Shown: piece after piece, positions 1 to 64,000 of the stretch
Position numbering within the stretch: the first letter of the stretch is position 1
Layout of the letters: each line of letters begins with the position of its first letter
Source: Corynebacterium occultum
GTDB taxonomy: Bacteria; Actinomycetota; Actinomycetes; Mycobacteriales; Mycobacteriaceae
NCBI RefSeq assembly: GCF_009734425.1
Contig: NZ_CP046455.1
Location: 310,001 to 374,000, forward strand
Length of the DNA stretch: 64,000 bases
Direction: 5' to 3'
The notes under the pieces: generated by a model
Seen by the model: only the letters and a program-made list of their open reading frames with translations
Told to the model about the DNA's origin: nothing
The model's database searches: none
Made by a program: the position numbers and the translations under genes

Positions 1-641
1 GCTACATCAGAACTGTAGCGCGGCTGCGGGTCCACGACCGGCAACACCAAACTCCGCGACGGGGTGCCGGTCGTGTTAGACCTGTTCGGACCCGTCGCGG
101 CACAGAAGGAGTAGTGCTCGCTGAGACATGACACAGAGGCTACACCATTGTTTCACTCAGCAAATCCAATCGGGGGGAAATATTCTGGATTCGGTGCAGC
201 TCAGGTCGCTGGGTGGGGGAGTGCCCGGCTGAGGCTGGCCGTTGCAGGGCATGGGATGCTTTGCGACGCCGCGGGGTGGGGTCGCCTGCATGCAATGCGG
301 CCCCTTCCTGATGCGGGGTGGGGCCTGCGGTCCCCGGGCCACTATCCGGCGACCTGCCTGGGGTCATCCTTGCCTCTAACCCCGCCCGTTACTCACCCCC
401 GTTCGGAGGATATTGCCCCCTAGATGGGAAAAGCTCCCGGATTTCCCCCTTATTGGAGTCATCCGGGATTCAAAAGTTCATTTTTCACCACGACTCCAAC
501 CCCTGCTGAAAAATTCCCGGCGGCACTTCGGAAATGGCCCCTATCTGCACTTATGCAAGGCCCTACTTTATGGGGCACTGAAGTTGGGGCCCAAAAGTAT
601 CCCCCTGAATGTGCCCGCTTGAGTCTGTGAATGTCTGAATT

Positions 642-691
642 TTCCTTAAGGAAGATTTGGTGGCTGAGTGGGGAATTTCCTTGAGGAAATT
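642..691. promoter_or_regulatory. Pair of related palindromes upstream of the surface-protein gene
   Basis: TTCCTTAAGGAA at 642-653 is a perfect 12-bp palindrome. AATTTCCTTGAGGAAATT at 674-691 has perfect 8-bp arms around TG. They share the core TTCC-TT-AGGAA and their centres lie about 35 bp apart, as expected of paired operators for a dimeric regulator. They lie about 270-320 bp before the start of the surface-protein gene at 962. No regulator gene is adjacent, so the binding protein is unknown. Confidence 0.45.
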
Positions 692-745
692 TCTTTAATC
701 TAAGAAATATATAGGCATATATTGAAGTATCTGCAGCTCAAAGGC

Positions 746-758
746 TTGATATGATCAA
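746..758. promoter_or_regulatory. Small inverted repeat in the same leader
   Basis: TTGATATGATCAA has perfect 5-bp arms around a 3-bp centre, in the AT-rich stretch before the gene at 962. It could be an operator or overlap a promoter. It is too short to assign. Confidence 0.25.
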
Positions 759-961
759 TGTATTTGGTGGGTAACTCTTTTTGTGAGAGGAGGAATATAA
801 GTTTCGTGCCGGGATTTTTGAGGCCTAATTCACAGTCTCATCGGAAATTTCCGAATCTGATTGCTAACCTGTTCTCAGGTTCATCAAGAGGGTTCTCAGG
901 CGAGAAACCTTGAGGGCACCGATATTTCTCTCCATCACAAGAATGAAAGTGGTTCAAAATC

Positions 962-3193
962 ATGCGAGTAGGCAAACCTTCTAAGTCCATGAGTCGCTGG
1001 ATGCGTCTCGGTATCGCCACCATCACCAGCACCGCCCTCGTCGGTGGCGCCCTGGTTGTCGTCCCCTCCCACCCGCTGCTGAATTCCACCCAGGTGGCCA
1101 GCGCGCAGGAGATTCCTGCTGATGCTGATGCTTATGCATTTGCCCAGCAGCTGAATTTGTCTACTCCGGGAATTCAGGCGCTCCTGCGCACGGATGATGA
1201 GCGGGGGGTTACGAAAATTCTCGCCCTGCTGGAGGCTGAACAGGCCTGGGACGGAGACACCGATAATGGGCGGGGCCCTGTTCTTTCCGATATTGAGCTG
1301 GAGCTGCTCGGAGCGCTGAACATCAACCTCGGGGGCATCACACTTCCTCTCGTGGGTGAGGATGGCCTGCTGCGACTGGACTCCGGTGCTGCCGCGGGAG
1401 AGGCTGGCGCCCTTCGCGCCTACGCTAACGCTCCTGCTGATAGCGAGGCACGCGCCGCGGTTGGTCTCATCACCGACACTGGTGCCCTGAACCTGGGTGC
1501 AGGCACTGAAGGGGGCAATGCCACTATTGACCTCACGAATGCGCTTGGTCTGAGCGCTGCTCTTTCTGAGCTGCTAGCAGAGGCTTCTCTGGAGCTGGGG
1601 GCTCTAAGTTCGGAGGCTTCCAAGGAAAATGCGACAGTTCCCAACAGTAATTACCAGATCGCCGAGGCCAACTTGGTCATTGACGCCCCCATCGTTGAGA
1701 CTGCTGTTGGCAGTGTGGAGGAACTGGTTGCTGGCCTGGATACCACAGTTAACGACTTGCTCGGTGAGCGCGGGGTTCTGGGCGAGGTCTTTGGCCTGGT
1801 CAATGGCTTGGCAGCCATCATCGGAACCAGCCTGGATGTTTCGGTTGAGATCCCCCTCACCGACATCACCAACCAACTCCTTGACACGCCGCTGGCGGAT
1901 GAGAATGGCCTCGTCTCCATTGATCTGCGGAGCGGCGACATCACCGTCAATCTTGCCCAGCTTCATGGTGGCGACCTGAACGATCTGCCTGCTAACACCA
2001 ACCTGCTGACTTCCGCACAGATCACTCAGATCACTGACACTGTCACCAGTCTGCTTACTGATGGTGCTGTGGACAACCCGCGTGGTCTTAATGCTCGACT
2101 TCAGAACGTTCTCACGGGTGATAATGGGCAGGGAGGTCTCTACGGTACTGAGGTGCAGATTGGTGCGAATGTTCTTGGTGTAGTAGCCGGTATTGATCTG
2201 AAGACCACCCTCGGTGCGTTGCTCAACGAAGATGCCACCAAGGTGGACGCCGAAGCTGAGTGGGAGCTGGACAAGTACGGCACCTATGTTCAGGAGACCA
2301 CTGGCGCACTTCGTCTCTTGGAGTCGCTACTGGGCCTGGTCCAGCCTCTTCTGGGTGCAGTTGGCACCCTTGTTGAAGGCCTGCTCTTTGGTGACGAGGA
2401 CCGGACCGGTCTGCTTTCCGGACTGCTCGGTGATGTTCAGGAAGATGTGATCACTCCCCTCCTACGTCAGCTGGATCCGCTGCTCGAAGGTGTCGTGAGC
2501 CCGCTCGCAGACGTCATAGTGAACAGGCAGACGACAGATGGTGATCTCTTCACTGTTTCCGCACTAGAGCTGAACCTCCTGAGCGGTGTTCTCTCTCTGC
2601 CCATCGCTACCTCCGCTGTGGCTTCCTTGGATAAGTCTGCTAACCCAATTGAGACTCCGACCTCCGGGGCAACCCCGACTGATGGGGCAACCCCGACTGA
2701 TGGGGCAACCCCGACTGATGGGGCAACCCCGACTGATGGGGCAACCCCGACTGATGGGGCAACCCCGACTGATGGGGCAACCCCGACCGACGAGCCGAGC
2801 ATCACCCCGACCACCCCGGGCGGCTCCACCGATGGAGATGACTTCATCTCCGGCTCCTCCGCGTTCCTGGAGAAGTGCATGGCTTCCCCGGTTGGCGCTA
2901 TCACCGGCCTGCTGGCTGTCCTGGGTACCGCTGCCGCAATCGGTGGCCCGGCCATCGATCCGCTGGTGAAGGCCATCGGCGGTCAGCTGGACGCACAGCT
3001 GCGCGTACTGTCCTCCAACGTTGGCCCCGATCAGCCCGAGTGGGTTCAGGGCATCAACAAGGGTCTGAACGACGCTGCTAACGCGATTGATTCCCGCATG
3101 GTTGCAGCTGCGCTGTTCGCCACCGCTCTGGGAGCTCTCGTTGCCGCACCGGCACTCTGCGAGGATGAGGGCTCCAGCGGCTCCTCCATCTAA
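962..3193 (+). CDS. Exported surface protein, choice-of-anchor-G-like, with ATPTDG repeats
   Basis: A 743-residue protein. The N-terminus has a basic segment, a hydrophobic stretch (about residues 16-37) and a likely cleavage after VASA near residue 48, so it should be exported. The large middle part is rich in Leu, Gly, Ala and Asp and resembles actinobacterial 'choice-of-anchor G' surface proteins; that is family resemblance from memory, not a search result. Around residues 569-610 lies a linker of seven ATPTDG/E units, a spacer of the kind that crosses the cell wall. Two hydrophobic segments follow (about 640-660 and 712-728), and the protein ends in a short Ser/Gly/Glu tail. There is no LPXTG motif, so anchoring is probably through the C-terminal membrane segments. 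The gene stands alone and ends at a strong terminator. Its function is unknown; adhesion or a cell-wall role is only a guess. Confidence 0.75.
2666..2791 (+). repeat. Seven 18-bp tandem repeats encoding ATPTDG
   Basis: The unit GGGGCAACCCCGACTGAT is repeated seven times in frame. Six copies are identical at the nucleotide level and the seventh differs (GACCGAC at its end). Identity at synonymous positions indicates recent expansion by slippage, so copy number probably varies between strains. Each unit also contains GGGG-CAA-CCCC, a small hairpin that could promote slippage. Confidence 0.95.
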
Positions 3194-3263
3194 GTCTCCA
3201 GTCCTCCCGCGGGTGCCTGTCGGCACCTGCCGGGGAGATGAGCGGATCTAGTGAAATCTCCTG

Positions 3264-3315
3264 GAAGATGTCCTGGGAATGTTTGCCAACACATTCCCAG
3301 GGCATCTTCTTTTTC
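3264..3315 (+). terminator. Rho-independent terminator of the surface-protein gene
   Basis: Arms at 3264-3282 and 3291-3309 pair almost perfectly (CCTGGGAATGT with ACATTCCCAGG, extended by GAAGATG/CATCTTC) and are followed by a T-rich run. It lies 70 bp after the stop codon. Confidence 0.9.
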
Positions 3316-3339
3316 TTTTCCGGGAGGTTGGTTAGCGGG

Positions 3340-3351
3340 GCGTCGATAAGC
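3340..3351 (+). repeat. GCGTCGATAAGC motif, copy 1 (exact)
   Basis: Lies in the convergent intergenic region, 5 bp beyond the stop codon of the DMT permease gene. The extended form GGCGTCGATAAGCG is complete here. Confidence 0.85.
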
Positions 3352-3355
3352 GGCC

Positions 3356-4216
3356 TCAGGTGACGTTGCGCCGGGAGAGCACGACCGTGGACAGCACCAT
3401 GAGGAAGAAAGCTACCCCCAGCCAGATCCAGTCGAAACCATCCACCCGGAAAGATTCCCCGAGGACTGCGAAGCCCAGGCCGAAGGCGATGATCGGCTCC
3501 GCGATCTTCATGGCGGGCAGAGAGGTGCGCAGGGAGCTGGCGTTGAAGGCGGACTGCTGCACCAGAGTGCCCATGGTGGCGGCAAAGATCAGGGCATAGC
3601 TTTCCCAGGAGATGATCAGGCCGAGTACACCGGAGCTGACAAAGGAGTCCGCCACCGCCTTGGAGAGCACCGCCACATAACCGAAGATGGCACCGGTGAC
3701 CAGGCCCAGAATCAAGGCACGGTTACGTCCTTTCTGGTGTTTGGCCACCCGATCCATCACGAAGAGCACCAGGACACCGAGCAGCAACGCCAACCACCAG
3801 CGGGAGAAGGAGGGATGGCTCTGGCCGCCGATGGGGCGGCCCAGAATCACCATCACCGACACGGACACGGTGAGCAGACTCGCCCAGAACAGCTCCGCCT
3901 TGGATACCCGGTGATTGTCATAGATCGCGGCCACCGGGATCGTGAAAATCAGGGACATCACCAGAATGGGCTGCACCACCAGCAGGGGGCCGAAACCCAG
4001 GGCCACCACCTGCAGGCAGTAGGCCATGATCGCGGTACTCATCCCCGCCCACCACATGGGGCGTTTGATGGCGGTGAGAAAGGGGGATTTACCTGCCGGA
4101 ACCGCCTTGGCGATACGGTGACGGACGACTGTCCCCCAGGCGATCGTCAACGCCGATGCGAGGGCGAAGATCGCGGCGAGCAGGTTGTTTTCCACGCTGT
4201 CGATACTAGTACCCAC
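3356..4216 (-). CDS. DMT-superfamily permease (EamA-like)
   Basis: A 286-residue protein with about ten hydrophobic helices, the normal size and layout for a drug/metabolite transporter of the EamA type. Two halves of similar character are visible, with a short charged loop near RVAKHQKGRNR in the middle. The start is GTG, and the segment NLLAAIFALASAL begins the first helix. No substrate can be read from the sequence. It lies upstream of lysC, but on the opposite strand and separated from it by an insertion sequence, so co-regulation is not implied. Confidence 0.75.
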   Translation of the reverse strand: MGTSIDSVENNLLAAIFALASALTIAWGTVVRHRIAKAVPAGKSPFLTAIKRPMWWAGMSTAIMAYCLQVVALGFGPLLVVQPILVMSLIFTIPVAAIYDNHRVSKAELFWASLLTVSVSVMVILGRPIGGQSHPSFSRWWLALLLGVLVLFVMDRVAKHQKGRNRALILGLVTGAIFGYVAVLSKAVADSFVSSGVLGLIISWESYALIFAATMGTLVQQSAFNASSLRTSLPAMKIAEPIIAFGLGFAVLGESFRVDGFDWIWLGVAFFLMVLSTVVLSRRNVT

Positions 4217-4267
4217 GTTGATGGGCTAACTAAAACGAGTGGCATGGTGAGGGACACATATATATAA

Positions 4268-5227
4268 GAGATCGCGCGGATAGAGGTCATGGTCGTCGGG
4301 CAGGTCGGGTATCCCAGCGGTGGGTCGTCCACGCTTCCCGGACCAGCCGACGGATGATGATAATCGCGTTCGCCAGGGCGATAAACGCCTCCACGACCCT
4401 GGCACGACGCTCGGTGCAGATCAGGAGTTTGTTGAACCCCCGGTTGTGCCAGGAGTTCGTCCGCTCGACGACCCATCGGGCACCGGCCTGTAAGGGCTCG
4501 CCTTTCTTACTGATGACCCAGTCGCAGCCGAGTTCGGTGAGCAGGGTCCGGGTCTTGTTCGAGTCGTAGCCGGCGTCCAGATGCACCGTGATCTCCTCGG
4601 GCAGGTAAAACTCGAACCGGCCGAGCTTTTCCAACGTCGGACGCAACAACGGGGAGTCATGGCGGTTCGCCCCGATGAGCACACACCCCAGCGGGATACC
4701 GTTGCCGTCGACCAACAACGAGCGTTTGGTGCCCTGTTTGCCCCGGTCAACCGGGGATCTGCCGGCGGCTTCCCCACCGCAGGGGGCCTTGACGATGCAT
4801 CCGTCCACGCTCACGTTCTCCAGGTCGAGTCCGACGATCCGGTCGTAGAACTCCAGACACAGCTGCTCCAGTTGGGTGAAGATCCCGGCCTCAATCCACT
4901 CATCCCGACGGGTACGCAGCGTGGTGGCCGAACAGGTGGAATCGGCGATCTTGGCGTACGAGGCACCGAGGACGAGGACCTGGATGAGCTTGTCGAAGAC
5001 GATCCGGTCCGCGATCCTCGGCCGGTGGCATCCCCACGGATGAGATATTTCCCGGGTGGGGATCAGCGCGGCGAACTGGTCGAAGAGGGGGTTCATGATG
5101 AATGATGGAAGGGCAGGCACGAGTGCTCCTGAAGTGCTTACGTTTTCTTGGTCGAATCCGTATGTACCAGGCCTCGTGCCTGCCCCTGTTCACGACACCC
5201 CGCCACACCCTCTATCCGCGCAATCTC
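4268..5227 (-). mobile_element. Complete IS5-family insertion sequence (IS1031-like group)
   Basis: A 960-bp element with 19-bp terminal inverted repeats: 4268-4286 and the complement of 5209-5227, matching at 18 of 19 positions. It is flanked by a 3-bp direct repeat TAA (4265-4267 and 5228-5230). A TNA duplication is what I recall for the IS1031-type subgroup of IS5. One open reading frame fills the element, and its stop codon directly abuts the inner end of the left repeat. Intact ends, an intact duplication and an uninterrupted transposase suggest recent insertion and possible activity. The right end lies about 260 bp before lysC. Confidence 0.93.
4287..5120 (-). CDS. IS5-family DDE transposase
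   Basis: A 277-residue transposase that is complete for its type. The N-terminal DUF4096-like part is followed by a DDE domain with the first Asp in NVSVDGC, the second in HLDAGYDS and the Glu in WVVERTNSW. The chosen GTG start at 5120 has AGGAG five bases upstream; an internal ATG at 5096 (MNPLFDQ) is the alternative. No frameshift is visible, unlike IS5 members that need programmed slippage. It is transcribed away from lysC. Confidence 0.93.
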   Translation of the reverse strand: MPALPSFIMNPLFDQFAALIPTREISHPWGCHRPRIADRIVFDKLIQVLVLGASYAKIADSTCSATTLRTRRDEWIEAGIFTQLEQLCLEFYDRIVGLDLENVSVDGCIVKAPCGGEAAGRSPVDRGKQGTKRSLLVDGNGIPLGCVLIGANRHDSPLLRPTLEKLGRFEFYLPEEITVHLDAGYDSNKTRTLLTELGCDWVISKKGEPLQAGARWVVERTNSWHNRGFNKLLICTERRARVVEAFIALANAIIIIRRLVREAWTTHRWDTRPARRP

Positions 5228-5346
5228 TAAGGAGGGAAATATTCGGGCGGGGAGGGGCAGGGCCTGAGGGGGCAGCTCCACTGGGGGGCTTCAGGGGGGG
5301 GCGTCGCAAAGCGCTTGCCCGCTTGGGTGACAGTGGAAAAGGGGCT

Positions 5347-5366
5347 TGTGAATTCCGGTTTTCACA
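5347..5366. promoter_or_regulatory. Inverted repeat upstream of lysC
   Basis: TGTGAA and TTCACA form perfect 6-bp arms separated by 8 bp, about 120 bp before the lysC start. The half-sites resemble the Crp/GlxR half-site TGTGA, but the spacing is wrong for GlxR, which prefers six bases between TGTGA and TCACA. It may be an operator for another dimeric regulator. Confidence 0.35.
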
Positions 5367-5488
5367 TGGGGGTAACCAGCTAAGAGATGGGCGGGGGCAC
5401 CTTGGGGTTGTATATGTGCCGGGGGTGGGTTCCGGCGGTACGATTAACTTTGTTCGCAGTTGTTTCCGAAGAAGAAAGGCGGCTGCTG

Positions 5489-6754
5489 GTGGCGCTGGTT
5501 GTGCAGAAGTATGGTGGTTCCTCGCTGGAGAGCGCGGAACGGATCCGCAATGTTGCAGAGCGGATCGTTGCCACCAAGAAGCGGGGCAATGATGTGGTGG
5601 TGGTGTGCTCCGCAATGGGAGACACCACCGATGAACTGCTGGACCTGGCGGCCGCGGTGAACCCGGTCCCGCCGGCCCGGGAAATGGACATGCTGCTGAC
5701 CGCCGGTGAGCGCATCTCCAACGCCCTGGTCGCCATGGCGATTGAGTCGCTGGGCGCGGAGGCGCAGTCCTTCACCGGCTCCCAGGCAGGTGTGCTCACC
5801 ACCGAGCGCCACGGCAACGCCCGCATCGTGGATGTGACCCCGGGTCGCGTCCGCGAAGCCCTCGACGAAGGCAAAATCTGCATTGTCGCCGGCTTCCAGG
5901 GCGTGAACAAGAACACCCGTGATGTGACCACCCTGGGTCGCGGTGGTTCAGACACCACCGCTGTGGCCCTGGCTGCCGCCCTGGGCGCCGATGTCTGTGA
6001 GATCTACTCCGATGTCGACGGCATCTACACCGCCGACCCGCGCATCGTCCCCGACGCGCAGAAACTGGATCACCTCAGCTTCGAGGAGATGCTGGAACTG
6101 GCTGCCGTCGGTTCCAAGATTCTGGTGCTGCGCAGCGTGGAGTACGCCCGCGCATTCAACGTGCCGCTGCGCGTTCGTTCGTCTTATAGCAATGATCCCG
6201 GCACCCTGGTGTCCGGCTCGATGGAGGATATTCCCGTGGAAGAAGCAGTTCTCTCTGGCGTAGCAACCGACAAGTCCGAAGCCAAGGTCACCATCCTGGG
6301 CATCCCCGACCGCCCGGGTGAGGCATCCAAGGCCTTCCGCGCCCTCGCCGACGCTGAGGTCAACATCGACATGGTGTTGCAGAACATCTCCTCCCTGGAG
6401 GACAACACCACCGACATCACCTTCACCTGCCCGCGTTCCGACGGCCGCCGCGCCGTCGAGCAGCTGAAGAAGCTGCAGGCTGAATTCGACTGGGCCAATG
6501 TGCTTTATGACGACCAGGTGGGCAAGGTCTCCCTCGTCGGTGCCGGCATGAAGTCCCACCCCGGTGTCACCGCGGACTTCAGCGAGGCACTGCGGGATGT
6601 GGGTGTCAACATCGAGGTCATCACCACCTCCGAGATCCGCATCTCCGTCCTGGTCCGGGAAGGCGACCTGGACAAGGCAGCCCGCGCCATCCACGAGAAG
6701 TTCCAGCTCGGTGGCGAAGAAGAAGTGCAGGTTTACGCCGGCACCGGTCGCTAA
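5489..6754 (+). CDS. lysC: Aspartate kinase, alpha subunit
   Basis: Phosphorylates aspartate to aspartyl phosphate, the first step toward lysine, threonine, methionine and diaminopimelate. The GTG start gives [12 protein letters not shown] and a 421-residue protein, the same length as C. glutamicum LysC, with AAAGG upstream. Reading further upstream would add residues with no counterpart in the family. The amino-acid kinase domain (about 1-245) carries KYGGSS and GRGGSDTTA. Two ACT domains follow, the site of concerted lysine plus threonine feedback in the family; the ISS…TTDITF stretch linked to feedback resistance in C. glutamicum is wild type in form. It is followed by asd, as in relatives, but with a 219-bp gap that holds a hairpin. 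Confidence 0.97.
6236..6754 (+). other. Internal start for the LysC beta subunit
   Basis: A GTG codon at 6236, preceded by ATGGAGG about 10 bases upstream, would start a 172-residue protein that is only the two ACT domains. C. glutamicum aspartate kinase is an alpha2beta2 enzyme whose 172-residue beta subunit starts at this same GTG (VEEAV context). The exact length and the ribosome-binding-like GGAGG are visible here, so the dual-start arrangement is very probably conserved. Confidence 0.8.
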
Positions 6755-6791
6755 CCTCCTCAATCGCCGCTGACCGCCTTGCGGCACCAGA

Positions 6792-8005
<1,214 letters not shown>

Positions 8006-8027
8006 TTCTACGTTCTGGATCTTGTGT

Positions 8028-8064
8028 CCCGTGGGTGGGGATTGAACTGCCCACGGGGCTTTTT
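8028..8064 (+). terminator. Terminator of asd
   Basis: CCCGTGGG (8028-8035) pairs with CCCACGGG (8050-8057) and is followed by CTTTTT. It lies 22 bp after the asd stop. Confidence 0.9.
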
Positions 8065-8108
8065 CATGCGCCCTGTGCGGGGAGTGGTGGACTGTCGCCC
8101 ATCCCCGG

Positions 8109-8738
8109 CTAGCGTCGCTCGTTCTTCTCGGCCGCATTCTTGGCGGCGATGAGGTCCTTGCGGGCCCGGGCAACCCGGGAGCGAATGGTGCCCACCCGGA
8201 CTCCGGAGATCTTTGCGGCTTCCTCATAGGTGTAGCCGAGCGCCTGGGTGAGGATGAGCGCCTCGCGGCGCTCTTCGGGGAGGGCGTCGATAAGCGTGCG
8301 GGCGTCGATCCAATCGGACCATTCACTCGAGCCGCCCCCGGGAGAAGTCATACTTTCGGCGACATCCTCATACTCCGCAGCAGACTTCCGGGGCCGCGCC
8401 ATGTCGTGGCGAATATTGTCCACCCACACCCGCCGCGCCAGGGAAAGTAGCCAGGTCCGGGCTGAACTCCGCGCCGCAAAGCGGGGGAGGGCTCCCATCA
8501 CCCGCAGGTAGGTCTCCTGGGTGAGGTCATCGGCGATGGCATGTCCGCCGAGATGGGCCAGCAGGCGCCACACATCTCCCTGGGTTTCTTTGATGAACTC
8601 CGTGAGCGCTGAGCGGTCGCCGCGGCCGGCGGCGAGTGCCAGCTCAGTGACCCTTTCATCATCGCGCTCGGAGTGTTGTCCCACGAGATTCGAGGATACC
8701 AGGAACTCCGGTATTCCCAGGTCATGGCTAAAGTTCAC
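8109..8738 (-). CDS. sigC: ECF sigma factor SigC
   Basis: A sigma-70 factor with region 2 (DDLTQETYLRV, RTWLLSLARRVW) and region 4 (GYTYEEAAKISGVRVGTIRS), typical of extracytoplasmic-function sigma factors. In C. glutamicum the same gene lies beside katA, and SigC controls respiratory genes such as cytochrome bd. No anti-sigma gene is adjacent. The 209-residue frame may be over-long at the N-terminus: homologues align well only from about ERDDERVTELAL onward, and a start inside the first 20 residues is possible. The promoter region is shared with divergent katA. The gene contains one exact copy of the GCGTCGATAAGC motif, coding for TLIDA. Confidence 0.88.
   Translation of the reverse strand: MNFSHDLGIPEFLVSSNLVGQHSERDDERVTELALAAGRGDRSALTEFIKETQGDVWRLLAHLGGHAIADDLTQETYLRVMGALPRFAARSSARTWLLSLARRVWVDNIRHDMARPRKSAAEYEDVAESMTSPGGGSSEWSDWIDARTLIDALPEERREALILTQALGYTYEEAAKISGVRVGTIRSRVARARKDLIAAKNAAEKNERR
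8284..8295 (+). repeat. GCGTCGATAAGC motif, copy 3 (exact)
   Basis: Inside sigC. On the coding strand it reads CTT ATC GAC GC(C), Leu-Ile-Asp-Ala. Confidence 0.85.
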
Positions 8739-8773
8739 CCGCCCTTAACTGTGATCTGGGTGTATGAATGGGG

Positions 8774-8790
8774 TTGCGTGCGTCACGCAA
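8774..8790. promoter_or_regulatory. Inverted repeat between sigC and katA
   Basis: TTGCGTG-CGT-CACGCAA has perfect 7-bp arms around 3 bp. It lies midway in the 117-bp divergent promoter region, about 66 bp before the katA start. A likely -10 region for katA (TAGGCT/TATCAAT) follows within 25 bp, so the repeat is well placed to control either gene. The regulator is unknown; OxyR or another redox regulator would fit catalase. Confidence 0.5.
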
Positions 8791-8855
8791 TTTAGGTAGG
8801 CTATCAATATCAGCCGAAAGATAGTCGAACCCAATTAAGTATGAGGAGCAGGTAT

Positions 8856-10403
8856 ATGACCACCCAGAACTCCGATCTCAACAACATTCTGAACAAGGGG
8901 CGGGTGACCCCGGAGCCGGGCCAGACCCAGCGCCATAACGGCGCACCGGTAGCCACCGAGAACATCTCCATCACCGCCGGCCCCCAGGGCCCGAATGTTC
9001 TCAATGACATTCACCTGATTGAGAAGCTCGCCCACTTCAACCGTCGCAACGTCCCCGAGCGCATCCCGCATGCCAAGGGGCATGGTGCCTTCGGCGAGCT
9101 TCACATCACCGAAGATGTCTCCCAGTACACCAAGGCCAAGGTCTTCCAGAAGGACACCGTCACCCCGATGGCGATCCGTTTCTCCACCGTCGCCGGTGAG
9201 CTCGGATCCCCCGACACCTGGCGTGACGTGCACGGCTTTGCCATGCGCTTCTACACCCAGGACGGCAATTACGACATCGTCGGCAACAACACCCCGACTT
9301 TCTTCCTGCGTGACGGCATGAAGTTCCCGGACTTCATCAGCTCCCAGAAGCGTCAGGGCAACACCGGCCTGCGTTCCGCTGACATGCAGTGGGACTTCTG
9401 GACCCGTACCCCGGAATCCGCACACCAGGTCACCTACCTGATGGGTGACCGCGGCACCCCGAAGACCTCCCGCCACCAGGACGGCTTCGGCTCCCACACC
9501 TTCCAGTGGATCAACGCTGAGGGCAAGCCGGTCTGGATCAAGTACCACTTCAAGACTCGCCAGGGTTGGGAGACCTTCACCGACGCCGAGGCCACCGAGA
9601 TGGCAGGCAAGAACGCGGATTACCACCGCCAGGATCTCCACGAGGCCATTGAGAAGGGCGACTACCCGATCTGGGATGTCAAGGTCCAGATCATGCCCTT
9701 TGAGGATGCCGAGAACTACCGTTGGAACCCCTTCGACCTGACCAAGACCTGGTCCCAGAAGGATTACCCGCTGCAGGACGTCGGGTACTTCATCCTCAAC
9801 CGCAACCCGGAGAACTTCCACGCCCAGATCGAACAGATCGCCCTGGATCCGGGCAACCTGGTCCCCGGTGTCGGCCTCTCTCCGGACCGCATGCTCATGG
9901 CCCGCGCCTTCGCCTACGCGGATCAGCAGCGCTACCGCATCGGGCCGAACTACCGTCAGCTGCCGGTGAACCAGCCGGTCAACCCGGTCAACACCTACTC
10001 CCAGCACGGGCCGATGATGTACCAGTTCGACGCTGCCGACCAGCCGGTGTACAGCCCGAACCGTTTCGAGAAGGGCGCCGGTTACCTGGACAACGGCAAG
10101 GATTCCTCCTCCGGGGAGTCTTATGGCCAGGCCAGCGACCTCTTCGTCAACCCGGATCCCCACGGTACCGACCTGACCCGTGCCGCCTATGTGCAGCACC
10201 CCGAGGACGGCGACTTCGTCCAGGCCGGCATCCTCTACCGCGAGGTCATGAACGACGAGGAGAAGGAACGCCTGGCGGACAACATCACCAACGCCATGGC
10301 AGGTGTCTCTGCCGGCGTTGAGGAGCGGGTCTACTGGTACTGGACCCAGGTCGATGAGAACCTCGGCCAGCGTGTCAAGGAGCTCTTCGCCACCAAGAAG
10401 TAG
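8856..10403 (+). CDS. katA: Monofunctional haem catalase
   Basis: Decomposes hydrogen peroxide to water and oxygen. The 515-residue length is normal for a small-subunit (clade 3) catalase. The catalytic His is in PHAKGHGAFG (about residue 72), the Asn in DIVGNNTPTFF (about 145) and the proximal haem Tyr in FAYADQQRYR (about 350). The ATG at 8856 is preceded by GAGGAGCAGG; an in-frame ATG 15 bases upstream overlaps that site and is less likely. It is divergent from sigC and monocistronic, with a terminator about 100 bp downstream. Expression is probably peroxide-inducible, by analogy. Confidence 0.97.
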   Translation: MTTQNSDLNNILNKGRVTPEPGQTQRHNGAPVATENISITAGPQGPNVLNDIHLIEKLAHFNRRNVPERIPHAKGHGAFGELHITEDVSQYTKAKVFQKDTVTPMAIRFSTVAGELGSPDTWRDVHGFAMRFYTQDGNYDIVGNNTPTFFLRDGMKFPDFISSQKRQGNTGLRSADMQWDFWTRTPESAHQVTYLMGDRGTPKTSRHQDGFGSHTFQWINAEGKPVWIKYHFKTRQGWETFTDAEATEMAGKNADYHRQDLHEAIEKGDYPIWDVKVQIMPFEDAENYRWNPFDLTKTWSQKDYPLQDVGYFILNRNPENFHAQIEQIALDPGNLVPGVGLSPDRMLMARAFAYADQQRYRIGPNYRQLPVNQPVNPVNTYSQHGPMMYQFDAADQPVYSPNRFEKGAGYLDNGKDSSSGESYGQASDLFVNPDPHGTDLTRAAYVQHPEDGDFVQAGILYREVMNDEEKERLADNITNAMAGVSAGVEERVYWYWTQVDENLGQRVKELFATKK

Positions 10404-10501
10404 GTGTGCCGCCAGGGGGGTGCTGTATGAACGCCGCCTTGGCACACTTGCCCAGCGTGTAGTGCCCCGGCCAGCCCTGGGGCGCTGCACAGCTGCCTTA
10501 T

Positions 10502-10567
10502 AAGATCGGTGCCTTCCGTGACTTTCCCTTCGTGGAGAAGATATGGAAGGCGCCGATCTTTTATTTT
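10502..10567 (+). terminator. Terminator of katA
   Basis: AAGATCGGTGCCTTCC (10502-10517) pairs with GGAAGGCGCCGATCTT (10545-10560), with a G-T pair, followed by TTATTTTT. It lies about 100 bp after the stop. Confidence 0.85.
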
Positions 10568-10689
10568 TGGGCAAAGGGAGAGCCCTGCAATGTAGAAGGC
10601 GCATCTGGCCTGAAATTCACCCTTGTTCCCTCCACTTCGGGGATGGATGCGCCTCCTGCGTGTTTCCCATCAGGTGAATCCAGGTTAAA

Positions 10690-10727
10690 CCCCCGGTCAC
10701 TGTTCAAGTTTTCAGAGTGACCGGGGG
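10690..10727 (-). terminator. Perfect 12-bp hairpin downstream of the secreted-protein gene
   Basis: CCCCCGGTCACT (10690-10701) and AGTGACCGGGGG (10716-10727) are exact complements with a 14-base loop. On the minus strand TTTAACC follows, so it may terminate the gene starting at 11060, although the T-run is short. Confidence 0.55.
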
Positions 10728-10805
10728 CGTGGGCTGGAAGGGGGTCGGGAATCCTGGGGCCCCTGGGAAGCTCAGGAGCTCAGACTTCCTCAGGGGCGGG
10801 GAGGG

Positions 10806-11060
10806 TTAGCGAATGGAGCTACCCAGTATCGAGGAGCCGATGCTCAGGCCGACCCAGGCGGTGACGATCTGCAGGCCAGCGTAGATCTGGTCGCGCGGCA
10901 TGGCCGGGACAAAATTCTGAACTGTGTTGACGAACTCCACCGGAACCTGAATCTCGGAGATCGGGTAAGGCGTGGTGCTCTGTGCGTTAGCGGTGGCGGT
11001 GGTGCCACCCAGAACCAGGGTGGCGGAGAGGGCGATGGCGGCGAGAGACTTGCGGCGCAT
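10806..11060 (-). CDS. Small secreted protein of unknown function
   Basis: Read from the ATG at 11060, which has AAAGGA just upstream, the product is 84 residues. It has a classical signal peptide (MRRKSLAAIALSATLVLGG, cleavage near TANA-QS), leaving about 57 residues outside the membrane. The frame is open 20 codons further upstream, but that extension would bury the signal peptide. The mature part ends in a hydrophobic stretch (AGLQIVTAWVGLSIGSSI), so it could insert in a membrane; corynebacterial porin-like peptides are also short, but I cannot show this is one. No family is recognised. A 25-bp inverted repeat lies 56 bp before the start. Confidence 0.65.
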   Translation of the reverse strand: MRRKSLAAIALSATLVLGGTTATANAQSTTPYPISEIQVPVEFVNTVQNFVPAMPRDQIYAGLQIVTAWVGLSIGSSILGSSIR

Positions 11061-11115
11061 GAGCTTTTCCTTTGCTGGGGGTGAAGGATCTTCATCGAAC
11101 ATGGCTTGAAGCTGC

Positions 11116-11140
11116 ATCACAGCTGATGAACTGCTGTGAT
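11116..11140. promoter_or_regulatory. Inverted repeat upstream of the small secreted protein
   Basis: ATCACAGC and GCTGTGAT form perfect 8-bp arms around 9 bp. It lies 56 bp before the start codon, so it could be an operator or a leader hairpin in the mRNA. Confidence 0.45.
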
Positions 11141-11273
11141 CTCGATATTATCTCCCCCGAAAGGGATATGCGCTGCTCGTTATCATTTTGAGTCAATATA
11201 ATCCCTGAGCTGGGGAAGGGTTCAGGTGGCATGCGCAAGAAGGGACTGTCGCCGACTCAGCTGGTGGGGGAAG

Positions 11274-11350
11274 TGGCAAAATCGGTCGGTTTGAGGGTTT
11301 CCAGGGGGTCTGCAAAGGATTGCACCACCTCAAACCGACCAATTTTGCCA
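11274..11350. repeat. Long imperfect hairpin downstream of the mrp operon
   Basis: A 23-base arm at 11274-11296 (TGGCAAAATCGGTCGGTTTG…) pairs with 11328-11350 with one mismatch. The 31-base spacer itself holds TGCAA-AGGA-TTGCA, a nested hairpin. The AT-and-GC composition and lack of a clear T-run look more like a dispersed repeat or miniature element than a simple terminator. It is directly followed by the CCCCAAG repeat. Confidence 0.7.
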
Positions 11351-11356
11351 GGTTGC

Positions 11357-11405
11357 CCCCAAGCCCCAAGCCCCAAGCCCCAAGCCCCAAGCCCCAAGCC
11401 CCAAA
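11357..11405. repeat. CCCCAAG tandem repeat
   Basis: Six identical 7-bp CCCCAAG units are followed by a seventh, CCCCAAA. The array is non-coding and ends 8 bp before the mrpG stop codon. A heptamer array of this kind can change length by slippage. Confidence 0.9.
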
Positions 11406-11412
11406 CCAAGCC

Positions 11413-11772
11413 CTAGATCCGCGAGGGCTCCGAACCATCATCGGCCTCAGATCCCGACCCCTCCCGGTCATCCACCACGGTGACCCCGTAGATGGAGCGC
11501 CCGATGTAGAAACTGCCCACTGAACCGATGACCCACACTCCGGCGATGGCGATAAGTGCGCGGATGAAGTTGTTCGGGTCGAAACCGACGCTGCTCCAGT
11601 CCCGCAGCAGCTTGGCCACCAGCAAGATGGGGATGGCACAGCTGACGGTGGTGCCCAGCAGGTTGACTCGGGTCAGGGCGTCCGGGGCCCGCCAGAGTGC
11701 GATGGCGGTGGAGGCACAGAAGAGGGTCGCGATGATCACGAGGATGGAGATGATGATTTCTGCGATGCTCAT
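11413..11772 (-). CDS. mrpG: Na+/H+ antiporter subunit MrpG
   Basis: The 119-residue last subunit of the Mrp antiporter, with three predicted membrane helices (about residues 4-24, 37-57, 70-90) and a charged, hydrophilic tail. It starts 4 bp after mrpF, and the six genes form one operon. MrpG is needed for assembly of the hetero-oligomeric complex. The acidic Ser/Glu/Asp tail after residue 95 looks species-specific. Confidence 0.88.
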   Translation of the reverse strand: MSIAEIIISILVIIATLFCASTAIALWRAPDALTRVNLLGTTVSCAIPILLVAKLLRDWSSVGFDPNNFIRALIAIAGVWVIGSVGSFYIGRSIYGVTVVDDREGSGSEADDGSEPSRI

Positions 11773-11776
11773 GGTT

Positions 11777-12049
11777 CTAACGCCTTCCCTGGGAGATCAT
11801 CCGGGCCATGGAGATCGTGGGCAACACACCTGCGACCAGGGCGGCGAGGATGGCGATCTCATAGGCGATGGAGGTCTGATGGTCCATGCTCCACACCAGA
11901 TACATGGCGATCATGGTGTAGAAGAGCAGGTCGGAGGTGACGGCGCGGGTCATGAAGTCCCCGGAGCGCAGAATCAGCGCCACTCCGGCGAGCAGCGAGA
12001 GCAGCATGATTACACCGCAGCTCAGCAGCACAATCTGGAATGGATCCAT
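11777..12049 (-). CDS. mrpF: Na+/H+ antiporter subunit MrpF
   Basis: A 90-residue protein with three membrane helices, the typical MrpF size. Its ATG overlaps the stop codon of mrpE. A small structural subunit of the Mrp complex in the cytoplasmic membrane. Confidence 0.9.
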   Translation of the reverse strand: MDPFQIVLLSCGVIMLLSLLAGVALILRSGDFMTRAVTSDLLFYTMIAMYLVWSMDHQTSIAYEIAILAALVAGVLPTISMARMISQGRR

Positions 12050-12474
12050 CAGGGTTCAGCCTTCCCTTCGGAGTAACCGGCCGTGTAGGGGGAGTGGTAG
12101 TTATTGCGGCGGGTGGAGGTTCCCTGGCCGGGCACCCCATGGTCGATCTTCTTGACCGAGGGTGCCATCCGCTCCTCCATATCGGCCAGGGAGGCGCAGA
12201 CATCGGCGGGGTCGGCACCCTGCACCGCCTGCACCAGCAGAATCCTCGGATCACCGGGTGCTACAGGCTCACGGAAACCCATGGACAGGGTGCCCGGGGT
12301 CATGGTGATGGAGGTGGAGAACCAGAAGAGCTGCCAGTCGGTGCTCACCCGCAGTGGATAGTGGACGACCACCGGATGGATCTGGGCATCCTGACGGAAG
12401 GCAGCCACCAGAAGGGTGAAGCCGGCCACGAAGATTTCCTTGATCAGCCAGGGGATATAGGTCAACAGGTGCAT
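12049..12474 (-). CDS. mrpE: Na+/H+ antiporter subunit MrpE
   Basis: From the ATG at 12474 (MHLLTYIPWLIKE) the product is 141 residues; this start lies 4 bp after the mrpD stop. The frame stays open upstream inside mrpD, but that sequence is not MrpE-like. One or two N-terminal helices are followed by a cytoplasmic domain including VHYPLRVSTDWQLFW and TPGTLSMGF, the MrpE signature region. The C-terminal 35 residues are hydrophilic. Confidence 0.9.
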   Translation of the reverse strand: MHLLTYIPWLIKEIFVAGFTLLVAAFRQDAQIHPVVVHYPLRVSTDWQLFWFSTSITMTPGTLSMGFREPVAPGDPRILLVQAVQGADPADVCASLADMEERMAPSVKKIDHGVPGQGTSTRRNNYHSPYTAGYSEGKAEP

Positions 12475-12478
12475 GGGG

Positions 12479-14005
12479 TTAGCGTCCTCCCTGCAGTTCG
12501 GACATGTCGGGAACTCCGACGGGGTCATCGCCGAGCACGGCCTGCTGGTAGGTGGCCACGTCGAGCAGATCACCGGTGGCGGTGAGCGCGGCGTCGATAA
12601 GCGGGCCGGCGAAGATGAACATGGCCAGGGACACCGCCATGAGGGTGGCTGCCGGGCCAATCACCCCACCCCGTACCCGCAGTGAACCCGGGACGGACTG
12701 CATGGGACGGCCCCAGAACACCTGGCGCCAGACCCGCAGCATGGCCAGGAGCGCCCCGAAGCTGGCGAGGATGATCGCGCTGATGACCACCCAGGAACGC
12801 CAATCGGCGGCACGTGCCACCTCGATCACGATGAAGGCCTTGCCCCAGAGTCCCGAGAAGGGCGGGAAACCCACCACGGAGAAGGCACCGGCGGCAAACA
12901 CGGCGGCCACCACAGGTTCCCGGCGCGCCAGGCCGGAGAGTCTCTTCAGCACCCCGGTGCCGTAGGTTTCCTCGATCGCGCCGGAGGTCAGTACGAGGGA
13001 GCCGACGGTGATCATGTGGTGCAGGGTGTAGAGCAGCCCGGCGGCCAGGGCGCGCTGCGGATCCCCCGAGGTGAAGGCCAGCATGACCAGGATGAAGGGC
13101 ATGCCGTTGATCATCTGGTAGGCCAGGACACGGCGGATGGAGTTCTCCGCCAGGCCGGCGAAACCACCCAGCAACATGGAGGCGACCATCACCACGATGA
13201 TCAGGGTGTTCCAGCGGTCCTCCAGATCGAAGATGACCACGTAGATGCGGAAGAGCATGTACACCGCGACCTTGGTGTGCAGGCCGGAGAACAGTCCCAT
13301 CACCGCCGCCGAGGTGCCGGGGTAGGTGCGCGGCAGCCAGGTGTGGACCGGGAAGACACCGGCCTTGGTGGCGATCGCGATGATCACCATGCCCATGGCC
13401 ACGGTGGCTGGGCCATTACCGGCCGCCACCCCCTGCAGGGCGGCGATGTTCACGGAGCCGGTGACACCGTAGACGAAGCCCACCCCGACCACCAGCATGG
13501 TGGAGGCCGCGAGGTTGACCAGCACGAAGGTGCGCCCCGCGGCCAGGCGTGCCCCGGTGCCGGTCATGGCCATCAGCCCATAGGAGGGCAGCAGCATAAC
13601 CTCGATGAAGACGAAGAAGTTGAAGAGGTCCGCGGTCATCAGCGCACCATTGACACCGGTGATCAGCATCAGGGTCAGCGCCGGATAGTAGCGGGAGCGG
13701 GTTTCCCCGGCGACGGTGGCGAACCAGTTGGCCACCAGGGCGACGATCCCGGTGGTGATGATCATGATCGCGGAGAAGGTGTCCACGGCGAAGGGGATCG
13801 CCACACCGCCCTGGAACAGCCCCACATTATGGGCCAGGGTGCCGTGCTCGGCGGTGTAGGTGAAAAGTCCGATGCCGGCGAGGATGCTGGCGGCGGGGAT
13901 GATCAGGTGGAGCAGATCCCGGGCCCATTTCCACGGGGCCATCACGGCCAGCGCGGAGGACACCAGGGGGACGGCTACCAGGAGGGGTATCAGGGCATCC
14001 ATCAA
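12479..14005 (-). CDS. mrpD: Na+/H+ antiporter subunit MrpD
   Basis: A 508-residue, roughly 14-helix protein of the NuoL/M/N proton-pump family. Hallmarks include FNFFVFIEVMLLPSYGL and VFPVHTWLPRTYPG, the regions with the conserved membrane Glu and Lys/His used for proton transfer. Its ATG overlaps the mrpC stop. It holds one exact GCGTCGATAAGC motif, coding LIDAA near the C-terminus. Confidence 0.95.
   Translation of the reverse strand: MMDALIPLLVAVPLVSSALAVMAPWKWARDLLHLIIPAASILAGIGLFTYTAEHGTLAHNVGLFQGGVAIPFAVDTFSAIMIITTGIVALVANWFATVAGETRSRYYPALTLMLITGVNGALMTADLFNFFVFIEVMLLPSYGLMAMTGTGARLAAGRTFVLVNLAASTMLVVGVGFVYGVTGSVNIAALQGVAAGNGPATVAMGMVIIAIATKAGVFPVHTWLPRTYPGTSAAVMGLFSGLHTKVAVYMLFRIYVVIFDLEDRWNTLIIVVMVASMLLGGFAGLAENSIRRVLAYQMINGMPFILVMLAFTSGDPQRALAAGLLYTLHHMITVGSLVLTSGAIEETYGTGVLKRLSGLARREPVVAAVFAAGAFSVVGFPPFSGLWGKAFIVIEVARAADWRSWVVISAIILASFGALLAMLRVWRQVFWGRPMQSVPGSLRVRGGVIGPAATLMAVSLAMFIFAGPLIDAALTATGDLLDVATYQQAVLGDDPVGVPDMSELQGGR
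12591..12602 (+). repeat. GCGTCGATAAGC motif, copy 4 (exact)
   Basis: Inside mrpD near its 3' end, in the same codon phase as in sigC (Leu-Ile-Asp-Ala). Confidence 0.85.
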
Positions 14006-14469
14006 CGATGTCCCTCCTTCAGTGCGGTCTGGGCCTGCTCGGCTTCCCGGCGGGCTCGTTCCCCGGCGAGGAACTCTTCCCGGGACTGGGTGGCCCGGCC
14101 CAGGGTGGACATGGGCGAGTTCTGGAGTTCAGTGTCACCGGTCTCCCGGGAGGAGAGGGGATCCGTCAGCTCGGTGTCATCATTTTTGCCCAGGGCGGCC
14201 ATGGCCAGCAGGATCGTGGCGGTCGCCATGGCGATCACGATGGCGGTGAGCACAAAAGCCTGGGGGAGGGGGTCGGCGGCATCAGCGGCCAGGTCGGTGC
14301 GGTCCGGGAAGACCTCACCCCGCCAGGCGCCGACACCCGCGGCCAGCAGCATCAGGTTCGCCGAATGGCCGATCAGCTGCATCCCCAGCACCAGGCGGAC
14401 CATGCCTCGCTGCTGCATGAGGAAAACACCGCCGAAGACCAGTACGGCGATGGTCAGGGCCATGATCAT
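14002..14469 (-). CDS. mrpC: Na+/H+ antiporter subunit MrpC
   Basis: A 155-residue NuoK-like subunit with three helices, including VLGMQLIGHSANLMLLAAG, the conserved NuoK/MrpC region. Its start overlaps the mrpA stop and its stop overlaps the mrpD start. The C-terminal 45 residues are an added charged cytoplasmic tail. Confidence 0.93.
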   Translation of the reverse strand: MIMALTIAVLVFGGVFLMQQRGMVRLVLGMQLIGHSANLMLLAAGVGAWRGEVFPDRTDLAADAADPLPQAFVLTAIVIAMATATILLAMAALGKNDDTELTDPLSSRETGDTELQNSPMSTLGRATQSREEFLAGERARREAEQAQTALKEGHR

Positions 14470-17468
14470 CGGTCATTCTCCTTCTGCTTATCGACGCCTG
14501 CTTCGACGTCGCGCTGCTCCCGCACCGCGGTGGTGCCCACGCTGCGGGAGGGCCCGTCATCCCGGGGGTCAGGATTGGGTTCGAGTGGTTCCGGGTAAGG
14601 CTCGGTGATGATCTCCGCCGGGGGAGCCGGGGTCGGGGTGTCCGGCAGGGGGCCGGAACTGCGGGCGTAGTCCAGCTCAGCCACGGAGGCCGCGCCGGGC
14701 CGGAGGTAACCGCCCATGGAGTTGATGGCGGCGGTCAGCATGCCCAGCACCGCCAGGTAGATACCGCCGTCGAAGACGAGGGAGGTGGTCCAGTGCTGTC
14801 CCAGGAAGTCGGCGTAGATGGGTTTGAGGAAGGAACCCTCGAGGTAACCCATGAAACCTGCGGCCAGGGCGACGATGATGCCGATGCCGGTCAGCCAGTA
14901 GGGGGTGGAGGGCTTGCCGACGATGCTGTCGCGGCCCTTCGCCAGGTAGGCCATCATGATGGCGGTGCCGGCCACTAGGGCGGCGACGAATCCGCCACCC
15001 GGGTCGGTGTGGCCCCGCATGAAGATCAGGAAACTGAGCACACCCAGCACCGGGGCGGCCAGGGCATAGGCTTTCTTCAGCGGCAGGGAATTCAGCTGGG
15101 ACTGACCGAAGGGGCGGGGGTGGGTGCCGCGGCTGAACTGCATCCGCGGGAAGGAGGACACCACCGCACCGATGACGATGGCCGCCATGCCCAGCACCGA
15201 AAGTTCGCCCAGGGTGTCCAGGGCACGGAACTCCACGATGATGGTGGCCACGATATTCTGGCCGCCGGTGATCTCCGGACCATTGGCCAGGAACCATTCG
15301 GCGAGCTCGGAACGCTCGTGGCGACCCAGGAGGGTGAAGACCGCCAGGAAGGCGGTGACCGCAGCCAGGGCGGCGATGATCAGGGAGCGGATGGTGCGTG
15401 TCCTGGACACCTTGGGGAAGTACTGGGGCTGGTGGCGGATGACCATCATCATGATCACCACGACCAGGGCCTCCACCAGGAACTGGGTGAGTGCCACATC
15501 CGGAGCTCCCAGCAACAACATCTGCAGGCTCACACCCACACCCACTGCGCCGATCAACACGGCACCGGTGACGCGGTTGCGGCTGAGCACCAGGATGCTC
15601 ACCGAACCGAGGATGATCAGGAAGGGTGCCAGATCCAGCCAATTGTCCAGGCCCTCGGCACGCGGTGCCAGGGGGATGCCGTCAATGCCCTCGGTACCGA
15701 AGAGGGTGAAGAGCATCAGGGTGATCACCATGATCACCGGCCACACCAGGTGGCGGGAGGGGCTGAGGGAATCTGCCATGCCAGCGAAGATGCGGCCCAG
15801 CTTCCCGGATCCTTCAGTGAGCGCGTGGAGGGCGGCATTGCCGTTGAAGGGCAGCAGTCGACGGGATTCCAGGGCCGGCCAGATGCGGTGCCGGTAGATC
15901 ACACCGATGATCCCCAGGATGATTGCCGCCAGGGAGATGCCCAATGGGAGGGTGAAACCGTGCCAGAGCGCCAGTTCGGTTTCTGCTTCACCACCGATGG
16001 CCGTGACCACGGCATCGATGGGCTCATTGAAGATCCCGACGGCCAGACCCAGCGGCAGGGAGAGCAGGCCCGGCAGGGCGGCAGGCAACCACAATGAAAC
16101 CGGGGCCTCCCGCACCACCCGCTCGCTGGGCTGCTGGCCCTCGGCGGGGCCGTCGGTGAAGGCCCCGAAGACGATTTTCGCGGAATACGTGAAGGTCAGC
16201 AGAGCGCCCAGTCCACCCAGCAGGAGCAGTACCCAGGTGGGGCCCTCCCCGATCGGGGCTTCCTGGAAAGCGGTGAGCATCCCCTCCTTGGAGATGAATC
16301 CCAACATCGGGGGGACCGCGGCCATGGACAGCGCGCCGATCAACACCGAGGCGAAGGTCCAGGGCATCTTCTTCCAGATGACCCCCAGGCGGCGGATATC
16401 CCGGGTGCCGGTCTGGTGGTCGATGACACCGATGAGCATGAAGAGGGAGGACTTGAAGAGGGCATGCGCCAGGGTGTGCACCAGGGCCGCCGCCAGGGCG
16501 AAGGGGGTGCCCACGCCGATCGTCGCCACGATCCAGCCGAGGTGGCTGACGGTGGAGTAGGCGGTCAGCTTCTTCAGATCCGTCTTCTGCACCGCAAAAA
16601 GCGCGGACACCACTGCAGTGGAGATGCCGACCACGATGAGCAGCCAATTCCACACCGTCACATCGTGGAAGATGGTGGAGAACCGCAGCAGCAGGTAGAT
16701 ACCGGCCTTGACCACTGCAGCGGCATGCAGGAAAGCCGACACCGGGGTGGCCGCGGCCATGGCCTCCGGCAGCCAGAAGTGGAAGGGAAGCTGGGCGGAC
16801 TTGGTGAAGGCGGAGATGGCGATCAGCACCGCCACCACCGCGCTGAGCCCCGCATCCTGTGCCCACACCGGGCTGGCCAGGATTTCACTCAGCGAGGTGC
16901 TCCCGGTCTGGGTGGCGGCCAGCGCCAACGCCGCCAACAGGGTCAGACCGCCGATGAAGGTGAGCACCAGGGTACGCACCGAACCCGATTCACCAGCCGA
17001 TCCGGAACGCGCGATCAGCAGGAAGGAGGCGATGGACACCAGTTCCCAACCGATGAAGAGCACCAGCACATCATCGGCGAGCACCAGCACCAGGATCGCC
17101 AGGGTGAAGGCGGTCATGATGGTGTAGAAACTAGTGTTTCCCTGATGTTTAGGCAGGTAAGCGGCGGAATAGATGAACACCATCGCGCCGATCAGCAGGG
17201 CCAGTAAAGCGAAGAAAACGCCGAGGGCATCAGCTTTCAGCGCAAAATCCACATCCACCCCGGCCGCCAGGAAATCACGGACCCAGACAAAGGACCAGGT
17301 CTGGGCGCGACCCGCCAGGACGTCGGGGAGTTCCATGCTCAAAACGGCGGCGGCCGCCAGGAAAAGCGCGGCCAGGGGCCAACCGGCTTTTCGGTCCAGC
17401 AGACGAACCAGAGGTGGAGAGAGGAGCACTGCCGCCCCGGCAAGGGCGATCACAATCGGCAGAGTCAC
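14466..17468 (-). CDS. mrpA: Na+/H+ antiporter subunit MrpA with fused MrpB domain
   Basis: The large proton-pumping subunit, about 1000 residues. The N-terminal about 480 residues are NuoL-like (FIGWELVSIASFLLI, FHFWLPEAMAAATPVSAFLHA). A middle DUF4040-type part (LLLGAPDVALTQFLVEAL) and a C-terminal MnhB domain (MRGHTDPGGGFVAALVAG) follow, so mrpB is fused into this gene and no separate mrpB is present. GTG at 17468 (VTLPIVIAL) has GGAGAG upstream; a TTG 18 bases earlier is also in frame. The hydrophilic tail encodes VDK from a GCGTCGATAAGC motif. The operon should give sodium and alkali tolerance and pH homeostasis. Confidence 0.95.
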   Translation of the reverse strand: MTLPIVIALAGAAVLLSPPLVRLLDRKAGWPLAALFLAAAAVLSMELPDVLAGRAQTWSFVWVRDFLAAGVDVDFALKADALGVFFALLALLIGAMVFIYSAAYLPKHQGNTSFYTIMTAFTLAILVLVLADDVLVLFIGWELVSIASFLLIARSGSAGESGSVRTLVLTFIGGLTLLAALALAATQTGSTSLSEILASPVWAQDAGLSAVVAVLIAISAFTKSAQLPFHFWLPEAMAAATPVSAFLHAAAVVKAGIYLLLRFSTIFHDVTVWNWLLIVVGISTAVVSALFAVQKTDLKKLTAYSTVSHLGWIVATIGVGTPFALAAALVHTLAHALFKSSLFMLIGVIDHQTGTRDIRRLGVIWKKMPWTFASVLIGALSMAAVPPMLGFISKEGMLTAFQEAPIGEGPTWVLLLLGGLGALLTFTYSAKIVFGAFTDGPAEGQQPSERVVREAPVSLWLPAALPGLLSLPLGLAVGIFNEPIDAVVTAIGGEAETELALWHGFTLPLGISLAAIILGIIGVIYRHRIWPALESRRLLPFNGNAALHALTEGSGKLGRIFAGMADSLSPSRHLVWPVIMVITLMLFTLFGTEGIDGIPLAPRAEGLDNWLDLAPFLIILGSVSILVLSRNRVTGAVLIGAVGVGVSLQMLLLGAPDVALTQFLVEALVVVIMMMVIRHQPQYFPKVSRTRTIRSLIIAALAAVTAFLAVFTLLGRHERSELAEWFLANGPEITGGQNIVATIIVEFRALDTLGELSVLGMAAIVIGAVVSSFPRMQFSRGTHPRPFGQSQLNSLPLKKAYALAAPVLGVLSFLIFMRGHTDPGGGFVAALVAGTAIMMAYLAKGRDSIVGKPSTPYWLTGIGIIVALAAGFMGYLEGSFLKPIYADFLGQHWTTSLVFDGGIYLAVLGMLTAAINSMGGYLRPGAASVAELDYARSSGPLPDTPTPAPPAEIITEPYPEPLEPNPDPRDDGPSRSVGTTAVREQRDVEAGVDKQKENDR
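14486..14497 (-). repeat. GCGTCGATAAGC motif, copy 5 (exact)
   Basis: In the mrpA tail. Here the motif lies on the coding strand and reads GC GTC GAT AAG C, giving Val-Asp-Lys, a different phase from the sigC and mrpD copies. Confidence 0.85.
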
Positions 17469-17583
17469 GCGTCGATCACTCTCCAAAGCGGTTAAAGGTG
17501 GTATTTCAGACTCTCAAAGGTTAGCAGGGGGAATGCGGTGCGCCTCCCAGTTGGGGGATGAGAGCTGGATAAATTGAACGGAT

Positions 17584-19038
17584 ATGAGCTCCCTTAGGTC
17601 GCGCCTTCTTTCCCTGCTCGTCCTCCTCCCACTGATCATCGGTGCGGTGTACCTGGCAATCGCCGGAATCGGCCCCGACCGTTCCTGGTCGGCGGCCGAA
17701 GAAAGCACCGGGGCCCCCATCGAGGGGGGCCCCACCGGAATTGACCCCGCCGCGCTTGTCGACGCCCGACGCGCGGCCAGCGAAGCCGGTGCCCAGGCGG
17801 GGTTCCTGGCCTCCGGCACCGGGGAACTGACCGCCGGTACCGGTGCGCTCCGCGAAGGTGCCGACGAACTCGGCGGCGCCATGGAAGAGGCCAAGTCCGG
17901 TGCCCAGGAACTGTCCAACGGCCTGGTGCAGCTGCAGGCAGCCACCGGCCAGCTCGGCAATGGGGCCACCCAGGTCGCTGATGGGGTGTCCCTGGCCATC
18001 GAACAACTCACCGGGCTCAGCGCCATCCAAATGCAGCTGATCCAGGCGATCGAGGGCATCAACGCCGAATTGGAGAAATCCGATGTGCCCGAAGCCCGAC
18101 AGATCCGGGAGCAGCTCACCGGTTTCCGGGCCCAGGTCGAGGCTTTCCCCCTGACCGGGGAGAACGCCGACCAGCTCAACCAGCTCCGCGAGGGTGCCCG
18201 GGACATCGCCAACCAGCTGGCCGTCCCCGGTTATGGCTTCCATGACGGTATCTACTCCGCCACGGATGGCGCCCGCCGTCTCAATGAAGGTCTCGGTCAG
18301 CTCCAGGGTGGGGTGGGGGAGGCCGTCGACGGTGTCAGTCAGCTTGATGAAGGTGCCCAGAAAATCGACCAGATGGCCGGGACCACCCAGGACAAACTCA
18401 GCAACGTCCAACGCAGCCTTCCGGTCACTCCGGCCGCCGGTGCTGAAGGTACGGCAGCTGAAGGGCAGGTGGTGGCCTCCGCCGCCGGGGACGTGGAGGG
18501 TTATCTGGTCCCCCTCTATGCGCTGTTCATCGGTGCCCTGAGCACGCTGGGTGGCATCGCCATCAGTTACCTGGGCCGGGGGATCGGGCGTCGTCTTGAT
18601 CGGATCCTCGGCGGCATCGGGGTGGTCGCCCTCGGCACTGTCCTCTATATCCTCGCCGCCCAGGGACTGAATCCGCTGCGGCTGGGGGCAGCCATCGCAG
18701 TGCTGGCCCTCATGACCGCGGCTTCCGCTGGGCTGGCGCTGGTGGTGCGCCGCGTGGTGGGGGAACGTCCAGGTGGGTTGCTCGCCATGGTCGGGGCCAT
18801 CATCCAGGTCGGCCTGGTCGGCTGGGTGTGGAAGAGCTCCGCGGGCACGGAGGTCGCAGCCATCTGGGAAATCGTCGCCAGTCTCACCCCGCTGCACTAT
18901 GCCACCGCTGCGCTGACCGTCAGCGGCAATGCCGGTGATCCGCTGCTCTTCTGGGTCAGCGGGGCGGTGTTGGGGGGAGTGGCACTGCTGACGGGGCTGC
19001 TGCAGCTGGGTGGGAGGAAGCGGGCTGGAGCCAGGTAG
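17584..19038 (+). CDS. YhgE/Pip-like membrane protein
   Basis: A 484-residue protein. One N-terminal helix (about residues 10-27) is followed by a long external segment rich in Gly, Ala, Gln and Asn with repeated ELxxGxxQLxxG spacing (about 75-150 and 225-265). It ends with about five helices (300-480). This is the layout of YhgE/Pip-family and ABC-2-like proteins related to phage-infection protein and type VII secretion partners. It is divergent from mrpA with about 115 bp between the starts. No ATPase partner is nearby. Its role is unknown; envelope transport or assembly is inferred from architecture only. Confidence 0.7.
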   Translation: MSSLRSRLLSLLVLLPLIIGAVYLAIAGIGPDRSWSAAEESTGAPIEGGPTGIDPAALVDARRAASEAGAQAGFLASGTGELTAGTGALREGADELGGAMEEAKSGAQELSNGLVQLQAATGQLGNGATQVADGVSLAIEQLTGLSAIQMQLIQAIEGINAELEKSDVPEARQIREQLTGFRAQVEAFPLTGENADQLNQLREGARDIANQLAVPGYGFHDGIYSATDGARRLNEGLGQLQGGVGEAVDGVSQLDEGAQKIDQMAGTTQDKLSNVQRSLPVTPAAGAEGTAAEGQVVASAAGDVEGYLVPLYALFIGALSTLGGIAISYLGRGIGRRLDRILGGIGVVALGTVLYILAAQGLNPLRLGAAIAVLALMTAASAGLALVVRRVVGERPGGLLAMVGAIIQVGLVGWVWKSSAGTEVAAIWEIVASLTPLHYATAALTVSGNAGDPLLFWVSGAVLGGVALLTGLLQLGGRKRAGAR

Positions 19039-19073
19039 CTCGGCCTGCGGCTTCCCCAGGGGGCCGCGGAAAA

Positions 19074-19115
19074 AACATCACCCCGGATCTGATTTCTCAG
19101 ATCCGGGGTGATGTT
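19074..19115 (-). terminator. Strong hairpin between the YhgE-like gene and tRNA-Pro
   Basis: AACATCACCCCGGATCTGA (19074-19092) pairs exactly with 19097-19115 around a 4-base loop. Six A residues precede it on the plus strand, so the U-run serves the minus strand and it should terminate the tRNA-Pro transcript. It may also stop the convergent gene. Confidence 0.88.
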
Positions 19116-19121
19116 GTCACA

Positions 19122-19198
19122 TGGTCGGGATAACAGGATTTGAACCTGCGACCTCCTCGTCCCGAACGAGGCACGCTACCAAGCTGCGCCATATCCCG
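19122..19198 (-). tRNA. tRNA-Pro (CGG anticodon)
   Basis: On the minus strand the acceptor arm is CGGGATA…TATCCCG-A followed by an encoded CCA. The anticodon arm CCTCG-TTCGGGA-CGAGG gives anticodon CGG, and the T-loop reads GTTCAAATC. All four arms can be drawn. It is followed by a terminator. Confidence 0.95.
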
Positions 19199-19274
19199 TG
19201 GTGCATGCAACACTCTATCTGAAGATGCTCTGAACTAACAAAACGCCTGTTCGGAGCACCTTTGTCAGGTGGCT

Positions 19275-20195
19275 CTAAGAAGAGCGTTCGGTAATCCGCA
19301 GCAAGGTAGCCGAGGGGCGGCAGAAAATCCGGAAGGGAACGAACTTGGAGGTGCCCAGGCCATTGGAGACGTGCATCTTCATCTTCCCGAAGTCATGGAG
19401 CCCGGAAACCCGTTTATGGTCGATACCGCAGTTGGTCACGATCGCTCTGCCGCCCGGCAGGCAGAGCTGGCCGCCGTGGGTGTGTCCGGAAAGGGAAAGC
19501 TGGTAACCATCAGCCTCGAACTGGGCCAGTACCCGGGGTTCGGGGGAGTGCAGCAGTGCGAGGGAAAGGTCGGAGTCGACATTCGGGGCCCCGGCGATCG
19601 CCGCATAGTCATCGAGATCATGGTGCGGGTCATCGACTCCGGCGGCGGCGATGCGGACGGGGCCTACCTGGAATTCATGCCGAGCCTGGTTGGCGTCCCG
19701 CCAGCCGTGTTCGATGAAGGCGGCCCGCATGCCCTGCCAGGGCAGCTCAATGTGGCTGAGTTCGCGCTTCTTGCCCAGCAGATAGTTGAAGGGGTTGCTC
19801 AACCGGGGTGCGAAGTAGTCATTGGTGCCGAACACGAAGAGGCCGGGTCGGCTCAGCAGTGGGCCCAGGGCCTGCAGCACGTGGGGGACCCCACCCTCAT
19901 CGGAGAGATTGTCACCGGTGTTGATCACCAGGTCAGGGTTGAGGGCGTCCAGGGCGGAGACCCAGGCGATCTTGGTGTCCTGGCCGGGGATCATGTGGAG
20001 ATCCGAGACATGGAGGAGCTTGAATTCCTTCTTGCCGCGCAAGGTGCCCGGTTCGAGAAGCGGAACGGTGATGTCCTTGAACTCGAAGCGGTTCAGTTCG
20101 CGGTGGCCCCAGGCGGCAAGGGTGGCGCCGCTCACCGCCCCCAGGCCCAGCGCGGTGGCGGTCAGGTTCAGGATTCGCTTCGTTCTAGTGTGCAC
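19275..20195 (-). CDS. Membrane-anchored metallophosphoesterase
   Basis: A 306-residue calcineurin-like phosphoesterase with the metal-binding motifs in order: SDLH (HVSDLHM), GDN (NTGDNLSD), a GTND variant of GNHE, and SGHTHGGQ. An N-terminal helix (about residues 9-28) should anchor it to the membrane. It matches the position of M. tuberculosis Rv3683 next to a PonA2-type PBP. The substrate is unknown; related YkuE-type enzymes act on phosphate esters and some on envelope lipids. Confidence 0.88.
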   Translation of the reverse strand: MHTRTKRILNLTATALGLGAVSGATLAAWGHRELNRFEFKDITVPLLEPGTLRGKKEFKLLHVSDLHMIPGQDTKIAWVSALDALNPDLVINTGDNLSDEGGVPHVLQALGPLLSRPGLFVFGTNDYFAPRLSNPFNYLLGKKRELSHIELPWQGMRAAFIEHGWRDANQARHEFQVGPVRIAAAGVDDPHHDLDDYAAIAGAPNVDSDLSLALLHSPEPRVLAQFEADGYQLSLSGHTHGGQLCLPGGRAIVTNCGIDHKRVSGLHDFGKMKMHVSNGLGTSKFVPFRIFCRPSATLLRITERSS

Positions 20196-20230
20196 CCATT
20201 CAGACTACCTGCGGAGTAACGTGGTGAAAC

Positions 20231-20698
20231 ATGAGTGAGCTGAAGAGCAAGATCCGTGATGATCTCAAGACCGCAATGAAGGCCCGGGAGAAGGAGCGCA
20301 CCGGCACCATCCGCATGCTGCTGGCGGCCCTCCAGTCCGAGGAAACCACTGGCACCAAGCATGAGCTCAGCGATGAGGAGGTGCTGAAGGTCATCGCCCG
20401 CGAGATCAAGAAGCGCCGCGAGTCCGCTGAGATATACGCCGAAAACGGTCGTCAGGAACTGGCTGATGCGGAGCTGGCGGAAGCTGAGATCCTCAGCGCC
20501 TACCAGCCCGAACAGCTTGATGACGCCGCCCTCGCCGAGGTGGTCCGCGTGGCCATGGCGGAGGTCGCTGCGGAGCACGGTGAGCCGGTGGCGATGAAGC
20601 AGATGGGCAATGTGATGAAGTTGGCCACCGCCAAGGTTGCTGGCCGGGCGGATGGAAAGCGCCTCTCCGCCACCGTGAAAGCACAGCTCCAGGGCTGA
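20231..20698 (+). CDS. GatB/YqeY-domain protein
   Basis: A 155-residue protein of the YqeY family, all helical and rich in Ala, Glu and Lys (SKIRDDLKTAMKARE, LSAYQPEQL, GRADGKRLS). The domain also occurs at the C-terminus of the GatB subunit of amidotransferases and is thought to bind tRNA, but the free-standing protein has no firmly known role. It is divergent from the metallophosphoesterase with 35 bp between the starts, and has its own terminator. Confidence 0.9.
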   Translation: MSELKSKIRDDLKTAMKAREKERTGTIRMLLAALQSEETTGTKHELSDEEVLKVIAREIKKRRESAEIYAENGRQELADAELAEAEILSAYQPEQLDDAALAEVVRVAMAEVAAEHGEPVAMKQMGNVMKLATAKVAGRADGKRLSATVKAQLQG

Positions 20699-20721
20699 TC
20701 CGCTACCCCATAACCAATCCT

Positions 20722-20765
20722 GGAAGGCCTCCCGAAAATTACTTTCGGGAGGCCTTCCGGGTTTT
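20722..20765 (+). terminator. Terminator of the YqeY gene
   Basis: GGAAGGCCTCCCGAAA (20722-20737) and TTTCGGGAGGCCTTCC (20743-20758) are exact complements, followed by GGGTTTT. Confidence 0.92.
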
Positions 20766-20802
20766 CTCGCAGCAGTCTCAGCTATCCCAGGGTGGGGGGT
20801 GC

Positions 20803-23082
20803 TCAGGGCAGGAAACTGTTGATCGCGTCGCCGATGTCCTGGCGGATCGCGTCAATGTCCTCCGGGCGGATATTCGGGATCGCCGGCGCCGGGGGAGGCG
20901 GGCTGTCATTGCGGGAGGTGTTCCGCTCCTGGCTCGGGGCTGCCGGGGCAGGCTGCGGGGCGACCGGAGCGCTGTTGTCGGCCCCTCCCTCACCTGCGGG
21001 GGCGTCCAGTCCGGCACCGGACTCACCACTGATCATGTCTGCGGTGCGCTCCGGCAGGGTGCCGGAGGTGGCGGCCGGAATCTGATTGGCCATGGTGAAG
21101 AAGGTGCGGGCAGGTTCCAGACCGCCATAGAGGCCACCACTGGAGCACTGCTGCACCGGGGAGGTGCACAGCGACATGGTGTTGGTGCCGTCATTGTAGA
21201 TATAGGGGGCGGCGGCGATATTGGAGTTGAAGCCCAGGAAAGCCGAGGACTGGTGCGACTCGGTGGTACCGGTCTTTGCGGCGATGGGAGCATTCCAACC
21301 GGTGGACTGGGCGGCGCCGGCGGCAGTGCCGTTTTGGGCGTCACGGCTCAACCCGACGGTCAGGGTGTCGGCGACCTCCGGGTCAATGGCCTGCTCACAT
21401 TCGGGGCGTTCCAGGTAGACTTCCTCGCCCTTGCGGTTGATCACGGAGCTGATGGGGTTCGGTTCACACCAGGTGCCGTGGGATGCGAGGGTGGCACCGA
21501 CATTGGAGAGCTCCAGGGGGTTCACCGCGGTGGGGCCCAGGGTGTAGGAGCCGAGGTTGGCATCGCGCATGTAGTCGGCGATGGAGTAGCCCTCACTATG
21601 GGAGCCCTCCGACTCATAGCTGCGCAGCCCCAGCTTGACGGACATGTCGACCACCGGGGTCACCCCGACCTGCTCGATCATCTGGATGAAGGTGGTGTTC
21701 GGGGACTGGGCCAGCGCATCAATCAGCGGCATCTGGGAGCGGTAGCTGCCGGCGTTCTCCACGCAGTAGGTGTTAGCGGGGCAGCCCGCGGCACCGCCGG
21801 TGCCCATCCCGGTGGCCTCATAGCGGGTGGGCACATCCAGGATGGTGTCCAGGGTCATGCCCTGGTCGATGGCGGCGGCGGCGGTGAAGATCTTGAAGAT
21901 GGAACCGGCACCGTTGCCGATCAGGGAGCTCGGCTGGGGCAGCATGGTCTCACCTTCCTCCAGATTCAGACCGTAGTCACGGGAGGAGGTCATGGCCAGG
22001 ATGTCGCGGGACTCCTCACCCGGCTCGATGACATTGAGCACGCTGGCCACACCCGGGGTGTCCGGGTTGACGTAGGTGGTCACCGAGTTGTGGGCGATGT
22101 CCTGGACCGCCGGGTCCAGGGTGGTCTGGATGGTGTAGCCACCGGTGGCCAGCTCATCCCGGGGGATGCCCTTGGATTCGAGGTAGGTCAGCGCATAGTC
22201 GCAGAAGAAACCACGGTCATCCGCGCCGATGCAGCCATTGGGCAGGGTGGCGGGTGATTCCATCACCCCCAGGGGCTGTTGCTGGTACTGATCCGAGGAA
22301 GCCTGATCGAGGTAACCGGCCTCCACCATGGACTGCAGCACCGTGTTACGACGCTGGGTCACCCCCTCCACATTGGTGTAGGGGTTGAGGAGGGAGGAGG
22401 ACTGGGGGATGCCTGCCAGCATGGCGGCCTGGGGCACATTCAGCTCCGCGGCGGGGATGCCGAAGTAGGTCCGGGAGGCAGCCTCGATGCCGTAGGCACC
22501 GTTGCCGAAGGGCACCAGGTTCAGGTAGCGGGTGAGCACCTCATCCTTGGTGAGCAGCTGGTCCAGGTCGGAGGCCATGCGCATCTCCCGGAGCTTGCGC
22601 GGGATGGAGGTCTCAACGGCGACGGCCTGCTCCTCCTCGGTCTCGGCATCGACCAGGAGCAGGTAGTTCTTCACATACTGCTGGTTGATGGTGGAGGCAC
22701 CTTCCTCCACCCCGCCGGCCATCACGTTGGTGATCATGGCGCGGGCGAATCCCTGCAGATCCACACCCTCATGTTCATAGAAGCGCCGGTCCTCAATGGA
22801 GACGATGGCGTCCTTGACCGTCTGTGCGATCTGCTCCGACTCCACGGGGTGACGACGCTGCTTGAAGATGTAGGCCATCGGGGAACCCTCGACATCGGTG
22901 ACTGTGGTCACCCCCGGCGTTTCACCACCGGTCATGTCCGAGAGATTGGACTGCATGGTTTCGTTGATGCGTGCGGTGGCCACACCCGAAACCCCGGCTA
23001 GCGGGGCCAGGGCGAGGGCACCGACAAGCGCGGCGGCGAGGGTCGCGCCCAGCACGTTTCGGAAAGATTTTGAGACTGACAC
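20803..23082 (-). CDS. pbp1a: Bifunctional penicillin-binding protein (class A, PonA2-type)
   Basis: A 759-residue peptidoglycan synthase with one N-terminal membrane helix. The glycosyltransferase domain (about 65-250) has EDRRFYEHEGVD with its catalytic Glu, and GASTINQQYVKN. The transpeptidase domain has the nucleophile Ser in GSIFK, SPN as the SxN motif, and KTGT. A Pro/Ala-rich tail follows. It polymerises and cross-links peptidoglycan outside the membrane. The start is a GTG. It is divergent from whcA, the same pairing as ponA2/whiB4 in M. tuberculosis and cg0336/cg0337 in C. glutamicum. No PASTA domain is seen. Confidence 0.94.
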   Translation of the reverse strand: MSVSKSFRNVLGATLAAALVGALALAPLAGVSGVATARINETMQSNLSDMTGGETPGVTTVTDVEGSPMAYIFKQRRHPVESEQIAQTVKDAIVSIEDRRFYEHEGVDLQGFARAMITNVMAGGVEEGASTINQQYVKNYLLLVDAETEEEQAVAVETSIPRKLREMRMASDLDQLLTKDEVLTRYLNLVPFGNGAYGIEAASRTYFGIPAAELNVPQAAMLAGIPQSSSLLNPYTNVEGVTQRRNTVLQSMVEAGYLDQASSDQYQQQPLGVMESPATLPNGCIGADDRGFFCDYALTYLESKGIPRDELATGGYTIQTTLDPAVQDIAHNSVTTYVNPDTPGVASVLNVIEPGEESRDILAMTSSRDYGLNLEEGETMLPQPSSLIGNGAGSIFKIFTAAAAIDQGMTLDTILDVPTRYEATGMGTGGAAGCPANTYCVENAGSYRSQMPLIDALAQSPNTTFIQMIEQVGVTPVVDMSVKLGLRSYESEGSHSEGYSIADYMRDANLGSYTLGPTAVNPLELSNVGATLASHGTWCEPNPISSVINRKGEEVYLERPECEQAIDPEVADTLTVGLSRDAQNGTAAGAAQSTGWNAPIAAKTGTTESHQSSAFLGFNSNIAAAPYIYNDGTNTMSLCTSPVQQCSSGGLYGGLEPARTFFTMANQIPAATSGTLPERTADMISGESGAGLDAPAGEGGADNSAPVAPQPAPAAPSQERNTSRNDSPPPPAPAIPNIRPEDIDAIRQDIGDAINSFLP

Positions 23083-23138
23083 CCCCTTACCCTACGCAGA
23101 TAACCCGGGGTGGGGGAACCGATGAATCCCCCTATTCG

Positions 23139-23154
23139 TGTGACTTACTCGACA
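23139..23154. promoter_or_regulatory. Possible GlxR site between the PBP gene and whcA
   Basis: TGTGACTTACTCGACA matches the GlxR pattern TGTGA-NN-TA-NN-TCACA except for two bases in the right half-site. It lies 57 bp before the PBP start and 96 bp before whcA. Just beside it, TGTGAAT occurs twice with a 9-bp period (23158-23173). Confidence 0.45.
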
Positions 23155-23249
23155 CGATGTGAATTCTGTGAATACACTCATAGCTGTTCGAGCAGGTTTC
23201 TGCACATGAATTGGCCCACTAATTTTGGCCCACACGAAGGAGGTTGATG

Positions 23250-23600
23250 ATGACAGCGTCATTGCAACGTAGCCACCACCGCAATTCCCTCGTGGGGGAG
23301 TTCGACGGCCTCAGCGAAGGGGGAGTCGAAAGGGGTGAATGGGTGACCAAGGCGAAATGCCGTGAAGGTGATCCGGATGCCCTGTTCGTCCGGGGTGCGG
23401 AGCAGCGCAAGGCGGCCGTGATCTGCCGGCATTGTCCGGTGATGGACCAGTGTCGCGCAGATGCCCTGGATAACCGGGTGGAGTTCGGGGTGTGGGGCGG
23501 ACTGACTGAACGTCAGCGTCGCGCCCTGCTCCGCAAGAACCCGGAGGTGGATAACTGGGCGCGTTATCTGGCCACGGGCGGTGAGCTGGAGGGCATCTGA
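23250..23600 (+). CDS. whcA: WhiB-family Fe-S regulator WhcA
   Basis: A 116-residue regulator with the four cluster-binding Cys (AKCREG and CRHCPVMDQC), the WhiB turn GVWGGLTE and a basic tail RQRRALLRK. In C. glutamicum WhcA of the same length negatively controls oxidative-stress genes, and in M. tuberculosis the counterpart is WhiB4. AAGGAGG at 23237-23243 lies 6 bp before the ATG at 23250; another ATG and a TTG directly precede it. It is divergent from the PBP gene. Confidence 0.95.
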   Translation: MTASLQRSHHRNSLVGEFDGLSEGGVERGEWVTKAKCREGDPDALFVRGAEQRKAAVICRHCPVMDQCRADALDNRVEFGVWGGLTERQRRALLRKNPEVDNWARYLATGGELEGI

Positions 23601-23676
23601 ACTGCCCCCCGGTGTTGCATGCCCCCGGTGGATATAAGAACTGAAAGCGGCCCGGCAGCCACGTAGTGTGGAGACC

Positions 23677-23832
23677 ATGACTAAATGGGAATACGCCACC
23701 GTGCCACTGTTATCGCACGCCACCAAGCAGATCCTCGACACCTGGGGGGAAGACGGCTGGGAGCTGGTCTCCGTCATCCCGGGCCCGAACCCCGAGAACC
23801 TGGTCGCCTACCTGAAGCGTGAGGTCCGATGA
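23677..23832 (+). CDS. Small DUF4177-like protein
   Basis: A 51-residue protein (MTKWEYATVPLL…WGEDGWELVSVIPG). The KWEY start and the GWELVSV core are typical of DUF4177. It corresponds in position to M. tuberculosis Rv3678A, next to RidA. Its stop codon overlaps the ridA start by 4 bp, so the two are translationally coupled. The function is unknown. Confidence 0.85.
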   Translation: MTKWEYATVPLLSHATKQILDTWGEDGWELVSVIPGPNPENLVAYLKREVR

Positions 23833-24293
23833 TGAGCCATTCCGAGAAGCTGCAGGAACTGGGCATCACCCTGCCGGCGGTCGCCACCCCGGTTGCTGCC
23901 TATGTCCCCGCGATCCAGACCGGAAATCAGGTCTGGACCTCCGGCCAGCTCCCCTTCATCAACGGTGAGCTGCCGGCCACCGGCAAGGTCGGCGCCGAGG
24001 TGGATGAGGCCACCGCTCAGGATCTGGCCCGCACCGCAGCACTGAATGCCCTGGCCGCCATCGACGCCCTGGTGGGCATCGACAAGGTCACCAGGGTGCT
24101 CAAGCTGGTAGGTTTCGTCGCCTCCGCCGAGGACTTCGGTGGTCAGCCCGCCGTGATCAACGGAGCCTCCAACCTGATGGAGGAGATCTTCGGGGAAGCC
24201 GGGGCCCATGCCCGCTCCGCTGTGGGTGTAGCCGAGTTGCCGCTCAATGCCCCGGTTGAGCTGGAGCTGATCGTTGAGATTGCCGCAGGTTAA
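23829..24293 (+). CDS. RidA-family protein
   Basis: A 154-residue member of the RidA/YjgF/YER057c family (QVWTSGQLPF, ARSAVGVAELPLNAPVELE). The family hydrolyses reactive enamine or imine intermediates; the conserved Arg appears in HARSAVGV. Two ATG codons, at 23829 and 23832, are possible. It follows the DUF4177 gene in an overlapping pair. Confidence 0.9.
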   Translation: MMSHSEKLQELGITLPAVATPVAAYVPAIQTGNQVWTSGQLPFINGELPATGKVGAEVDEATAQDLARTAALNALAAIDALVGIDKVTRVLKLVGFVASAEDFGGQPAVINGASNLMEEIFGEAGAHARSAVGVAELPLNAPVELELIVEIAAG

Positions 24294-24378
24294 TTCACAG
24301 TGTGCCCGGCCCTGTGATTCTGGGCCGGCTTCGCTTTCCAGTTCTGCCGAAGTGCCTTGGGGGGCTATTGTGGACGTT

Positions 24379-25194
24379 ATGGAGCATCCTGCTTATAGCC
24401 AGCTTCGGCCGGTGACTGAGTCCGCATCAGTAGTCCTCTGTCCTAATCCGGGGTATGCCGCTCTCGAGGGAACCAACTCCTGGGTCATCCGTGGCCCGGA
24501 GGATGAGCGAAGCATTGTCATCGATCCCGGTCCCGAAGACGAGGGTCATCTCAATGTCTTGAATTCCAAGGCACGGGAGGTGGGCCTGGTGCTGCTGACG
24601 CACCGCCACCACGACCATGCCGATGGCGCCCCACGGTTCCGCCAGTTGACCGGCGTTCCGGTCCGCGCCTTCGACGCCACCTGCACCGCTGGTGCCGAGA
24701 AGCTGGTGGCCGGGGAGATCATCTCGATTGATGGGGTCACCCCGCAGATCGAGGTCGTCCACACCCCCGGGCACACCGCTGATTCGGTCTGTTTCTTCAT
24801 CTGGAGCGGTGAGGTCGGTACCTCCACCCTGGAGGGCGTCATCACCGGTGACACCATCGCAGGTCGCCACACCACGATGATCTCCGAGACCGACGGAGAT
24901 CTGGGTGACTACATCCAGTCCCTGGAACTGCTGGAGGAACGCGGCCGTGGCATCATGCTGCTGCCGGGTCACGGCCCGGAGGGGAAGGATCTCTCCGCCT
25001 TCGCTCGCAAGTACATCGAGCGCCGTGAGCACCGCCTTTCCCAGATCCGCCAGGTCTGGAGTGAGCGCGGCAAGGATATCGCGCTCTCGGAACTGGTGAG
25101 CCTGATGTATGACGATGTGGATCCGGTGCTGCGTGGTGCCGCCGAGCAGTCCACCAGGGTGGCGCTGCGCTACCTCGCCAGCAACGGCGAATAA
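24379..25194 (+). CDS. Metallo-beta-lactamase-fold hydrolase
   Basis: Starting at MEHPAYSQLRPV the product is 271 residues. The metal site HRHHDHADG (HxHxDH) is followed by HTPGHTADSV and GDTIAGRH and, near the end, LLPGHGP. It resembles the LACTB2/Rv3677c group of hydrolases, some of which act on RNA, but the substrate is not defined. The frame is open 35 codons upstream; those residues lack family character. It belongs to the conserved block just upstream of glxR and ends at a terminator. Confidence 0.88.
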   Translation: MEHPAYSQLRPVTESASVVLCPNPGYAALEGTNSWVIRGPEDERSIVIDPGPEDEGHLNVLNSKAREVGLVLLTHRHHDHADGAPRFRQLTGVPVRAFDATCTAGAEKLVAGEIISIDGVTPQIEVVHTPGHTADSVCFFIWSGEVGTSTLEGVITGDTIAGRHTTMISETDGDLGDYIQSLELLEERGRGIMLLPGHGPEGKDLSAFARKYIERREHRLSQIRQVWSERGKDIALSELVSLMYDDVDPVLRGAAEQSTRVALRYLASNGE

Positions 25195-25206
25195 CCGGGA
25201 ATCCGG

Positions 25207-25256
25207 AAACCGGCACTTCCCCTCGCCGCAGTGAGGGGAAGGGCCGGTTTTCTTTT
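25207..25256 (+). terminator. Terminator of the MBL hydrolase gene
   Basis: AAACCGG…CTTCCCCTC pairs with GAGGGGAAG…CCGGTTT, followed by TCTTTT. Confidence 0.85.
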
Positions 25257-25274
25257 CCCACCTCAGGGAAAAGC

Positions 25275-25286
25275 ACTTATCGACGC
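25275..25286 (-). repeat. GCGTCGATAAGC motif, copy 6 (one mismatch)
   Basis: ACTTATCGACGC on the plus strand. It forms the left arm of an inverted pair with copy 7. Confidence 0.7.
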
Positions 25287-25296
25287 CCCGGTGGGG

Positions 25297-25308
25297 GCGT
25301 CGATAAGC
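25297..25308 (+). repeat. GCGTCGATAAGC motif, copy 7 (exact)
   Basis: Right arm of the inverted pair, 12 bp from the glxR stop. Confidence 0.85.
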
Positions 25309-25320
25309 GAGGTGGGGGAG

Positions 25321-26004
25321 CTAACGGGCGCGCTTGGCCAGGTGCTCGGTGTCGATGATCAGCACCGACTTGCCTTCCAGGCGGATCCAGCCACGGTGGG
25401 CGAAGGTCGCCAGGGCCTTGTTCACGGTCTCACGGGAAGCGCCGACCAGCTGGGCGATCTCCTCCTGGGTGAGGTCGTGGTTGACGCGCAGGGCGCCACC
25501 CTCCTGGGAACCGAAACGGTTGGCCAGCTGCAGTAGTGTCTTGGCCACACGACCGGGCACATCAGTGAAGATGAGATCGGCCAGGGAGGCGTTGGTACGA
25601 CGCAGACGGCGGGCCAGCACGCGCAGCAGCTGCTGCGCGATCTCCGGATGGCTACCCACCCAGTCCTTCAGCATCTCGGAGTTCATGGTGGCGGCGTGAA
25701 CCTCGGTGACACACACCGCAGAGGAGGTGCGGGGGCCCGGATCGAAGATGGAGAGCTCACCGAACATGTCGGAGGGGCCCATCACCGTGAGCAGGTTCTC
25801 ACGGCCGTCCGGGGCATGGCGGGCCAGCTTAACCTTGCCCGAGGTGATGATGTAGAGCCGGTCACCCGGTTCGCCCTCATCGAAAATCGTCGTTCCACGT
25901 GGGAAACGGACAGTCTCCATATCGCGGATCAGGTTCTCGACGGCACCAGCGTCCACGCCCTGGAAAATCCCGGCGCGGGACAAAATCTCCTGTACACCTT
26001 CCAC
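25321..26004 (-). CDS. glxR: cAMP-sensing global regulator GlxR
   Basis: A Crp/Fnr-family regulator, nearly identical in character to C. glutamicum GlxR. The GTG at 26004 gives 227 residues, matching GlxR exactly, and AAGGAG lies 6 bp upstream; the in-frame ATG two codons earlier directly abuts that site and is unlikely. The cAMP-binding domain (about 10-120) includes [30 protein letters not shown] and the phosphate-cassette Arg. The helix-turn-helix is [20 protein letters not shown]. GlxR binds TGTGA-N6-TCACA sites and controls carbon, energy and stress genes. Its ligand is made by CyaB, encoded at 56.6 kb in this window. Confidence 0.97.
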
Positions 26005-26247
26005 GTGCATCTCCTTGGGGTACGTGTGCAGGGCGGTATCCGACCAACGGGGGAACTGTTCGTAACTATCCTCGGCGCGACCACACAATGGAATCGCACT
26101 CTGATGAGGTGGAAGTCGGAACTCTTCTGCACTTCAAAACTGTGTTCAAGACCACTGTACCGTGGAATTGGTCACTTTCGCATTCAACTGGACAATTTCT
26201 CACAGTTGTTCTGATAGGTCAGGTGCTCGGAAGTGACAAAATACATC

Positions 26248-26376
26248 TTACTCGGCCGCCGTGGGATCGCTCTCTTCAGCCTTCGGATCGCGCAGGACAG
26301 TCGCCTCAAGTCGTTCCATCTGCATGGCGAAGATCGCCAAAAAGACGGGTACCAGGATGACGAGGAATGCGGACAT
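26248..26376 (-). CDS. Small single-pass membrane protein
   Basis: From the ATG at 26376 the product is 42 residues: a hydrophobic helix (MSAFLVILVPVFLAIFAMQ) followed by a charged tail (RLEATVLRDPKAEESDP). A membrane protein gene (Rv3675) lies at the same place, between crp and nth, in M. tuberculosis, which supports a real gene. The start could be further upstream (open to 26442). The function is unknown. Confidence 0.55.
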   Translation of the reverse strand: MSAFLVILVPVFLAIFAMQMERLEATVLRDPKAEESDPTAAE

Positions 26377-26482
26377 GTAAAACACACTAGCAAGTGTCGG
26401 TGACCCGACAACATCGAGCTTCGGCACTGTGGGGATCAACACGACTTCGGTCTACTCCGAGGTGCTGGCTAAAGTGGAGCGT

Positions 26483-27289
26483 ATGTCCCAGGCAGCAGGC
26501 TCAACCACTCGGCGGACCACCCCCGCCGACCGACCACGGGTGGGTTCCCATCTGGCCGCCCGCGGGCGGGAGACCGAGATGGGGCGCAAGCGGCGGGCCC
26601 GTCGGATCAACCGGACCCTGGCGCTCGGACATCCGGATGCGCACTGTGAACTGGATTTCTCCAACCCCCTGGAACTGACGGTGGCCACCGTGCTCAGTGC
26701 CCAATGCACCGATGTGCGGGTCAACCAGGTCACCCCGGCGCTTTTCGCCCGTTATCGCAGTGCCGCGGATTATGGGGGTGCGGTGCAGGCGGAACTGGAG
26801 GGCTATATTCGCCCGACCGGTTTTTACCGGGCGAAGGCCCGCAACCTGATCGGGATGGGGCAGCGCCTGCTCACCGAGTTCGAAGGGGAGATCCCCCAGG
26901 CGCTTGATGACCTTGTCAGCCTGCCCGGGGTTGGTCGCAAAACCGCCCATGTGGTCCGGGGTAACGCCTTCGATCTTCCGGGGTTGACGGTGGACACCCA
27001 CTTCGGCCGACTGGTCAACCGCCTCCAGTTGAGCGCGGAGACCGACCCGGTGAAGGTGGAGTTCGCCATTGCGGATTTGATCGAGAAAAATGAGTGGACG
27101 ATGTTCTCCCACCGGATGATCTTCCACGGCAGGCGGGTCTGCCACAGTCGGAAGGCGGCCTGTGGTGCTTGTTTCCTGGCCGCTGACTGCCCTTCCTTTG
27201 GGGTGGCTGGGCCGGCGGATCCGGTGGCGGCGGAGGCTCTGCTCAGGGGCGGCAATCAGGAGCATCTTCTGGAAATGGCAGGTATGTGA
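26483..27289 (+). CDS. nth: Endonuclease III
   Basis: A base-excision DNA glycosylase/AP lyase for oxidised pyrimidines. It has the helix-hairpin-helix [12 protein letters not shown] with the catalytic Lys, the catalytic Asp in TVDTHF, and the four-Cys [4Fe-4S] pattern C-x6-C-x2-C-x5-C near the C-terminus. The ATG at 26483 gives 268 residues, a little longer than E. coli Nth because of a basic N-terminal extension. It heads a run of closely packed genes: nth, tlpA-like, nudix, then marP. Confidence 0.95.
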
Positions 27290-27294
27290 GTCAG

Positions 27295-27894
27295 ATGCGC
27301 AATAGTGTGAAATGGACCGTTGTGGCCGCCATCATCCTGGTGGTGGTGTTGATCACGGCGGTGCCTATGATGCTTGACAGTGTCAACTCCGGGGACGGGG
27401 CTGGCGTCTCTCCGGAGGCAGGTGAGGACGTGGCGGAACCTGCCGTTGAGGTGGCTGCCCGCCCGGACTGCCTCGGCATGGGGGTGGGCGCGGTGGGACT
27501 GCCCTGCCTGGGCGGGGAGAATGGCCAGGTGGCCGGGGATGCAGAGCCGGTGGGCACCGAAGCCACGGTGGCCAATCTCTGGGCCTGGTGGTGTGGTCCC
27601 TGCCGGGATGAACTGCCCGTCTTCGATGAATTCGCCGCCGCCCACCCGGAATACAACGTCGTCGGTGTCCATGCCGACCCCAACCCGGGCAATGGGGCAG
27701 CCATGCTCAATGATCTGGGCATTGAACTGTCCTCCTACCAGGATGATGAGAACCTCTTCGCCGGCACTCTCGGGCTACCCGGGGTCGTGCCGATCACCGT
27801 GGTCCTGGTCGAGGGGCAGCAGGTGGCGATGTTCCCCCAGCCCTTCGAATCCCTGGAGCAGTTGGAGACCGCGGTGGCGGAGGCTCTGACATGA
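27295..27894 (+). CDS. TlpA/ResA-like membrane-tethered thioredoxin
   Basis: A 199-residue protein with one N-terminal helix (about residues 6-27) and an external thioredoxin fold with WWCGPCRDELP, the redox-active CxxC. The cis-Pro is in LPGVVPITVVL. It should act outside the membrane as a thiol-disulfide reductase. A GTG at 27286 overlapping the nth stop is an alternative start. It corresponds to Rv3673c in position. It overlaps the nudix gene by 4 bp. Confidence 0.9.
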   Translation: MRNSVKWTVVAAIILVVVLITAVPMMLDSVNSGDGAGVSPEAGEDVAEPAVEVAARPDCLGMGVGAVGLPCLGGENGQVAGDAEPVGTEATVANLWAWWCGPCRDELPVFDEFAAAHPEYNVVGVHADPNPGNGAAMLNDLGIELSSYQDDENLFAGTLGLPGVVPITVVLVEGQQVAMFPQPFESLEQLETAVAEALT

Positions 27895-28742
27895 GCCAAC
27901 GCCCGGTGCGGGACAACAGCAGAGACAGTGGGTCGGGAGGGGTGTCCGCCAACGAGGACACAGCGCAACCATCTCCCCTGCCACCGGACCTGATGACCCC
28001 GGTGCCGCAGTTCATTGCTGATCGCCCCGGGGAAAATATCGACCTCAGCCCGGAGGTCGCACCCTTGTGGATGAATAAACTTTTGCGCAGCATTGACAGC
28101 GGTAGTGTGCATTCCACCCTGCGGGCCGGTGGGCTGCACCGTTCCACCGCCCCTGATGATCAGCGTCGGGCAGCGGTGCTGATGCTCTTCTCGGGGGCGG
28201 AGACCTCTGCGGAGCTGCCCAATGATGCGGCGGTGTTGTTGACGCACCGTTCGCCGAGGATGCGTTCCCATTCCGGACAGATCGCCTTCCCGGGTGGTCA
28301 GATGGATCCCACGGACATCAACGCGGTGGATTGTGCGCTGCGGGAGGCGTGGGAGGAGACCGGCCTGGACCGGCACAGTCTCAGTCCGGTGGCGGAGTTG
28401 GATGAGGTGCATATCCGGGCCTCCGGTTATCCGGTGCATCCCATCCTCGGACACTGGCATTCGCCTTCCCGGGTGGGCGTGGTCAGTCCGGAGGAAGCCG
28501 ATGAGGTTTTCGAGGTGCCGCTTTTTGATCTGATTGATCCGGATAAGCGGCTCATGGTTTCCTGGGGGGATTGGCGGGGCCCTGCGTTCCGGGCGAATGG
28601 CTATATCATCTGGGGTTTCACCGGAATGCTGTTGTCTTCGGTGCTGTATCACGCCGGCTGGGAGGAACCCTGGGATCGGGCGCAGAATGTGGATCTACGC
28701 CGTGCCCTGGCATCATCACGTAATAATGAGCGAACCCTGTAG
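27891..28742 (+). CDS. Nudix hydrolase (CoA pyrophosphatase-like)
   Basis: A 283-residue protein with the Nudix box beginning GGQMDPTD and ending REAWEETGL, and the upstream SHSGQIAFPGG that marks the NudL/CoA-diphosphatase group. The N-terminal 60 residues are extra. It is coupled to the tlpA-like gene by an ATGA overlap. It corresponds to Rv3672c, upstream of marP in the same order. Confidence 0.9.
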   Translation: MSQRPVRDNSRDSGSGGVSANEDTAQPSPLPPDLMTPVPQFIADRPGENIDLSPEVAPLWMNKLLRSIDSGSVHSTLRAGGLHRSTAPDDQRRAAVLMLFSGAETSAELPNDAAVLLTHRSPRMRSHSGQIAFPGGQMDPTDINAVDCALREAWEETGLDRHSLSPVAELDEVHIRASGYPVHPILGHWHSPSRVGVVSPEEADEVFEVPLFDLIDPDKRLMVSWGDWRGPAFRANGYIIWGFTGMLLSSVLYHAGWEEPWDRAQNVDLRRALASSRNNERTL

Positions 28743-28820
28743 GTGTTTTTGATTCCCTCTGATAGAACTTCTGACATCCCCACCGCATTTTCCCCTGCTA
28801 TCCCGAATTGGAGCACCTAA

Positions 28821-30014
28821 GTGACCGCGAGCCTGATCATCGATGTACTGCTGATCATTGCGATCCTGGCGGCCCTGGTCAGCGGTTGGCGGGCGGGTGC
28901 CTTCTCCTCCGTGCTCAGCACGGTGGGTGTCATCGCCGGCCTGATCTGTGGTGCCGCGCTGGCACCGGTGGTGATGCGGCTGACGGACTCCACCGCGTTG
29001 CGGGTGCTGCTGGCGCTGGGCACCATCATTTTATTGGTGGGAGTGGGAAACCTGGTGGGTGGGTTGCTGGGGGCCTCATTGCGGGACCGGATGCGTTTCC
29101 GTTCCAGCATGAAGGTGGATTCCGGTATCGGTGCCGTCTTCCAGGGCGTGGTCACCTTATTCGTGGCCTGGCTGGTGGCGATTCCCCTGGCCACCGGGGT
29201 GGGTGGGTTGATCGGGGAGGGGATCCGCAATTCCACGGTGCTGGGCGCGGTGGATCAGGTCACCCCGGACCAGTTGAATCGCGTGCCCACCCAGATTTCT
29301 GCGCTGCTCAATGACAGTGGGATCCCGCTGATCGGTTCCCCCTTCCAGACGGACTCCTCCCCGGAGGTGCAGGCCCCACGCATCACGGTGGCCAACCAGG
29401 AGCTGGTGGAGACGCTGCGTCCCACGGTGGTGCATGTGCTCGGTGATGCCCAGGTGTGCAGCCGTCGTCTGATGGGTTCCGGGTTCGTCACGGAACCGGA
29501 TTATGTGATCACCAACGCCCATGTGGTGGCAGGTACCGAGACCGTTCGTCTGGACACGGTGCTGGGGATGAAGGAGGCCGAGGTGGTCTACTACAACCCG
29601 GATGTCGATATCGCGGTGTTGCACAGTCCCGGTCTGGACCTGCCGGTGATGCCCTGGGCGCAGACCCCGGCCACCACCGGTGATGATGCGATTGTGATGG
29701 GCTTTCCGGAGTCCAGTCCCTTCGAGGCGGCGCCAGCCCGAATCCGGGAGCAGATCACCATCGCCGGCCCTGATATCTACGCCAATGGTCGGGTGGAGCG
29801 GGAGGCATACACGGTGCGCGGTTCCATCCGTCAGGGCAACTCCGGCGGCCCGATGGCCAATGCGGAGGGTGAGGTCCTGGGCGTGGTCTTCGGGGCCTCA
29901 GTGGATTCCTCAGACACCGGTTATGCCCTGACTGCAGCGGAGGTGCAGCGCCAGGTCGGTGATGTCACCAGCCTGACGCAGACGGTGGACACCCAGGCCT
30001 GCGTGGCCCGCTAG
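28821..30014 (+). CDS. marP: Membrane serine protease MarP
   Basis: A 397-residue protein. Four N-terminal helices form a CvpA-like domain (about residues 5-150), followed by an external chymotrypsin-like protease with the triad His in ITNAHVV, Asp in NPDVDIAVL and Ser in RQGNSGGP. Two Cys (QVCSRR and TQACVAR) may form the redox-sensitive disulfide described for M. tuberculosis MarP, which is needed for acid resistance and processes a peptidoglycan hydrolase. The GTG start has GGAG eight bases upstream. Confidence 0.93.
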   Translation: MTASLIIDVLLIIAILAALVSGWRAGAFSSVLSTVGVIAGLICGAALAPVVMRLTDSTALRVLLALGTIILLVGVGNLVGGLLGASLRDRMRFRSSMKVDSGIGAVFQGVVTLFVAWLVAIPLATGVGGLIGEGIRNSTVLGAVDQVTPDQLNRVPTQISALLNDSGIPLIGSPFQTDSSPEVQAPRITVANQELVETLRPTVVHVLGDAQVCSRRLMGSGFVTEPDYVITNAHVVAGTETVRLDTVLGMKEAEVVYYNPDVDIAVLHSPGLDLPVMPWAQTPATTGDDAIVMGFPESSPFEAAPARIREQITIAGPDIYANGRVEREAYTVRGSIRQGNSGGPMANAEGEVLGVVFGASVDSSDTGYALTAAEVQRQVGDVTSLTQTVDTQACVAR

Positions 30015-30047
30015 GGGGAGCGCTTAAACGTGCCGGGTGGGGCTTGT

Positions 30048-31022
30048 TCAGCGCTGTGGCTGGACCTCGGCGAGGAAGTCGGTGATCGCCCGGACGAACC
30101 CGGCAGGGTTCTCCAGGTGCGGCAGGTTACGGGTGCCGGGCACCGCCACCTGCTCCACCCGGGTGCCCGCGGCCACCCGCTGCCGGGCCCTGGTCGCCAG
30201 GTGCCGCCATGCCCCCTGCTCCTGGTAGAGCAGGAGCGTGGGTACCTTCACCTGCTGCCTGATCCAGGACAGGGGCACCACACCGGTGAGCAGGCGGTTA
30301 TTGTGCACGATCGCCGGTCCGGTGTTGCTGATCCGGGCCGCCAGCTGGCGTAGCTCCAGCTCTTTTTCGAAGAGCGGGCTGCGCTGATACTCGGCGGTGG
30401 TGTTCACCTGCAGCTGGCGGCGGTAGGCGGTCTTCTGGAAGCGGTGCAGGCGGGAGGAAAGCCCGGAGGGCAGCTGATTCAGCAGCATCCGGATGAGCAT
30501 CCGGTGGAAGAGCCAGGGGCGGGAGGCGATGCAACGCCGCAGATCCGTGGGGTGGGCGGCGGATACCGCGACCAGGGCGCGCACCCGTTCCGGGTTGTTG
30601 GCCGCCAGCACCCAGGCTGCCGCACCACCGGTGTCATTGCCGACCATGATCGCGGAACCATGCCCCAGCGCACGGATCAGCCCGGAGAGGTCACCCGCGG
30701 CATTGCGCAGGTCATAGCCATAACCTGTGGGGGGTTTATCAGACATCCCATAACCGCGGACATCAACTGCGGCGACGTGGAACCCTGCCTGTGCCAGCGG
30801 CTCGATGACCTCCCGGTAGTCGAACCAACCGCCGAAGGAACCGTGCACCAGCACAATCAACGGATCTGCGGGATCACCCGCGGTGGCGGTGTGCAGGCGG
30901 ATGCCCCGGGTATGCACCAGCTCATGCTGGAAGGGGCCCTCCAAGGAGACGACGGCGGGCGGAAATTCGCCATGGGCGTCCGGCACAGGTTCGGCGGGGG
31001 CACCTTCTCGGGCTGAGGTCAC
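30048..31022 (-). CDS. Alpha/beta hydrolase, EphE-like
   Basis: The GTG at 31022, with AGGAGGA upstream, gives 324 residues; the longer frame has no family support. The oxyanion-hole region VHGSFGGWFDY and the nucleophile elbow GNDTGGAA match epoxide-hydrolase-like enzymes, with Asp as nucleophile. The usual H before that Asp is N here. The likely catalytic His is in LPHLENP. It corresponds to EphE (Rv3670) beside MarP. Whether it really hydrolyses epoxides is not shown by the sequence. Confidence 0.82.
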   Translation of the reverse strand: MTSAREGAPAEPVPDAHGEFPPAVVSLEGPFQHELVHTRGIRLHTATAGDPADPLIVLVHGSFGGWFDYREVIEPLAQAGFHVAAVDVRGYGMSDKPPTGYGYDLRNAAGDLSGLIRALGHGSAIMVGNDTGGAAAWVLAANNPERVRALVAVSAAHPTDLRRCIASRPWLFHRMLIRMLLNQLPSGLSSRLHRFQKTAYRRQLQVNTTAEYQRSPLFEKELELRQLAARISNTGPAIVHNNRLLTGVVPLSWIRQQVKVPTLLLYQEQGAWRHLATRARQRVAAGTRVEQVAVPGTRNLPHLENPAGFVRAITDFLAEVQPQR

Positions 31023-31186
31023 CGGAATCCTCCTTCGGACACAGGAAAAACCATCCCAGGGTCGACGATACACACCGCGCGGGGGCTTCTTCCTGGGATG
31101 GGGGAGGCCACCGACCTGCGTGCGGCAGATCAGCGGCCCGGGGGAAGTGAAATTAAGTGAGCGGCACCAGCGGTTGCCCGGGGGAC

Positions 31187-31693
31187 CTAGCTGTACATGC
31201 CCCGGTTCTTGGCCTCAAGCTTCTTGGTGGCCTGTCCCGGCACCAGGTGCTTGAGGTCAGAGACCGAATCGATGGTCTTCTTCGGGGCGCTGATCTTCTT
31301 GACCTTCTTGTAGCCGAAGAACGCCAGGCCAGCGGCCATGACGACCATCACCAGGAAGACGATGAGGAAGGCGGCCCAGCGGTCCAGCCAGGTCGACAGC
31401 AGTTCCGCGACGAAGAAGAAAAAGAAGAAGGAGCTGTAGAGGGCGATGACACCGGCGACACCGAAAAGCCCGCCACCGATCGCACCCTTCTTGGCCTCGC
31501 CGGCGATCTCGGTCTTGGCCAGTTCAACTTCAGCCCGGAAGAGGCTGGACATCTGGGCGGTGGCGTCGCTGATCAGGTTGCCGATGGATCCCTGCCCGGC
31601 GCCGTGGGTGTCCACATCGCTCAGCGGAATGGAATTCACCTTTGCGGAGAAATCCTCGGTGCCACTGGTAAATAGGCCGTTCTGATTGCTCAC
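31187..31693 (-). CDS. Actinobacterial holin-X-like membrane protein
   Basis: A 168-residue protein. An amphipathic N-terminal part (LFRAEVELAKTEI) precedes two helices (about residues 72-97 and 104-127, the first with FFFFFF), and the C-terminal tail is Lys-rich. This is the layout of the 'holin superfamily III / phage holin' proteins found in most actinobacteria, such as Rv3669 in the same neighbourhood. The name does not imply lysis. Confidence 0.75.
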   Translation of the reverse strand: MSNQNGLFTSGTEDFSAKVNSIPLSDVDTHGAGQGSIGNLISDATAQMSSLFRAEVELAKTEIAGEAKKGAIGGGLFGVAGVIALYSSFFFFFFVAELLSTWLDRWAAFLIVFLVMVVMAAGLAFFGYKKVKKISAPKKTIDSVSDLKHLVPGQATKKLEAKNRGMYS

Positions 31694-31827
31694 GATGCTC
31701 TTTCCTCCATTAGATCGACAGGTGAAACGCTGGGGAGCACTAGCTCCAATGGTGCCACGGATGGCGGCGGGTTGCGTGCCTGATGACCGGATTAGTTGTT
31801 GGTTTCCTCAGCACTACCCTAGTTGAT

Positions 31828-32535
31828 ATGACCGTTGTAGACCCGCTTCACCCACTGCTGAACCTCGGCGAGGTCGCCGAACTCCATGAGAGTGCCCGTG
31901 CCGCGATCGCCGCCGTCCACCGTCGACCGGTGAGTTTAAGGCACCCGGAGGTCACCGGATCCGAGTCCGTGCTCCGTGGCGCCCGGCTGAGCACGCTTAT
32001 CGACGGCCACGACATCGACCTCGGCAGCGAACCCGCCGGCCCACTGGGCCAGGCCATCAGCTGCTACAGCCTGCTTGCCCCAGGAAAGCTGGAGTCCTCG
32101 GCCCGCACCTTCGGGCGTGCCCCGCTCCAGGTGCTGGCCCGGATGGATGTACTCGCCGGTGGGGATGGTGTGCCGGTGGCTGCCGCAGGGGCCACCAGGT
32201 TGCGCACCCTCACCCAGGTCATCGTCGGCGGTGCCCATGATGGTCTGTTGCCCCAGATCGTCCACGGGGAGATCGCCTCAGCGCAGATCTTCGGCCCCCG
32301 CAGTGGGCTGGTGGCCCGGGCTGCCTGCCGACTGGCGGCGGTGCACTCCGGTTTTGACCCGCGGGGACTGGCGGTCCCGGAAAGTTATCTCAATCGGCAC
32401 CGCAGGGAGTACGCGATGGCCTTGGCTGGATTCGGCGGTGGTCCGGAAGGGGTCGGGGTATTCCTGGAGCTGATGTTCCGGGCCTGGGAAGCTGGGGCAG
32501 CAGAAGCTGAGGCCATCGCCCAGGCCGCCGCCTAG
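31828..32535 (+). CDS. Conserved actinobacterial protein (Rv3662c-like)
   Basis: From MTVVDPLHPLL the product is 235 residues, soluble and rich in Ala and Gly. No catalytic motif is recognised. By size and by its place next to the HAD phosphatase and ssd/tad genes it matches Rv3662c; databases sometimes call that family an oxidoreductase without evidence. It carries a one-mismatch GCGTCGATAAGC motif, coding LIDG. Confidence 0.7.
   Translation: MTVVDPLHPLLNLGEVAELHESARAAIAAVHRRPVSLRHPEVTGSESVLRGARLSTLIDGHDIDLGSEPAGPLGQAISCYSLLAPGKLESSARTFGRAPLQVLARMDVLAGGDGVPVAAAGATRLRTLTQVIVGGAHDGLLPQIVHGEIASAQIFGPRSGLVARAACRLAAVHSGFDPRGLAVPESYLNRHRREYAMALAGFGGGPEGVGVFLELMFRAWEAGAAEAEAIAQAAA
31995..32006 (-). 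repeat. GCGTCGATAAGC motif, copy 8 (one mismatch)
   Basis: GCTTATCGACGG inside the Rv3662c-like gene, read as Leu-Ile-Asp-Gly. Confidence 0.65.
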
Positions 32536-32551
32536 CTGAACTTTCTGGGGG

Positions 32552-33376
32552 TCAGGCGGTGCCGCGGCGGGCCCGCCGGGCCCAGAGCAGGCCACCCACG
32601 GCGGCGGCGACACCGGCGAAGAGGCTGGAACCGATGGTCAGCTCCCGGGCGCTGGGGGCCTGGAAAAGCGGCACCGGATTGCGGAAGGAGAGGATCTCCC
32701 AACCGTTCTCCAGGGACTTCTTCTTCATCTGGCGGTCCGGGTTGACGGCGGTGGGGTTGCCCACGACCTCCAGCATCGGGATATCCGTGGCGGAATCCGA
32801 GTAGGCGTAGCTGGCGTCGAGGTCGTAGTGGTTTTCCTCGGCCAGACGGCGCATGGCCTCAGCCTTGGCGGGGCCTTTGCAGTAGAAGGAGATCTCGCCG
32901 GTGAACTTGCCTTCCGAGGTTTCCATCTCGGTTGCCACTACCTGGTCCACCCCCAGTTCTTCGGCGATCAGCTCGACCAGCATGGTGGCGGAGGCGGAGA
33001 TTATGATCACCTCATGACCGGCGGCGCGGTGCTTTTCTATCAGCTCACGGGCTTCGGCATAGATGGTCGGGGTGACCACATGGTGCAGTGCATCGGATGC
33101 GATGGCGCGCACCTGCTCCACATCCCAGCCGGTGACCATGGTGGCCAGCTGGTCCCGGGAGGAATCCATCTGGGTGCTGTTGTGGCCGGAGAACATGTAG
33201 GTGGCCTTGCTCATCGAGAGTTCGATGGCCTCTGCCGTGCTGATTAGCCCGTTATGCATGAACTCCTTGCCGAAAGCGTGGGCTGAGGAGGTGGCGATCA
33301 CCGTTTTGTCCAGGTCGAAGAAGGCTGCCACCCGGCGGGGGCCGATGACTGCCGAGTGTTCTTCCTGGTGGATCAT
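32552..33376 (-). CDS. HAD-family (SerB-like IB) phosphatase
   Basis: From the ATG at 33376 the product is 274 residues. HAD motifs are visible: FFDLDKTVI (motif I), IIISAS (II), and YSDSATDIPML (motif III) preceded by a conserved Lys. A hydrophobic segment near the C-terminus (SSLFAGVAAAVGGLLWARR) could anchor it. It matches Rv3661 beside the ssd/tad locus; Tad loci often carry such a phosphatase but its substrate is unknown. Confidence 0.88.
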   Translation of the reverse strand: MIHQEEHSAVIGPRRVAAFFDLDKTVIATSSAHAFGKEFMHNGLISTAEAIELSMSKATYMFSGHNSTQMDSSRDQLATMVTGWDVEQVRAIASDALHHVVTPTIYAEARELIEKHRAAGHEVIIISASATMLVELIAEELGVDQVVATEMETSEGKFTGEISFYCKGPAKAEAMRRLAEENHYDLDASYAYSDSATDIPMLEVVGNPTAVNPDRQMKKKSLENGWEILSFRNPVPLFQAPSARELTIGSSLFAGVAAAVGGLLWARRARRGTA

Positions 33377-33777
33377 CTTTGTCAGTCTAACGCTGTGGAG
33401 GTTGTGGGCATAGTGGCTGCTGTGGAAAACGTGACTGGAGAGATTGGCTCTCAAGGGCTTCGTTTGCATCAGTATCCATCTCTGCCGGGCATGGGGGCGG
33501 GAAGCTCCCATTGGTTACAAATTGGTCTCAAAGGGGATATCGCCGGAGTGGGTGACTTCGTTTCAGGAAAGATTTGGAGAAGTGCCCAAGGCCGGTCCAG
33601 GGGGTGAATCCCTGAGGCGGGTCGACGGGCCTTGAAGAATGAATCTCGAGGAATGGGATAGGGCTGACCCTTTCGGGTGGAGGGGTCTTGGCCTGCGCTG
33701 TTGGGGGCGGAGTCGCGTACCAGCCGGGAAAGGGGAAATATTCTCGAAAAGATTTGCTAATTTCTTTTCCGAGAGTG
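33377..33777. other. Intergenic DNA upstream of the 6C RNA
   Basis: I see no gene. The stretch CTCGAAAAGA…TCTTTTCCGAG (about 33744-33774) forms an imperfect inverted repeat immediately upstream of the 6C RNA -35 region and could be an operator. Confidence 0.4.
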
Positions 33778-33806
33778 TTGTCATGCCTTGAGTGGTATGT
33801 AATAAT
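33778..33806 (+). promoter_or_regulatory. Promoter of the 6C RNA
   Basis: TTGTCA (33778-33783) and TAATAAT (33800-33806) are spaced 16-17 bp apart, close to the sigma-A consensus. The predicted start is around 33812. Confidence 0.75.
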
Positions 33807-33811
33807 GCCTA

Positions 33812-33915
33812 GTGCAAGGCCCCGATATACAGAGTGGCCTGCCCCGGCTCGCCCCCCGAGGCCGGGTAGACGGTCCGCGCACACCCCCCCCGAGGCGCGG
33901 ACCGTCCTTTATTTT
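33812..33915 (+). ncRNA. 6C small RNA
   Basis: Two hairpins carry runs of C in their loops, the defining feature of the actinobacterial 6C RNA. The first (about 33843-33866) has six C residues in the loop between CTC and GAG. The second has a perfect 9-bp stem, GGTCCGCGC (33872-33880) with GCGCGGACC (33895-33903), and eight C residues in the loop, followed by a T-rich terminator. In C. glutamicum the 6C RNA maps in this neighbourhood and has been linked to the SOS response. The C-rich loops are thought to pair with G-rich mRNA starts. Confidence 0.9.
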
Positions 33916-34006
33916 CTCTATCTCTCTCTTGCCGGGGAATCTCCGTGGCGAGGTTCTGTGGAGAGAATCGCATGATCCACCTTCCCCTGCTGTGTGGGAA
34001 AGGGAG

Positions 34007-34015
34007 TTATCCACA
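34007..34015 (+). promoter_or_regulatory. Perfect DnaA-box sequence upstream of ssd
   Basis: TTATCCACA matches the DnaA-box consensus exactly. Related TCTCCACAG and TTCTGTGGA sequences occur within 60 bp. A single 9-mer can arise by chance, but its place in front of a septum-site/Tad gene makes it noteworthy. Confidence 0.4.
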
Positions 34016-34109
34016 GAACCATGTTGAGGCATCAACATGATCGGGGTTTCTCCACAGCTTTGTCTGAGAGGCATTGTGGAAGCGTTGTGCCGCCGCGATG
34101 GTGAGTGGC

Positions 34110-35186
34110 ATGAGTCCAGCGCAAACCCCCATTCTGGTGGCGATCAGTAATCCGGTGCTTCATCCCGAAGCCATCCATATTGCGGCCGCCACCGGCCGAA
34201 AGATCATCGACACCACCGAGCCCGCGGAAATCATCCGCCACTACCGGAGGGTGGATGCGGTCCTCATCGATGCCGACACCGTCAGCGGACTGGGGGAACT
34301 GCCCCGCCGTCGCCATGTCTATTTCCTGGTCGCTGATTCTGGTCCCGTGGATTGGCGGCTGGCCCTGGGATGTCACGCCGATAACGCCCTGGTCATTCCG
34401 GCGCAGGCCGCGGAACTCCTGGGCGCTCTGGGCCGGGAGAAACACTCCGCTGAAGGTCAGGGGAAGGTTCTGGGCATCACGGGTTCCGCCGGTGGAGCGG
34501 GGGCCAGTACCCTGGCGGTGGCGCTGGCCAGGCAGGCCCGCCGCGTGGGTGAAGTGGCTTTAATTGATGCTGATCCCCGGGCAGGTGGCCTGGACCTGCT
34601 CCTGGGTCTGGAGGATGTCAGCGGGGCCCGCTGGCAGGACCTGAGCTTCGGGGAAGGGGCGATCGCGGTCGGGGAACTCCGCGCCGCACTGCCCACCTCC
34701 CGGGACGGGATCACCCTGCTCACCGGAGCCCGCGCCACCATCGCAGACCCCTATGAACTCAGCGGCAGTGAACTCATCTCCGCCCTGGAGAGCCTGCGTT
34801 CCGGTCCGGAACTGACGGTGGTTGACCTGCCCGTCGGCAGGGAGGTCACCGAAGCTGCGGTGGAGCACTGTGACCGGGTGCTGCTGCTGGTGCCCGCCGA
34901 GGTTCGTCCGGTGGCGGCCGCTGCCCAGCAGGTTGCCCGCTGGCGGTCACGCCAGGTGGAGGTGGAGCTGATCCTGCGACACCGCGGTTGGTCCGGGCTG
35001 GGGGTCCCTGAGGTGGAGAACATCACCCGGGCGGAGGTCATTGCCGAGTTGGGAACCATCTCTCGGCTGTCCAAGCAGACCGAGATGCAGGGACTTCCGG
35101 AGAATCTTCCCCGGCCACTGCTGTTGGCCGCCCAGGCCGGACTGGCGGCGGTCGAGGTGCTCAACCGAGAGCAGCTGCGCCGATGA
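34110..35186 (+). CDS. ssd: Septum-site-determining protein Ssd (CpaE/MinD-like)
   Basis: A P-loop ATPase-like protein of the CpaE_hom_Actino type, about 358 residues from MSPAQTPILV; GTG at 34101 and ATG at 34098 are other starts. The first 125 residues are receiver-like. The MinD-like domain follows, with GITGSAGGAGAST in place of the deviant Walker A KGGxGKT: both Lys positions are lost. DADPRAGGLDLLLG and VVDLPVGREV follow. In mycobacteria Ssd (Rv3660c) affects septation. Here it heads the Tad pilus operon and overlaps tadA by 4 bp, so it may localise the pilus machinery. Confidence 0.9.
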   Translation: MSPAQTPILVAISNPVLHPEAIHIAAATGRKIIDTTEPAEIIRHYRRVDAVLIDADTVSGLGELPRRRHVYFLVADSGPVDWRLALGCHADNALVIPAQAAELLGALGREKHSAEGQGKVLGITGSAGGAGASTLAVALARQARRVGEVALIDADPRAGGLDLLLGLEDVSGARWQDLSFGEGAIAVGELRAALPTSRDGITLLTGARATIADPYELSGSELISALESLRSGPELTVVDLPVGREVTEAAVEHCDRVLLLVPAEVRPVAAAAQQVARWRSRQVEVELILRHRGWSGLGVPEVENITRAEVIAELGTISRLSKQTEMQGLPENLPRPLLLAAQAGLAAVEVLNREQLRR

Positions 35187-36322
35187 ACCGGGTTGAGGAG
35201 CTGCTGGAGAAAGTCCAACGTCGGATGGTGGCTGAATCCATCGGTGGGGATGCCGCCGAAACGGCCCGACTGGTCCGTGCGGAGGCCGGAGCGATCAGTG
35301 ATGTCGATGTGCTGGAGGTTCTGCGCAAACTCCGTCATGACTCCACCGGGGTGGGAAAGCTGGAACAACTGCTGATGATCAACGGTGTCACCGACATCGT
35401 GGTCAATGGCCGGGAACAGGTCTGGTTTGACCGGGGTCGGGGAATGGAGAAATCCGAGCTCATCTTCGACTCCGAGGTCGAGGTCCGGCGGCTGGCCACC
35501 CGACTGGTGGTGGCCTGCGGTGGACGACTCGATGATGCCCAACCCTTCGCCGATGGCAGGTTGCACCGCTCCGATGGCAGCCAGATCCGGGTCCATGCCC
35601 TGCTCAGTCCGCCCGCAGAAGGTGGCACCTGTCTGAGCCTGCGGATCCTACGACAGGCAGTGACCACCCTGCCCCAACTGGTGTCCGGGGGAACCCTGAG
35701 CGAGGAAATGGCCCAGCTGCTGCGCGCCATGGTGCACGCACGGCAGGCATTCCTGGTGGTCGGTGGCACCGGCTCCGGAAAAACCACCCTGCTCTCTGCG
35801 TTGCTGGCGGAAGTCCCGGAGCAGGAAAGGATCCTGTGCATCGAGGACACCGCTGAACTGCAGCCCCTGCATCCCCATGTGGTCTCCCTGGTTAGCCGGG
35901 GCAGCAACATAGAAGGCAGCGGTGGGATCAGCCTCGCCGAATTGCTGCGCCAGGCCCTGCGGATGCGTCCCGACCGGATCGTGGTCGGGGAGATCCGGGG
36001 TGGGGAGGTGGTGGATCTGCTCGCCGCCCTCAACACCGGACATGATGGCGGCGCCGGTACCGTGCATGCCAACTCACTGCATGAGGTCCCCGCCCGGATG
36101 GAGGCCCTCGCCGCCCTGGGTGGGTTGGATGCCCCGGCCCTGCACTCCCAGCTCTCCGCCGCGGTGAAGGTGGTCCTGGTGATGCGGCGTACCGCGGTCG
36201 GCAGGCAGCTCCACCAGGTGGGGGTCCTGCGGGGAAACCCGGTGGAGAGCGTCGTCATCTGGGACCTGGATAATGGGCCCTCCCCGGAATTCCAGGATTT
36301 CCGCAGGCAGGTGGGACTGTGA
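35183..36322 (+). CDS. tadA: Tad secretion ATPase TadA
   Basis: A 379-residue type II/IV secretion ATPase. It has Walker A GGTGSGKTTLL, the Asp box IEDTAEL, Walker B-like DRIVVGEIRGGEV and the His-box region NTGHDGGAGTVHAN. It powers assembly of the Flp/Tad pilus at the inner face of the membrane. Coupled by overlaps to ssd and tadB. Confidence 0.95.
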   Translation: MNRVEELLEKVQRRMVAESIGGDAAETARLVRAEAGAISDVDVLEVLRKLRHDSTGVGKLEQLLMINGVTDIVVNGREQVWFDRGRGMEKSELIFDSEVEVRRLATRLVVACGGRLDDAQPFADGRLHRSDGSQIRVHALLSPPAEGGTCLSLRILRQAVTTLPQLVSGGTLSEEMAQLLRAMVHARQAFLVVGGTGSGKTTLLSALLAEVPEQERILCIEDTAELQPLHPHVVSLVSRGSNIEGSGGISLAELLRQALRMRPDRIVVGEIRGGEVVDLLAALNTGHDGGAGTVHANSLHEVPARMEALAALGGLDAPALHSQLSAAVKVVLVMRRTAVGRQLHQVGVLRGNPVESVVIWDLDNGPSPEFQDFRRQVGL

Positions 36323-37131
36323 TCGCCGTATTCCTCCTCGGCCTGGGGCTGGTTCTCCCACTGCCCGGCCCGGATCTCCGGCTCCGGACCTTCACCCGGG
36401 GTCTGGGCCAGATGATCCCCGGTAATACCGGCAGCCGCTCCCCAGGCGTGGTGTTCATCCTGAGTCTGGCCGTGGTGATCCTGAGCTTCCTGTTGATCGG
36501 GGAACCCACCGTGGCCCTGACAGCTGGTGTCATCATCGGCACCGCCACCTGGAGCCTGCGACAACTCAGGGCAGGGCAGCGCAGCCGCCGACGCAGTGCC
36601 GCCACCGCCGTATTCCTCGGTCATCTGCTGGGTGAACTACGCGCCGGTTCCAGCATCCCCCAGGCCATCTCAGCGGCAGCCGACTCAGTCCCCGAAAACG
36701 CACCCCCGGAATTCCGGTCCGCAGTCGAGGTGACCGCAGCCCGGACCCGCTCCGGGGGCTCCGGCCCCGATGTCCTGCATGACGCCCGCGCCACCGTCCC
36801 GGAACTCGGGGAACTGGCACAGATGTGGCGCACCGCCGAACATCATGGCATCCCCCTGGCACCCCTGATCGGAGAAGCACAACAACGCCTGGATGCCAGA
36901 ACCCGGCACCGTGCCGCCACCAACGCCGCCCTGCAGGGCCCCCAGGCTACCGCGGTGGTGCTGACCCTGCTGCCCCTCGCCGGGGTGGGCATGGGCAGTG
37001 CCATGGGGGCGGACCCCCTGGGACTGCTCTTCGGGGGCGGGTTGGGAGGCATCCTCCTCCTGCTCGGGGTTGCTCTGAGCTGCAGTGGTTTCCTCTGGTC
37101 CCGACAGATCATCATGGGGGCAGCGACATGA
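36319..37131 (+). CDS. tadB: Tad inner-membrane protein TadB
   Basis: A 270-residue GspF-type protein with two helices near the N-terminus, a cytoplasmic T2SSF domain (LGELRAGSSIPQAISAAADS…) and two C-terminal helices. GTG start overlapping the tadA stop. It forms the membrane platform with TadC. Confidence 0.9.
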   Translation: MIAVFLLGLGLVLPLPGPDLRLRTFTRGLGQMIPGNTGSRSPGVVFILSLAVVILSFLLIGEPTVALTAGVIIGTATWSLRQLRAGQRSRRRSAATAVFLGHLLGELRAGSSIPQAISAAADSVPENAPPEFRSAVEVTAARTRSGGSGPDVLHDARATVPELGELAQMWRTAEHHGIPLAPLIGEAQQRLDARTRHRAATNAALQGPQATAVVLTLLPLAGVGMGSAMGADPLGLLFGGGLGGILLLLGVALSCSGFLWSRQIIMGAAT

Positions 37132-37766
37132 TCAGCATCCTCCCACCCCTGGGACTGCTCCTGCTCGCCGCAGCTTTCCAGCTGACCCCACCCGGCCCCT
37201 GGCATCGCGGCAGGGAAGGTTGGCGAGGCCCCAAGCACCCCCGGGACGGGCCGGAAGGAAACACCACGACCGCGCTGCCCGGTTGGCTCAACTCCCGACT
37301 GGACCGGGCCCGGGGGAGCCCCAAGGTGGACCGATTGGGGGTGGCCGCCGATATCAGTCTCTTCGCCGCCTGCCTGAGAGCAGGGCTGTCCACCGGGCAG
37401 GCGGCATCGGCGGTGGCTGCCGCAGCAGCAGCCGACACCGCCGGGCACTGGACCTCGGTCGCCGCCCTGCTGCAGGTGGGCGTCGACCCCGCCCGGGCCT
37501 GGAGCGCGATGAATGACATCCCGGGACTCTCGGAACTCGCCGGCCTGGCCCGAATGTCCCAGCGCTCCGGGGCGGCGGTGGCCGAGGGCTGTGAACGCAT
37601 CGCCGAGACCCTCCGCAGTGAGGCCTCGGACGCGGCCCAAGCCGCCGCCGAACGCGCCGGGGTGTTCATTGCGCTGCCATTGGCAATGTGTTTCCTCCCC
37701 GGCTTCATCATCCTGGGCCTGGCTCCGGTGGTGATCGGCCTGGGCACCCAGATCCTCAACCCCTGA
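37128..37766 (+). CDS. tadC: Tad inner-membrane protein TadC
   Basis: From the ATG that overlaps the tadB stop the product is 212 residues: one N-terminal helix, a T2SSF domain (LRAGLSTGQAASAVAAAA, ARMSQRSGAAVAEGCERIA) and a C-terminal helix. It partners TadB. The upstream extension of the same frame lies within tadB and is not coding. Confidence 0.88.
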   Translation: MISILPPLGLLLLAAAFQLTPPGPWHRGREGWRGPKHPRDGPEGNTTTALPGWLNSRLDRARGSPKVDRLGVAADISLFAACLRAGLSTGQAASAVAAAAAADTAGHWTSVAALLQVGVDPARAWSAMNDIPGLSELAGLARMSQRSGAAVAEGCERIAETLRSEASDAAQAAAERAGVFIALPLAMCFLPGFIILGLAPVVIGLGTQILNP

Positions 37767-37846
37767 CCCTCCATCCCCGTCAACCCACTTCACCCATCAA
37801 TCCTGAACACCACACTCGAAAACCACACTCGAACAAGGAGAAAATC

Positions 37847-38080
37847 ATGTCCATCCAGAAGCTGCAGCAGTCCACCTCCTCCCGCCTTAAGATCGCAGAT
37901 CTCAAGGCCAGAACCCACCGGATCATGGCCAATGAGGAGGGGATGTCGACGGTGGAATATGCCATGGGATCTTTGGCGGCCGCGGCCCTGGCGGCGGTGC
38001 TCTACGCCGTCATCAACGGCGGCGGAGTCGTCGACGCCATCGAAGCCATCATCACCGACGCCCTGACCAGCACCCCTTAG
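37847..38080 (+). CDS. DUF4244/Flp-type pilin
   Basis: A 77-residue protein: a basic N-terminus, then EEGMSTVEYAMGSLAAAALAA, which has the Flp-pilin features of a Gly before the helix and Glu at +5, and a hydrophobic helix. It is probably the structural pilin, cut by a prepilin peptidase that is not in this window. AAGGAG lies 6 bp before the ATG. It sits between tadC and two TadE-like genes. Confidence 0.85.
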   Translation: MSIQKLQQSTSSRLKIADLKARTHRIMANEEGMSTVEYAMGSLAAAALAAVLYAVINGGGVVDAIEAIITDALTSTP

Positions 38081-38102
38081 GTAAGCGGGAGAGCACAGCA
38101 CC

Positions 38103-38444
38103 ATGAGGCAGTGGATGCCGCACCGGGAATTTAGCCACCTGATCACCCGGGCACTTCGCAACCAACAGGGCTCGGTCACCATCGAGGCAGCCCTGGGACT
38201 GAGCAGCCTGGTGATCGTCTGCGCCGCGATGATCGGCGGGATCGCCACCCTGGCGGCCCAGGTCGCAGCCATCGACAGTGCCGGTGCCGCCGCACGCTCC
38301 CAGGCCATCGGGGTGGACTATGAACCACCCCGGGGAAGCGTCAGCATCCACACCTCCGACGGGCTGCTCACCGCCACCGCCGAAATCCCGGCGATCTTCG
38401 GACCGGTCCAGGCCACCGCCATCTACCCGGTGGAGACACCGTGA
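38103..38444 (+). CDS. TadE-like minor pilin
   Basis: A 113-residue protein with GSVTIEAALGLSSLVIVCAAM, a type-IV-prepilin-like segment with the +5 Glu, and a C-terminal external part. It matches the TadE family and Rv3655c in position. Overlaps the next gene by 4 bp. Confidence 0.82.
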   Translation: MRQWMPHREFSHLITRALRNQQGSVTIEAALGLSSLVIVCAAMIGGIATLAAQVAAIDSAGAAARSQAIGVDYEPPRGSVSIHTSDGLLTATAEIPAIFGPVQATAIYPVETP

Positions 38445-38782
38445 ACGGCGGTCGCCGGATCGGGGCACTACTGCGGGAGCAAGGGGGTTACGCCACCTTG
38501 GTCAGCACCGCCATCATCGTGGTGCTGATCAGCCTGGGACTGGTGGTCATCGCCGCAGCCGGGCAGGTCACCGCCAGTCACCAGCTGAGAAATAGCGCTG
38601 AGCTGGCAGCTGTGGCGGGGGCGCATGCCCATTACCGCGGTGAGGATGCCTGTGCGGTGGCCGGGGAAACAGTAGCACTCAACACCGGAGAAATGAAGAA
38701 CTGCCACACCCAGGGAGGTGATGTCATCATTGAGGTCAGGCTGCGGGGTCAAGGTGCGGTGGCCCGGGCCGGGCCACTTTGA
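38441..38782 (+). CDS. Rv3654c-like TadE-related protein
   Basis: A 113-residue protein with EQGGYATLVSTAIIVVLISL and then a short external domain with two Cys (DACAVAG and KNCHTQ) that may form a disulfide. It matches the 'helicase/secretion neighbourhood TadE-like' group. GTG start overlapping the previous stop. It is the last gene of the Tad operon. Confidence 0.8.
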   Translation: MNGGRRIGALLREQGGYATLVSTAIIVVLISLGLVVIAAAGQVTASHQLRNSAELAAVAGAHAHYRGEDACAVAGETVALNTGEMKNCHTQGGDVIIEVRLRGQGAVARAGPL

Positions 38783-38829
38783 ACCCAAAATTAGTGTCCC
38801 ATCTCACAATTCGGGCTTAAACTCGGAAC

Positions 38830-39195
38830 ATGAGTGAATCAGCACCAGCCTTCGTCCATGACTTCTTCGTCCATTACGCCAGGGCGCTGCTTGACCGGGA
38901 TGCCACCGGGATAGCCGACCTCTACGCGATCCCGGCCCTCATTCTCTTCCCGGGCCAATCCATCGCGGTCACCGAGCGCGACCAGGTCGAAGATTTCTTC
39001 ACCTCATCCTGGGGACAGTATGAGGGGGTGAAGGAACTCGGCCGCCAGGTCACCGTGTGCGGGGAGGCACCCGCATCCCTGTGGGTCGATGTCGCCTGGA
39101 GCTACTCCGGGCAGATCCGCGAACGCTTCTGCTACCAGCTGATTGAGGAGGGAGGGGAGTGGTGCATCGCGGTGATCACACCCCTGGCCCTGTGA
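38830..39195 (+). CDS. NTF2/SnoaL-like small protein
   Basis: A 121-residue protein with the alpha+beta cone pattern of NTF2-like proteins (VHDFFVHYARALLDRD, DLYAIPALILFPG, WSYSGQIRERFCYQLI). No catalytic residues are assigned. Its stop codon directly abuts the stop of the convergent helicase gene. Confidence 0.7.
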   Translation: MSESAPAFVHDFFVHYARALLDRDATGIADLYAIPALILFPGQSIAVTERDQVEDFFTSSWGQYEGVKELGRQVTVCGEAPASLWVDVAWSYSGQIRERFCYQLIEEGGEWCIAVITPLAL

Positions 39196-41634
39196 TCACC
39201 CGACCTCCGGCTGGGAACCCAACATCGTCACCATCGCCCCGAGCAGGGCCAGCGCCCCCGACTTGCTCAGCGGATTATTGCCGTTACCACACTTCGGTGA
39301 CTGCACACAGGAAGGGCACCCGGACTCACAACGGCAGGAATGCACCGCCTCAAAGGTGGCCTCAATCCACACCCGGAAACGCTGGAAACCGGTGTCCGCG
39401 AACCCCGCCCCACCAGGGTGCCCGTCATAGACAAACACCGTCGGCAACCCGGTGTCCGGATGCAGGGCAGTGGACACCCCACCGATGTCCCAGCGGTCAC
39501 AGGTCGCCAACAGGGGCAGAAGTCCGATCGCCGCATGTTCCGCGGCATGCAATGCGCCAGGGACCTCGGCGACCGGAATCCCCATCGCGCCCAGTGCCGC
39601 CGGATCAATGGTGTAAGCCACCGCCCGGGTCTGCAGAACCTGCGGCGGCATCTGCAGCGGCACCGAATCCAACACCGTCCCATCCGGCATCCGGGCCACA
39701 TAACCGGTCACCCGATCTGTGACCTCCACATCAACATTGGCCACCCACAACCCCGGCGAAGGACTGTAGAGCTCATCCTCCCCGGCCGCCGAGGTGATCT
39801 GAATATCAGTCTGGCTCCGCGCGAAAGTGGTGTAATCCGGCACCTCGGGCCGCGCCAGAGCCACGTAGTCCTCGAAATCCAGCTCCTCAATGACAAAGCT
39901 CTCGCCCTGGTGCAGATAAACCGCGCCGGGGTGGACCTGGGAGGCTGCCCGGGCGGAGTCGATGGTACCCAGTAGTCGACCATCGCTGATATCGACGATC
40001 ATGACCTCCTCGCCCGAACCACCGCGCAGGCTCACCGAGGTGTGCGCGGTGTCCGGGGTCGGCAGTCCGGAATCATCGGCGGGACGAGCCACCGCGAACC
40101 AGCCTCGCGGGCGGCGTCGCAACAGGCCCGCCGCCTCCAGCTCGGCCACCACCTCCCCGGCCTGGAAGTTCTCGACATCAGCCGTGCTCAGGGGCTTTTC
40201 GACGGCCGCGCAATAGATGTGGCCACGGAGTACAAAAGGATTCCGTGGGTTGAAGACGGTCCTTTCCACCGGGCGTCCCAACAGTGCCTCCGGATGGTGC
40301 ACAAGATAGGTGTCCATCGGTTCGTCCCGGCCGACCAGGATCACCAGGGAGCCCTGCCCCCGGCGTCCCGCTCGCCCGGCCTGCTGCCAGAAGGAGGCCA
40401 CCGTGCCGGGAAAGCCGGCGGTGACCACCGCATCCAACCCCCCGACATCGATACCGAGTTCCAGTGCATTGGTGGTGGCCACACCCAGAAGTTCACCCTC
40501 ATCGAGCTGCCGTTCCAACCTTCTCCGGTCCTCGGCGAGGTAACCGGCCCGGTAGGAGGCGATTCTTTCGCTGAGGTCTGGTTTTCCCATCAGAGCCAGA
40601 TCCTCCGCGCAGCGCATCGCCACCACCTCCGACTGGCGGCGGGAGCGGACGAAGGTGAGGGTGCGTGCCCCGCCGGCGACCACGGTGGCCATCACTCCGG
40701 CGGCCTCCGAAGTTGCGGAACGACGCACCGGTGCACCATTCTCGCCCTCCACCCCTTCCAGGAAGCCCGGTTCCCAGAGCATGAGGGTGCGTGCCCCGGT
40801 GGGGGCGCCATCCTCGGTGACCGCCTGCACCTTTCTGCCGATCAGGTTGCCGGCATGCTCGGCCGGGTCATGGGAGGTTGCTGAGGCCAGGATCACGGTG
40901 GGGTGGGAGCCGTAATGGGCGGCGATGCGCAGCAGGCGTCGCAGCACCAGTGCGATATTCGCGCCGAAGATGCCGCGGTAGGTGTGACATTCATCGATGA
41001 CCAGGAACTTCAGGTGACGCAGTATCCGGCCCCAGCGCTCATGGTGTGCCAGGAGGGAAACGTGCAGCATGTCCGGGGTGGAGAAAATCATCCGGGAACC
41101 GTCCCGGATCCCGCTGCGGGCCTCGGTGGGAGTGTCGCCGTCATAGGGGGCGGGGTGCACCCCGGACAGGCCTGCCACCTCACGGCAGAACCGGGAGGCC
41201 ACCGCCAGCTGATCGGAACCCAAGGCCTTGGTCGGAGTGAGGTAGAGGGCGCAGGCACGGGGGTCGGTGGCGAGGGAGGAAAGGATGGGGAGCTGATAGC
41301 CCAGGGATTTACCGGAGGAGGTGCCTGTGGCCAGCACCACATCCTCACCTCGGTGGGCAATTTCCGCGCACTCCACCTGGTGGCGGTAGGGGCGGGTGAT
41401 TCCCTGCTCCCGGAGGTAGGCCTGCAGAGGTGGATGAACCCATTCCGGCCATTGGCCATAGCGGGCTTTCCGGGGTGGGATGGTGGTGCTGTAAGTGCAG
41501 GTGGATTCGGGGAAGCGTCGGGTGATGGCGGCGGCCAGCTCCTCGCCCAGCAGGTTGCGGAACGGGGTTTCGGCACCGGTTTTTGCGGCGTTGGCTGGTG
41601 GTTGCGGAAACTCCAAATCCTGGGGATCTGACAC
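39196..41634 (-). CDS. DEAD/DEAH helicase with DUF1998 (MrfA-type)
   Basis: From the GTG at 41634 ([10 protein letters not shown]), which has AGGGG upstream, the product is 812 residues. It has ATGTSSGKS (Walker A), DECHTYRG (DEAH-type box), the C-terminal helicase motifs [16 protein letters not shown] and [13 protein letters not shown], and a C-terminal four-Cys cluster ([10 protein letters not shown]). This is the architecture of B. subtilis MrfA, a helicase for mitomycin repair, and of Rv3649 in the 'helicase/secretion neighbourhood'. Divergent from cspA. Confidence 0.9.
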
Positions 41635-41913
41635 CTGGAAATCACCCCTAAAAGTGTGGGTTATTGCGGACTTTTTGACCAAACTTTAGTCGATGGCTAT
41701 CGCGAGCCGGGAAAACATGACAGACTAGGTCTTGGTCGCGGTTTCTGCGCGCAGTGTCTAGGCGCTCGCAAAGATATTAACGCGAGCGCCCAGTTGAACT
41801 CACGCTGTGCACGAAACTGCATGCTTGGGGGATGCCTGGGAGTTCGATTCCGACCCGGTGTTTCCAGCAATTCGGAAGCGCCGTATCTCTCCAGGAAAGT
41901 AAAGGTTAGTAAT
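41635..41913 (+). promoter_or_regulatory. Long leader of cspA
   Basis: About 280 bp between the divergent starts of the helicase gene and cspA. Cold-shock genes usually have long, structured 5' leaders, and the region is consistent with one. I did not find a clear cold-box motif. Confidence 0.35.
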
Positions 41914-42117
41914 ATGGCACAGGGAACTGTGAAGTGGTTCAACGCGGAGAAGGGCTTCGGCTTTATCGCTCCGGAAGATGGATCCGCTGACGTTTTCGTC
42001 CACTACTCCGAGATTCAGGGCAACGGTTTCCGTACCCTCGAGGAGAACCAGCAGGTTGAGTTCGAGATCGGCGAAGGCGCCAAGGGCCCGCAGGCTCAGG
42101 CTGTTAACCCGCTGTAA
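41914..42117 (+). CDS. cspA: Cold-shock protein CspA
   Basis: A 67-residue single cold-shock domain with both RNA-binding motifs, GFGFI (RNP1) and VFVHY (RNP2), and the usual start [14 protein letters not shown]. It binds single-stranded RNA and DNA as a chaperone. AAAGG lies upstream of the ATG, and a strong terminator follows. Confidence 0.96.
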
Positions 42118-42141
42118 ATAGCGGCTAACGCCAGCTCAACC

Positions 42142-42184
42142 AAAAGACGTTGATCATCGCAATGCGATGATCAACGTCTTTTGC
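42142..42184 (+). terminator. Terminator of cspA
   Basis: A nearly loop-free stem: AAAAGACGTTGATCATCGCA pairs with the following complement ending in TCTTTT. It also ends in an A-run on the other strand, so it may act in both directions. Confidence 0.92.
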
Positions 42185-42231
42185 TTTGCCGGCATGTCGG
42201 GTTAAACATGTCTTCAGTCCCGGGGGTGGGG

Positions 42232-42243
42232 GTGTCGATAAGC
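42232..42243 (+). repeat. GCGTCGATAAGC motif, copy 9 (one mismatch)
   Basis: GTGTCGATAAGC in the convergent region between cspA and the DedA-family gene, 11 bp from the latter's stop. Confidence 0.65.
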
Positions 42244-42253
42244 GGGGGCGGGG

Positions 42254-42862
42254 TCAATGCTGGGGGCGAGAGCGTTGCCAACGACGCTGCAGGTACTGCA
42301 GCAGCAGGCCGAAGATGATGCCGAAGGTGGCGCCGGCCACGAGTCCGATCAGGGGTTGCTCCTGGAAGAGCCAACCGCCGAGATACCCCAGGAAGGTGGC
42401 CTGGATCGCCCAGATGAAAGCGCCGATGGAGTCCCAGAGTAGGAAACGTCGCCAGGAATAACCCACCGAGCCGAGGATGATGGTCACGAACCAGCGTGCC
42501 CAGGGGATGAAGCGGGCGATGATGATCGTTGAGACATCACGTTCGTTGAGATTCCTGCGGGCCCACTTCAGAGCTTTGCCGCGGCTGGAATCACCCGGGA
42601 TACGGTTGACGACCCCGATCAGGCGGGTGCCGAAGAAATAGCAGAGATTATCGCCGATGATGGCGGCCAGGGTAGCGAAAAGAAGAATCAGGAAGAGGTT
42701 CGGCACGCCGCGCGCCCCGGACCATGCCCCAGCCAACGAGATGACGGTCTCGCTCGGGATCAGGGGGAGAAGGCTGTCGATGAGAACCACCAGGCTGAGT
42801 GCCGGGTAGAAGGCGTCGGAGGTCATCAGGGATTCGACCCATGACACGAAGTTCTCGCTCAA
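42254..42862 (-). CDS. DedA-family membrane protein
   Basis: A 202-residue protein with about five helices and the DedA/VTT features LLPLIPSETVISLAGAW and ARFIPWARWFVTI. Members move polyprenyl phosphates or other lipids between leaflets or support membrane homeostasis. It is monocistronic. Confidence 0.85.
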   Translation of the reverse strand: MSENFVSWVESLMTSDAFYPALSLVVLIDSLLPLIPSETVISLAGAWSGARGVPNLFLILLFATLAAIIGDNLCYFFGTRLIGVVNRIPGDSSRGKALKWARRNLNERDVSTIIIARFIPWARWFVTIILGSVGYSWRRFLLWDSIGAFIWAIQATFLGYLGGWLFQEQPLIGLVAGATFGIIFGLLLQYLQRRWQRSRPQH

Positions 42863-43381
42863 GGGGCGGCCTCCAAATTAAAAAAATGCATTGTCCGGTA
42901 ATCCTAGTGATTCTTCGCGGCACATGTCGGCTCACACTGTCTCTACGCCTTCACCCCCGTGGTGGTGGGGTGCGATAACGCGCGTTTCCGTTCCTGCCCT
43001 GCAGGGTGTCCCGGGGATCGGCGCCCAAGGGGTTTGCTTTCGGGGGGAGGAACGGGGCGTGTCCCGGCTGGGGTGGGGGTCCCGGATTTCCCGGTGTGGA
43101 AAAGGGCTTCTGCCAGCTGGGATGGGTGAATGATTCGGTTCGGGAAAGGATATTTGAGCATTCCGGGAGAAGAGCATTAATTACTGTGTAGCGTGTATTC
43201 CTAATTAAGGCGTGATGTAGTGTCACCTGAAATGACAACATCGTAATTTTCGGCTCGGCGACATCGTCCCGGGTCCGAACAGCTACGGTGAACAGTAATA
43301 AGATGCAAAACCACGGGAGATGAATCCTGTGGCGAATCCATGCGTAGGCACTAATCAGTAGGCGAGAGGGAAGTAACCCCG
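42863..43381. other. Intergenic region upstream of topA
   Basis: About 520 bp with no gene. It should hold the promoters of the DedA gene and topA. TGTCA-CCTGAAA-TGACA at 43221-43237 is a 5-bp-arm inverted repeat in the topA leader. Confidence 0.5.
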
Positions 43382-46357
43382 GTGGCAGCAGACAATGGCT
43401 CGGACGTCAAACGACTTGTGATTGTCGAGTCGGCGACCAAGGCAAAGAAGATACAGCCTTACCTGGGAAACAACTACATCGTCGAAGCCTCGGTGGGTCA
43501 TATCCGTGACCTGCCGCGCGGTGCTGCAGATGTTCCCGCAAAGTACAAGAAGGAACCCTGGGCCCGCCTCGGCGTGGACACCGACCACGGTTTCTCCCCC
43601 TTGTACGTGGTCAGCCCCGATAAGAAGAAGAAGGTCGCTGACCTCAAGGCCAAGCTCAAGCAGGTCGATGAGCTGTACCTCGCAACAGACCCCGACCGTG
43701 AGGGCGAGGCCATTGCCTGGCACCTGCTCGAAGTCCTGAACCCCCAGGTTCCGGTCCGCCGCATGGTCTTCCACGAGATCACGAAGCCGGCCATCCTCGA
43801 GGCGGCCGCCAACACCCGCGAACTCGACCACAACCTGGTCGACGCCCAGGAAACCCGCCGCATCCTGGACCGCCTCTATGGCTATGAGATCTCCCCGGTG
43901 CTGTGGAAGAAGGTCATGCCGCGGCTGTCGGCCGGGCGGGTGCAGTCCGTGGCCACCCGCGTGATCGTCGAACGCGAACGCGAACGCATGGCCTTCGTCT
44001 CCGCCGACTACTGGGATATCGCCGCCGAGCTGGACACCGGCAACCAGGGGCAGGACCCGGAGAACCCCCGCACCTTCAAGGCCAAGCTCACCGCCATCGA
44101 CGGGGTGCGCATCGCCCAGGGCCGTGATTTCAATGACCGCGGCCAACTGACCTCTGAAGTTGTGGTCGTGGATCAGGTTCGTGCCGAGGCGTTGGCAGCC
44201 GGTCTCCAAAAAGCCCAGCTCAGTGTCGCGGGGGTCGAGGAAAAGCCCTATACCCGTCGCCCCTACGCACCCTTCATGACCTCCACCCTGCAGCAGGAGG
44301 CCGGCCGTAAGCTGCACTTCACCTCGGAGCGGACCATGCGCATTGCGCAGCGTCTCTACGAGAACGGTCACATCACCTATATGCGTACTGACTCCACCTC
44401 GCTCTCTGCCTCCGGTATCGAGGCCGCCCGGGCTCAGGCACGGGAGCTCTATGGCGCCGCCTTCGTCGCAGAAAGCCCGCGTCGTTATGACCGCAAGGTG
44501 AAGAACTCCCAGGAGGCCCACGAGGCCATCCGTCCCGCCGGCGAAACCTTCGCCACCCCGGGTCAGCTGCACGGCCAGCTCGATGCGGAGGAATACAAGC
44601 TCTATGAGCTGATCTGGCAGCGCACCGTCGCCTCCCAGATGTCGGACGCGAAGGGCACCTCCATGAAGGTGACCGTCAGCGGTGAGGCCGAAAGTGGGGA
44701 ACAGGTGGAGTTCTCCGCCACCGGCCGCACCCTCACCTTCCCCGGTTTCCTCCGCGCCTATGTCGAAACCACCCTCAACGCCGAGGGGCGCGATGTCGCC
44801 GACAACGCAGAGAGCCGCTTGCCGCGCCTGAACAAGGATGATGATCTCAGCGTCAACCATCTTGAAGCTGCCGGTCACTCCACCAATCCGCCGGCCCGTT
44901 ACACCGAAGCCAGCCTGGTGAAGAAGATGGAGGACCTGGGCATCGGTCGTCCTTCAACCTATGCGTCGATCATCCGCACCATCCAGGACCGTGGTTATGT
45001 CCTGCCGCGCGGTAACGCCCTGGTCCCCAGCTGGGTGGCCTTCGCCGTGATCGGCCTGATGGAGCAGAACTTCGAGGACCTGGTCGACTATGACTTCACC
45101 TCCTCCATGGAGGATGAGCTCGATAACATCGCCAGTGGTCAAGAGGACCGCACCGAATGGCTCAACGGCTTCTACTTCGGCAACCCCGATGCCTCTGACG
45201 CCAAGGCCGAGTCCATTGCCCGTAAGGGCGGACTCAAGACCCTGGTCGGTGAGAACCTCGAGCAGATCGACGCCCGACTGGTGAACTCCCTGCACCTCTA
45301 CGATGATTCCGAGGGTCGGGCCATCAATGTCCGGGTGGGTCGTTACGGCCCCTATATTGAACGCCAGGTGGGTGTGAAGGAGGATGGCGAACCGGAGTAC
45401 CAGCGCGCCAACCTGCCGGAATCCACCACTCCGGATGAGTTGACCCTGGAGGTCGCCGAGAAGCTCTTCGCCACCCCGCAGGGCGGTCGTGAGCTGGGTG
45501 TGAACCCGGCCAATGGTCGTGTCATCGTGGCCAAGGAAGGCCGCTATGGTCCTTATGTCACCGAGCAGGTGCGTGAGGATGAGCGTGAGCGGGCTGAGAC
45601 TGAGGCGGAGAAGATCATCCTCGTGGAACGCGAGGAGGAGGACCGCCAGCGCGCCGAGGAAGGCAAGCGGAAGAAGAACTGGGACACCAAGACCGCCGCC
45701 AACCAGAAGGAGAAGCGGATCAACCAGCTGGTCGAGGAATCCCTCAAGCCGGCCACCGCCTCCCTCTTCTCCTCCATGGAACCTGCCACCGTCACCCTGG
45801 AGCAGGCGCTGCAGCTGCTTTCCCTGCCCCGCGAGGTCGGTGTCGACCCGGTGGACAATGAGGTCATCACCGCACAGAACGGCCGCTACGGCCCCTATCT
45901 GAAGAAGGGCACCGACTCCCGTTCCCTGGCAAATGAGGAGCAGATCTTCACCGTCACCCTGGATGAGGCCCGCCGTATCTACGCTGAGCCCAAACGCCGT
46001 GGCCGTGCCGCTGCCACCCCGCCGTTGAAGGTGCTGGGGGACAATGACGTTTCCGGCAAGCCGATGACCGTCAAGGACGGCCGCTTCGGCCCCTATGTCA
46101 CCGATGGCGAGACCAACGCCTCGTTGCGCAAGGGAGATGTTCCGGAAAAGCTTACCGACGCCCGCGCCAATGAGCTGCTCTCTGAGCGTCGCGCCAAGGA
46201 AGCCGCCGATGGTGGAACCAAGAAGACCACCAAGAAGACCACGGCGAAGAAAACCACCGCCAAGAAGACCACCAAGAAGACCACGGCGAAGAAAACCACC
46301 AAGAAGCCGCCGCAGACCACCAAGCGTGTAGTCAAGGCCGGCACCCGGAAGCAGTAA
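43382..46357 (+). CDS. topA: DNA topoisomerase I
   Basis: A 991-residue type IA topoisomerase that relaxes negative supercoils. The TOPRIM domain opens with RLVIVESATKAKKI and contains DPDREGEAIAWH for Mg2+. The catalytic Tyr is in ITYMRTDSTSLS. Several C-terminal TopA repeats of the GRYGPY type occur (GRYGPYIER, EGRYGPYVT, NGRYGPYLK, DGRFGPYVT). The Lys/Thr-rich tail of AKKTT repeats is usual in actinobacteria and gives processive DNA binding. The GTG start yields MAADNGSDVKRLV. Confidence 0.97.
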   Translation: MAADNGSDVKRLVIVESATKAKKIQPYLGNNYIVEASVGHIRDLPRGAADVPAKYKKEPWARLGVDTDHGFSPLYVVSPDKKKKVADLKAKLKQVDELYLATDPDREGEAIAWHLLEVLNPQVPVRRMVFHEITKPAILEAAANTRELDHNLVDAQETRRILDRLYGYEISPVLWKKVMPRLSAGRVQSVATRVIVERERERMAFVSADYWDIAAELDTGNQGQDPENPRTFKAKLTAIDGVRIAQGRDFNDRGQLTSEVVVVDQVRAEALAAGLQKAQLSVAGVEEKPYTRRPYAPFMTSTLQQEAGRKLHFTSERTMRIAQRLYENGHITYMRTDSTSLSASGIEAARAQARELYGAAFVAESPRRYDRKVKNSQEAHEAIRPAGETFATPGQLHGQLDAEEYKLYELIWQRTVASQMSDAKGTSMKVTVSGEAESGEQVEFSATGRTLTFPGFLRAYVETTLNAEGRDVADNAESRLPRLNKDDDLSVNHLEAAGHSTNPPARYTEASLVKKMEDLGIGRPSTYASIIRTIQDRGYVLPRGNALVPSWVAFAVIGLMEQNFEDLVDYDFTSSMEDELDNIASGQEDRTEWLNGFYFGNPDASDAKAESIARKGGLKTLVGENLEQIDARLVNSLHLYDDSEGRAINVRVGRYGPYIERQVGVKEDGEPEYQRANLPESTTPDELTLEVAEKLFATPQGGRELGVNPANGRVIVAKEGRYGPYVTEQVREDERERAETEAEKIILVEREEEDRQRAEEGKRKKNWDTKTAANQKEKRINQLVEESLKPATASLFSSMEPATVTLEQALQLLSLPREVGVDPVDNEVITAQNGRYGPYLKKGTDSRSLANEEQIFTVTLDEARRIYAEPKRRGRAAATPPLKVLGDNDVSGKPMTVKDGRFGPYVTDGETNASLRKGDVPEKLTDARANELLSERRAKEAADGGTKKTTKKTTAKKTTAKKTTKKTTAKKTTKKPPQTTKRVVKAGTRKQ

Positions 46358-46691
46358 ACCAGAGGGGTTCGCGGCCCCGGGAAAGTTTCTCGGGGCCACG
46401 TCCTCAAAGGCACCTGAGCACCGGTTATTCCCCTGAAGATGGTGGGGGAAACCGGAATGTTTCGGGCTTCTGGCCGCTGGTGGGATGCCATTCTGCTCTG
46501 GGGGAGACGGGGAAGATCCCCGGTTGACCTGGGAGAAATCCCAGCTGATCCGGGGACGGTTCATCGTGGATCTGTCTCGCTTGGCGATGTGGAGGCACTT
46601 GTCCGCGATCCCAGATGACATTTAAAATCCGTCACCCCTTGCAAATCTGTTGCGGGGTGTGTGGTCCCGTGATTCAATTGGAAGAGTCAAT
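46358..46691. other. Intergenic region after topA
   Basis: About 330 bp, no gene seen. GGCCCCG…CGGGGCC near 46374-46398 is a short hairpin without a T-run. This is the left boundary of the apparently accessory segment. Confidence 0.45.
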
Positions 46692-47765
46692 GTGTCACAG
46701 ATCACGGCGATGGGAGTTTCCATGATCGCTAACCCTCATGTCGCGTCTTTCCTTGATCTGGCAGAGAAAGTCAATGACGCTGGTCTCATGCGACGCTGCT
46801 ATGGCTTCTACTGGAGGCGGATTCTCTTCTGGACCCTGTCCATCATCGGGGTTCTCATTGGCGTGGCCCTGCTCGGTGACAGCTGGTGGCAGCTTATTTT
46901 CGCGGTCCTGCTGGGACTTGCGATGTCCCAGCTGGGATTCATCAGTCATGAAGCCGCCCATCAGGAGATCTTTCTTTCACGGAAGTGGAATGAATGGACC
47001 TCCCGGGTCATCGCAGGCCTGTTCATCGGTCTGAGTTATGGCTGGTGGGTGGACAAGCACGGTCGTCACCACGCCAACCCCAACAAAGAACGCTCAGACC
47101 CCGATGTCGGGTCAGGGGTGTTCTCCCTGACGCCGGAGAACACGGACAAACGTACTGGCCTGGCTGCGAAGCTTGCCCGCTATCAGGGATGGTATTTTCT
47201 GCCCTTGTTGCCCTTCGAGGGATTCTCCCTGCATTTCTCCTCCGTCAAAGCCATCCTCACCGCGCCGCGGATCAGGCACCGGTGGGCCGAGATCCTCTTC
47301 GTCGGAATCCGACTGATCTGCATCCCGGTGTATCTGTTCATCGTCCTGCCTTTTTGGGTGGCACTGGCTTTCATCTTCGTCCAGACCCTTGTGTTCGGGC
47401 TGCTACTGGGTGGGGCGTTCGCGGCCAGTCACATCGGCATGCCGACCGTCCCCCACGACGTGAAACTTGATTTTCTGCGCAGACAGGTGCACATGTCCCG
47501 CAATATCCGGGGCAACCGGGTGGTGCACTTCCTCATGGGGGGACTGCAGTACCAGGTGGAGCACCACCTGTTTCCCCGGACACCCCGGCCGAATCTTCCC
47601 GCCCTGCAGAAGCTGGTCCGCGAACATTGCGCCCACCACCGCATTCCTTATTCCGAGACGACCCTGGGAGAGGCCTACGGCATCATCATCCGCTATCTCA
47701 ACCAGGTCGGATTGCGGAACCATGATCCCTACACCTGCCCCCTGGTTCTTCAATACCGGGGCTGA
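46692..47765 (+). CDS. Membrane fatty-acid desaturase
   Basis: A di-iron acyl-lipid or acyl-CoA desaturase of about 357 residues. It has the three His boxes HEAAH, HGRHH and QVEHH and four to six helices. The GTG at 46692 has GGAAGAG upstream; ATG at 46710 and 46722 are alternatives. It introduces a double bond into an acyl chain and needs electrons; the ferredoxin gene 47 bp downstream is the obvious donor. It is reminiscent of DesA3 of M. tuberculosis, which uses a flavoprotein reductase instead. Confidence 0.88.
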   Translation: MSQITAMGVSMIANPHVASFLDLAEKVNDAGLMRRCYGFYWRRILFWTLSIIGVLIGVALLGDSWWQLIFAVLLGLAMSQLGFISHEAAHQEIFLSRKWNEWTSRVIAGLFIGLSYGWWVDKHGRHHANPNKERSDPDVGSGVFSLTPENTDKRTGLAAKLARYQGWYFLPLLPFEGFSLHFSSVKAILTAPRIRHRWAEILFVGIRLICIPVYLFIVLPFWVALAFIFVQTLVFGLLLGGAFAASHIGMPTVPHDVKLDFLRRQVHMSRNIRGNRVVHFLMGGLQYQVEHHLFPRTPRPNLPALQKLVREHCAHHRIPYSETTLGEAYGIIIRYLNQVGLRNHDPYTCPLVLQYRG

Positions 47766-47811
47766 GAATATGCGCCCAGATCCCCGGCCGCGCTTCGGAA
47801 AGGAGATAGAC

Positions 47812-48084
47812 GTGGAGGTCTCCCTCAATTACGACACCTGCATCGCCTCCGGTAACTGCGGGTACATCGCCCCCGATATCTTCCAGAACCTGGAGGAGCA
47901 CGAGGGTTTCGTCAGTCTGAGGAAAGAGCAACCCTCGAAATCGGAATGGCCCGCTGTCCAGCGGGCTGGGCGACTCTGCCCATCGGGAACGATCTTCCTC
48001 ACCGGTGGGGGCGAAGGGCAGGATGAAGAGGAAGAACCCGATGGGAAAGTGGAGCGCCCCCGCTCCCGAGGAAGTGCCTCATGA
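47812..48084 (+). CDS. 3Fe-4S-type ferredoxin
   Basis: AAGGAG lies 6 bp before the GTG at 47812, giving a 90-residue protein (MEVSLNYDTC). The Cys pattern C-x5-C … CP has a small residue in place of the central Cys of the 4Fe-4S pattern, typical of 3Fe-4S ferredoxins that serve cytochrome P450s. The last about 30 residues are an unusual acidic and then basic tail. No P450 is nearby, so the desaturase upstream is the likely partner. The open frame to 47770 is an alternative start. Confidence 0.82.
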   Translation: MEVSLNYDTCIASGNCGYIAPDIFQNLEEHEGFVSLRKEQPSKSEWPAVQRAGRLCPSGTIFLTGGGEGQDEEEEPDGKVERPRSRGSAS

Positions 48085-48133
48085 TCATCCCTGAGGTCCT
48101 GCCGGGGTCCGACACTCTCCCGGAGATACTGTG

Positions 48134-49552
48134 ATGAACACGCCGAAGGATTCTGACCGGAATTCTCCTTATTCCCGGGAAGACCCCACTCCAGGTGGAA
48201 AAGACATAATCTTGCCGGACACCGGGGCAGGGGATGCGGAGCATCTCCTTGAGGTGCCCACGAACATCGGGACCGGGGCAGGGATTCCCGTTGTCACCGA
48301 GTCGGAGCCACCGGCGGTCGCCCCCTGGTCCGACACCCTGGGGCGGACTGCCTCCCGGGCGGCCCAGCTTCTGCTTCTGTCCGCGGTGCTTGTCGGGGTG
48401 ATGTGGCTGCTGGTGCGTGTCTCCCTCGTGGTGATCGCGGCCCTCGCGGCGTTGATTCTGGCCTCCGCGGTTTACCCGCTGGTCAGATGGCTCAAAGGTA
48501 AGGGGTGGTCGAGCCTGTTGGCCACGGGTGCCGCCTTCATCGGCATTCTTGCGTTGCTGAGTGGTCTGGTCACTGGAATCGTTTTTGCGGTGCGCAGCGA
48601 ATGGGACACGCTCTCCGCCTCCGCGGTAGAGGGCTGGCAGGAGCTGCAGGGTTTTGTCATGTCAGGCCCACTGCCCGTTGATACCGCGGCGATTGATGAG
48701 GCGCTGCAACAGGCCACGGCGCTGGTGACCAGTGGCGCGTTTGTGGGCAGCGCACTGACCGGTATCACCGCAGCCACGGAGTTCGTCACCGGGGTGGTGC
48801 TCATGATCGTCATTCTGTTCTTCTTCCTGAAGGACGGGCCGAAAATGTGGAACTTCGCCTTGCGGTGGGTCCGCGGGGAAACCCGTGCCCGGTTTGCGGA
48901 GTCGGGTGACCGCACCATCCAGATTCTGGGTGGCTATGTACGCGGCACGGCGATTATCGCGGCCGTCGATGCGGTGTTCATCGGTGTGGCCCTGGCTCTG
49001 CTCGGGGTGCCGTTGGCATTGCCACTCGCGGTTATCGTGTTCGTGGGCGCATTCCTGCCGATTGTCGGTGCCACCATCGCTGGGCTTCTCGCCGCCTTGG
49101 TGGCACTGGTAACCAACGGACTCATCGTGGCGTTGATCGTGATCGCGGTCGTCATCGTGGTCAACCAGCTGGAGGGGGATCTGCTGCAGCCGGTGGTCAT
49201 GGGCCGGACGCTCAGTCTGCACGCACTCGTCGTGTTGCTGGCACTGTCGGTCGGCACAATCATCGGCGGTATTTTCGGTGCGATCCTCGCGGTTCCGTTG
49301 ACCGCGGTGGGGTGGGCTGTGATCCAGGTGTGGACGAACACGTACCAGGCGGGTGAAGACCCGGTGCTGGGGGAGGACCCGCTTGATGCCAAGGACCGGG
49401 TCGAAGCGAAGTCCAGCATGGCGGAGCGCTGGAAATACCAGCAGATGCGCTACCAGGAGCGCTTCAACCGGACCCTTTACCTCACCCGGAGTTCGACCCT
49501 CCGCAAGGATGAGCATGGCGGGAAGAAGAACAACCGCCACCGACGGGACTGA
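48134..49552 (+). CDS. AI-2E family transporter
   Basis: A 472-residue protein with a hydrophilic N-terminus of about 70 residues, about eight helices and a charged C-terminal tail. The family patterns FFFLKDGP and VVMGRTLSLHALVVLLALS fit AI-2E permeases (PF01594), some of which are Na+/H+ antiporters rather than autoinducer exporters. GTG at 48131 is the alternative start. It follows the ferredoxin gene by about 50 bp. Confidence 0.85.
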   Translation: MNTPKDSDRNSPYSREDPTPGGKDIILPDTGAGDAEHLLEVPTNIGTGAGIPVVTESEPPAVAPWSDTLGRTASRAAQLLLLSAVLVGVMWLLVRVSLVVIAALAALILASAVYPLVRWLKGKGWSSLLATGAAFIGILALLSGLVTGIVFAVRSEWDTLSASAVEGWQELQGFVMSGPLPVDTAAIDEALQQATALVTSGAFVGSALTGITAATEFVTGVVLMIVILFFFLKDGPKMWNFALRWVRGETRARFAESGDRTIQILGGYVRGTAIIAAVDAVFIGVALALLGVPLALPLAVIVFVGAFLPIVGATIAGLLAALVALVTNGLIVALIVIAVVIVVNQLEGDLLQPVVMGRTLSLHALVVLLALSVGTIIGGIFGAILAVPLTAVGWAVIQVWTNTYQAGEDPVLGEDPLDAKDRVEAKSSMAERWKYQQMRYQERFNRTLYLTRSSTLRKDEHGGKKNNRHRRD

Positions 49553-49742
49553 AGCATCCTGGGGGAGCATCCCTGGGGGTAAAAGGTGAAGGGCAGCTCA
49601 GCTACCATTGGTGGATGACTCCGGCGGGGCAGGAAGTTATCCCCAGCTCCCCTTCCCCAGGTGGCTGACGGGGTTTTGGGAACCGCTGATCCTGCTCGGG
49701 GAGCAGAAGATCCAGGGGTGAATTTCAAGAATGGAGACCCAC

Positions 49743-50468
49743 GTGAGTGGAGTTCTGGCGGTTTTCCGCCGCCGCACCGAGGAAGGCATCCAGGCGCTGA
49801 GGCATTCCCTGCTCAGAGCTACCCGGGAACCGGAGCGCGCAGGTTACCTCCTGGCTGCCGATCTGAACACCTGGACCCCGCTGCTGGGGCAGGAACGACT
49901 TAAACGCCTGGCCAAACCGATGCTGATGCCGCTGCTCAGTGGGCGGGTATTACGCTCCCCGGCATCTGCGGCGGAGAAGTCGGTTGCTCTGCTGGGACTG
50001 GCTGGAGGCTGTTTCGGTGATGTGATCCTGCTGCAACCCGGGAAACTTCCCCAGGGCGCACTCGGTTTCGGGATCAACCATCTGGCCTACCTCTGGCTGC
50101 TCTGGCAGCGGGGTGCCCGCCCCTCAACCACCCGGATCATGGTCCGGGCTGTGCCGCTGGCCATGGCGGTGGGGTTGGTGGCCCGGAAGCGCCCCAGGTT
50201 GGTGCCCGTTGCCGCAGGTTATGGCAGTCTGCTGGCGGCGGTTTCGGCGCTTGGCGACGACCCCGCCTTACTCCGGGAAAGCATCCCCACCCTGGGCCTG
50301 GGACATGGCGGGAATCTCTTCCTGCTCTCTGATGCCCTGCTGATCGGCCGGGAACTGCTCCTGGGCCGGGAGGGTTGGCCGGCGAAGTTGGCGGATGCCG
50401 GCGTGATGGGAACCTACACCATCGCCCAGATGTTGCTGGTGGACGGGCTTTTCCCTGATGGGAAATGA
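49743..50468 (+). CDS. YhhN-family membrane protein (lysoplasmalogenase-like)
   Basis: The GTG at 49743 with GGAG upstream gives 241 residues and about eight helices. FGINHLAYLWLLW and VGLVARKRPRL fit the YhhN/TMEM86 family, animal members of which cleave the vinyl-ether bond of lysoplasmalogens. Corynebacteria are not known for plasmalogens, so the bacterial substrate is open. Confidence 0.72.
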   Translation: MSGVLAVFRRRTEEGIQALRHSLLRATREPERAGYLLAADLNTWTPLLGQERLKRLAKPMLMPLLSGRVLRSPASAAEKSVALLGLAGGCFGDVILLQPGKLPQGALGFGINHLAYLWLLWQRGARPSTTRIMVRAVPLAMAVGLVARKRPRLVPVAAGYGSLLAAVSALGDDPALLRESIPTLGLGHGGNLFLLSDALLIGRELLLGREGWPAKLADAGVMGTYTIAQMLLVDGLFPDGK

Positions 50469-50486
50469 CAGGAAACCCAAGGCGAT

Positions 50487-52133
50487 TCAGCCATCGGTGA
50501 TGTCGCGGCGTCGATAAGCGACCACGGCGAGCAGTGACAACGCCAGGATGAGTGCGCTCATGAACAGCAGCGGCAGGGCATGAACTTCAGCCTGGGGTGC
50601 GGCCGGGGTGTGCCAGAGCGGGGAGAGGGCACTGGCCCAGTCCGGCAGGTTGAGTATCTCCCCGAGGAAGAGCACCAGCGAGGTCCACACCACCGGCACC
50701 CAGCCGAGCAGCGCCCACCGTCGGGAAAATCCCTGGCAGCAGGCGGCGATTGCCCCATGCAGGATGATCGCCGGCAGGTACACCAGGCAGGCCAGTAGCA
50801 TGGTCGGGATCCAGGAGATCTCCCCGCTGGCCAACACCATGCCCAGTCCCAGCCCGAAACCCAGGATGAGCTGCATGATCACTGCCAGCAAGGTGACCAT
50901 GGCACACCAGCTGAGAAGCAGCGAAGCCCGGGAACTTCCCGTCCGGATGAGGGCGGCCGCCCGGCCCGCTGATTCCTCCCGACGCAACCCCAGCACTCCT
51001 GCCACCAGCAGGGCAACCGGGCCCAGTGCCAGCATGGACAGCATCACCGCGCCGAAGGAACGGGTCAGATCCGCCAGATCTATCTCAATGAAGTCGGAGA
51101 AGTTCGGCATCTCATCAATCAGATCCTCCAACTCGGAGGAGAGCATCCCGAAACCGATGGCGAAACAGAAGAGCCCGGCGGTCCACCACAGGAAAGTGGC
51201 CCCTTCCATGCGCGCCGCCAACCCGGCGGGGGAGAGCTGGGCGGGGCGGGCATGCGTGCGGCCGGGGCGTGGTTGGGTGAGTCCGGAACCGAGGTCACGG
51301 ACGTGGGCCAGCCGGAAGGACAGGCCCGTGAGCAGCGCCACCGCCACCACTGCCAGCAGCAGCGGCCACCAGCGCAGGTCCACGAAAAGCCGGGTTTGCT
51401 GCGCCCAAGCGAAGGGGGAGAACCAGGAGAGCCAGGATCCCCGGGGTTCCATGACATCACCGACACCCCGGATGAAGTAGGCCAGGGCCACCAGGGCCAG
51501 CCCCATCCCGGTGGTGGTCCGGGCGGAGGTGCTCAGGTGGGCTGCCACCCCGGTTGCGGCGGCAAACACCAGGGCCGACAGGGTGGTGCCCAGCCCGAAG
51601 GCGAGGGAGTCCGCCAACTCCATGCGGGCCAGGACCAACCCCAGCGTTGTGGCTGCTCCCACCAACACGGAAAAGATCAGCAGGATCAACAGAGCTGCGG
51701 TCGGGGCGGCGAAACGGCCCACCGGCAGGGCCCGCAGCATCTCCAGACGGCCGCTCTCCTCCTCGGCGCGGCTGTGCCGGGACATGTAGATCACGCCCAT
51801 GATCGCCGCGGGCAGAAAAGTGTAGAGCGAAAGCTCATTGGCCACCATCGCCCCGAAGGTGTAATTCTCCAGCCCGAAGAGGGGGCCGGTCATCATGATT
51901 GCCGCCGGGTTGTTCAGCAGCATCGCCCGGGCCTGCAACGCCGCCTGGTCGGGGTAGGCGGCGTCCAGGGCAGCCACCGAGGCCCACACCAACAGGAAGA
52001 AGGACAGCCCCCACGCCACCAGGTGGATGCGGTCCAGGCGGAGATAGAGGCGGAGAAGGTGGGTGGAACCGGTGAAGGGGCCACTGCCCTGGCGGACAGC
52101 AGATCCGGGGGGAGTGGAACGCAGGCCAATCAT
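50487..52133 (-). CDS. ABC exporter permease
   Basis: A 548-residue, roughly 12-helix permease like those annotated as 'exporter of polyketide antibiotics' in actinobacteria. It has an N-terminal and a C-terminal ABC-2 half with a hydrophilic loop near residues 285-305. Its start overlaps the ATPase stop by one base (TGATG). The last codons contain an exact GCGTCGATAAGC motif, read as AYRRR. The substrate is unknown. Confidence 0.85.
   Translation of the reverse strand: MIGLRSTPPGSAVRQGSGPFTGSTHLLRLYLRLDRIHLVAWGLSFFLLVWASVAALDAAYPDQAALQARAMLLNNPAAIMMTGPLFGLENYTFGAMVANELSLYTFLPAAIMGVIYMSRHSRAEEESGRLEMLRALPVGRFAAPTAALLILLIFSVLVGAATTLGLVLARMELADSLAFGLGTTLSALVFAAATGVAAHLSTSARTTTGMGLALVALAYFIRGVGDVMEPRGSWLSWFSPFAWAQQTRLFVDLRWWPLLLAVVAVALLTGLSFRLAHVRDLGSGLTQPRPGRTHARPAQLSPAGLAARMEGATFLWWTAGLFCFAIGFGMLSSELEDLIDEMPNFSDFIEIDLADLTRSFGAVMLSMLALGPVALLVAGVLGLRREESAGRAAALIRTGSSRASLLLSWCAMVTLLAVIMQLILGFGLGLGMVLASGEISWIPTMLLACLVYLPAIILHGAIAACCQGFSRRWALLGWVPVVWTSLVLFLGEILNLPDWASALSPLWHTPAAPQAEVHALPLLFMSALILALSLLAVVAYRRRDITDG
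50508..50519 (+). repeat. GCGTCGATAAGC motif, copy 10 (exact)
   Basis: At the 3' end of the ABC permease gene; the coding strand reads GCT TAT CGA CGC, Ala-Tyr-Arg-Arg, the third possible phase. Confidence 0.85.
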
Positions 52134-53080
52134 CAGGAGACCTGCGCATCTGTGCTGGAGTCGGTGTCGGAACCGGTGGGGCCCTCACGTCCCGCGCCCC
52201 CGTAGTGCCTGAGGAAGAGATCCTCCAGGGAGGGTGGATTGATGCGGAGGTTATCCACCCCCAGTGTCGCCAGCATTCCCAGCACCTCGTTGACGCGGTC
52301 ATTGTCAATGTCGAAGCGGATATCCGGCCCTTCGCTCTCAAACCTGTGCACTCCCGGGGCGGTGGACAGGCGGGCGGGATCACCCGGTGTGGTGGCGGTG
52401 ATCGTGGAACGGGTCAGGTGCCGCAGTTCCTGGAGGGTGCCATGTTCGACATCGGTACCTTCCCGGATGATGCTGATCCGGTCACAGAGTTTCTCCACCT
52501 CGCCGAGAATGTGACTGGAGAGCAGGATGGTGCGGCCCTCGGAACGGAACTTCCGGACCTCCTCCGTGAAGATCGCCTCCATCAGCGGGTCAAGGCCAGC
52601 GGTGGGCTCATCAAGCAGGTAGAGCTCCACATCCAGGGAGAGCGCAGCCACCAGGGCCACCTTCTGCCGATTGCCCTTGGAATAGGTGCGGGACTTCTTC
52701 CGGGGATCCAACTCGAACTTTTCGATCAGTTCATCCCGACGCTGCTGCTGGGCGGGGCTGCGTTGATGCCGGGTGAGCACATCGATGGCCTCCCCACCGC
52801 TGAGATTCGGCCAGAGACTGGTGTCCCCGGCGACATAGGCCAGACGGTGATGCAGCGCCACGGAATCAGCCCAGGGATCCATGCCCAGCACCTGCACCTC
52901 CCCGGAGGTGGCCCGCAGCATTCCCAGAAACACCCTGATGGTGGTGGATTTACCCGCTCCGTTGGGCCCCAGGAAACCGTGGATCTGGCCGCTGTACACC
53001 GTGATATTGAAGTTGTCCAGGGCCTGGAAATGGCCGAAAGTCTTGCTCAGGTCCCGGGTGATGATGGCTGCTTCAGACAT
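52133..53080 (-). CDS. ABC exporter ATPase
   Basis: A 315-residue ATP-binding subunit with Walker A GPNGAGKST, the signature region YSKGNRQKVALVAAL (a variant of LSGGQ) and Walker B LYLLDEPTAGLD. The C-terminal about 90 residues are an extra domain of the drug-export type (DrrA-like). ATG with AGGAG five bases upstream. It pairs with the downstream permease. Confidence 0.92.
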   Translation of the reverse strand: MSEAAIITRDLSKTFGHFQALDNFNITVYSGQIHGFLGPNGAGKSTTIRVFLGMLRATSGEVQVLGMDPWADSVALHHRLAYVAGDTSLWPNLSGGEAIDVLTRHQRSPAQQQRRDELIEKFELDPRKKSRTYSKGNRQKVALVAALSLDVELYLLDEPTAGLDPLMEAIFTEEVRKFRSEGRTILLSSHILGEVEKLCDRISIIREGTDVEHGTLQELRHLTRSTITATTPGDPARLSTAPGVHRFESEGPDIRFDIDNDRVNEVLGMLATLGVDNLRINPPSLEDLFLRHYGGAGREGPTGSDTDSSTDAQVS

Positions 53081-53457
53081 CGTTTCTCCTGCAGTTGTGG
53101 AGCCAAACCGCCTGAGAACCGGTGTAAGGGGGTCAGATCAGCACAGGATGCCCAGGGGCGGAGCTGGTACTTTCGAGCACCTAATAATGTATTTGGGTTC
53201 AGACTACTCCCTGGCTGCGAAGGCGGGGAAGGGTCTGGCAGGTGTGGCCCCGGGGGTCACCTCCCCGGTGGCACGCAAGGCTCCCTTTCTGCTGCCCCCG
53301 AAATTTGCAGCTTCTTAATATCTTTCTAAGCTGTACCCACCGCTCTATCCTTTTTCATTATGCGATCGGAAATACCCCCTGCCGAGCAGCTGATGATCCT
53401 GGTCCTTTAGGTTCCGTGTCTGCGGGATCATCCCTGAGAAAGCACAGAAATCAGCTC
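53081..53457. other. Divergent promoter region
   Basis: About 380 bp between the ABC exporter and the GntP gene, presumably with both promoters. The frame of the GntP gene stays open through part of it, but the upstream residues are not family-like. No regulator gene is present. Confidence 0.45.
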
Positions 53458-54870
53458 ATGCAAGACTGGCAGATTCTCACAATCACAGCGGCAGTCATCA
53501 TCGGTGTCGTATTCCTCGTCCTCAAGGGACGACTTCATCCCGCGATTTCGCTGGTTATCGGAGCCCTCGCCCTAGGGCTCTCCACCGGCCTCGGCATCGA
53601 GGAAACCACTGAGACCGTCATGCGTGGATTCGGCAATATCCTTTACGAGGTAGGCCTCCTCATCGCCTGGGGTGTGCTCACCGGATCGCTGTTGCATGCC
53701 ACGGGAGCAATCACCCGTCTGGTGGATTCCCTGCTGCGGATCTTCGGGGTAAAACGTGTTCCCTATGCACTCGCCATCTCCCACGGCACGGTGCTGCAGT
53801 CCATCTTTCCTGATGTGATGCTGGTGATGAGTGCTCCACTGGTGCGACGCATGGTGCCCTTCATGGGGAAGAATGGCCGGGCCAAGTTGGCCAGCGCCAT
53901 GGCCCTGGGTATCGAGGTTGGTGTGGTCATGGTGGTACCGGGTGTCGGTGCTCTGGCCTTGGCCGGTGTGATGGGGGTTTCCCTCGGCAAGATGCTGCTC
54001 TTCGGTGGTCTGGTGGGCGTGGCCACCATGGTGATCACCCAGTTGCTGATGTCCCTGGCTTTTGACCGTGGCTTCTGGAACCCCAAGCTGGACGAGGCCT
54101 TCCCCACAGAGGTCGAGGAAAAAACCACCGACCTGAGTCCCGCTGCAGCGGCAGCAGATACGGGGAGCACAAGCACCCCGGGTGGCAGCACGGCAGTGAC
54201 CACCGGGAATCTGGTGGAGAAGAAGGAACTTCCCCTGGGACTGCTCTTTGCCCCGATGCTCTTCGCACTCTTGCTCATGGCGGTCGGTGGAGTCCTGGAA
54301 ATCATGGAAACCGGCCATCCTGTACTGGGTTTCCTGGCCACCCCGGTGGTTGCCCTGTTAATCGGACTACTCGGCACCTTCGTGCTGGCCTGGCGGGCGC
54401 TCGGCATCGAGAAGGTGGAGGAATCCCTGAACAACGGTTTCCGGGAATCCGGGCTGATCCTCATCCTCACCGGTGCCGGTGGCTCTCTGGCAGAGATGGT
54501 GGGGCAGTCCGGTATGGGGGATATCCTGGGTAAATTCTTCTCCGCGAACTCCGCCGTCCCGCTCCTCACCGTCTGGTTGATTGCCGCAGTCCTGCACATC
54601 GCAGTCGGTTCCATCGTGATTTCCTCGATCACCGCCGCTAGTCTGCTTGCCCCGGTGGCCGCCCAGATCGGTCTGGATCCGGTCCTGATCGCACTTGCCG
54701 CAGGTGCTGGATCGATGTTCCTGGTGCATGTCACCTCGAACACCTTCTGGCTCCTGCAGTCCCTGCTCGGCCAGACCACCCGCGGTGCCTTCAAGACAGT
54801 GTCCATCGGAGTGTCAGTGGCTTCGGTGGTGGCACTGCTCCTGACCTTGCTGCTCTCCCTCTTCTTCTAG
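53458..54870 (+). CDS. gntP: Gluconate/H+ symporter family permease (GntP)
   Basis: A 470-residue permease with about 12-14 helices and the GntP-type features GLLIAWGVLTGSLLHATGA, SIFPDVMLVMSAPLVRRM and HIAVGSIVISSITAASLLAP. A hydrophilic, Thr/Ser-rich loop lies around residues 210-255. ATG at 53458 (MQDWQILTITAAV). Substrates in the family are gluconate and related sugar acids, sometimes citrate or glycerate; no sugar-acid kinase is adjacent to narrow it down. Confidence 0.85.
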   Translation: MQDWQILTITAAVIIGVVFLVLKGRLHPAISLVIGALALGLSTGLGIEETTETVMRGFGNILYEVGLLIAWGVLTGSLLHATGAITRLVDSLLRIFGVKRVPYALAISHGTVLQSIFPDVMLVMSAPLVRRMVPFMGKNGRAKLASAMALGIEVGVVMVVPGVGALALAGVMGVSLGKMLLFGGLVGVATMVITQLLMSLAFDRGFWNPKLDEAFPTEVEEKTTDLSPAAAAADTGSTSTPGGSTAVTTGNLVEKKELPLGLLFAPMLFALLLMAVGGVLEIMETGHPVLGFLATPVVALLIGLLGTFVLAWRALGIEKVEESLNNGFRESGLILILTGAGGSLAEMVGQSGMGDILGKFFSANSAVPLLTVWLIAAVLHIAVGSIVISSITAASLLAPVAAQIGLDPVLIALAAGAGSMFLVHVTSNTFWLLQSLLGQTTRGAFKTVSIGVSVASVVALLLTLLLSLFF

Positions 54871-55226
54871 GTCCCGCACTGTAAGTGTTCGTCGTGTCAG
54901 GGGACCGCCACGGTAGGGAGGTGTTATTTCTGATCAATCCTCGGAGGCAGCGAACTCACAGACCAGACATGGACACGCATTGAACTTCCGCTGTCTGCCG
55001 ATGGCGGGGGCAGGAGGTGGCGTGAACATCGGCAGAAGATCCTCGTCGTCACCGTTGGCGGAGAAGGACTCGGCCGATCCTGGGATGGGCGGCCTACCGC
55101 ATCTCAGGGATCACCATCGCCGCCATCATCCTGCGACGGTGATGACACTTACAGGGCAGAACCCAGGAGCATCCTCTTCAACCAGCAGTTTCTTCCGGTC
55201 TGCTTCCCAACGCCATGTACCAGAAC
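54871..55226. other. Convergent region with IS remnant
   Basis: About 355 bp between the gntP and chaA-like stops. Apart from the transposase remnant I see only an inverted GGTCCC…GGGACC just after gntP (about 54870-54906) that may serve as a terminator. Confidence 0.45.
54946..55142 (+). pseudogene. Remnant of an IS5-type transposase
   Basis: From 54955 one frame reads LTDQTWTRIELPLSADG, then RRWREHRQKI, which matches the N-terminus of IS5-type transposases (LTDxxWxRIxxLL…GGRWRxHRxVI). It then runs out of similarity. In another frame, 55086-55142 gives AAYRISGITIAAIILRR-stop, which looks like the C-terminal end of such transposases. The two pieces suggest an internal deletion plus frameshift. 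The element differs from the intact one at 4.3 kb. Confidence 0.55.
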
Positions 55227-56390
55227 TCAGGAGAAGACACACAACAGGTAAATCACAAAAAGCACCAGATGCGCCGCCCCCTGCACCGCACCCACCTTCG
55301 GGCCGACGAAAGAAGCCACCGACATCAACAGGGTCACCAAGAGCAGAGCCAGATTCACCGGGGACTCGGCAAAAACCACGGATCGTCCCGTCAACAGGGA
55401 AATCAGCAGCACCACCGGCACACTCAATCCCACCGTGGACACCAACGCCCCATGGGTCAGATTGCTCACCCGTTGCATCTCCCCACCCAGCGCCGCCCGC
55501 AGGGTGGTGATGGTCTCCGGGAGGAAGACAATGGCGGCGATGATGATCCCGGAGAGCGCCACCGGCGCGCCGAGCCTGCCCAAGGCGACGTCGAGAAGCG
55601 CCGCCATGGTGTGGCTGAGCAGCACAATCGGAAAAACCATCGCCAGCAACAGCGCGAAACGACCGAAAACTTCACTCCGGTGCTCGGTGATCACCTGGGT
55701 CACCGGGGGACGCTGCGAGGCCGTGGCCAGGAGCTCCGGTTCCTGAAAATCAGTCTTCTGGGCACCCATCTGGCGGTAGAGGAAGAAGGCGTAGAGCACC
55801 ACCGTCAACAGGATCACCGGGACCGCCTGGGCAGTGGTGAAGGCACCCCCCTCCCCGATCCACGAGGGCAGGGCGAAAGCCAGGAAACTCAGCAGCACCA
55901 GCAGCGACAGATACGCGGAGGTGCCCGCCCGATTATGGGCCAGATCCCCATGGCGCACACCGCCGATCAACAGGGCCAGACCCAGCACCAGGTTCAGGAT
56001 GATCATGCTCACCGCCATGATCGAATCCCGGGCAATGGTGGCATGGTCACCCGGTCCGAGCAGGACCGCGGAGATCAGGATGACCTCGATCCCCACCACC
56101 GAAAGAGTCAGCACCAGCGTGCCGTAGGGATCCCCGAGACGGCGCGCCAGACCCTCCGCCTGCTCCATCACTCCAAAGGCACAGATCAAAATCACAAGAA
56201 TGATCCCACCCAGCAATCCCCAGACCACCGGAGCGGGGAGGGATCCGGCAAGCGGGGAGGAGAAGAGACCCAGCAGGAGAAAAGCGCCCCAGCCGAGAAG
56301 GAGACGGGCCCACACCGAGGGGGTGAACAGGGCGGAAAGCAGCAGGGGGCGCGCCGGGGTGACCCGGAATGGGGGGACTGGGGAAGACAT
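55227..56390 (-). CDS. chaA: Ca2+(Na+)/H+ antiporter, ChaA-like
   Basis: From the ATG at 56390, with AAGGAA upstream, the product is 387 residues. About 11 helices in two halves carry the exchanger signatures GIEVILISAVLL and FLPETITTLRAA with membrane Glu residues. It exports cations in exchange for protons. A second cation/proton exchanger beside Mrp in this window fits a salt-tolerant lifestyle, as inference. Confidence 0.87.
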   Translation of the reverse strand: MSSPVPPFRVTPARPLLLSALFTPSVWARLLLGWGAFLLLGLFSSPLAGSLPAPVVWGLLGGIILVILICAFGVMEQAEGLARRLGDPYGTLVLTLSVVGIEVILISAVLLGPGDHATIARDSIMAVSMIILNLVLGLALLIGGVRHGDLAHNRAGTSAYLSLLVLLSFLAFALPSWIGEGGAFTTAQAVPVILLTVVLYAFFLYRQMGAQKTDFQEPELLATASQRPPVTQVITEHRSEVFGRFALLLAMVFPIVLLSHTMAALLDVALGRLGAPVALSGIIIAAIVFLPETITTLRAALGGEMQRVSNLTHGALVSTVGLSVPVVLLISLLTGRSVVFAESPVNLALLLVTLLMSVASFVGPKVGAVQGAAHLVLFVIYLLCVFS

Positions 56391-56552
56391 GGAATTCCTT
56401 GGTTCCGGGGCCGTCCCCGTCAGTACTGGGGCCACACCGGGTCGTCCCGGGTGGCCGGATGGTGATGATGAAGGTTGTAGGCAACCAGCCTATCCAGCGG
56501 GGAAGAGCAGGGGCAAGGCCATCACCCTTCCCACCCGGGTCGTGGGTGGGAG

Positions 56553-56564
56553 GCGTCGATAAGC
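56553..56564 (+). repeat. GCGTCGATAAGC motif, copy 11 (exact)
   Basis: In the intergenic DNA between the chaA-like start and the cyaB stop, 7 bp from the latter. Confidence 0.85.
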
Positions 56565-56571
56565 GCGGGTT

Positions 56572-58104
56572 TTAGGAACGGTCCGCCAGGGTCGGCCGGA
56601 TGGGGCGGGCCAGCTGCGTCATGGAACCGCGGCCCCGCAGCTCCACGGACTTCATCAGGGTCCAGCGTGCCTGCTCCGCCTCATTGGCGCCGCGCAGGGT
56701 GGCGGCGTTGGTGAGCACCCTGCCCGGGGTGTCCTTGGAGAGGTCGGTCAGGCGGGCCGCGGAGTTCACGGCATCACCGATCACGGTGTACTCGAAACGA
56801 TCATGGCCGCCGATATGGCCGGCCACCACATGGCCGGCGGCGACACCGATTCCGGCCTGCAACTCCAGATCCGTGAGCTCCTGGCGCAGCTCACGGGCGG
56901 CGGTCAGAGCATGGGAGTTCGCGTCGGACAGGGGGATCGGGGCACCGAAAACAGCGAGCGCCGCATCACCCTGGAACTTATTGATGATGCCCTTGTTGCG
57001 GTGGACAACCTCGACGACATGCTCGAAGAACCTGTTCAGCTCCTCCACGACCTCCTCCGGGGTGTGGTTCACCGCGAAGGTGGTGGAACCGATGACATCG
57101 ACGAAAAGCACCGCCACCTTGCGGTCCTCACCACCGAGCGTGGGGCGTTCCTCCAAGGCGCGCTGAGCCACCTCGGTGCCCACATAGCGGCCGAAGATAT
57201 CCCGCACCCGCTGACGTTCCCGCAGGCCACGCATCATCTCATTGAAACCGGCCTGGAGGACACCGATCTCGGAGCCGTCGTAGATGTCGACCTGGACGTT
57301 GGTGTCACCCCGGCGGACCCGGTTGATGGCGTCCTGCAGTTCGTGGATCGGGTCGACCACATTCATGATCGCAAAGCTGGTGCCGATGAAACCCGTGATC
57401 AGGGCGGTGGCCGCCAGCACCGTGATGCCCGGCAGGATGTCATAGGGATTCTGGGTGAAGTAGTCCATTCGCTGCCCCAGCAGCATCAGGGCGATACCGA
57501 TGATCGGCAGCCCGGAGGTCATCACCCAGATCAGGCGCAGGCGCTGCTTGATCGGGGGCTCCAGGGTGGAATCCTCGAAACGACGTGCCAGGGCGGTGGC
57601 CGCCACCGGGCGGACCAGACGTTCCGCCTCCAGGTAGGTCAGCAGCACCACCACACAGCCGGCCAGGAAAATCGCCCCGGCCAGCACCATTGCCAACCGT
57701 CCGGAATGGGACGCCGTCACACCCACCGCGATGGCCAGGCCGATCAGCCAGACCGCCGCGCAGACCCCCGCCTGATAAACGGGGATGCGCATCACCAGGT
57801 TGCGCACCATATTCGGATCATGATCCTCCGGATGACGCTGCCATTCCAACACCGGCCGGAACAGCAGGAAGGTGACGATGGCACCCACCACCACCGCGAA
57901 AATCAGGTAACCCACACCGATCGCGGTGATGTGGGGGATACTGGCGTCGAAATCCCTGAGTTCCGGCAACGGGATGAAGAAACGGACGAAGAGCATGATC
58001 GCCAGCGCCCCGAGAACATTGGAACCGAGCACGGACGCAGCATAGAGGGGCCAGTACGTACCCCACAGCCAGCTAAATGCCCTGATCAATCGTTGCATGA
58101 CCAT
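56572..58104 (-). CDS. cyaB: Membrane adenylate cyclase CyaB
   Basis: A class III adenylate cyclase that makes cAMP, the ligand of GlxR. About six N-terminal helices are followed by a HAMP domain (VVDPIHELQDAINRVRRGD, about residues 250-300) and the cyclase domain (about 335-480), with metal and substrate sites in VLFVDVIGST, KFQGDAALAVFG and YTVIGDAVNSAARL. 510 residues from the ATG at 58104; the ATG at 58098 is as likely. Corresponds to C. glutamicum CyaB and Rv3645, beside holB. Confidence 0.94.
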   Translation of the reverse strand: MVMQRLIRAFSWLWGTYWPLYAASVLGSNVLGALAIMLFVRFFIPLPELRDFDASIPHITAIGVGYLIFAVVVGAIVTFLLFRPVLEWQRHPEDHDPNMVRNLVMRIPVYQAGVCAAVWLIGLAIAVGVTASHSGRLAMVLAGAIFLAGCVVVLLTYLEAERLVRPVAATALARRFEDSTLEPPIKQRLRLIWVMTSGLPIIGIALMLLGQRMDYFTQNPYDILPGITVLAATALITGFIGTSFAIMNVVDPIHELQDAINRVRRGDTNVQVDIYDGSEIGVLQAGFNEMMRGLRERQRVRDIFGRYVGTEVAQRALEERPTLGGEDRKVAVLFVDVIGSTTFAVNHTPEEVVEELNRFFEHVVEVVHRNKGIINKFQGDAALAVFGAPIPLSDANSHALTAARELRQELTDLELQAGIGVAAGHVVAGHIGGHDRFEYTVIGDAVNSAARLTDLSKDTPGRVLTNAATLRGANEAEQARWTLMKSVELRGRGSMTQLARPIRPTLADRS

Positions 58105-58145
58105 TACTCTAGTTACTTTCGGGCGACCCCAATACACTTAGTGGG

Positions 58146-59387
58146 GTGAGTGCCCCTACCCAACCCCTCAGTGTCGCCGAACGTCTCGCGGACCTTCCCG
58201 CCGTGCGTACCGCGCTTATCGACGCCGCGTGGGCCGCCCGCGCCCGGATCCGCGGCGTCCCCGCCAATGATCACCAGGTCGAAGAAAACGCCATGACCCA
58301 CGCCTGGCTCTTCACCGGACCACCAGGCTCCGGCCGCTCCAATGCCGCCATGGCACTGGCCGCGGCACTGGTCTGCACCAACCCGGAGGAACCGGGCTGT
58401 GGGCGCTGCGAGGACTGCCTGGCCGTTTTCAATGACAGCCATACCGATGTGGTGCATGTGGTGCCCCGGGCCTTGAGCATTGGTGTCGGTGAGGTGGAAA
58501 GAATCGTCCGAGACGCCGCGAGCATGCCCACCGTCGCTGACTGGCGGGTCGTGGTTCTCGAAGATGCCGACCGGCTTTCCGAATCCGCGGCGAACTCACT
58601 GCTGAAGACCGTGGAGGAACCCCCCGCCCACACCGTGGTGATTCTCTGCGCCCCTTCCACCGACCCGGAGGACTTCTCCGTCACACTGCGCTCCCGCTGC
58701 CGCCACGTCTACGTCAAAACTCCCTCCAAAGCGGAGATCACCCGCATCCTCATGACCGAGGAAGGTGCCAGCGCCGCTGATGCTGAGCTGGCTGCCGTCG
58801 CCTCGCTGCGACACATCGGCAGGGCCCGACGACTGGTGAAATACCCCGAGGCCCAGAAACGCCGCTCTGAGATCCTCAACCTCGCCGAAATGGTCTTCCA
58901 CGGTGATCAGGCATTCCAGGCAGTCGGCCGTTTCGTGGATCCGATCCGCAAACAGGTCAGGGAGGAACTCACCGAAGCCAATGATGAGGAGCGGCGGAAA
59001 CTCGAGGCATCGATGGGGGCCGGTGGTCGAGGCAAGGGCACCCAGAAAATGGCCCGCGGGATGGGGGGACAACTCAAGGAATTGGAAAAGCAGCAGAAAC
59101 TCCGCGAAACCCGCCGCGTCCGAGACCTGCTCGACCTCTCCCTCCTGGACTTCTCCAGCCTCTACCGGGATGCCCTCATGATCAAGGTCGGGGCCCAGGT
59201 GGAACTGACGCACCCCGACTATCACGGACTGGCTGCTGAGCTGGCGGGACGAGGCAGTGAAGCCGGGCTGGTGGCCTGCCTCGACGCCATCACCCGCTGC
59301 CGGGAACAACTCGAGGAAAACGTCCAGCCCAAGGTCGCTTTCGATGGCATGATCGGGCGGGTCCGCAAGGCTTTCCAAGTCTCTTGA
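58146..59387 (+). CDS. holB: DNA polymerase III delta' subunit
   Basis: A 413-residue clamp-loader subunit. P-loop-like GPPGSGRSNAA has Arg in place of the catalytic Lys, as expected of a non-hydrolysing delta'. It has the zinc-binding Cys cluster CGRCEDC and the SRC motif LRSRCRHV. The GTG start lies 42 bp from the divergent cyaB. The N-terminal 30 residues contain a GCGTCGATAAGC motif coding LIDAA. Confidence 0.93.
   Translation: MSAPTQPLSVAERLADLPAVRTALIDAAWAARARIRGVPANDHQVEENAMTHAWLFTGPPGSGRSNAAMALAAALVCTNPEEPGCGRCEDCLAVFNDSHTDVVHVVPRALSIGVGEVERIVRDAASMPTVADWRVVVLEDADRLSESAANSLLKTVEEPPAHTVVILCAPSTDPEDFSVTLRSRCRHVYVKTPSKAEITRILMTEEGASAADAELAAVASLRHIGRARRLVKYPEAQKRRSEILNLAEMVFHGDQAFQAVGRFVDPIRKQVREELTEANDEERRKLEASMGAGGRGKGTQKMARGMGGQLKELEKQQKLRETRRVRDLLDLSLLDFSSLYRDALMIKVGAQVELTHPDYHGLAAELAGRGSEAGLVACLDAITRCREQLEENVQPKVAFDGMIGRVRKAFQVS
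58214..58225 (-). repeat. GCGTCGATAAGC motif, copy 12 (exact)
   Basis: Inside holB near its 5' end, read as Leu-Ile-Asp-Ala. Confidence 0.85.
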
Positions 59388-59500
59388 CCTGCATTTTATT
59401 GGATTCTCAGGGATTTTGAGGTAGGTGGTTTTCCTGCGGCGCACCGCTTAAGCTAAGCTCGTCTTCTGGTAAATGTGTGCTCTTCGGAGTGCCCTTTCCG

Positions 59501-59576
59501 GCCGCCTTAGCTCAGTCGGTAGAGCGTCTCACTCGTAATGAGAAGGTCGCGAGTTCGATTCTCGCAGGCGGCTCCA
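59501..59576 (+). tRNA. tRNA-Thr (CGT anticodon)
   Basis: Acceptor GCCGCCT…AGGCGGC-T with encoded CCA; anticodon arm TCTCA-CTCGTAA-TGAGA gives anticodon CGT; T-loop GTTCGATTC. All arms pair. Confidence 0.96.
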
Positions 59577-59579
59577 CTG

Positions 59580-59630
59580 AGAAACACCCTCTCATCTGGC
59601 ATGGACAGGTGAGAGGGTGTTTCTGTTTAT
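59580..59630 (+). terminator. Terminator of tRNA-Thr
   Basis: AGAAACACCCTCTCA (59580-59594) pairs exactly with TGAGAGGGTGTTTCT (59610-59624), followed by GTTTATT. Confidence 0.9.
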
Positions 59631-59880
59631 TGAATACCATCTCTGAATCGGAACCATTTTGGGCACACTTTGGGCCCCTGCCAATGCGGGGTGGTGTGCA
59701 ATCGGGAAACTATTTTTCCCGGGGAGTTCGGCGCTGTGGAATGCTCCACCCTCCTCTTGATGATGGTGGACGTGGATGCCTCCTATCGGAATGGGGCTTT
59801 AAATTACTCTGGATCCTCCCGCGATAACTCCCACGTACCTTGGAATTTCAACCGGCTATGACATGAGGAGGTCACGGATC

Positions 59881-60405
59881 ATGGCGGAACTGCCACAGAA
59901 TTCCGGGTTTGATGGGGCCGCCGAGGAGCTGCTGGGCATCGGCCAGGTCGCGGAACGGACCGGGTTGGCGAAGTCGGCGCTGCATTATTATGAGGAGATC
60001 GGGCTGATCCGGAGTCAGCGCAATGTCGCTAATCAGCGTCGCTATCCGCGCTACATGCTTCGCCGGATCACCTTGATCTCGGTGGGGCGTCGCCTGGGAA
60101 TTTCGCTGGCCGATATCGGGGAAGCGCTGGTTCGGATTCCGATGGATCGGTTGCCCGGTGAGGCAGACTGGCAGCGGGCTTCGGGGGAGTGGCGGAGGAT
60201 TCTGGAGCAGCGACGTCAGGCGATCGAGGATCTGGAGGACAAGCTGATGGGGTGCATCGGCTGCGGGTGTTTGTCCATGACAGCCTGTGAGTTGTTGAAC
60301 CCCGCGGATGAGCTGGCGGAGGCTGGCCCCAGCGCCCAACGCCTGAAGATCGCCCATCAGGATGATCCGGTGGGGGAGTGGGGCTCCCCTGAAGTTGACC
60401 GTTAG
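59881..60405 (+). CDS. soxR: Redox-sensitive MerR-family regulator SoxR
   Basis: A 174-residue regulator from the ATG at 59881, with GAGGAGG upstream. MerR helix-turn-helix LGIGQVAERTGLAKSALHYYE, a coiled-coil dimerisation helix, and the [2Fe-2S] motif C-x2-C-x-C-x5-C (CIGCGCLSMTAC). SoxR responds to redox-cycling compounds by oxidation of its cluster. There is no soxS; in non-enteric bacteria SoxR acts directly on target promoters, and a matching site lies just downstream. Confidence 0.95.
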   Translation: MAELPQNSGFDGAAEELLGIGQVAERTGLAKSALHYYEEIGLIRSQRNVANQRRYPRYMLRRITLISVGRRLGISLADIGEALVRIPMDRLPGEADWQRASGEWRRILEQRRQAIEDLEDKLMGCIGCGCLSMTACELLNPADELAEAGPSAQRLKIAHQDDPVGEWGSPEVDR

Positions 60406-60406
60406 T

Positions 60407-60437
60407 TTGACCTCAACCCCACTTGAGCTCCTAGGGT
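60407..60437 (+). promoter_or_regulatory. SoxR box in a 19-bp-spaced promoter
   Basis: TTGACC (60407-60412) and TAGGGT (60432-60437) are exactly 19 bp apart, the long spacer typical of MerR-family promoters. Between and overlapping them, CCTCAA-CCCCAC-TTGAGC (60411-60428) matches the SoxR box pattern CCTCAA-N6-TTGAGG except for the last base. It should drive the flavin reductase gene 86 bp downstream under SoxR control. Confidence 0.82.
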
Positions 60438-60523
60438 GGCGACTCACTGGTGTACCGAATAAATACCGCTCGGTCTAGTACGCTGTAACTGTCCGATAAT
60501 GAACTGATAGGACCATCTGGCCA

Positions 60524-61024
60524 ATGACTGCTTCCGCCGAAATCTTCCGTTCCGCCTTTCGGGCCCACCCCACCGGAGTTGCGGTAATCACCGCGCTGAC
60601 TGCCGAGGGGCAGGTCGGGATCACCGCCTCGAGCGTGTCTTCCCTGGCGCTGGATCCCCTGGCCATCTCCTTTTCCCTGCAGCGGCAGAGCGGTTCGGCG
60701 GGCAAGCTGCTGAAGGCGGAGAGTTTCCTGGTTCACCTGCTGGCTGATGAGCATGCCGAGCTGGCGAAGGCTTTCGCCACCACCGGTGATCCGCGCTTCG
60801 TTCCGGAACAGGGTTGGGAGGAATTACCGAGCGGGGAACCCTACCTGCGTACCGCGCCCTTCGCGTTGCGGGTGAAGCCGGTCGGCACGGTCAAGGTCGG
60901 CGAGGCCACTCTTGTTGCGGCTGAGGTGCTGGAGGTTCTTGAGGGGCCGAAGGGTTCTCCATTGGTCTATCAGGATCGCACGTTCCTGAGCCTCACCGGC
61001 GCCAAGCCGCCCGTGGCACGTTAG
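60524..61024 (+). CDS. Flavin reductase-like protein
   Basis: A 166-residue FMN-binding split-barrel protein of the HpaC/flavin-reductase type (FRAHPTGVAVITA, GITASSVSSLALDPLAISFSL, DRTFLSLTG). It reduces free flavin with NAD(P)H, or supplies an oxygenase elsewhere. It lies behind the SoxR-type promoter and before sodA, so a redox-stress role is inferred. Confidence 0.87.
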   Translation: MTASAEIFRSAFRAHPTGVAVITALTAEGQVGITASSVSSLALDPLAISFSLQRQSGSAGKLLKAESFLVHLLADEHAELAKAFATTGDPRFVPEQGWEELPSGEPYLRTAPFALRVKPVGTVKVGEATLVAAEVLEVLEGPKGSPLVYQDRTFLSLTGAKPPVAR

Positions 61025-61057
61025 TTCACTGGCCGAGGGTTAGAACTACCCCCTTTA

Positions 61058-61073
61058 AGTGAGATTGCTCACA
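61058..61073. promoter_or_regulatory. Probable GlxR site upstream of sodA
   Basis: AGTGAGATTGCTCACA matches TGTGA-N6-TCACA at every defined half-site base except the first. It lies 78 bp before the sodA start and about 40 bp before a likely -10 region TATATT (61103-61108). Confidence 0.7.
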
Positions 61074-61150
61074 TACCCCTAGCTTAAACCGGTCCCAGGC
61101 TATATATTGGAAGTTATTAATAAATAAGAGTTATTGAGAGGAAATATTTA

Positions 61151-61753
61151 ATGACTGTTTATGAGCTTCCGGAACTGGATTACGCCTACGACGCACTCGA
61201 GCCGCACATCGCCGCCGAGATCATGGAGCTGCACCACTCCAAGCACCACGCCACCTACGTCGGCGGTGCCAACGCAGCCCTCGAGGCACTGGAGAAGGCA
61301 CGCGAGGAGGGCACCAACCCGGACCAGATCCGCGCACTGTCCAAGAACCTGGCCTTTAACCTCGGTGGCCACACCAACCACTCCATCTTCTGGAAGAACC
61401 TCTCCCCCAACGGTGGCGGCGAGCCCACCGGCGAGCTGGCTGAGGCCATCAACCGTGACTTCGGCTCCTTCGCCAAGTTCCAGGACCACTTCAACTCCGC
61501 CGCACTGGGCCTGCAGGGCTCCGGCTGGGCCGTCCTGGGCTACGACCACATCGCAGGTCGTCTGGTCATCGAGCAGCTGACCGACCAGCAGGGCAACATC
61601 TCCATCGACATCACCCCGCTGCTGATGCTCGACATGTGGGAGCACGCCTTCTACCTGCAGTACAAGAACGTCAAGGCCGACTACGTCAAGGCCGTCTGGA
61701 ACGTCTTCAACTGGGAAGACGTCGCCGCACGTTACGCTTCCGCCGCCAAGTAA
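61151..61753 (+). CDS. sodA: Superoxide dismutase (Mn/Fe)
   Basis: A 200-residue superoxide dismutase. Metal ligands are visible: His in LHHSKHH (about residue 28), His in GHTNHSIFW (about 77), and Asp and His in [16 protein letters not shown] precedes the ATG. Monocistronic. No signal peptide, so it is cytosolic unless exported by another route. Confidence 0.96.
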
Positions 61754-61763
61754 GCGTTCCTGA

Positions 61764-61775
61764 GCTTATCGACGC
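61764..61775 (-). repeat. GCGTCGATAAGC motif, copy 13 (exact)
   Basis: Intergenic, 11 bp after the sodA stop. Confidence 0.85.
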
Positions 61776-61950
61776 CGCCCTCGCCCCCATCCCCGGGGCG
61801 CAGGCGGCGTTCGCCATTGGCGCGGGAGCACTACCTCAAGGGGTTATCGAGGGTGCAGGTCATTTGGGGGGCAGCCATAACTCCAGCATGTACCTCGCGA
61901 AAAGGACCTCGAGACCCCTAGCTGGCAATACCCTCCAATCGGGCATTATT

Positions 61951-61962
61951 TTAAGCGCTTGA
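61951..61962. promoter_or_regulatory. LacI-type operator candidate before the GH3 gene
   Basis: TTAAGCGCTTGA has the perfect core AAGCGCTT with a central CpG, the form typical of LacI-family operators. GGCAT (61942-61946) and ATGCC (61962-61966) flank it. Such regulators often control glycosidase genes. No regulator is in the window. Confidence 0.4.
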
Positions 61963-62020
61963 TGCCGGTTGTATAAGAAAAAATTACCCCCAGGTTTTTC
62001 ATTGGTCAGGAGTTCACCTG

Positions 62021-62036
62021 AAGTCCACGTAGACTT
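62021..62036. promoter_or_regulatory. Second inverted repeat before the GH3 gene
   Basis: AAGTC-CACGTA-GACTT, perfect 5-bp arms around 6 bp, about 140 bp before the start codon. Confidence 0.3.
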
Positions 62037-62173
62037 GCAATAAGACTGTGCCGACGCCGCCTGCGGATCAAAGATTTCGGATGGAACTGCTGCCCCCCTG
62101 GTGTAGTAGCGCAGAGCGGTGCACCGGCCGAATCTTCGATAACGCAACAGCTAGGAACATGGGAGCAGAATCT

Positions 62174-64000
62174 ATGACCACGCAACCGACCCTGGGAAGT
62201 CGCACCGGAAAGACCCTCAAGGTAGATGGACTGGAGTTCCGTGACCTGGATGGTGATGGTTCCCTGGCCCCCTATGAGGACTGGCGACTGAGTCCCGAGG
62301 AGCGTGCCCGGGATCTCATCACCCGCATGAACACCGAGGAGAAGGCGGGCATGATGCTCATCGGCTCCCACCACCCCGGTTACTCCAACTTCCTCCCGGA
62401 GCCGGTCGAAGGCCAGCTGCTCAATGAAAATGATGTCTGGCGGTCCCATAACCCGATCACCGGCCAGGAGTACCCCAAGCCGGTGCTGGTGACCTCCTCC
62501 ACCGACAACGCGATTAACCTTCGCCACCAGCGTCATCTCATCGTCCGCGACAATCTGGCCCCCCGCGACCTGGCCACCTGGACCAATGCGGTGCAGGAGG
62601 TGGCGGAGAAGTCCCGCCTCGGCATCCCGGTGGTCTTCGCCTCCAACCCGCGTAACCACGTCGCGCTGGTCTCCCAGTTCGGTGTGAATGAATCCGCCGG
62701 TGTCTTCTCTGAATGGCCGGGTGAACTGGGCATGGCTGCCCTGCGTGATCCGGAACTGATGGAGACCTTCGGCCGCGAGATCGCCAAGGAATGGCGTGCC
62801 GGCGGCATCCACAAGCTCTACGGCTACATGGCTGACCTGGCGAGTGAGCCGCGTTGGTCCCGCTTCAACGGCACTTTCGGTGAGGACACTCAGCTGGTGT
62901 CGGAGTACATCGCCGCCGTGGTCCGCGGCATGCAGGGGGAGAAGCTCAGCGCCACCTCCGTCGCCACCACCATCAAACACTTCCCGGGTGGCGGCGTGCG
63001 CTACGAGGGACATGACCCGCACTTCGAGTGGGGTCAGGACAATGAGTACCCGACCGAGAATGCCCTGCACACCTACCACCTGCCGCCCTTCCAGGCAGCC
63101 ATTGATGCCGGTGTCTCCTCGATCATGCCCTACTACGCCAAGCCGGTGAATAGCTCTGCACCGCAGCTGCGTGAATCCCTGTGGCAGAACCCCACCACCC
63201 AGTTCGAGGAGGTGGCCTTCGCCTACAACAACACCTTCATCGAGGAGCTGCTGCGCAAGGAGATGGGCTTCGAGGGGTACGTCAACTCCGACTCCGGCGT
63301 CATCGACGCCATGATGTGGGGCGTGGAAGAGCTGAGCGAACCGGAGCGCTTCGCCCGGGCCGTCAAGGCCGGCACCGACATCTTCTCTGACATGGCTAAC
63401 CCCGAGGACCTGCTCGCCGCGGTGGAGCAGGGGCATCTGAAGGATGCTGACCTGGATCAGCCGGTCATCCGGATTCTCAGCGAAATGTTCGCTCTGGGAC
63501 TCTTCGAGAATCCCTATGTCGACGTGGACCGGGCAGCGGAGGTCATCGGTGCTTCCGCCGTGGCTGAGATGGGTGCCAAGGCGCAGCGCCAGTCGGTGAC
63601 CCTGTTGCGTGACAACCATGACCTGCTTCCCCTCGAACGCTATGAGGGCACTCGGATGGTCTACCTCTACGTCACCGGTCGCACCAGAGACGCTGAGGTG
63701 CAGAAGCAGTTCGAGGCCGCCATCCGGGGCTTCGCCGCCTCCGTCCAGTTCGTGGCGAAACCGGAAGACGCCGATGTCGCCCTGGTCTGGGTTCGTCCTG
63801 AGATCGCACTCTTCGAGGATGACCGCGAGGGGGTTTCCCTCTCCGTGGATCCCCGTGAAAATGGCGTGGATGTTGATCAGGTCATGGAGATTGAGAAGCT
63901 GGTGCCGACGATCCTCATCGTCAACATGACCAACCCCTGGCTGCTCGGTGAGATTGAGCCGGCCGCCGGCGCCGTGGTCGCCACCTATGAGATCACCCCG
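62174..64000 (+). CDS. Glycoside hydrolase family 3 protein (partial, runs off the window)
   Basis: The first 609 residues are open to the window end. FRDLDGDGSLAPYEDW at the N-terminus and TIKHFPGGG, followed by YVNSDSGVIDAMMWG with the catalytic Asp, fit GH3 beta-glucosidase-like enzymes. The (beta/alpha)8 domain (about 40-400) is followed by the start of the second domain (SVTLLRDNHDLLPL). No signal peptide, so it is probably cytosolic and acts on imported oligosaccharides. GGGAG precedes the ATG. The exact sugar cannot be told. Confidence 0.88.
   Translation, partial: MTTQPTLGSRTGKTLKVDGLEFRDLDGDGSLAPYEDWRLSPEERARDLITRMNTEEKAGMMLIGSHHPGYSNFLPEPVEGQLLNENDVWRSHNPITGQEYPKPVLVTSSTDNAINLRHQRHLIVRDNLAPRDLATWTNAVQEVAEKSRLGIPVVFASNPRNHVALVSQFGVNESAGVFSEWPGELGMAALRDPELMETFGREIAKEWRAGGIHKLYGYMADLASEPRWSRFNGTFGEDTQLVSEYIAAVVRGMQGEKLSATSVATTIKHFPGGGVRYEGHDPHFEWGQDNEYPTENALHTYHLPPFQAAIDAGVSSIMPYYAKPVNSSAPQLRESLWQNPTTQFEEVAFAYNNTFIEELLRKEMGFEGYVNSDSGVIDAMMWGVEELSEPERFARAVKAGTDIFSDMANPEDLLAAVEQGHLKDADLDQPVIRILSEMFALGLFENPYVDVDRAAEVIGASAVAEMGAKAQRQSVTLLRDNHDLLPLERYEGTRMVYLYVTGRTRDAEVQKQFEAAIRGFAASVQFVAKPEDADVALVWVRPEIALFEDDREGVSLSVDPRENGVDVDQVMEIEKLVPTILIVNMTNPWLLGEIEPAAGAVVATYEITP

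Follow-up and report, generated by a model that had tools for sequence, protein, structure and literature searches.

Copies of the word in the 64-kb window

The window, by which we mean the whole 64-kb stretch of DNA analysed here, carries among other genes a sigma factor, mrpD, mrpA, topA, holB and a Tad locus (Table 1). Sixteen copies of the 12-letter word GCGTCGATAAGC with zero or one mismatch were found in it, against 0.16 expected from dinucleotide shuffles. The nine exact and four one-mismatch copies listed in the initial annotation were all located, eight in plus and five in minus orientation as claimed there, and the window scan added three one-mismatch copies. The extension to GGCGTCGATAAGCG was confirmed in seven of the nine exact copies, the exceptions being those at 14486 and 61764.

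The gene labels MrpD (12479-14005), MrpA (14466-17486) and HolB (58146-59387) were also recovered. The gene labelled sigC does encode a sigma factor (8109-8738), but the SigC model was only its second match, below the cut-off, and the best match was an unnamed sigma factor. Two further labels could not be upheld, as the ORFs described as an Rv3662c-like gene (31783-32535) and an ABC permease (50487-52133) had no NCBIfam match at 1e-10.

Table 1. Copies of the word and genes of the Tad locus in the window
Feature	Position	Strand	Context or evidence
Exact copy, GCGTCGATAAGC	3340..3351	+	Intergenic, directly beyond the end of a minus-strand gene
One-mismatch copy (CCG...)	6875..6886	+	Intergenic
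One-mismatch copy, GCGTCGTTAAGC	7804..7815	-	Within the aspartate-semialdehyde dehydrogenase gene; absent from the initial annotation
Exact copy	8284..8295	+	Within the sigma-factor gene (SigC-like)
Exact copy	12591..12602	+	Within mrpD
Exact copy	14486..14497	-	Within mrpA
One-mismatch copy, GCGTCGACAAGC	17754..17765	-	Within gene 17584-19038; absent from the initial annotation
One-mismatch copy	25275..25286	-	Inverted pair (left arm), located between convergent genes
Exact copy	25297..25308	+	Right arm of the same pair as 25275..25286; arms 10 nt apart
One-mismatch copy (CCG...)	31995..32006	-	Within gene 31783-32535
One-mismatch copy, GTGTCGATAAGC	42232..42243	+	Intergenic
One-mismatch copy, GCGTCGGTAAGC	46150..46161	-	Within topA; absent from the initial annotation
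Exact copy	50508..50519	+	Close to the 3′ end of gene 50487-52133
Exact copy	56553..56564	+	Intergenic, directly beyond a gene end
Exact copy	58214..58225	-	Within holB
Exact copy	61764..61775	-	Intergenic, directly beyond a gene end
CpaE/Ssd homologue of the Tad locus, candidate uptake machinery	34074..35186	+	TIGR03815 above cut-off
TadA-family pilus ATPase, putative uptake role	35183..36322	+	TIGR03819 above cut-off
TadB	36319..37131	+	T2SSF domain
ORF, C-terminal part a Flp-like short pilin	37688..38080	+	DUF4244 match
TadE-like minor pilin, candidate surface DNA reader	38103..38444	+	Weak match, below model cut-off
Rv3654c-family TadE-like minor pilin, candidate surface DNA reader	38441..38782	+	

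Abundance and placement in the host genome

The 3.2-Mb host genome (G000) contained 171 exact copies of the word, 85 and 86 on the two strands, while the reversed control occurred once. The word was thus neither confined to the window nor present at background level, and the initial observation was correct, the phenomenon being larger than stated there. Exact copies were sparse (1 per 19 kb) and the relaxed word occurred about once per 6 kb. The 10-mer GTCGATAAGC was observed 50 times in 480 kb, where a fourth-order Markov model predicts 1.0. Refinement with a position weight matrix showed a G-rich 5′ flank. The core came out clearly in G000, G020, G117, G053, G013, G099 and G027, but in G019, G048, G006 and G094 the refinement drifted to codon periodicity; the G000 matrix alone is cited here.

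Like KOPS, Chi, matS and parS, the word is a short sequence dispersed on the chromosome. Of these four, KOPS and Chi show polarity, matS is found in ter only and parS is clustered near ori. None of these patterns was seen in the host genome. Relative to the replichores, 82 of the 161 listed copies had one orientation and 79 the other, so that orientation did not track replication direction and the non-polarity proposed in the initial annotation stands for this genome. Neither ter nor ori confined the sites: dividing the chromosome into 12 equal bins gave 8 to 22 sites per bin. A recombination signal resembling Chi, which a helicase-nuclease of the RecBCD or AdnAB type would read, would mark self DNA, and the density of the word (1 per 1.4-6 kb) falls within the range of Chi. 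The lack of replication polarity and the difference in spelling between sister species (see below) make it very improbable, as does the nature of known Chi sites, which are oriented and, at 5-8 nt, shorter than the word.

The one accessory contig that was read, a probable plasmid, had neither exact nor one-mismatch copies in 100,000 of its 108,872 bases, with 6.9 and 10.3 expected. Such an absence equally fits any chromosome-specific site. Gaps between sites in the host varied less than expected at random (CV 0.82, null 0.99 +/- 0.08, P = 0.004). The regular gaps, the even spread along the chromosome and the absence from the accessory contig would suit recognition by a protein that organises the chromosome (a nucleoid-associated, condensin-loading or segregation factor) and whose specificity has shifted between species; copies would then be kept because their loss impairs packing. 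We consider this unlikely, since the 161 listed sites have no ori, ter or replichore pattern. It also counts against an organiser that none is known to have a 12-bp non-palindromic site as dense as 1 per 1.4 kb, with spellings that differ between sister species.

In a 480-kb sample of the host genome, 48 of 82 copies (zero or one mismatch) lay inside genes and 32 in the 19.5% of the DNA that is non-coding. The gene caller marked just 80.5% of the sample as coding, and some of these 32 may therefore sit in missed genes. Most coding copies (35/48) were read in the frame ..CTT ATC GAC GC.., encoding L-I-D-A; nine were in the V-D-K frame and four in other frames. The claim that there is no strand bias held for the chromosome strands but not relative to genes, where a bias exists. 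Twelve relaxed copies lay at most 40 nt beyond a gene end, ten in the orientation transcribed as GCUUAUCGACGC and two in the other. These copies, the share of non-coding copies and the inversion of close pairs could point to an element acting in RNA or to part of a terminator, with GCUUAUCGACGC in the transcript directly after stop codons and ahead of a GC-rich hairpin. We give this little credence, however, as the majority of copies in the sample lie within genes, coding copies in G019 tend to the opposite orientation (5 vs 9), and no clear placement at gene ends emerges in other genomes (1:0 in G020, 3:1 in G117). The orientation bias of the host was not general across other genomes, and an RNA-level reading derived from it was rejected. 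As to the close pairs, 13 of the 14 neighbours separated by 0-40 nt, among 912 sites in the between-species comparison, were inverted.

Distribution and dialects in Corynebacterium

The word is a 12-letter sequence whose spelling changes by species and which is present in hundreds of copies in most of the sampled Corynebacterium species. Either the word or a species-specific spelling of the form [G/T]C[G/A]TCG-NN-AAGC was found in 102-105 of 131 genomes; carriers were defined by a twofold excess over the control, and three are borderline. Pattern totals among carriers had a median of 684 and a maximum of 1,751, and the median control was 44. In 149 genomes of the same order from outside Corynebacterium the word was near background, and among the genomes searched it is limited to the one genus. 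Among the matches listed, those in viral contigs and outside Corynebacterium look like chance hits in very large collections.

By dialect, 78 genomes were classified as GCG, 19 as TCG and 8 as GCA, the word being absent from 26. Dialects were not known to the initial annotation. Four TCG genomes held 1,181-1,593 copies of the TCG form against 53-235 of the GCG form. A de novo 10-mer search did not find the word in G014, G084, G082, G120, G030 and G039, although G084 was weakly GCA by dialect count (73 copies). At its two central positions the word is highly variable even inside a single species, more so than is known for the DNA uptake sequence (DUS) of Neisseriaceae.

One clade, with 14 members, is characterised by lack of the word, which is also missing from scattered single species; both would be hard to accept for an essential chromosome organiser. 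The GCA and GCG dialects interleave in another clade. The marker tree left out four of the 60 fetched comEC loci, which had too few markers.

Respelling and retention of sites

Of ten aligned sites in G004, six were retained in G006, and all six had G in the former and A in the latter at the third letter (five GCG to GCA, one CCG to CCA); in five of them the NN letters were identical. Where the same pentamer stands outside the word, it was conserved 15 times, underwent the switch 8 times and changed in some other way 41 times. The switch was thus seen in 6/6 cases within the word and 8/23 outside it (P = 0.006).

The Asp codon inside the word tracks the dialect. In the L-I-D-A frame it was GAC in 34 of 36 copies in G000, whereas comparable contexts had GAT in 562 of 907. 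Two GCA species used GAT in the word in 17/18 (G006) and 20/20 (G053) copies, compared with 148/221 and 102/176 in comparable contexts. Codon choice within the word thus departs from genome usage, which supports the earlier proposal of selection at the DNA level and not for a shared peptide. At the G004 and G006 locus overall Asp usage also moves toward GAT, from 42% to 60%.

A further group of readings treats the word as a by-product of codon usage or mutation bias, a restriction-modification target, a TraB-type conjugative-transfer site or a miniature mobile repeat. The predominance of the L-I-D-A frame in G000 and the somewhat different Asp codon usage of GCA and GCG sister species could be cited in its favour. 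We hold the group to be already disfavoured and most improbable, because the 10-mer is about 50-fold above its Markov expectation with a single reversed control copy, codon choice within the word opposes genome usage, and only 12-14 bp are common to the copies. Restriction sites, moreover, are usually avoided and not enriched. The spread as an element that was entertained earlier is likewise unsupported, since just ~12-14 bp are shared and many sites are in orthologous positions.

Between species, all eight fixed letters stayed intact in 131 of 236 directed site comparisons. The same held for 21% of surrounding windows and for 5/19 reversed-word sites, a small control; these retention and alignment counts cover sites in alignable DNA only. 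Retention was not raised in every species pair (for example, 1/4 from G063 to G064, 2/12 from G202 to G070, 0/4 for G089/G086). Retention at orthologous sites would also be compatible with a chromosome organiser.

Competence and Tad genes

ComEC and DprA were found in all 131 Corynebacterium genomes and TadA in 126, and 58 of the 60 fetched comEC loci had a comEA match. Com and Tad genes are likewise present in species lacking the word, and the machinery therefore does not predict it. A long ComEC frame occurred in 22 of 31 genomes with fewer than 60 one-mismatch hits and in 3 of 67 with at least 300, at a length cut-off of 640 aa that was set after seeing the data. A domain difference was rejected, as Pfam assigned the Competence domain and no other to a long ComEC as well as to a short one. 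ComEC length was dropped as evidence because of this result and because the dialect counts later altered the classes.

In Flp, TadE, TadE-like, TadB, ComEA and ComEC no residue perfectly split GCA from GCG species within the one clade compared. Three of five control proteins (holA, rsfS and gpm) did have single splitting columns, which chance alone therefore yields. The reader may be a protein other than these six.

A probable DNA uptake signal

The word is likely a DNA uptake signal (we put the probability at roughly 0.6); it would be a third, independently evolved family of such signals, likely read at the cell surface. The initial annotation had named uptake merely as one option beside nucleoid, recombination and modification proteins. 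Among these four classes the best fit is uptake, given the dialects, the density and the word's lack of copies on the accessory contig. Weighing against this reading are the Com and Tad genes shared with word-less species, the lack of a dialect-splitting residue in the six proteins compared, the variable central letters, the sparse exact copies in G000, the uneven retention between species pairs and the shift of overall Asp usage towards GAT. Somewhat more cautiously, with the balance tilting slightly in favour, we suggest that the signal is Corynebacterium's own and the first outside Proteobacteria, that its dialects switch in concert across the genome, and that a component of the Tad (Flp) pilus is its probable reader. 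The Corynebacterium cell has a mycolic-acid outer membrane.

By analogy, the word appears to match the DUS of Neisseriaceae and the uptake signal sequences (USS) of Pasteurellaceae in its density, its dialects, its lack of polarity, its confinement to the chromosome and perhaps its inverted close pairs. The word is enriched hundreds to thousands of times, lies on both strands without polarity (in the host genome), has species dialects around a conserved core, and is sparse in accessory DNA as judged from one contig; its carriers encode competence machinery, as do word-less species. The reader of the DUS is the minor pilin ComP. The DUS is described as similarly ~12 nt long and present in very many copies, with dialects that surround a fixed core; in the DUS these follow phylogeny, and some genomes of the wider family carry none (PMC3630211). 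It is often found in inverted repeats (PMC12616744), a possible likeness to the close pairs of the word. The two are unrelated in sequence, with a fixed C-R-T-C-G..A-A-G-C in Corynebacterium and a CTG core in the DUS. They also differ in that Corynebacterium is an actinobacterial genus with a Tad (Flp) locus and the reader of its word is only a candidate. The USS are likewise short and dispersed, with two dialect types, and their predicted reader is a surface minor pilin (PMC12616744), as is proposed for the word; they are unrelated in sequence and AT-rich downstream (PMC12616744), while the word has its G-rich 5′ flank in G000. In 2025 Neisseriaceae and Pasteurellaceae were termed the only families known to use DNA uptake sequences.

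If the word is an uptake signal, a putative surface DNA-binding protein, perhaps a minor pilin of the Tad (Flp) pilus acting as ComP does in Neisseria, would recognise it, and same-species DNA would be preferred for uptake via ComEA/ComEC. DNA would enter through ComEC and then undergo DprA/RecA-dependent recombination. Tagged fragments would recombine in more often, and copies would accumulate as a result, a form of molecular drive. After a change in reader specificity, sites would be respelled one by one, giving rise to dialects.

Such a signal, a third and unrelated case in Actinobacteria, would imply that self-tagging evolved repeatedly. It would lead us to expect natural transformation in a large genus whose members include skin, animal and industrial bacteria, would allow the DNA preference of Corynebacterium to be predicted from sequence, and would turn dialects into transfer barriers between its species. 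Sister species with switched spelling and word-less species are natural experiments that could help to identify the reader protein and to follow the joint change of hundreds of sites.

No report of natural transformation in Corynebacterium was found in the titles and abstracts of the literature searched. In the actinobacterium Micrococcus luteus, Tad pili and ComEA/EC are described as serving natural transformation, and the terms "uptake sequence" and "sequence-specific" are absent from the main text of that report (PMC4322843). ComEA, ComEC and Tad genes are present there as in Corynebacterium (PMC4322843), but M. luteus requires two tad loci.

Abundance and layout in the host genome

A motif rescan of the window recovered all nine exact and four one-mismatch copies of the 12-mer listed in the initial annotation, and found three further one-mismatch copies. 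The genome-wide count proposed there gave 85 exact copies on the forward and 86 on the reverse strand of the host genome (3,218,058 bases in two contigs), with a single occurrence of the reversed control, in which the letters are read backwards. The Markov comparison, also proposed there, supported the enrichment. In a sample of 480 kb, made up of the window, the comEC locus and twenty stretches of 20 kb, GTCGATAAGC was observed 50 times with 1.0 expected under a fourth-order model, and ranked first among over-represented 10-mers. The position-weight matrix read S-G-g-C-G-T-C-G-A-t-A-A-G-C, with a flank rich in G on the 5′ side and a less strict central letter pair (169 sites; the reversed control reached the same score at 25).

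Most sampled stretches up to 1.45 Mb had a positive GC skew and most from 1.6 Mb onwards a negative one; this change of sign would place the origin close to the start of the contig and the terminus about halfway along it. Among 161 of the 171 exact sites, 82 were oriented one way relative to the replichore halves and 79 the other. These 161 sites were spread over twelve equal bins (8 to 22 per bin), and gaps between sites were more regular than random (CV 0.82 vs 0.99 ± 0.08, P = 0.004). In the samples used for the species comparison described below, close neighbours among 912 sites of the relaxed form, [G/T]C[G/A]TCG-NN-AAGC, were mostly inverted: 13 out of 14 pairs at 40 nt or less, these 13 being able to form a stem, and 17 out of 21 at 41–80 nt.

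The second contig of the host is a probable plasmid. In 100,000 of its 108,872 bases there were no exact, no one-mismatch and one relaxed copy, the expected counts being 6.9, 10.3 and 16.4. Eight scanned proteins comprised enzymes, transporters, a KAP NTPase and an AbiEii-like protein, and an 81-base piece matched a transposase region of a Corynebacterium plasmid. The contig carries catabolic genes, the KAP NTPase and AbiEii-like genes form a pair, and transposase-like and resolvase-like proteins were recognised by eye only.

Position relative to genes and codon choice

In the host sample, whose non-coding share was 19.5%, our own simple gene caller placed 48 of 82 copies with up to one mismatch within genes, 2 at a gene edge and the other 32 outside. 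Most coding copies (35 of 48) read ..CTT-ATC-GAC-GC.. (Leu-Ile-Asp-Ala). A shared protein motif was rejected on the choice of leucine and aspartate codons. CTT makes up 6% of leucine codons, yet accounted for 18 of 59 in Leu-Ile-Asp; the aspartate codon within the word was GAC in 34 of 36 cases, whereas comparable contexts favoured GAT (562 to 345).

Host copies within 40 nt past gene ends were found ten times in one orientation and twice in the other. In the commoner orientation, the transcript order was a stop codon, a few nucleotides, GCUUAUCGACGC and often a C-rich stretch and a hairpin. This preference was not clear in two other genomes, G020 and G117, where such copies are few. Window copies in this context are listed below with two coding tandem repeats.

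Features located in the window
Feature	Position	Strand	Context
Inverted pair of copies	25275 and 25297	- / +	between convergent genes
Copy	3340		gene end
Copy	42232		gene end
Copy	56553		gene end
Copy	61764		gene end
18-bp-unit tandem repeat	2636-2808		coding, in ORF 962-3193
12/15-bp AAG-rich tandem repeat	46218-46312		coding, near topA 3′ end

Dialects across the genus

Motif-free 10-mer enrichment, using 56–76 kb per genome, recovered a respelled word clearly or partly in 8 of 14 other genomes and none in the remaining six. The spellings were CATCGGCAAG (G053 and G006), ATCGGCAAGC (G094), CGTCGTCAAG and CGTCGTAAAG (G099), GTCGTTAAGC and TCGTCGATAA (G027), GTCGACAAGC and CGTCGAGAAG (G019), GCGTCGGCAA (G013) and GCGTCGGAAA (G048). 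Those of G013 and G048 (the latter also with GTCGGTAAAA) are possible further dialects without the AAGC end, and would be under-counted by the patterns used.

Whole genomes of 131 genus members were counted with the patterns GCRTCGNNAAGC, GCATCGNNAAGC and TCGTCGNNAAGC. By first three letters, the main spelling was GCG in 78, TCG in 19 and GCA in 8, and the word was absent from 26, carriers being defined by a twofold excess over the reversed control (G062, G082 and G120 pass at only 2.0–2.2×). GCG copies were nearly as numerous as TCG copies in several TCG genomes, and G053 was split into 551 GCA, 11 GCG and 7 TCG. The highest totals were 1,751 (G027), 1,639 (G089) and 1,470 (G016), in genomes of 2.3–2.6 Mb. 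The exact window spelling had 0–361 copies across 121 genus members and 0–3 in 80 genomes from other genera. Named Corynebacterium records were among the matches listed for a 14-mer form. Of eleven named Corynebacterium records searched, five (C. gottingense, C. lowii, and Corynebacterium sp. MSK008, p3-SID1145 and 74A) agreed in all four counts with genus members G104, G083, G038, G035 and G204, which would place these members, and the window with them, in Corynebacterium. In 149 genomes from other genera of the order, 19 of them from the same family, the relaxed word was about as frequent as the reversed control or rarer, with a top ratio of about 2.2 (G226, 40 vs 18).

Evolution of the word

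In a midpoint-rooted tree of six marker proteins without support values (56 of 60 fetched genomes), 14 species lacking the word fell in one clade, and others (G039, G014 and G041, with borderline neighbours G062 and G120) sat among carriers. Another clade mixed GCA and GCG species, including the sisters G004 (GCG) and G006 (GCA). In an alignment of 13.6 kb with 78.5% identity, G006 retained six of the ten alignable G004 sites. All six differed in the third letter (five GCG to GCA, one CCG to CCA), and five kept their central letters. In the main frame, the GCG to GCA switch leaves the amino acid unchanged (GAC to GAT). At places not belonging to the word, the pentamer was kept 15 times, switched 8 times and otherwise changed 41 times (kept versus switched, P = 0.006). 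As overall aspartate GAT usage at the locus also rose from 42% to 60%, usage alone accounts for part, but not all, of the switch.

Across 18 species pairs compared in both directions, the eight fixed letters were retained in 131 of 236 overlapping and non-independent comparisons, against 21% of windows and 5 of 19 for the reversed word (P = 0.017). A few of the pairs had no retention excess.

A possible uptake signal

To our knowledge, DNA uptake sequences are the only known words of about 12 nt that are dispersed, lack polarity, form dialects and reach a density of one per 1.4–6 kb. We suggest, with a probability of roughly 0.6, that the word is such a signal, because of this likeness and because Micrococcus luteus (PMC4322843) sets a precedent that Tad pili and ComEA/EC can serve transformation in Actinobacteria. 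What the analysis shows is the word with its dialects, layout and retention, and the presence of the machinery; on this reading the word would be read outside the cell by some reader and would steer uptake. Frye et al. (PMC3630211) describe eight dialects around a CTG core in Neisseriaceae and five family genomes without any, and a 2025 paper (PMC12616744) gives only Neisseriaceae and Pasteurellaceae as known for such DNA selection. A literature search with the word's letters found no paper, and, in a literature collection without subscription papers or preprints, none of the titles and abstracts listed for uptake sequences, competence or over-represented words in Corynebacterium or Actinobacteria reported it.

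ComEC and DprA were found in all 131 genus genomes and TadA in 126 (E 1e-20; the five misses are draft assemblies), and 58 of 60 fetched comEC loci had a comEA match. A Tad locus lies in the window itself and encodes a TadA ATPase, two TadE-like proteins and a Flp-like pilin. As these genes are general in the genus, their presence does not separate carriers from non-carriers. The Pfam domains were the same in the two ComEC proteins checked, and the ComEC open frames of the 131 genomes fell roughly into a long (about 650–890 aa) and a shorter group.
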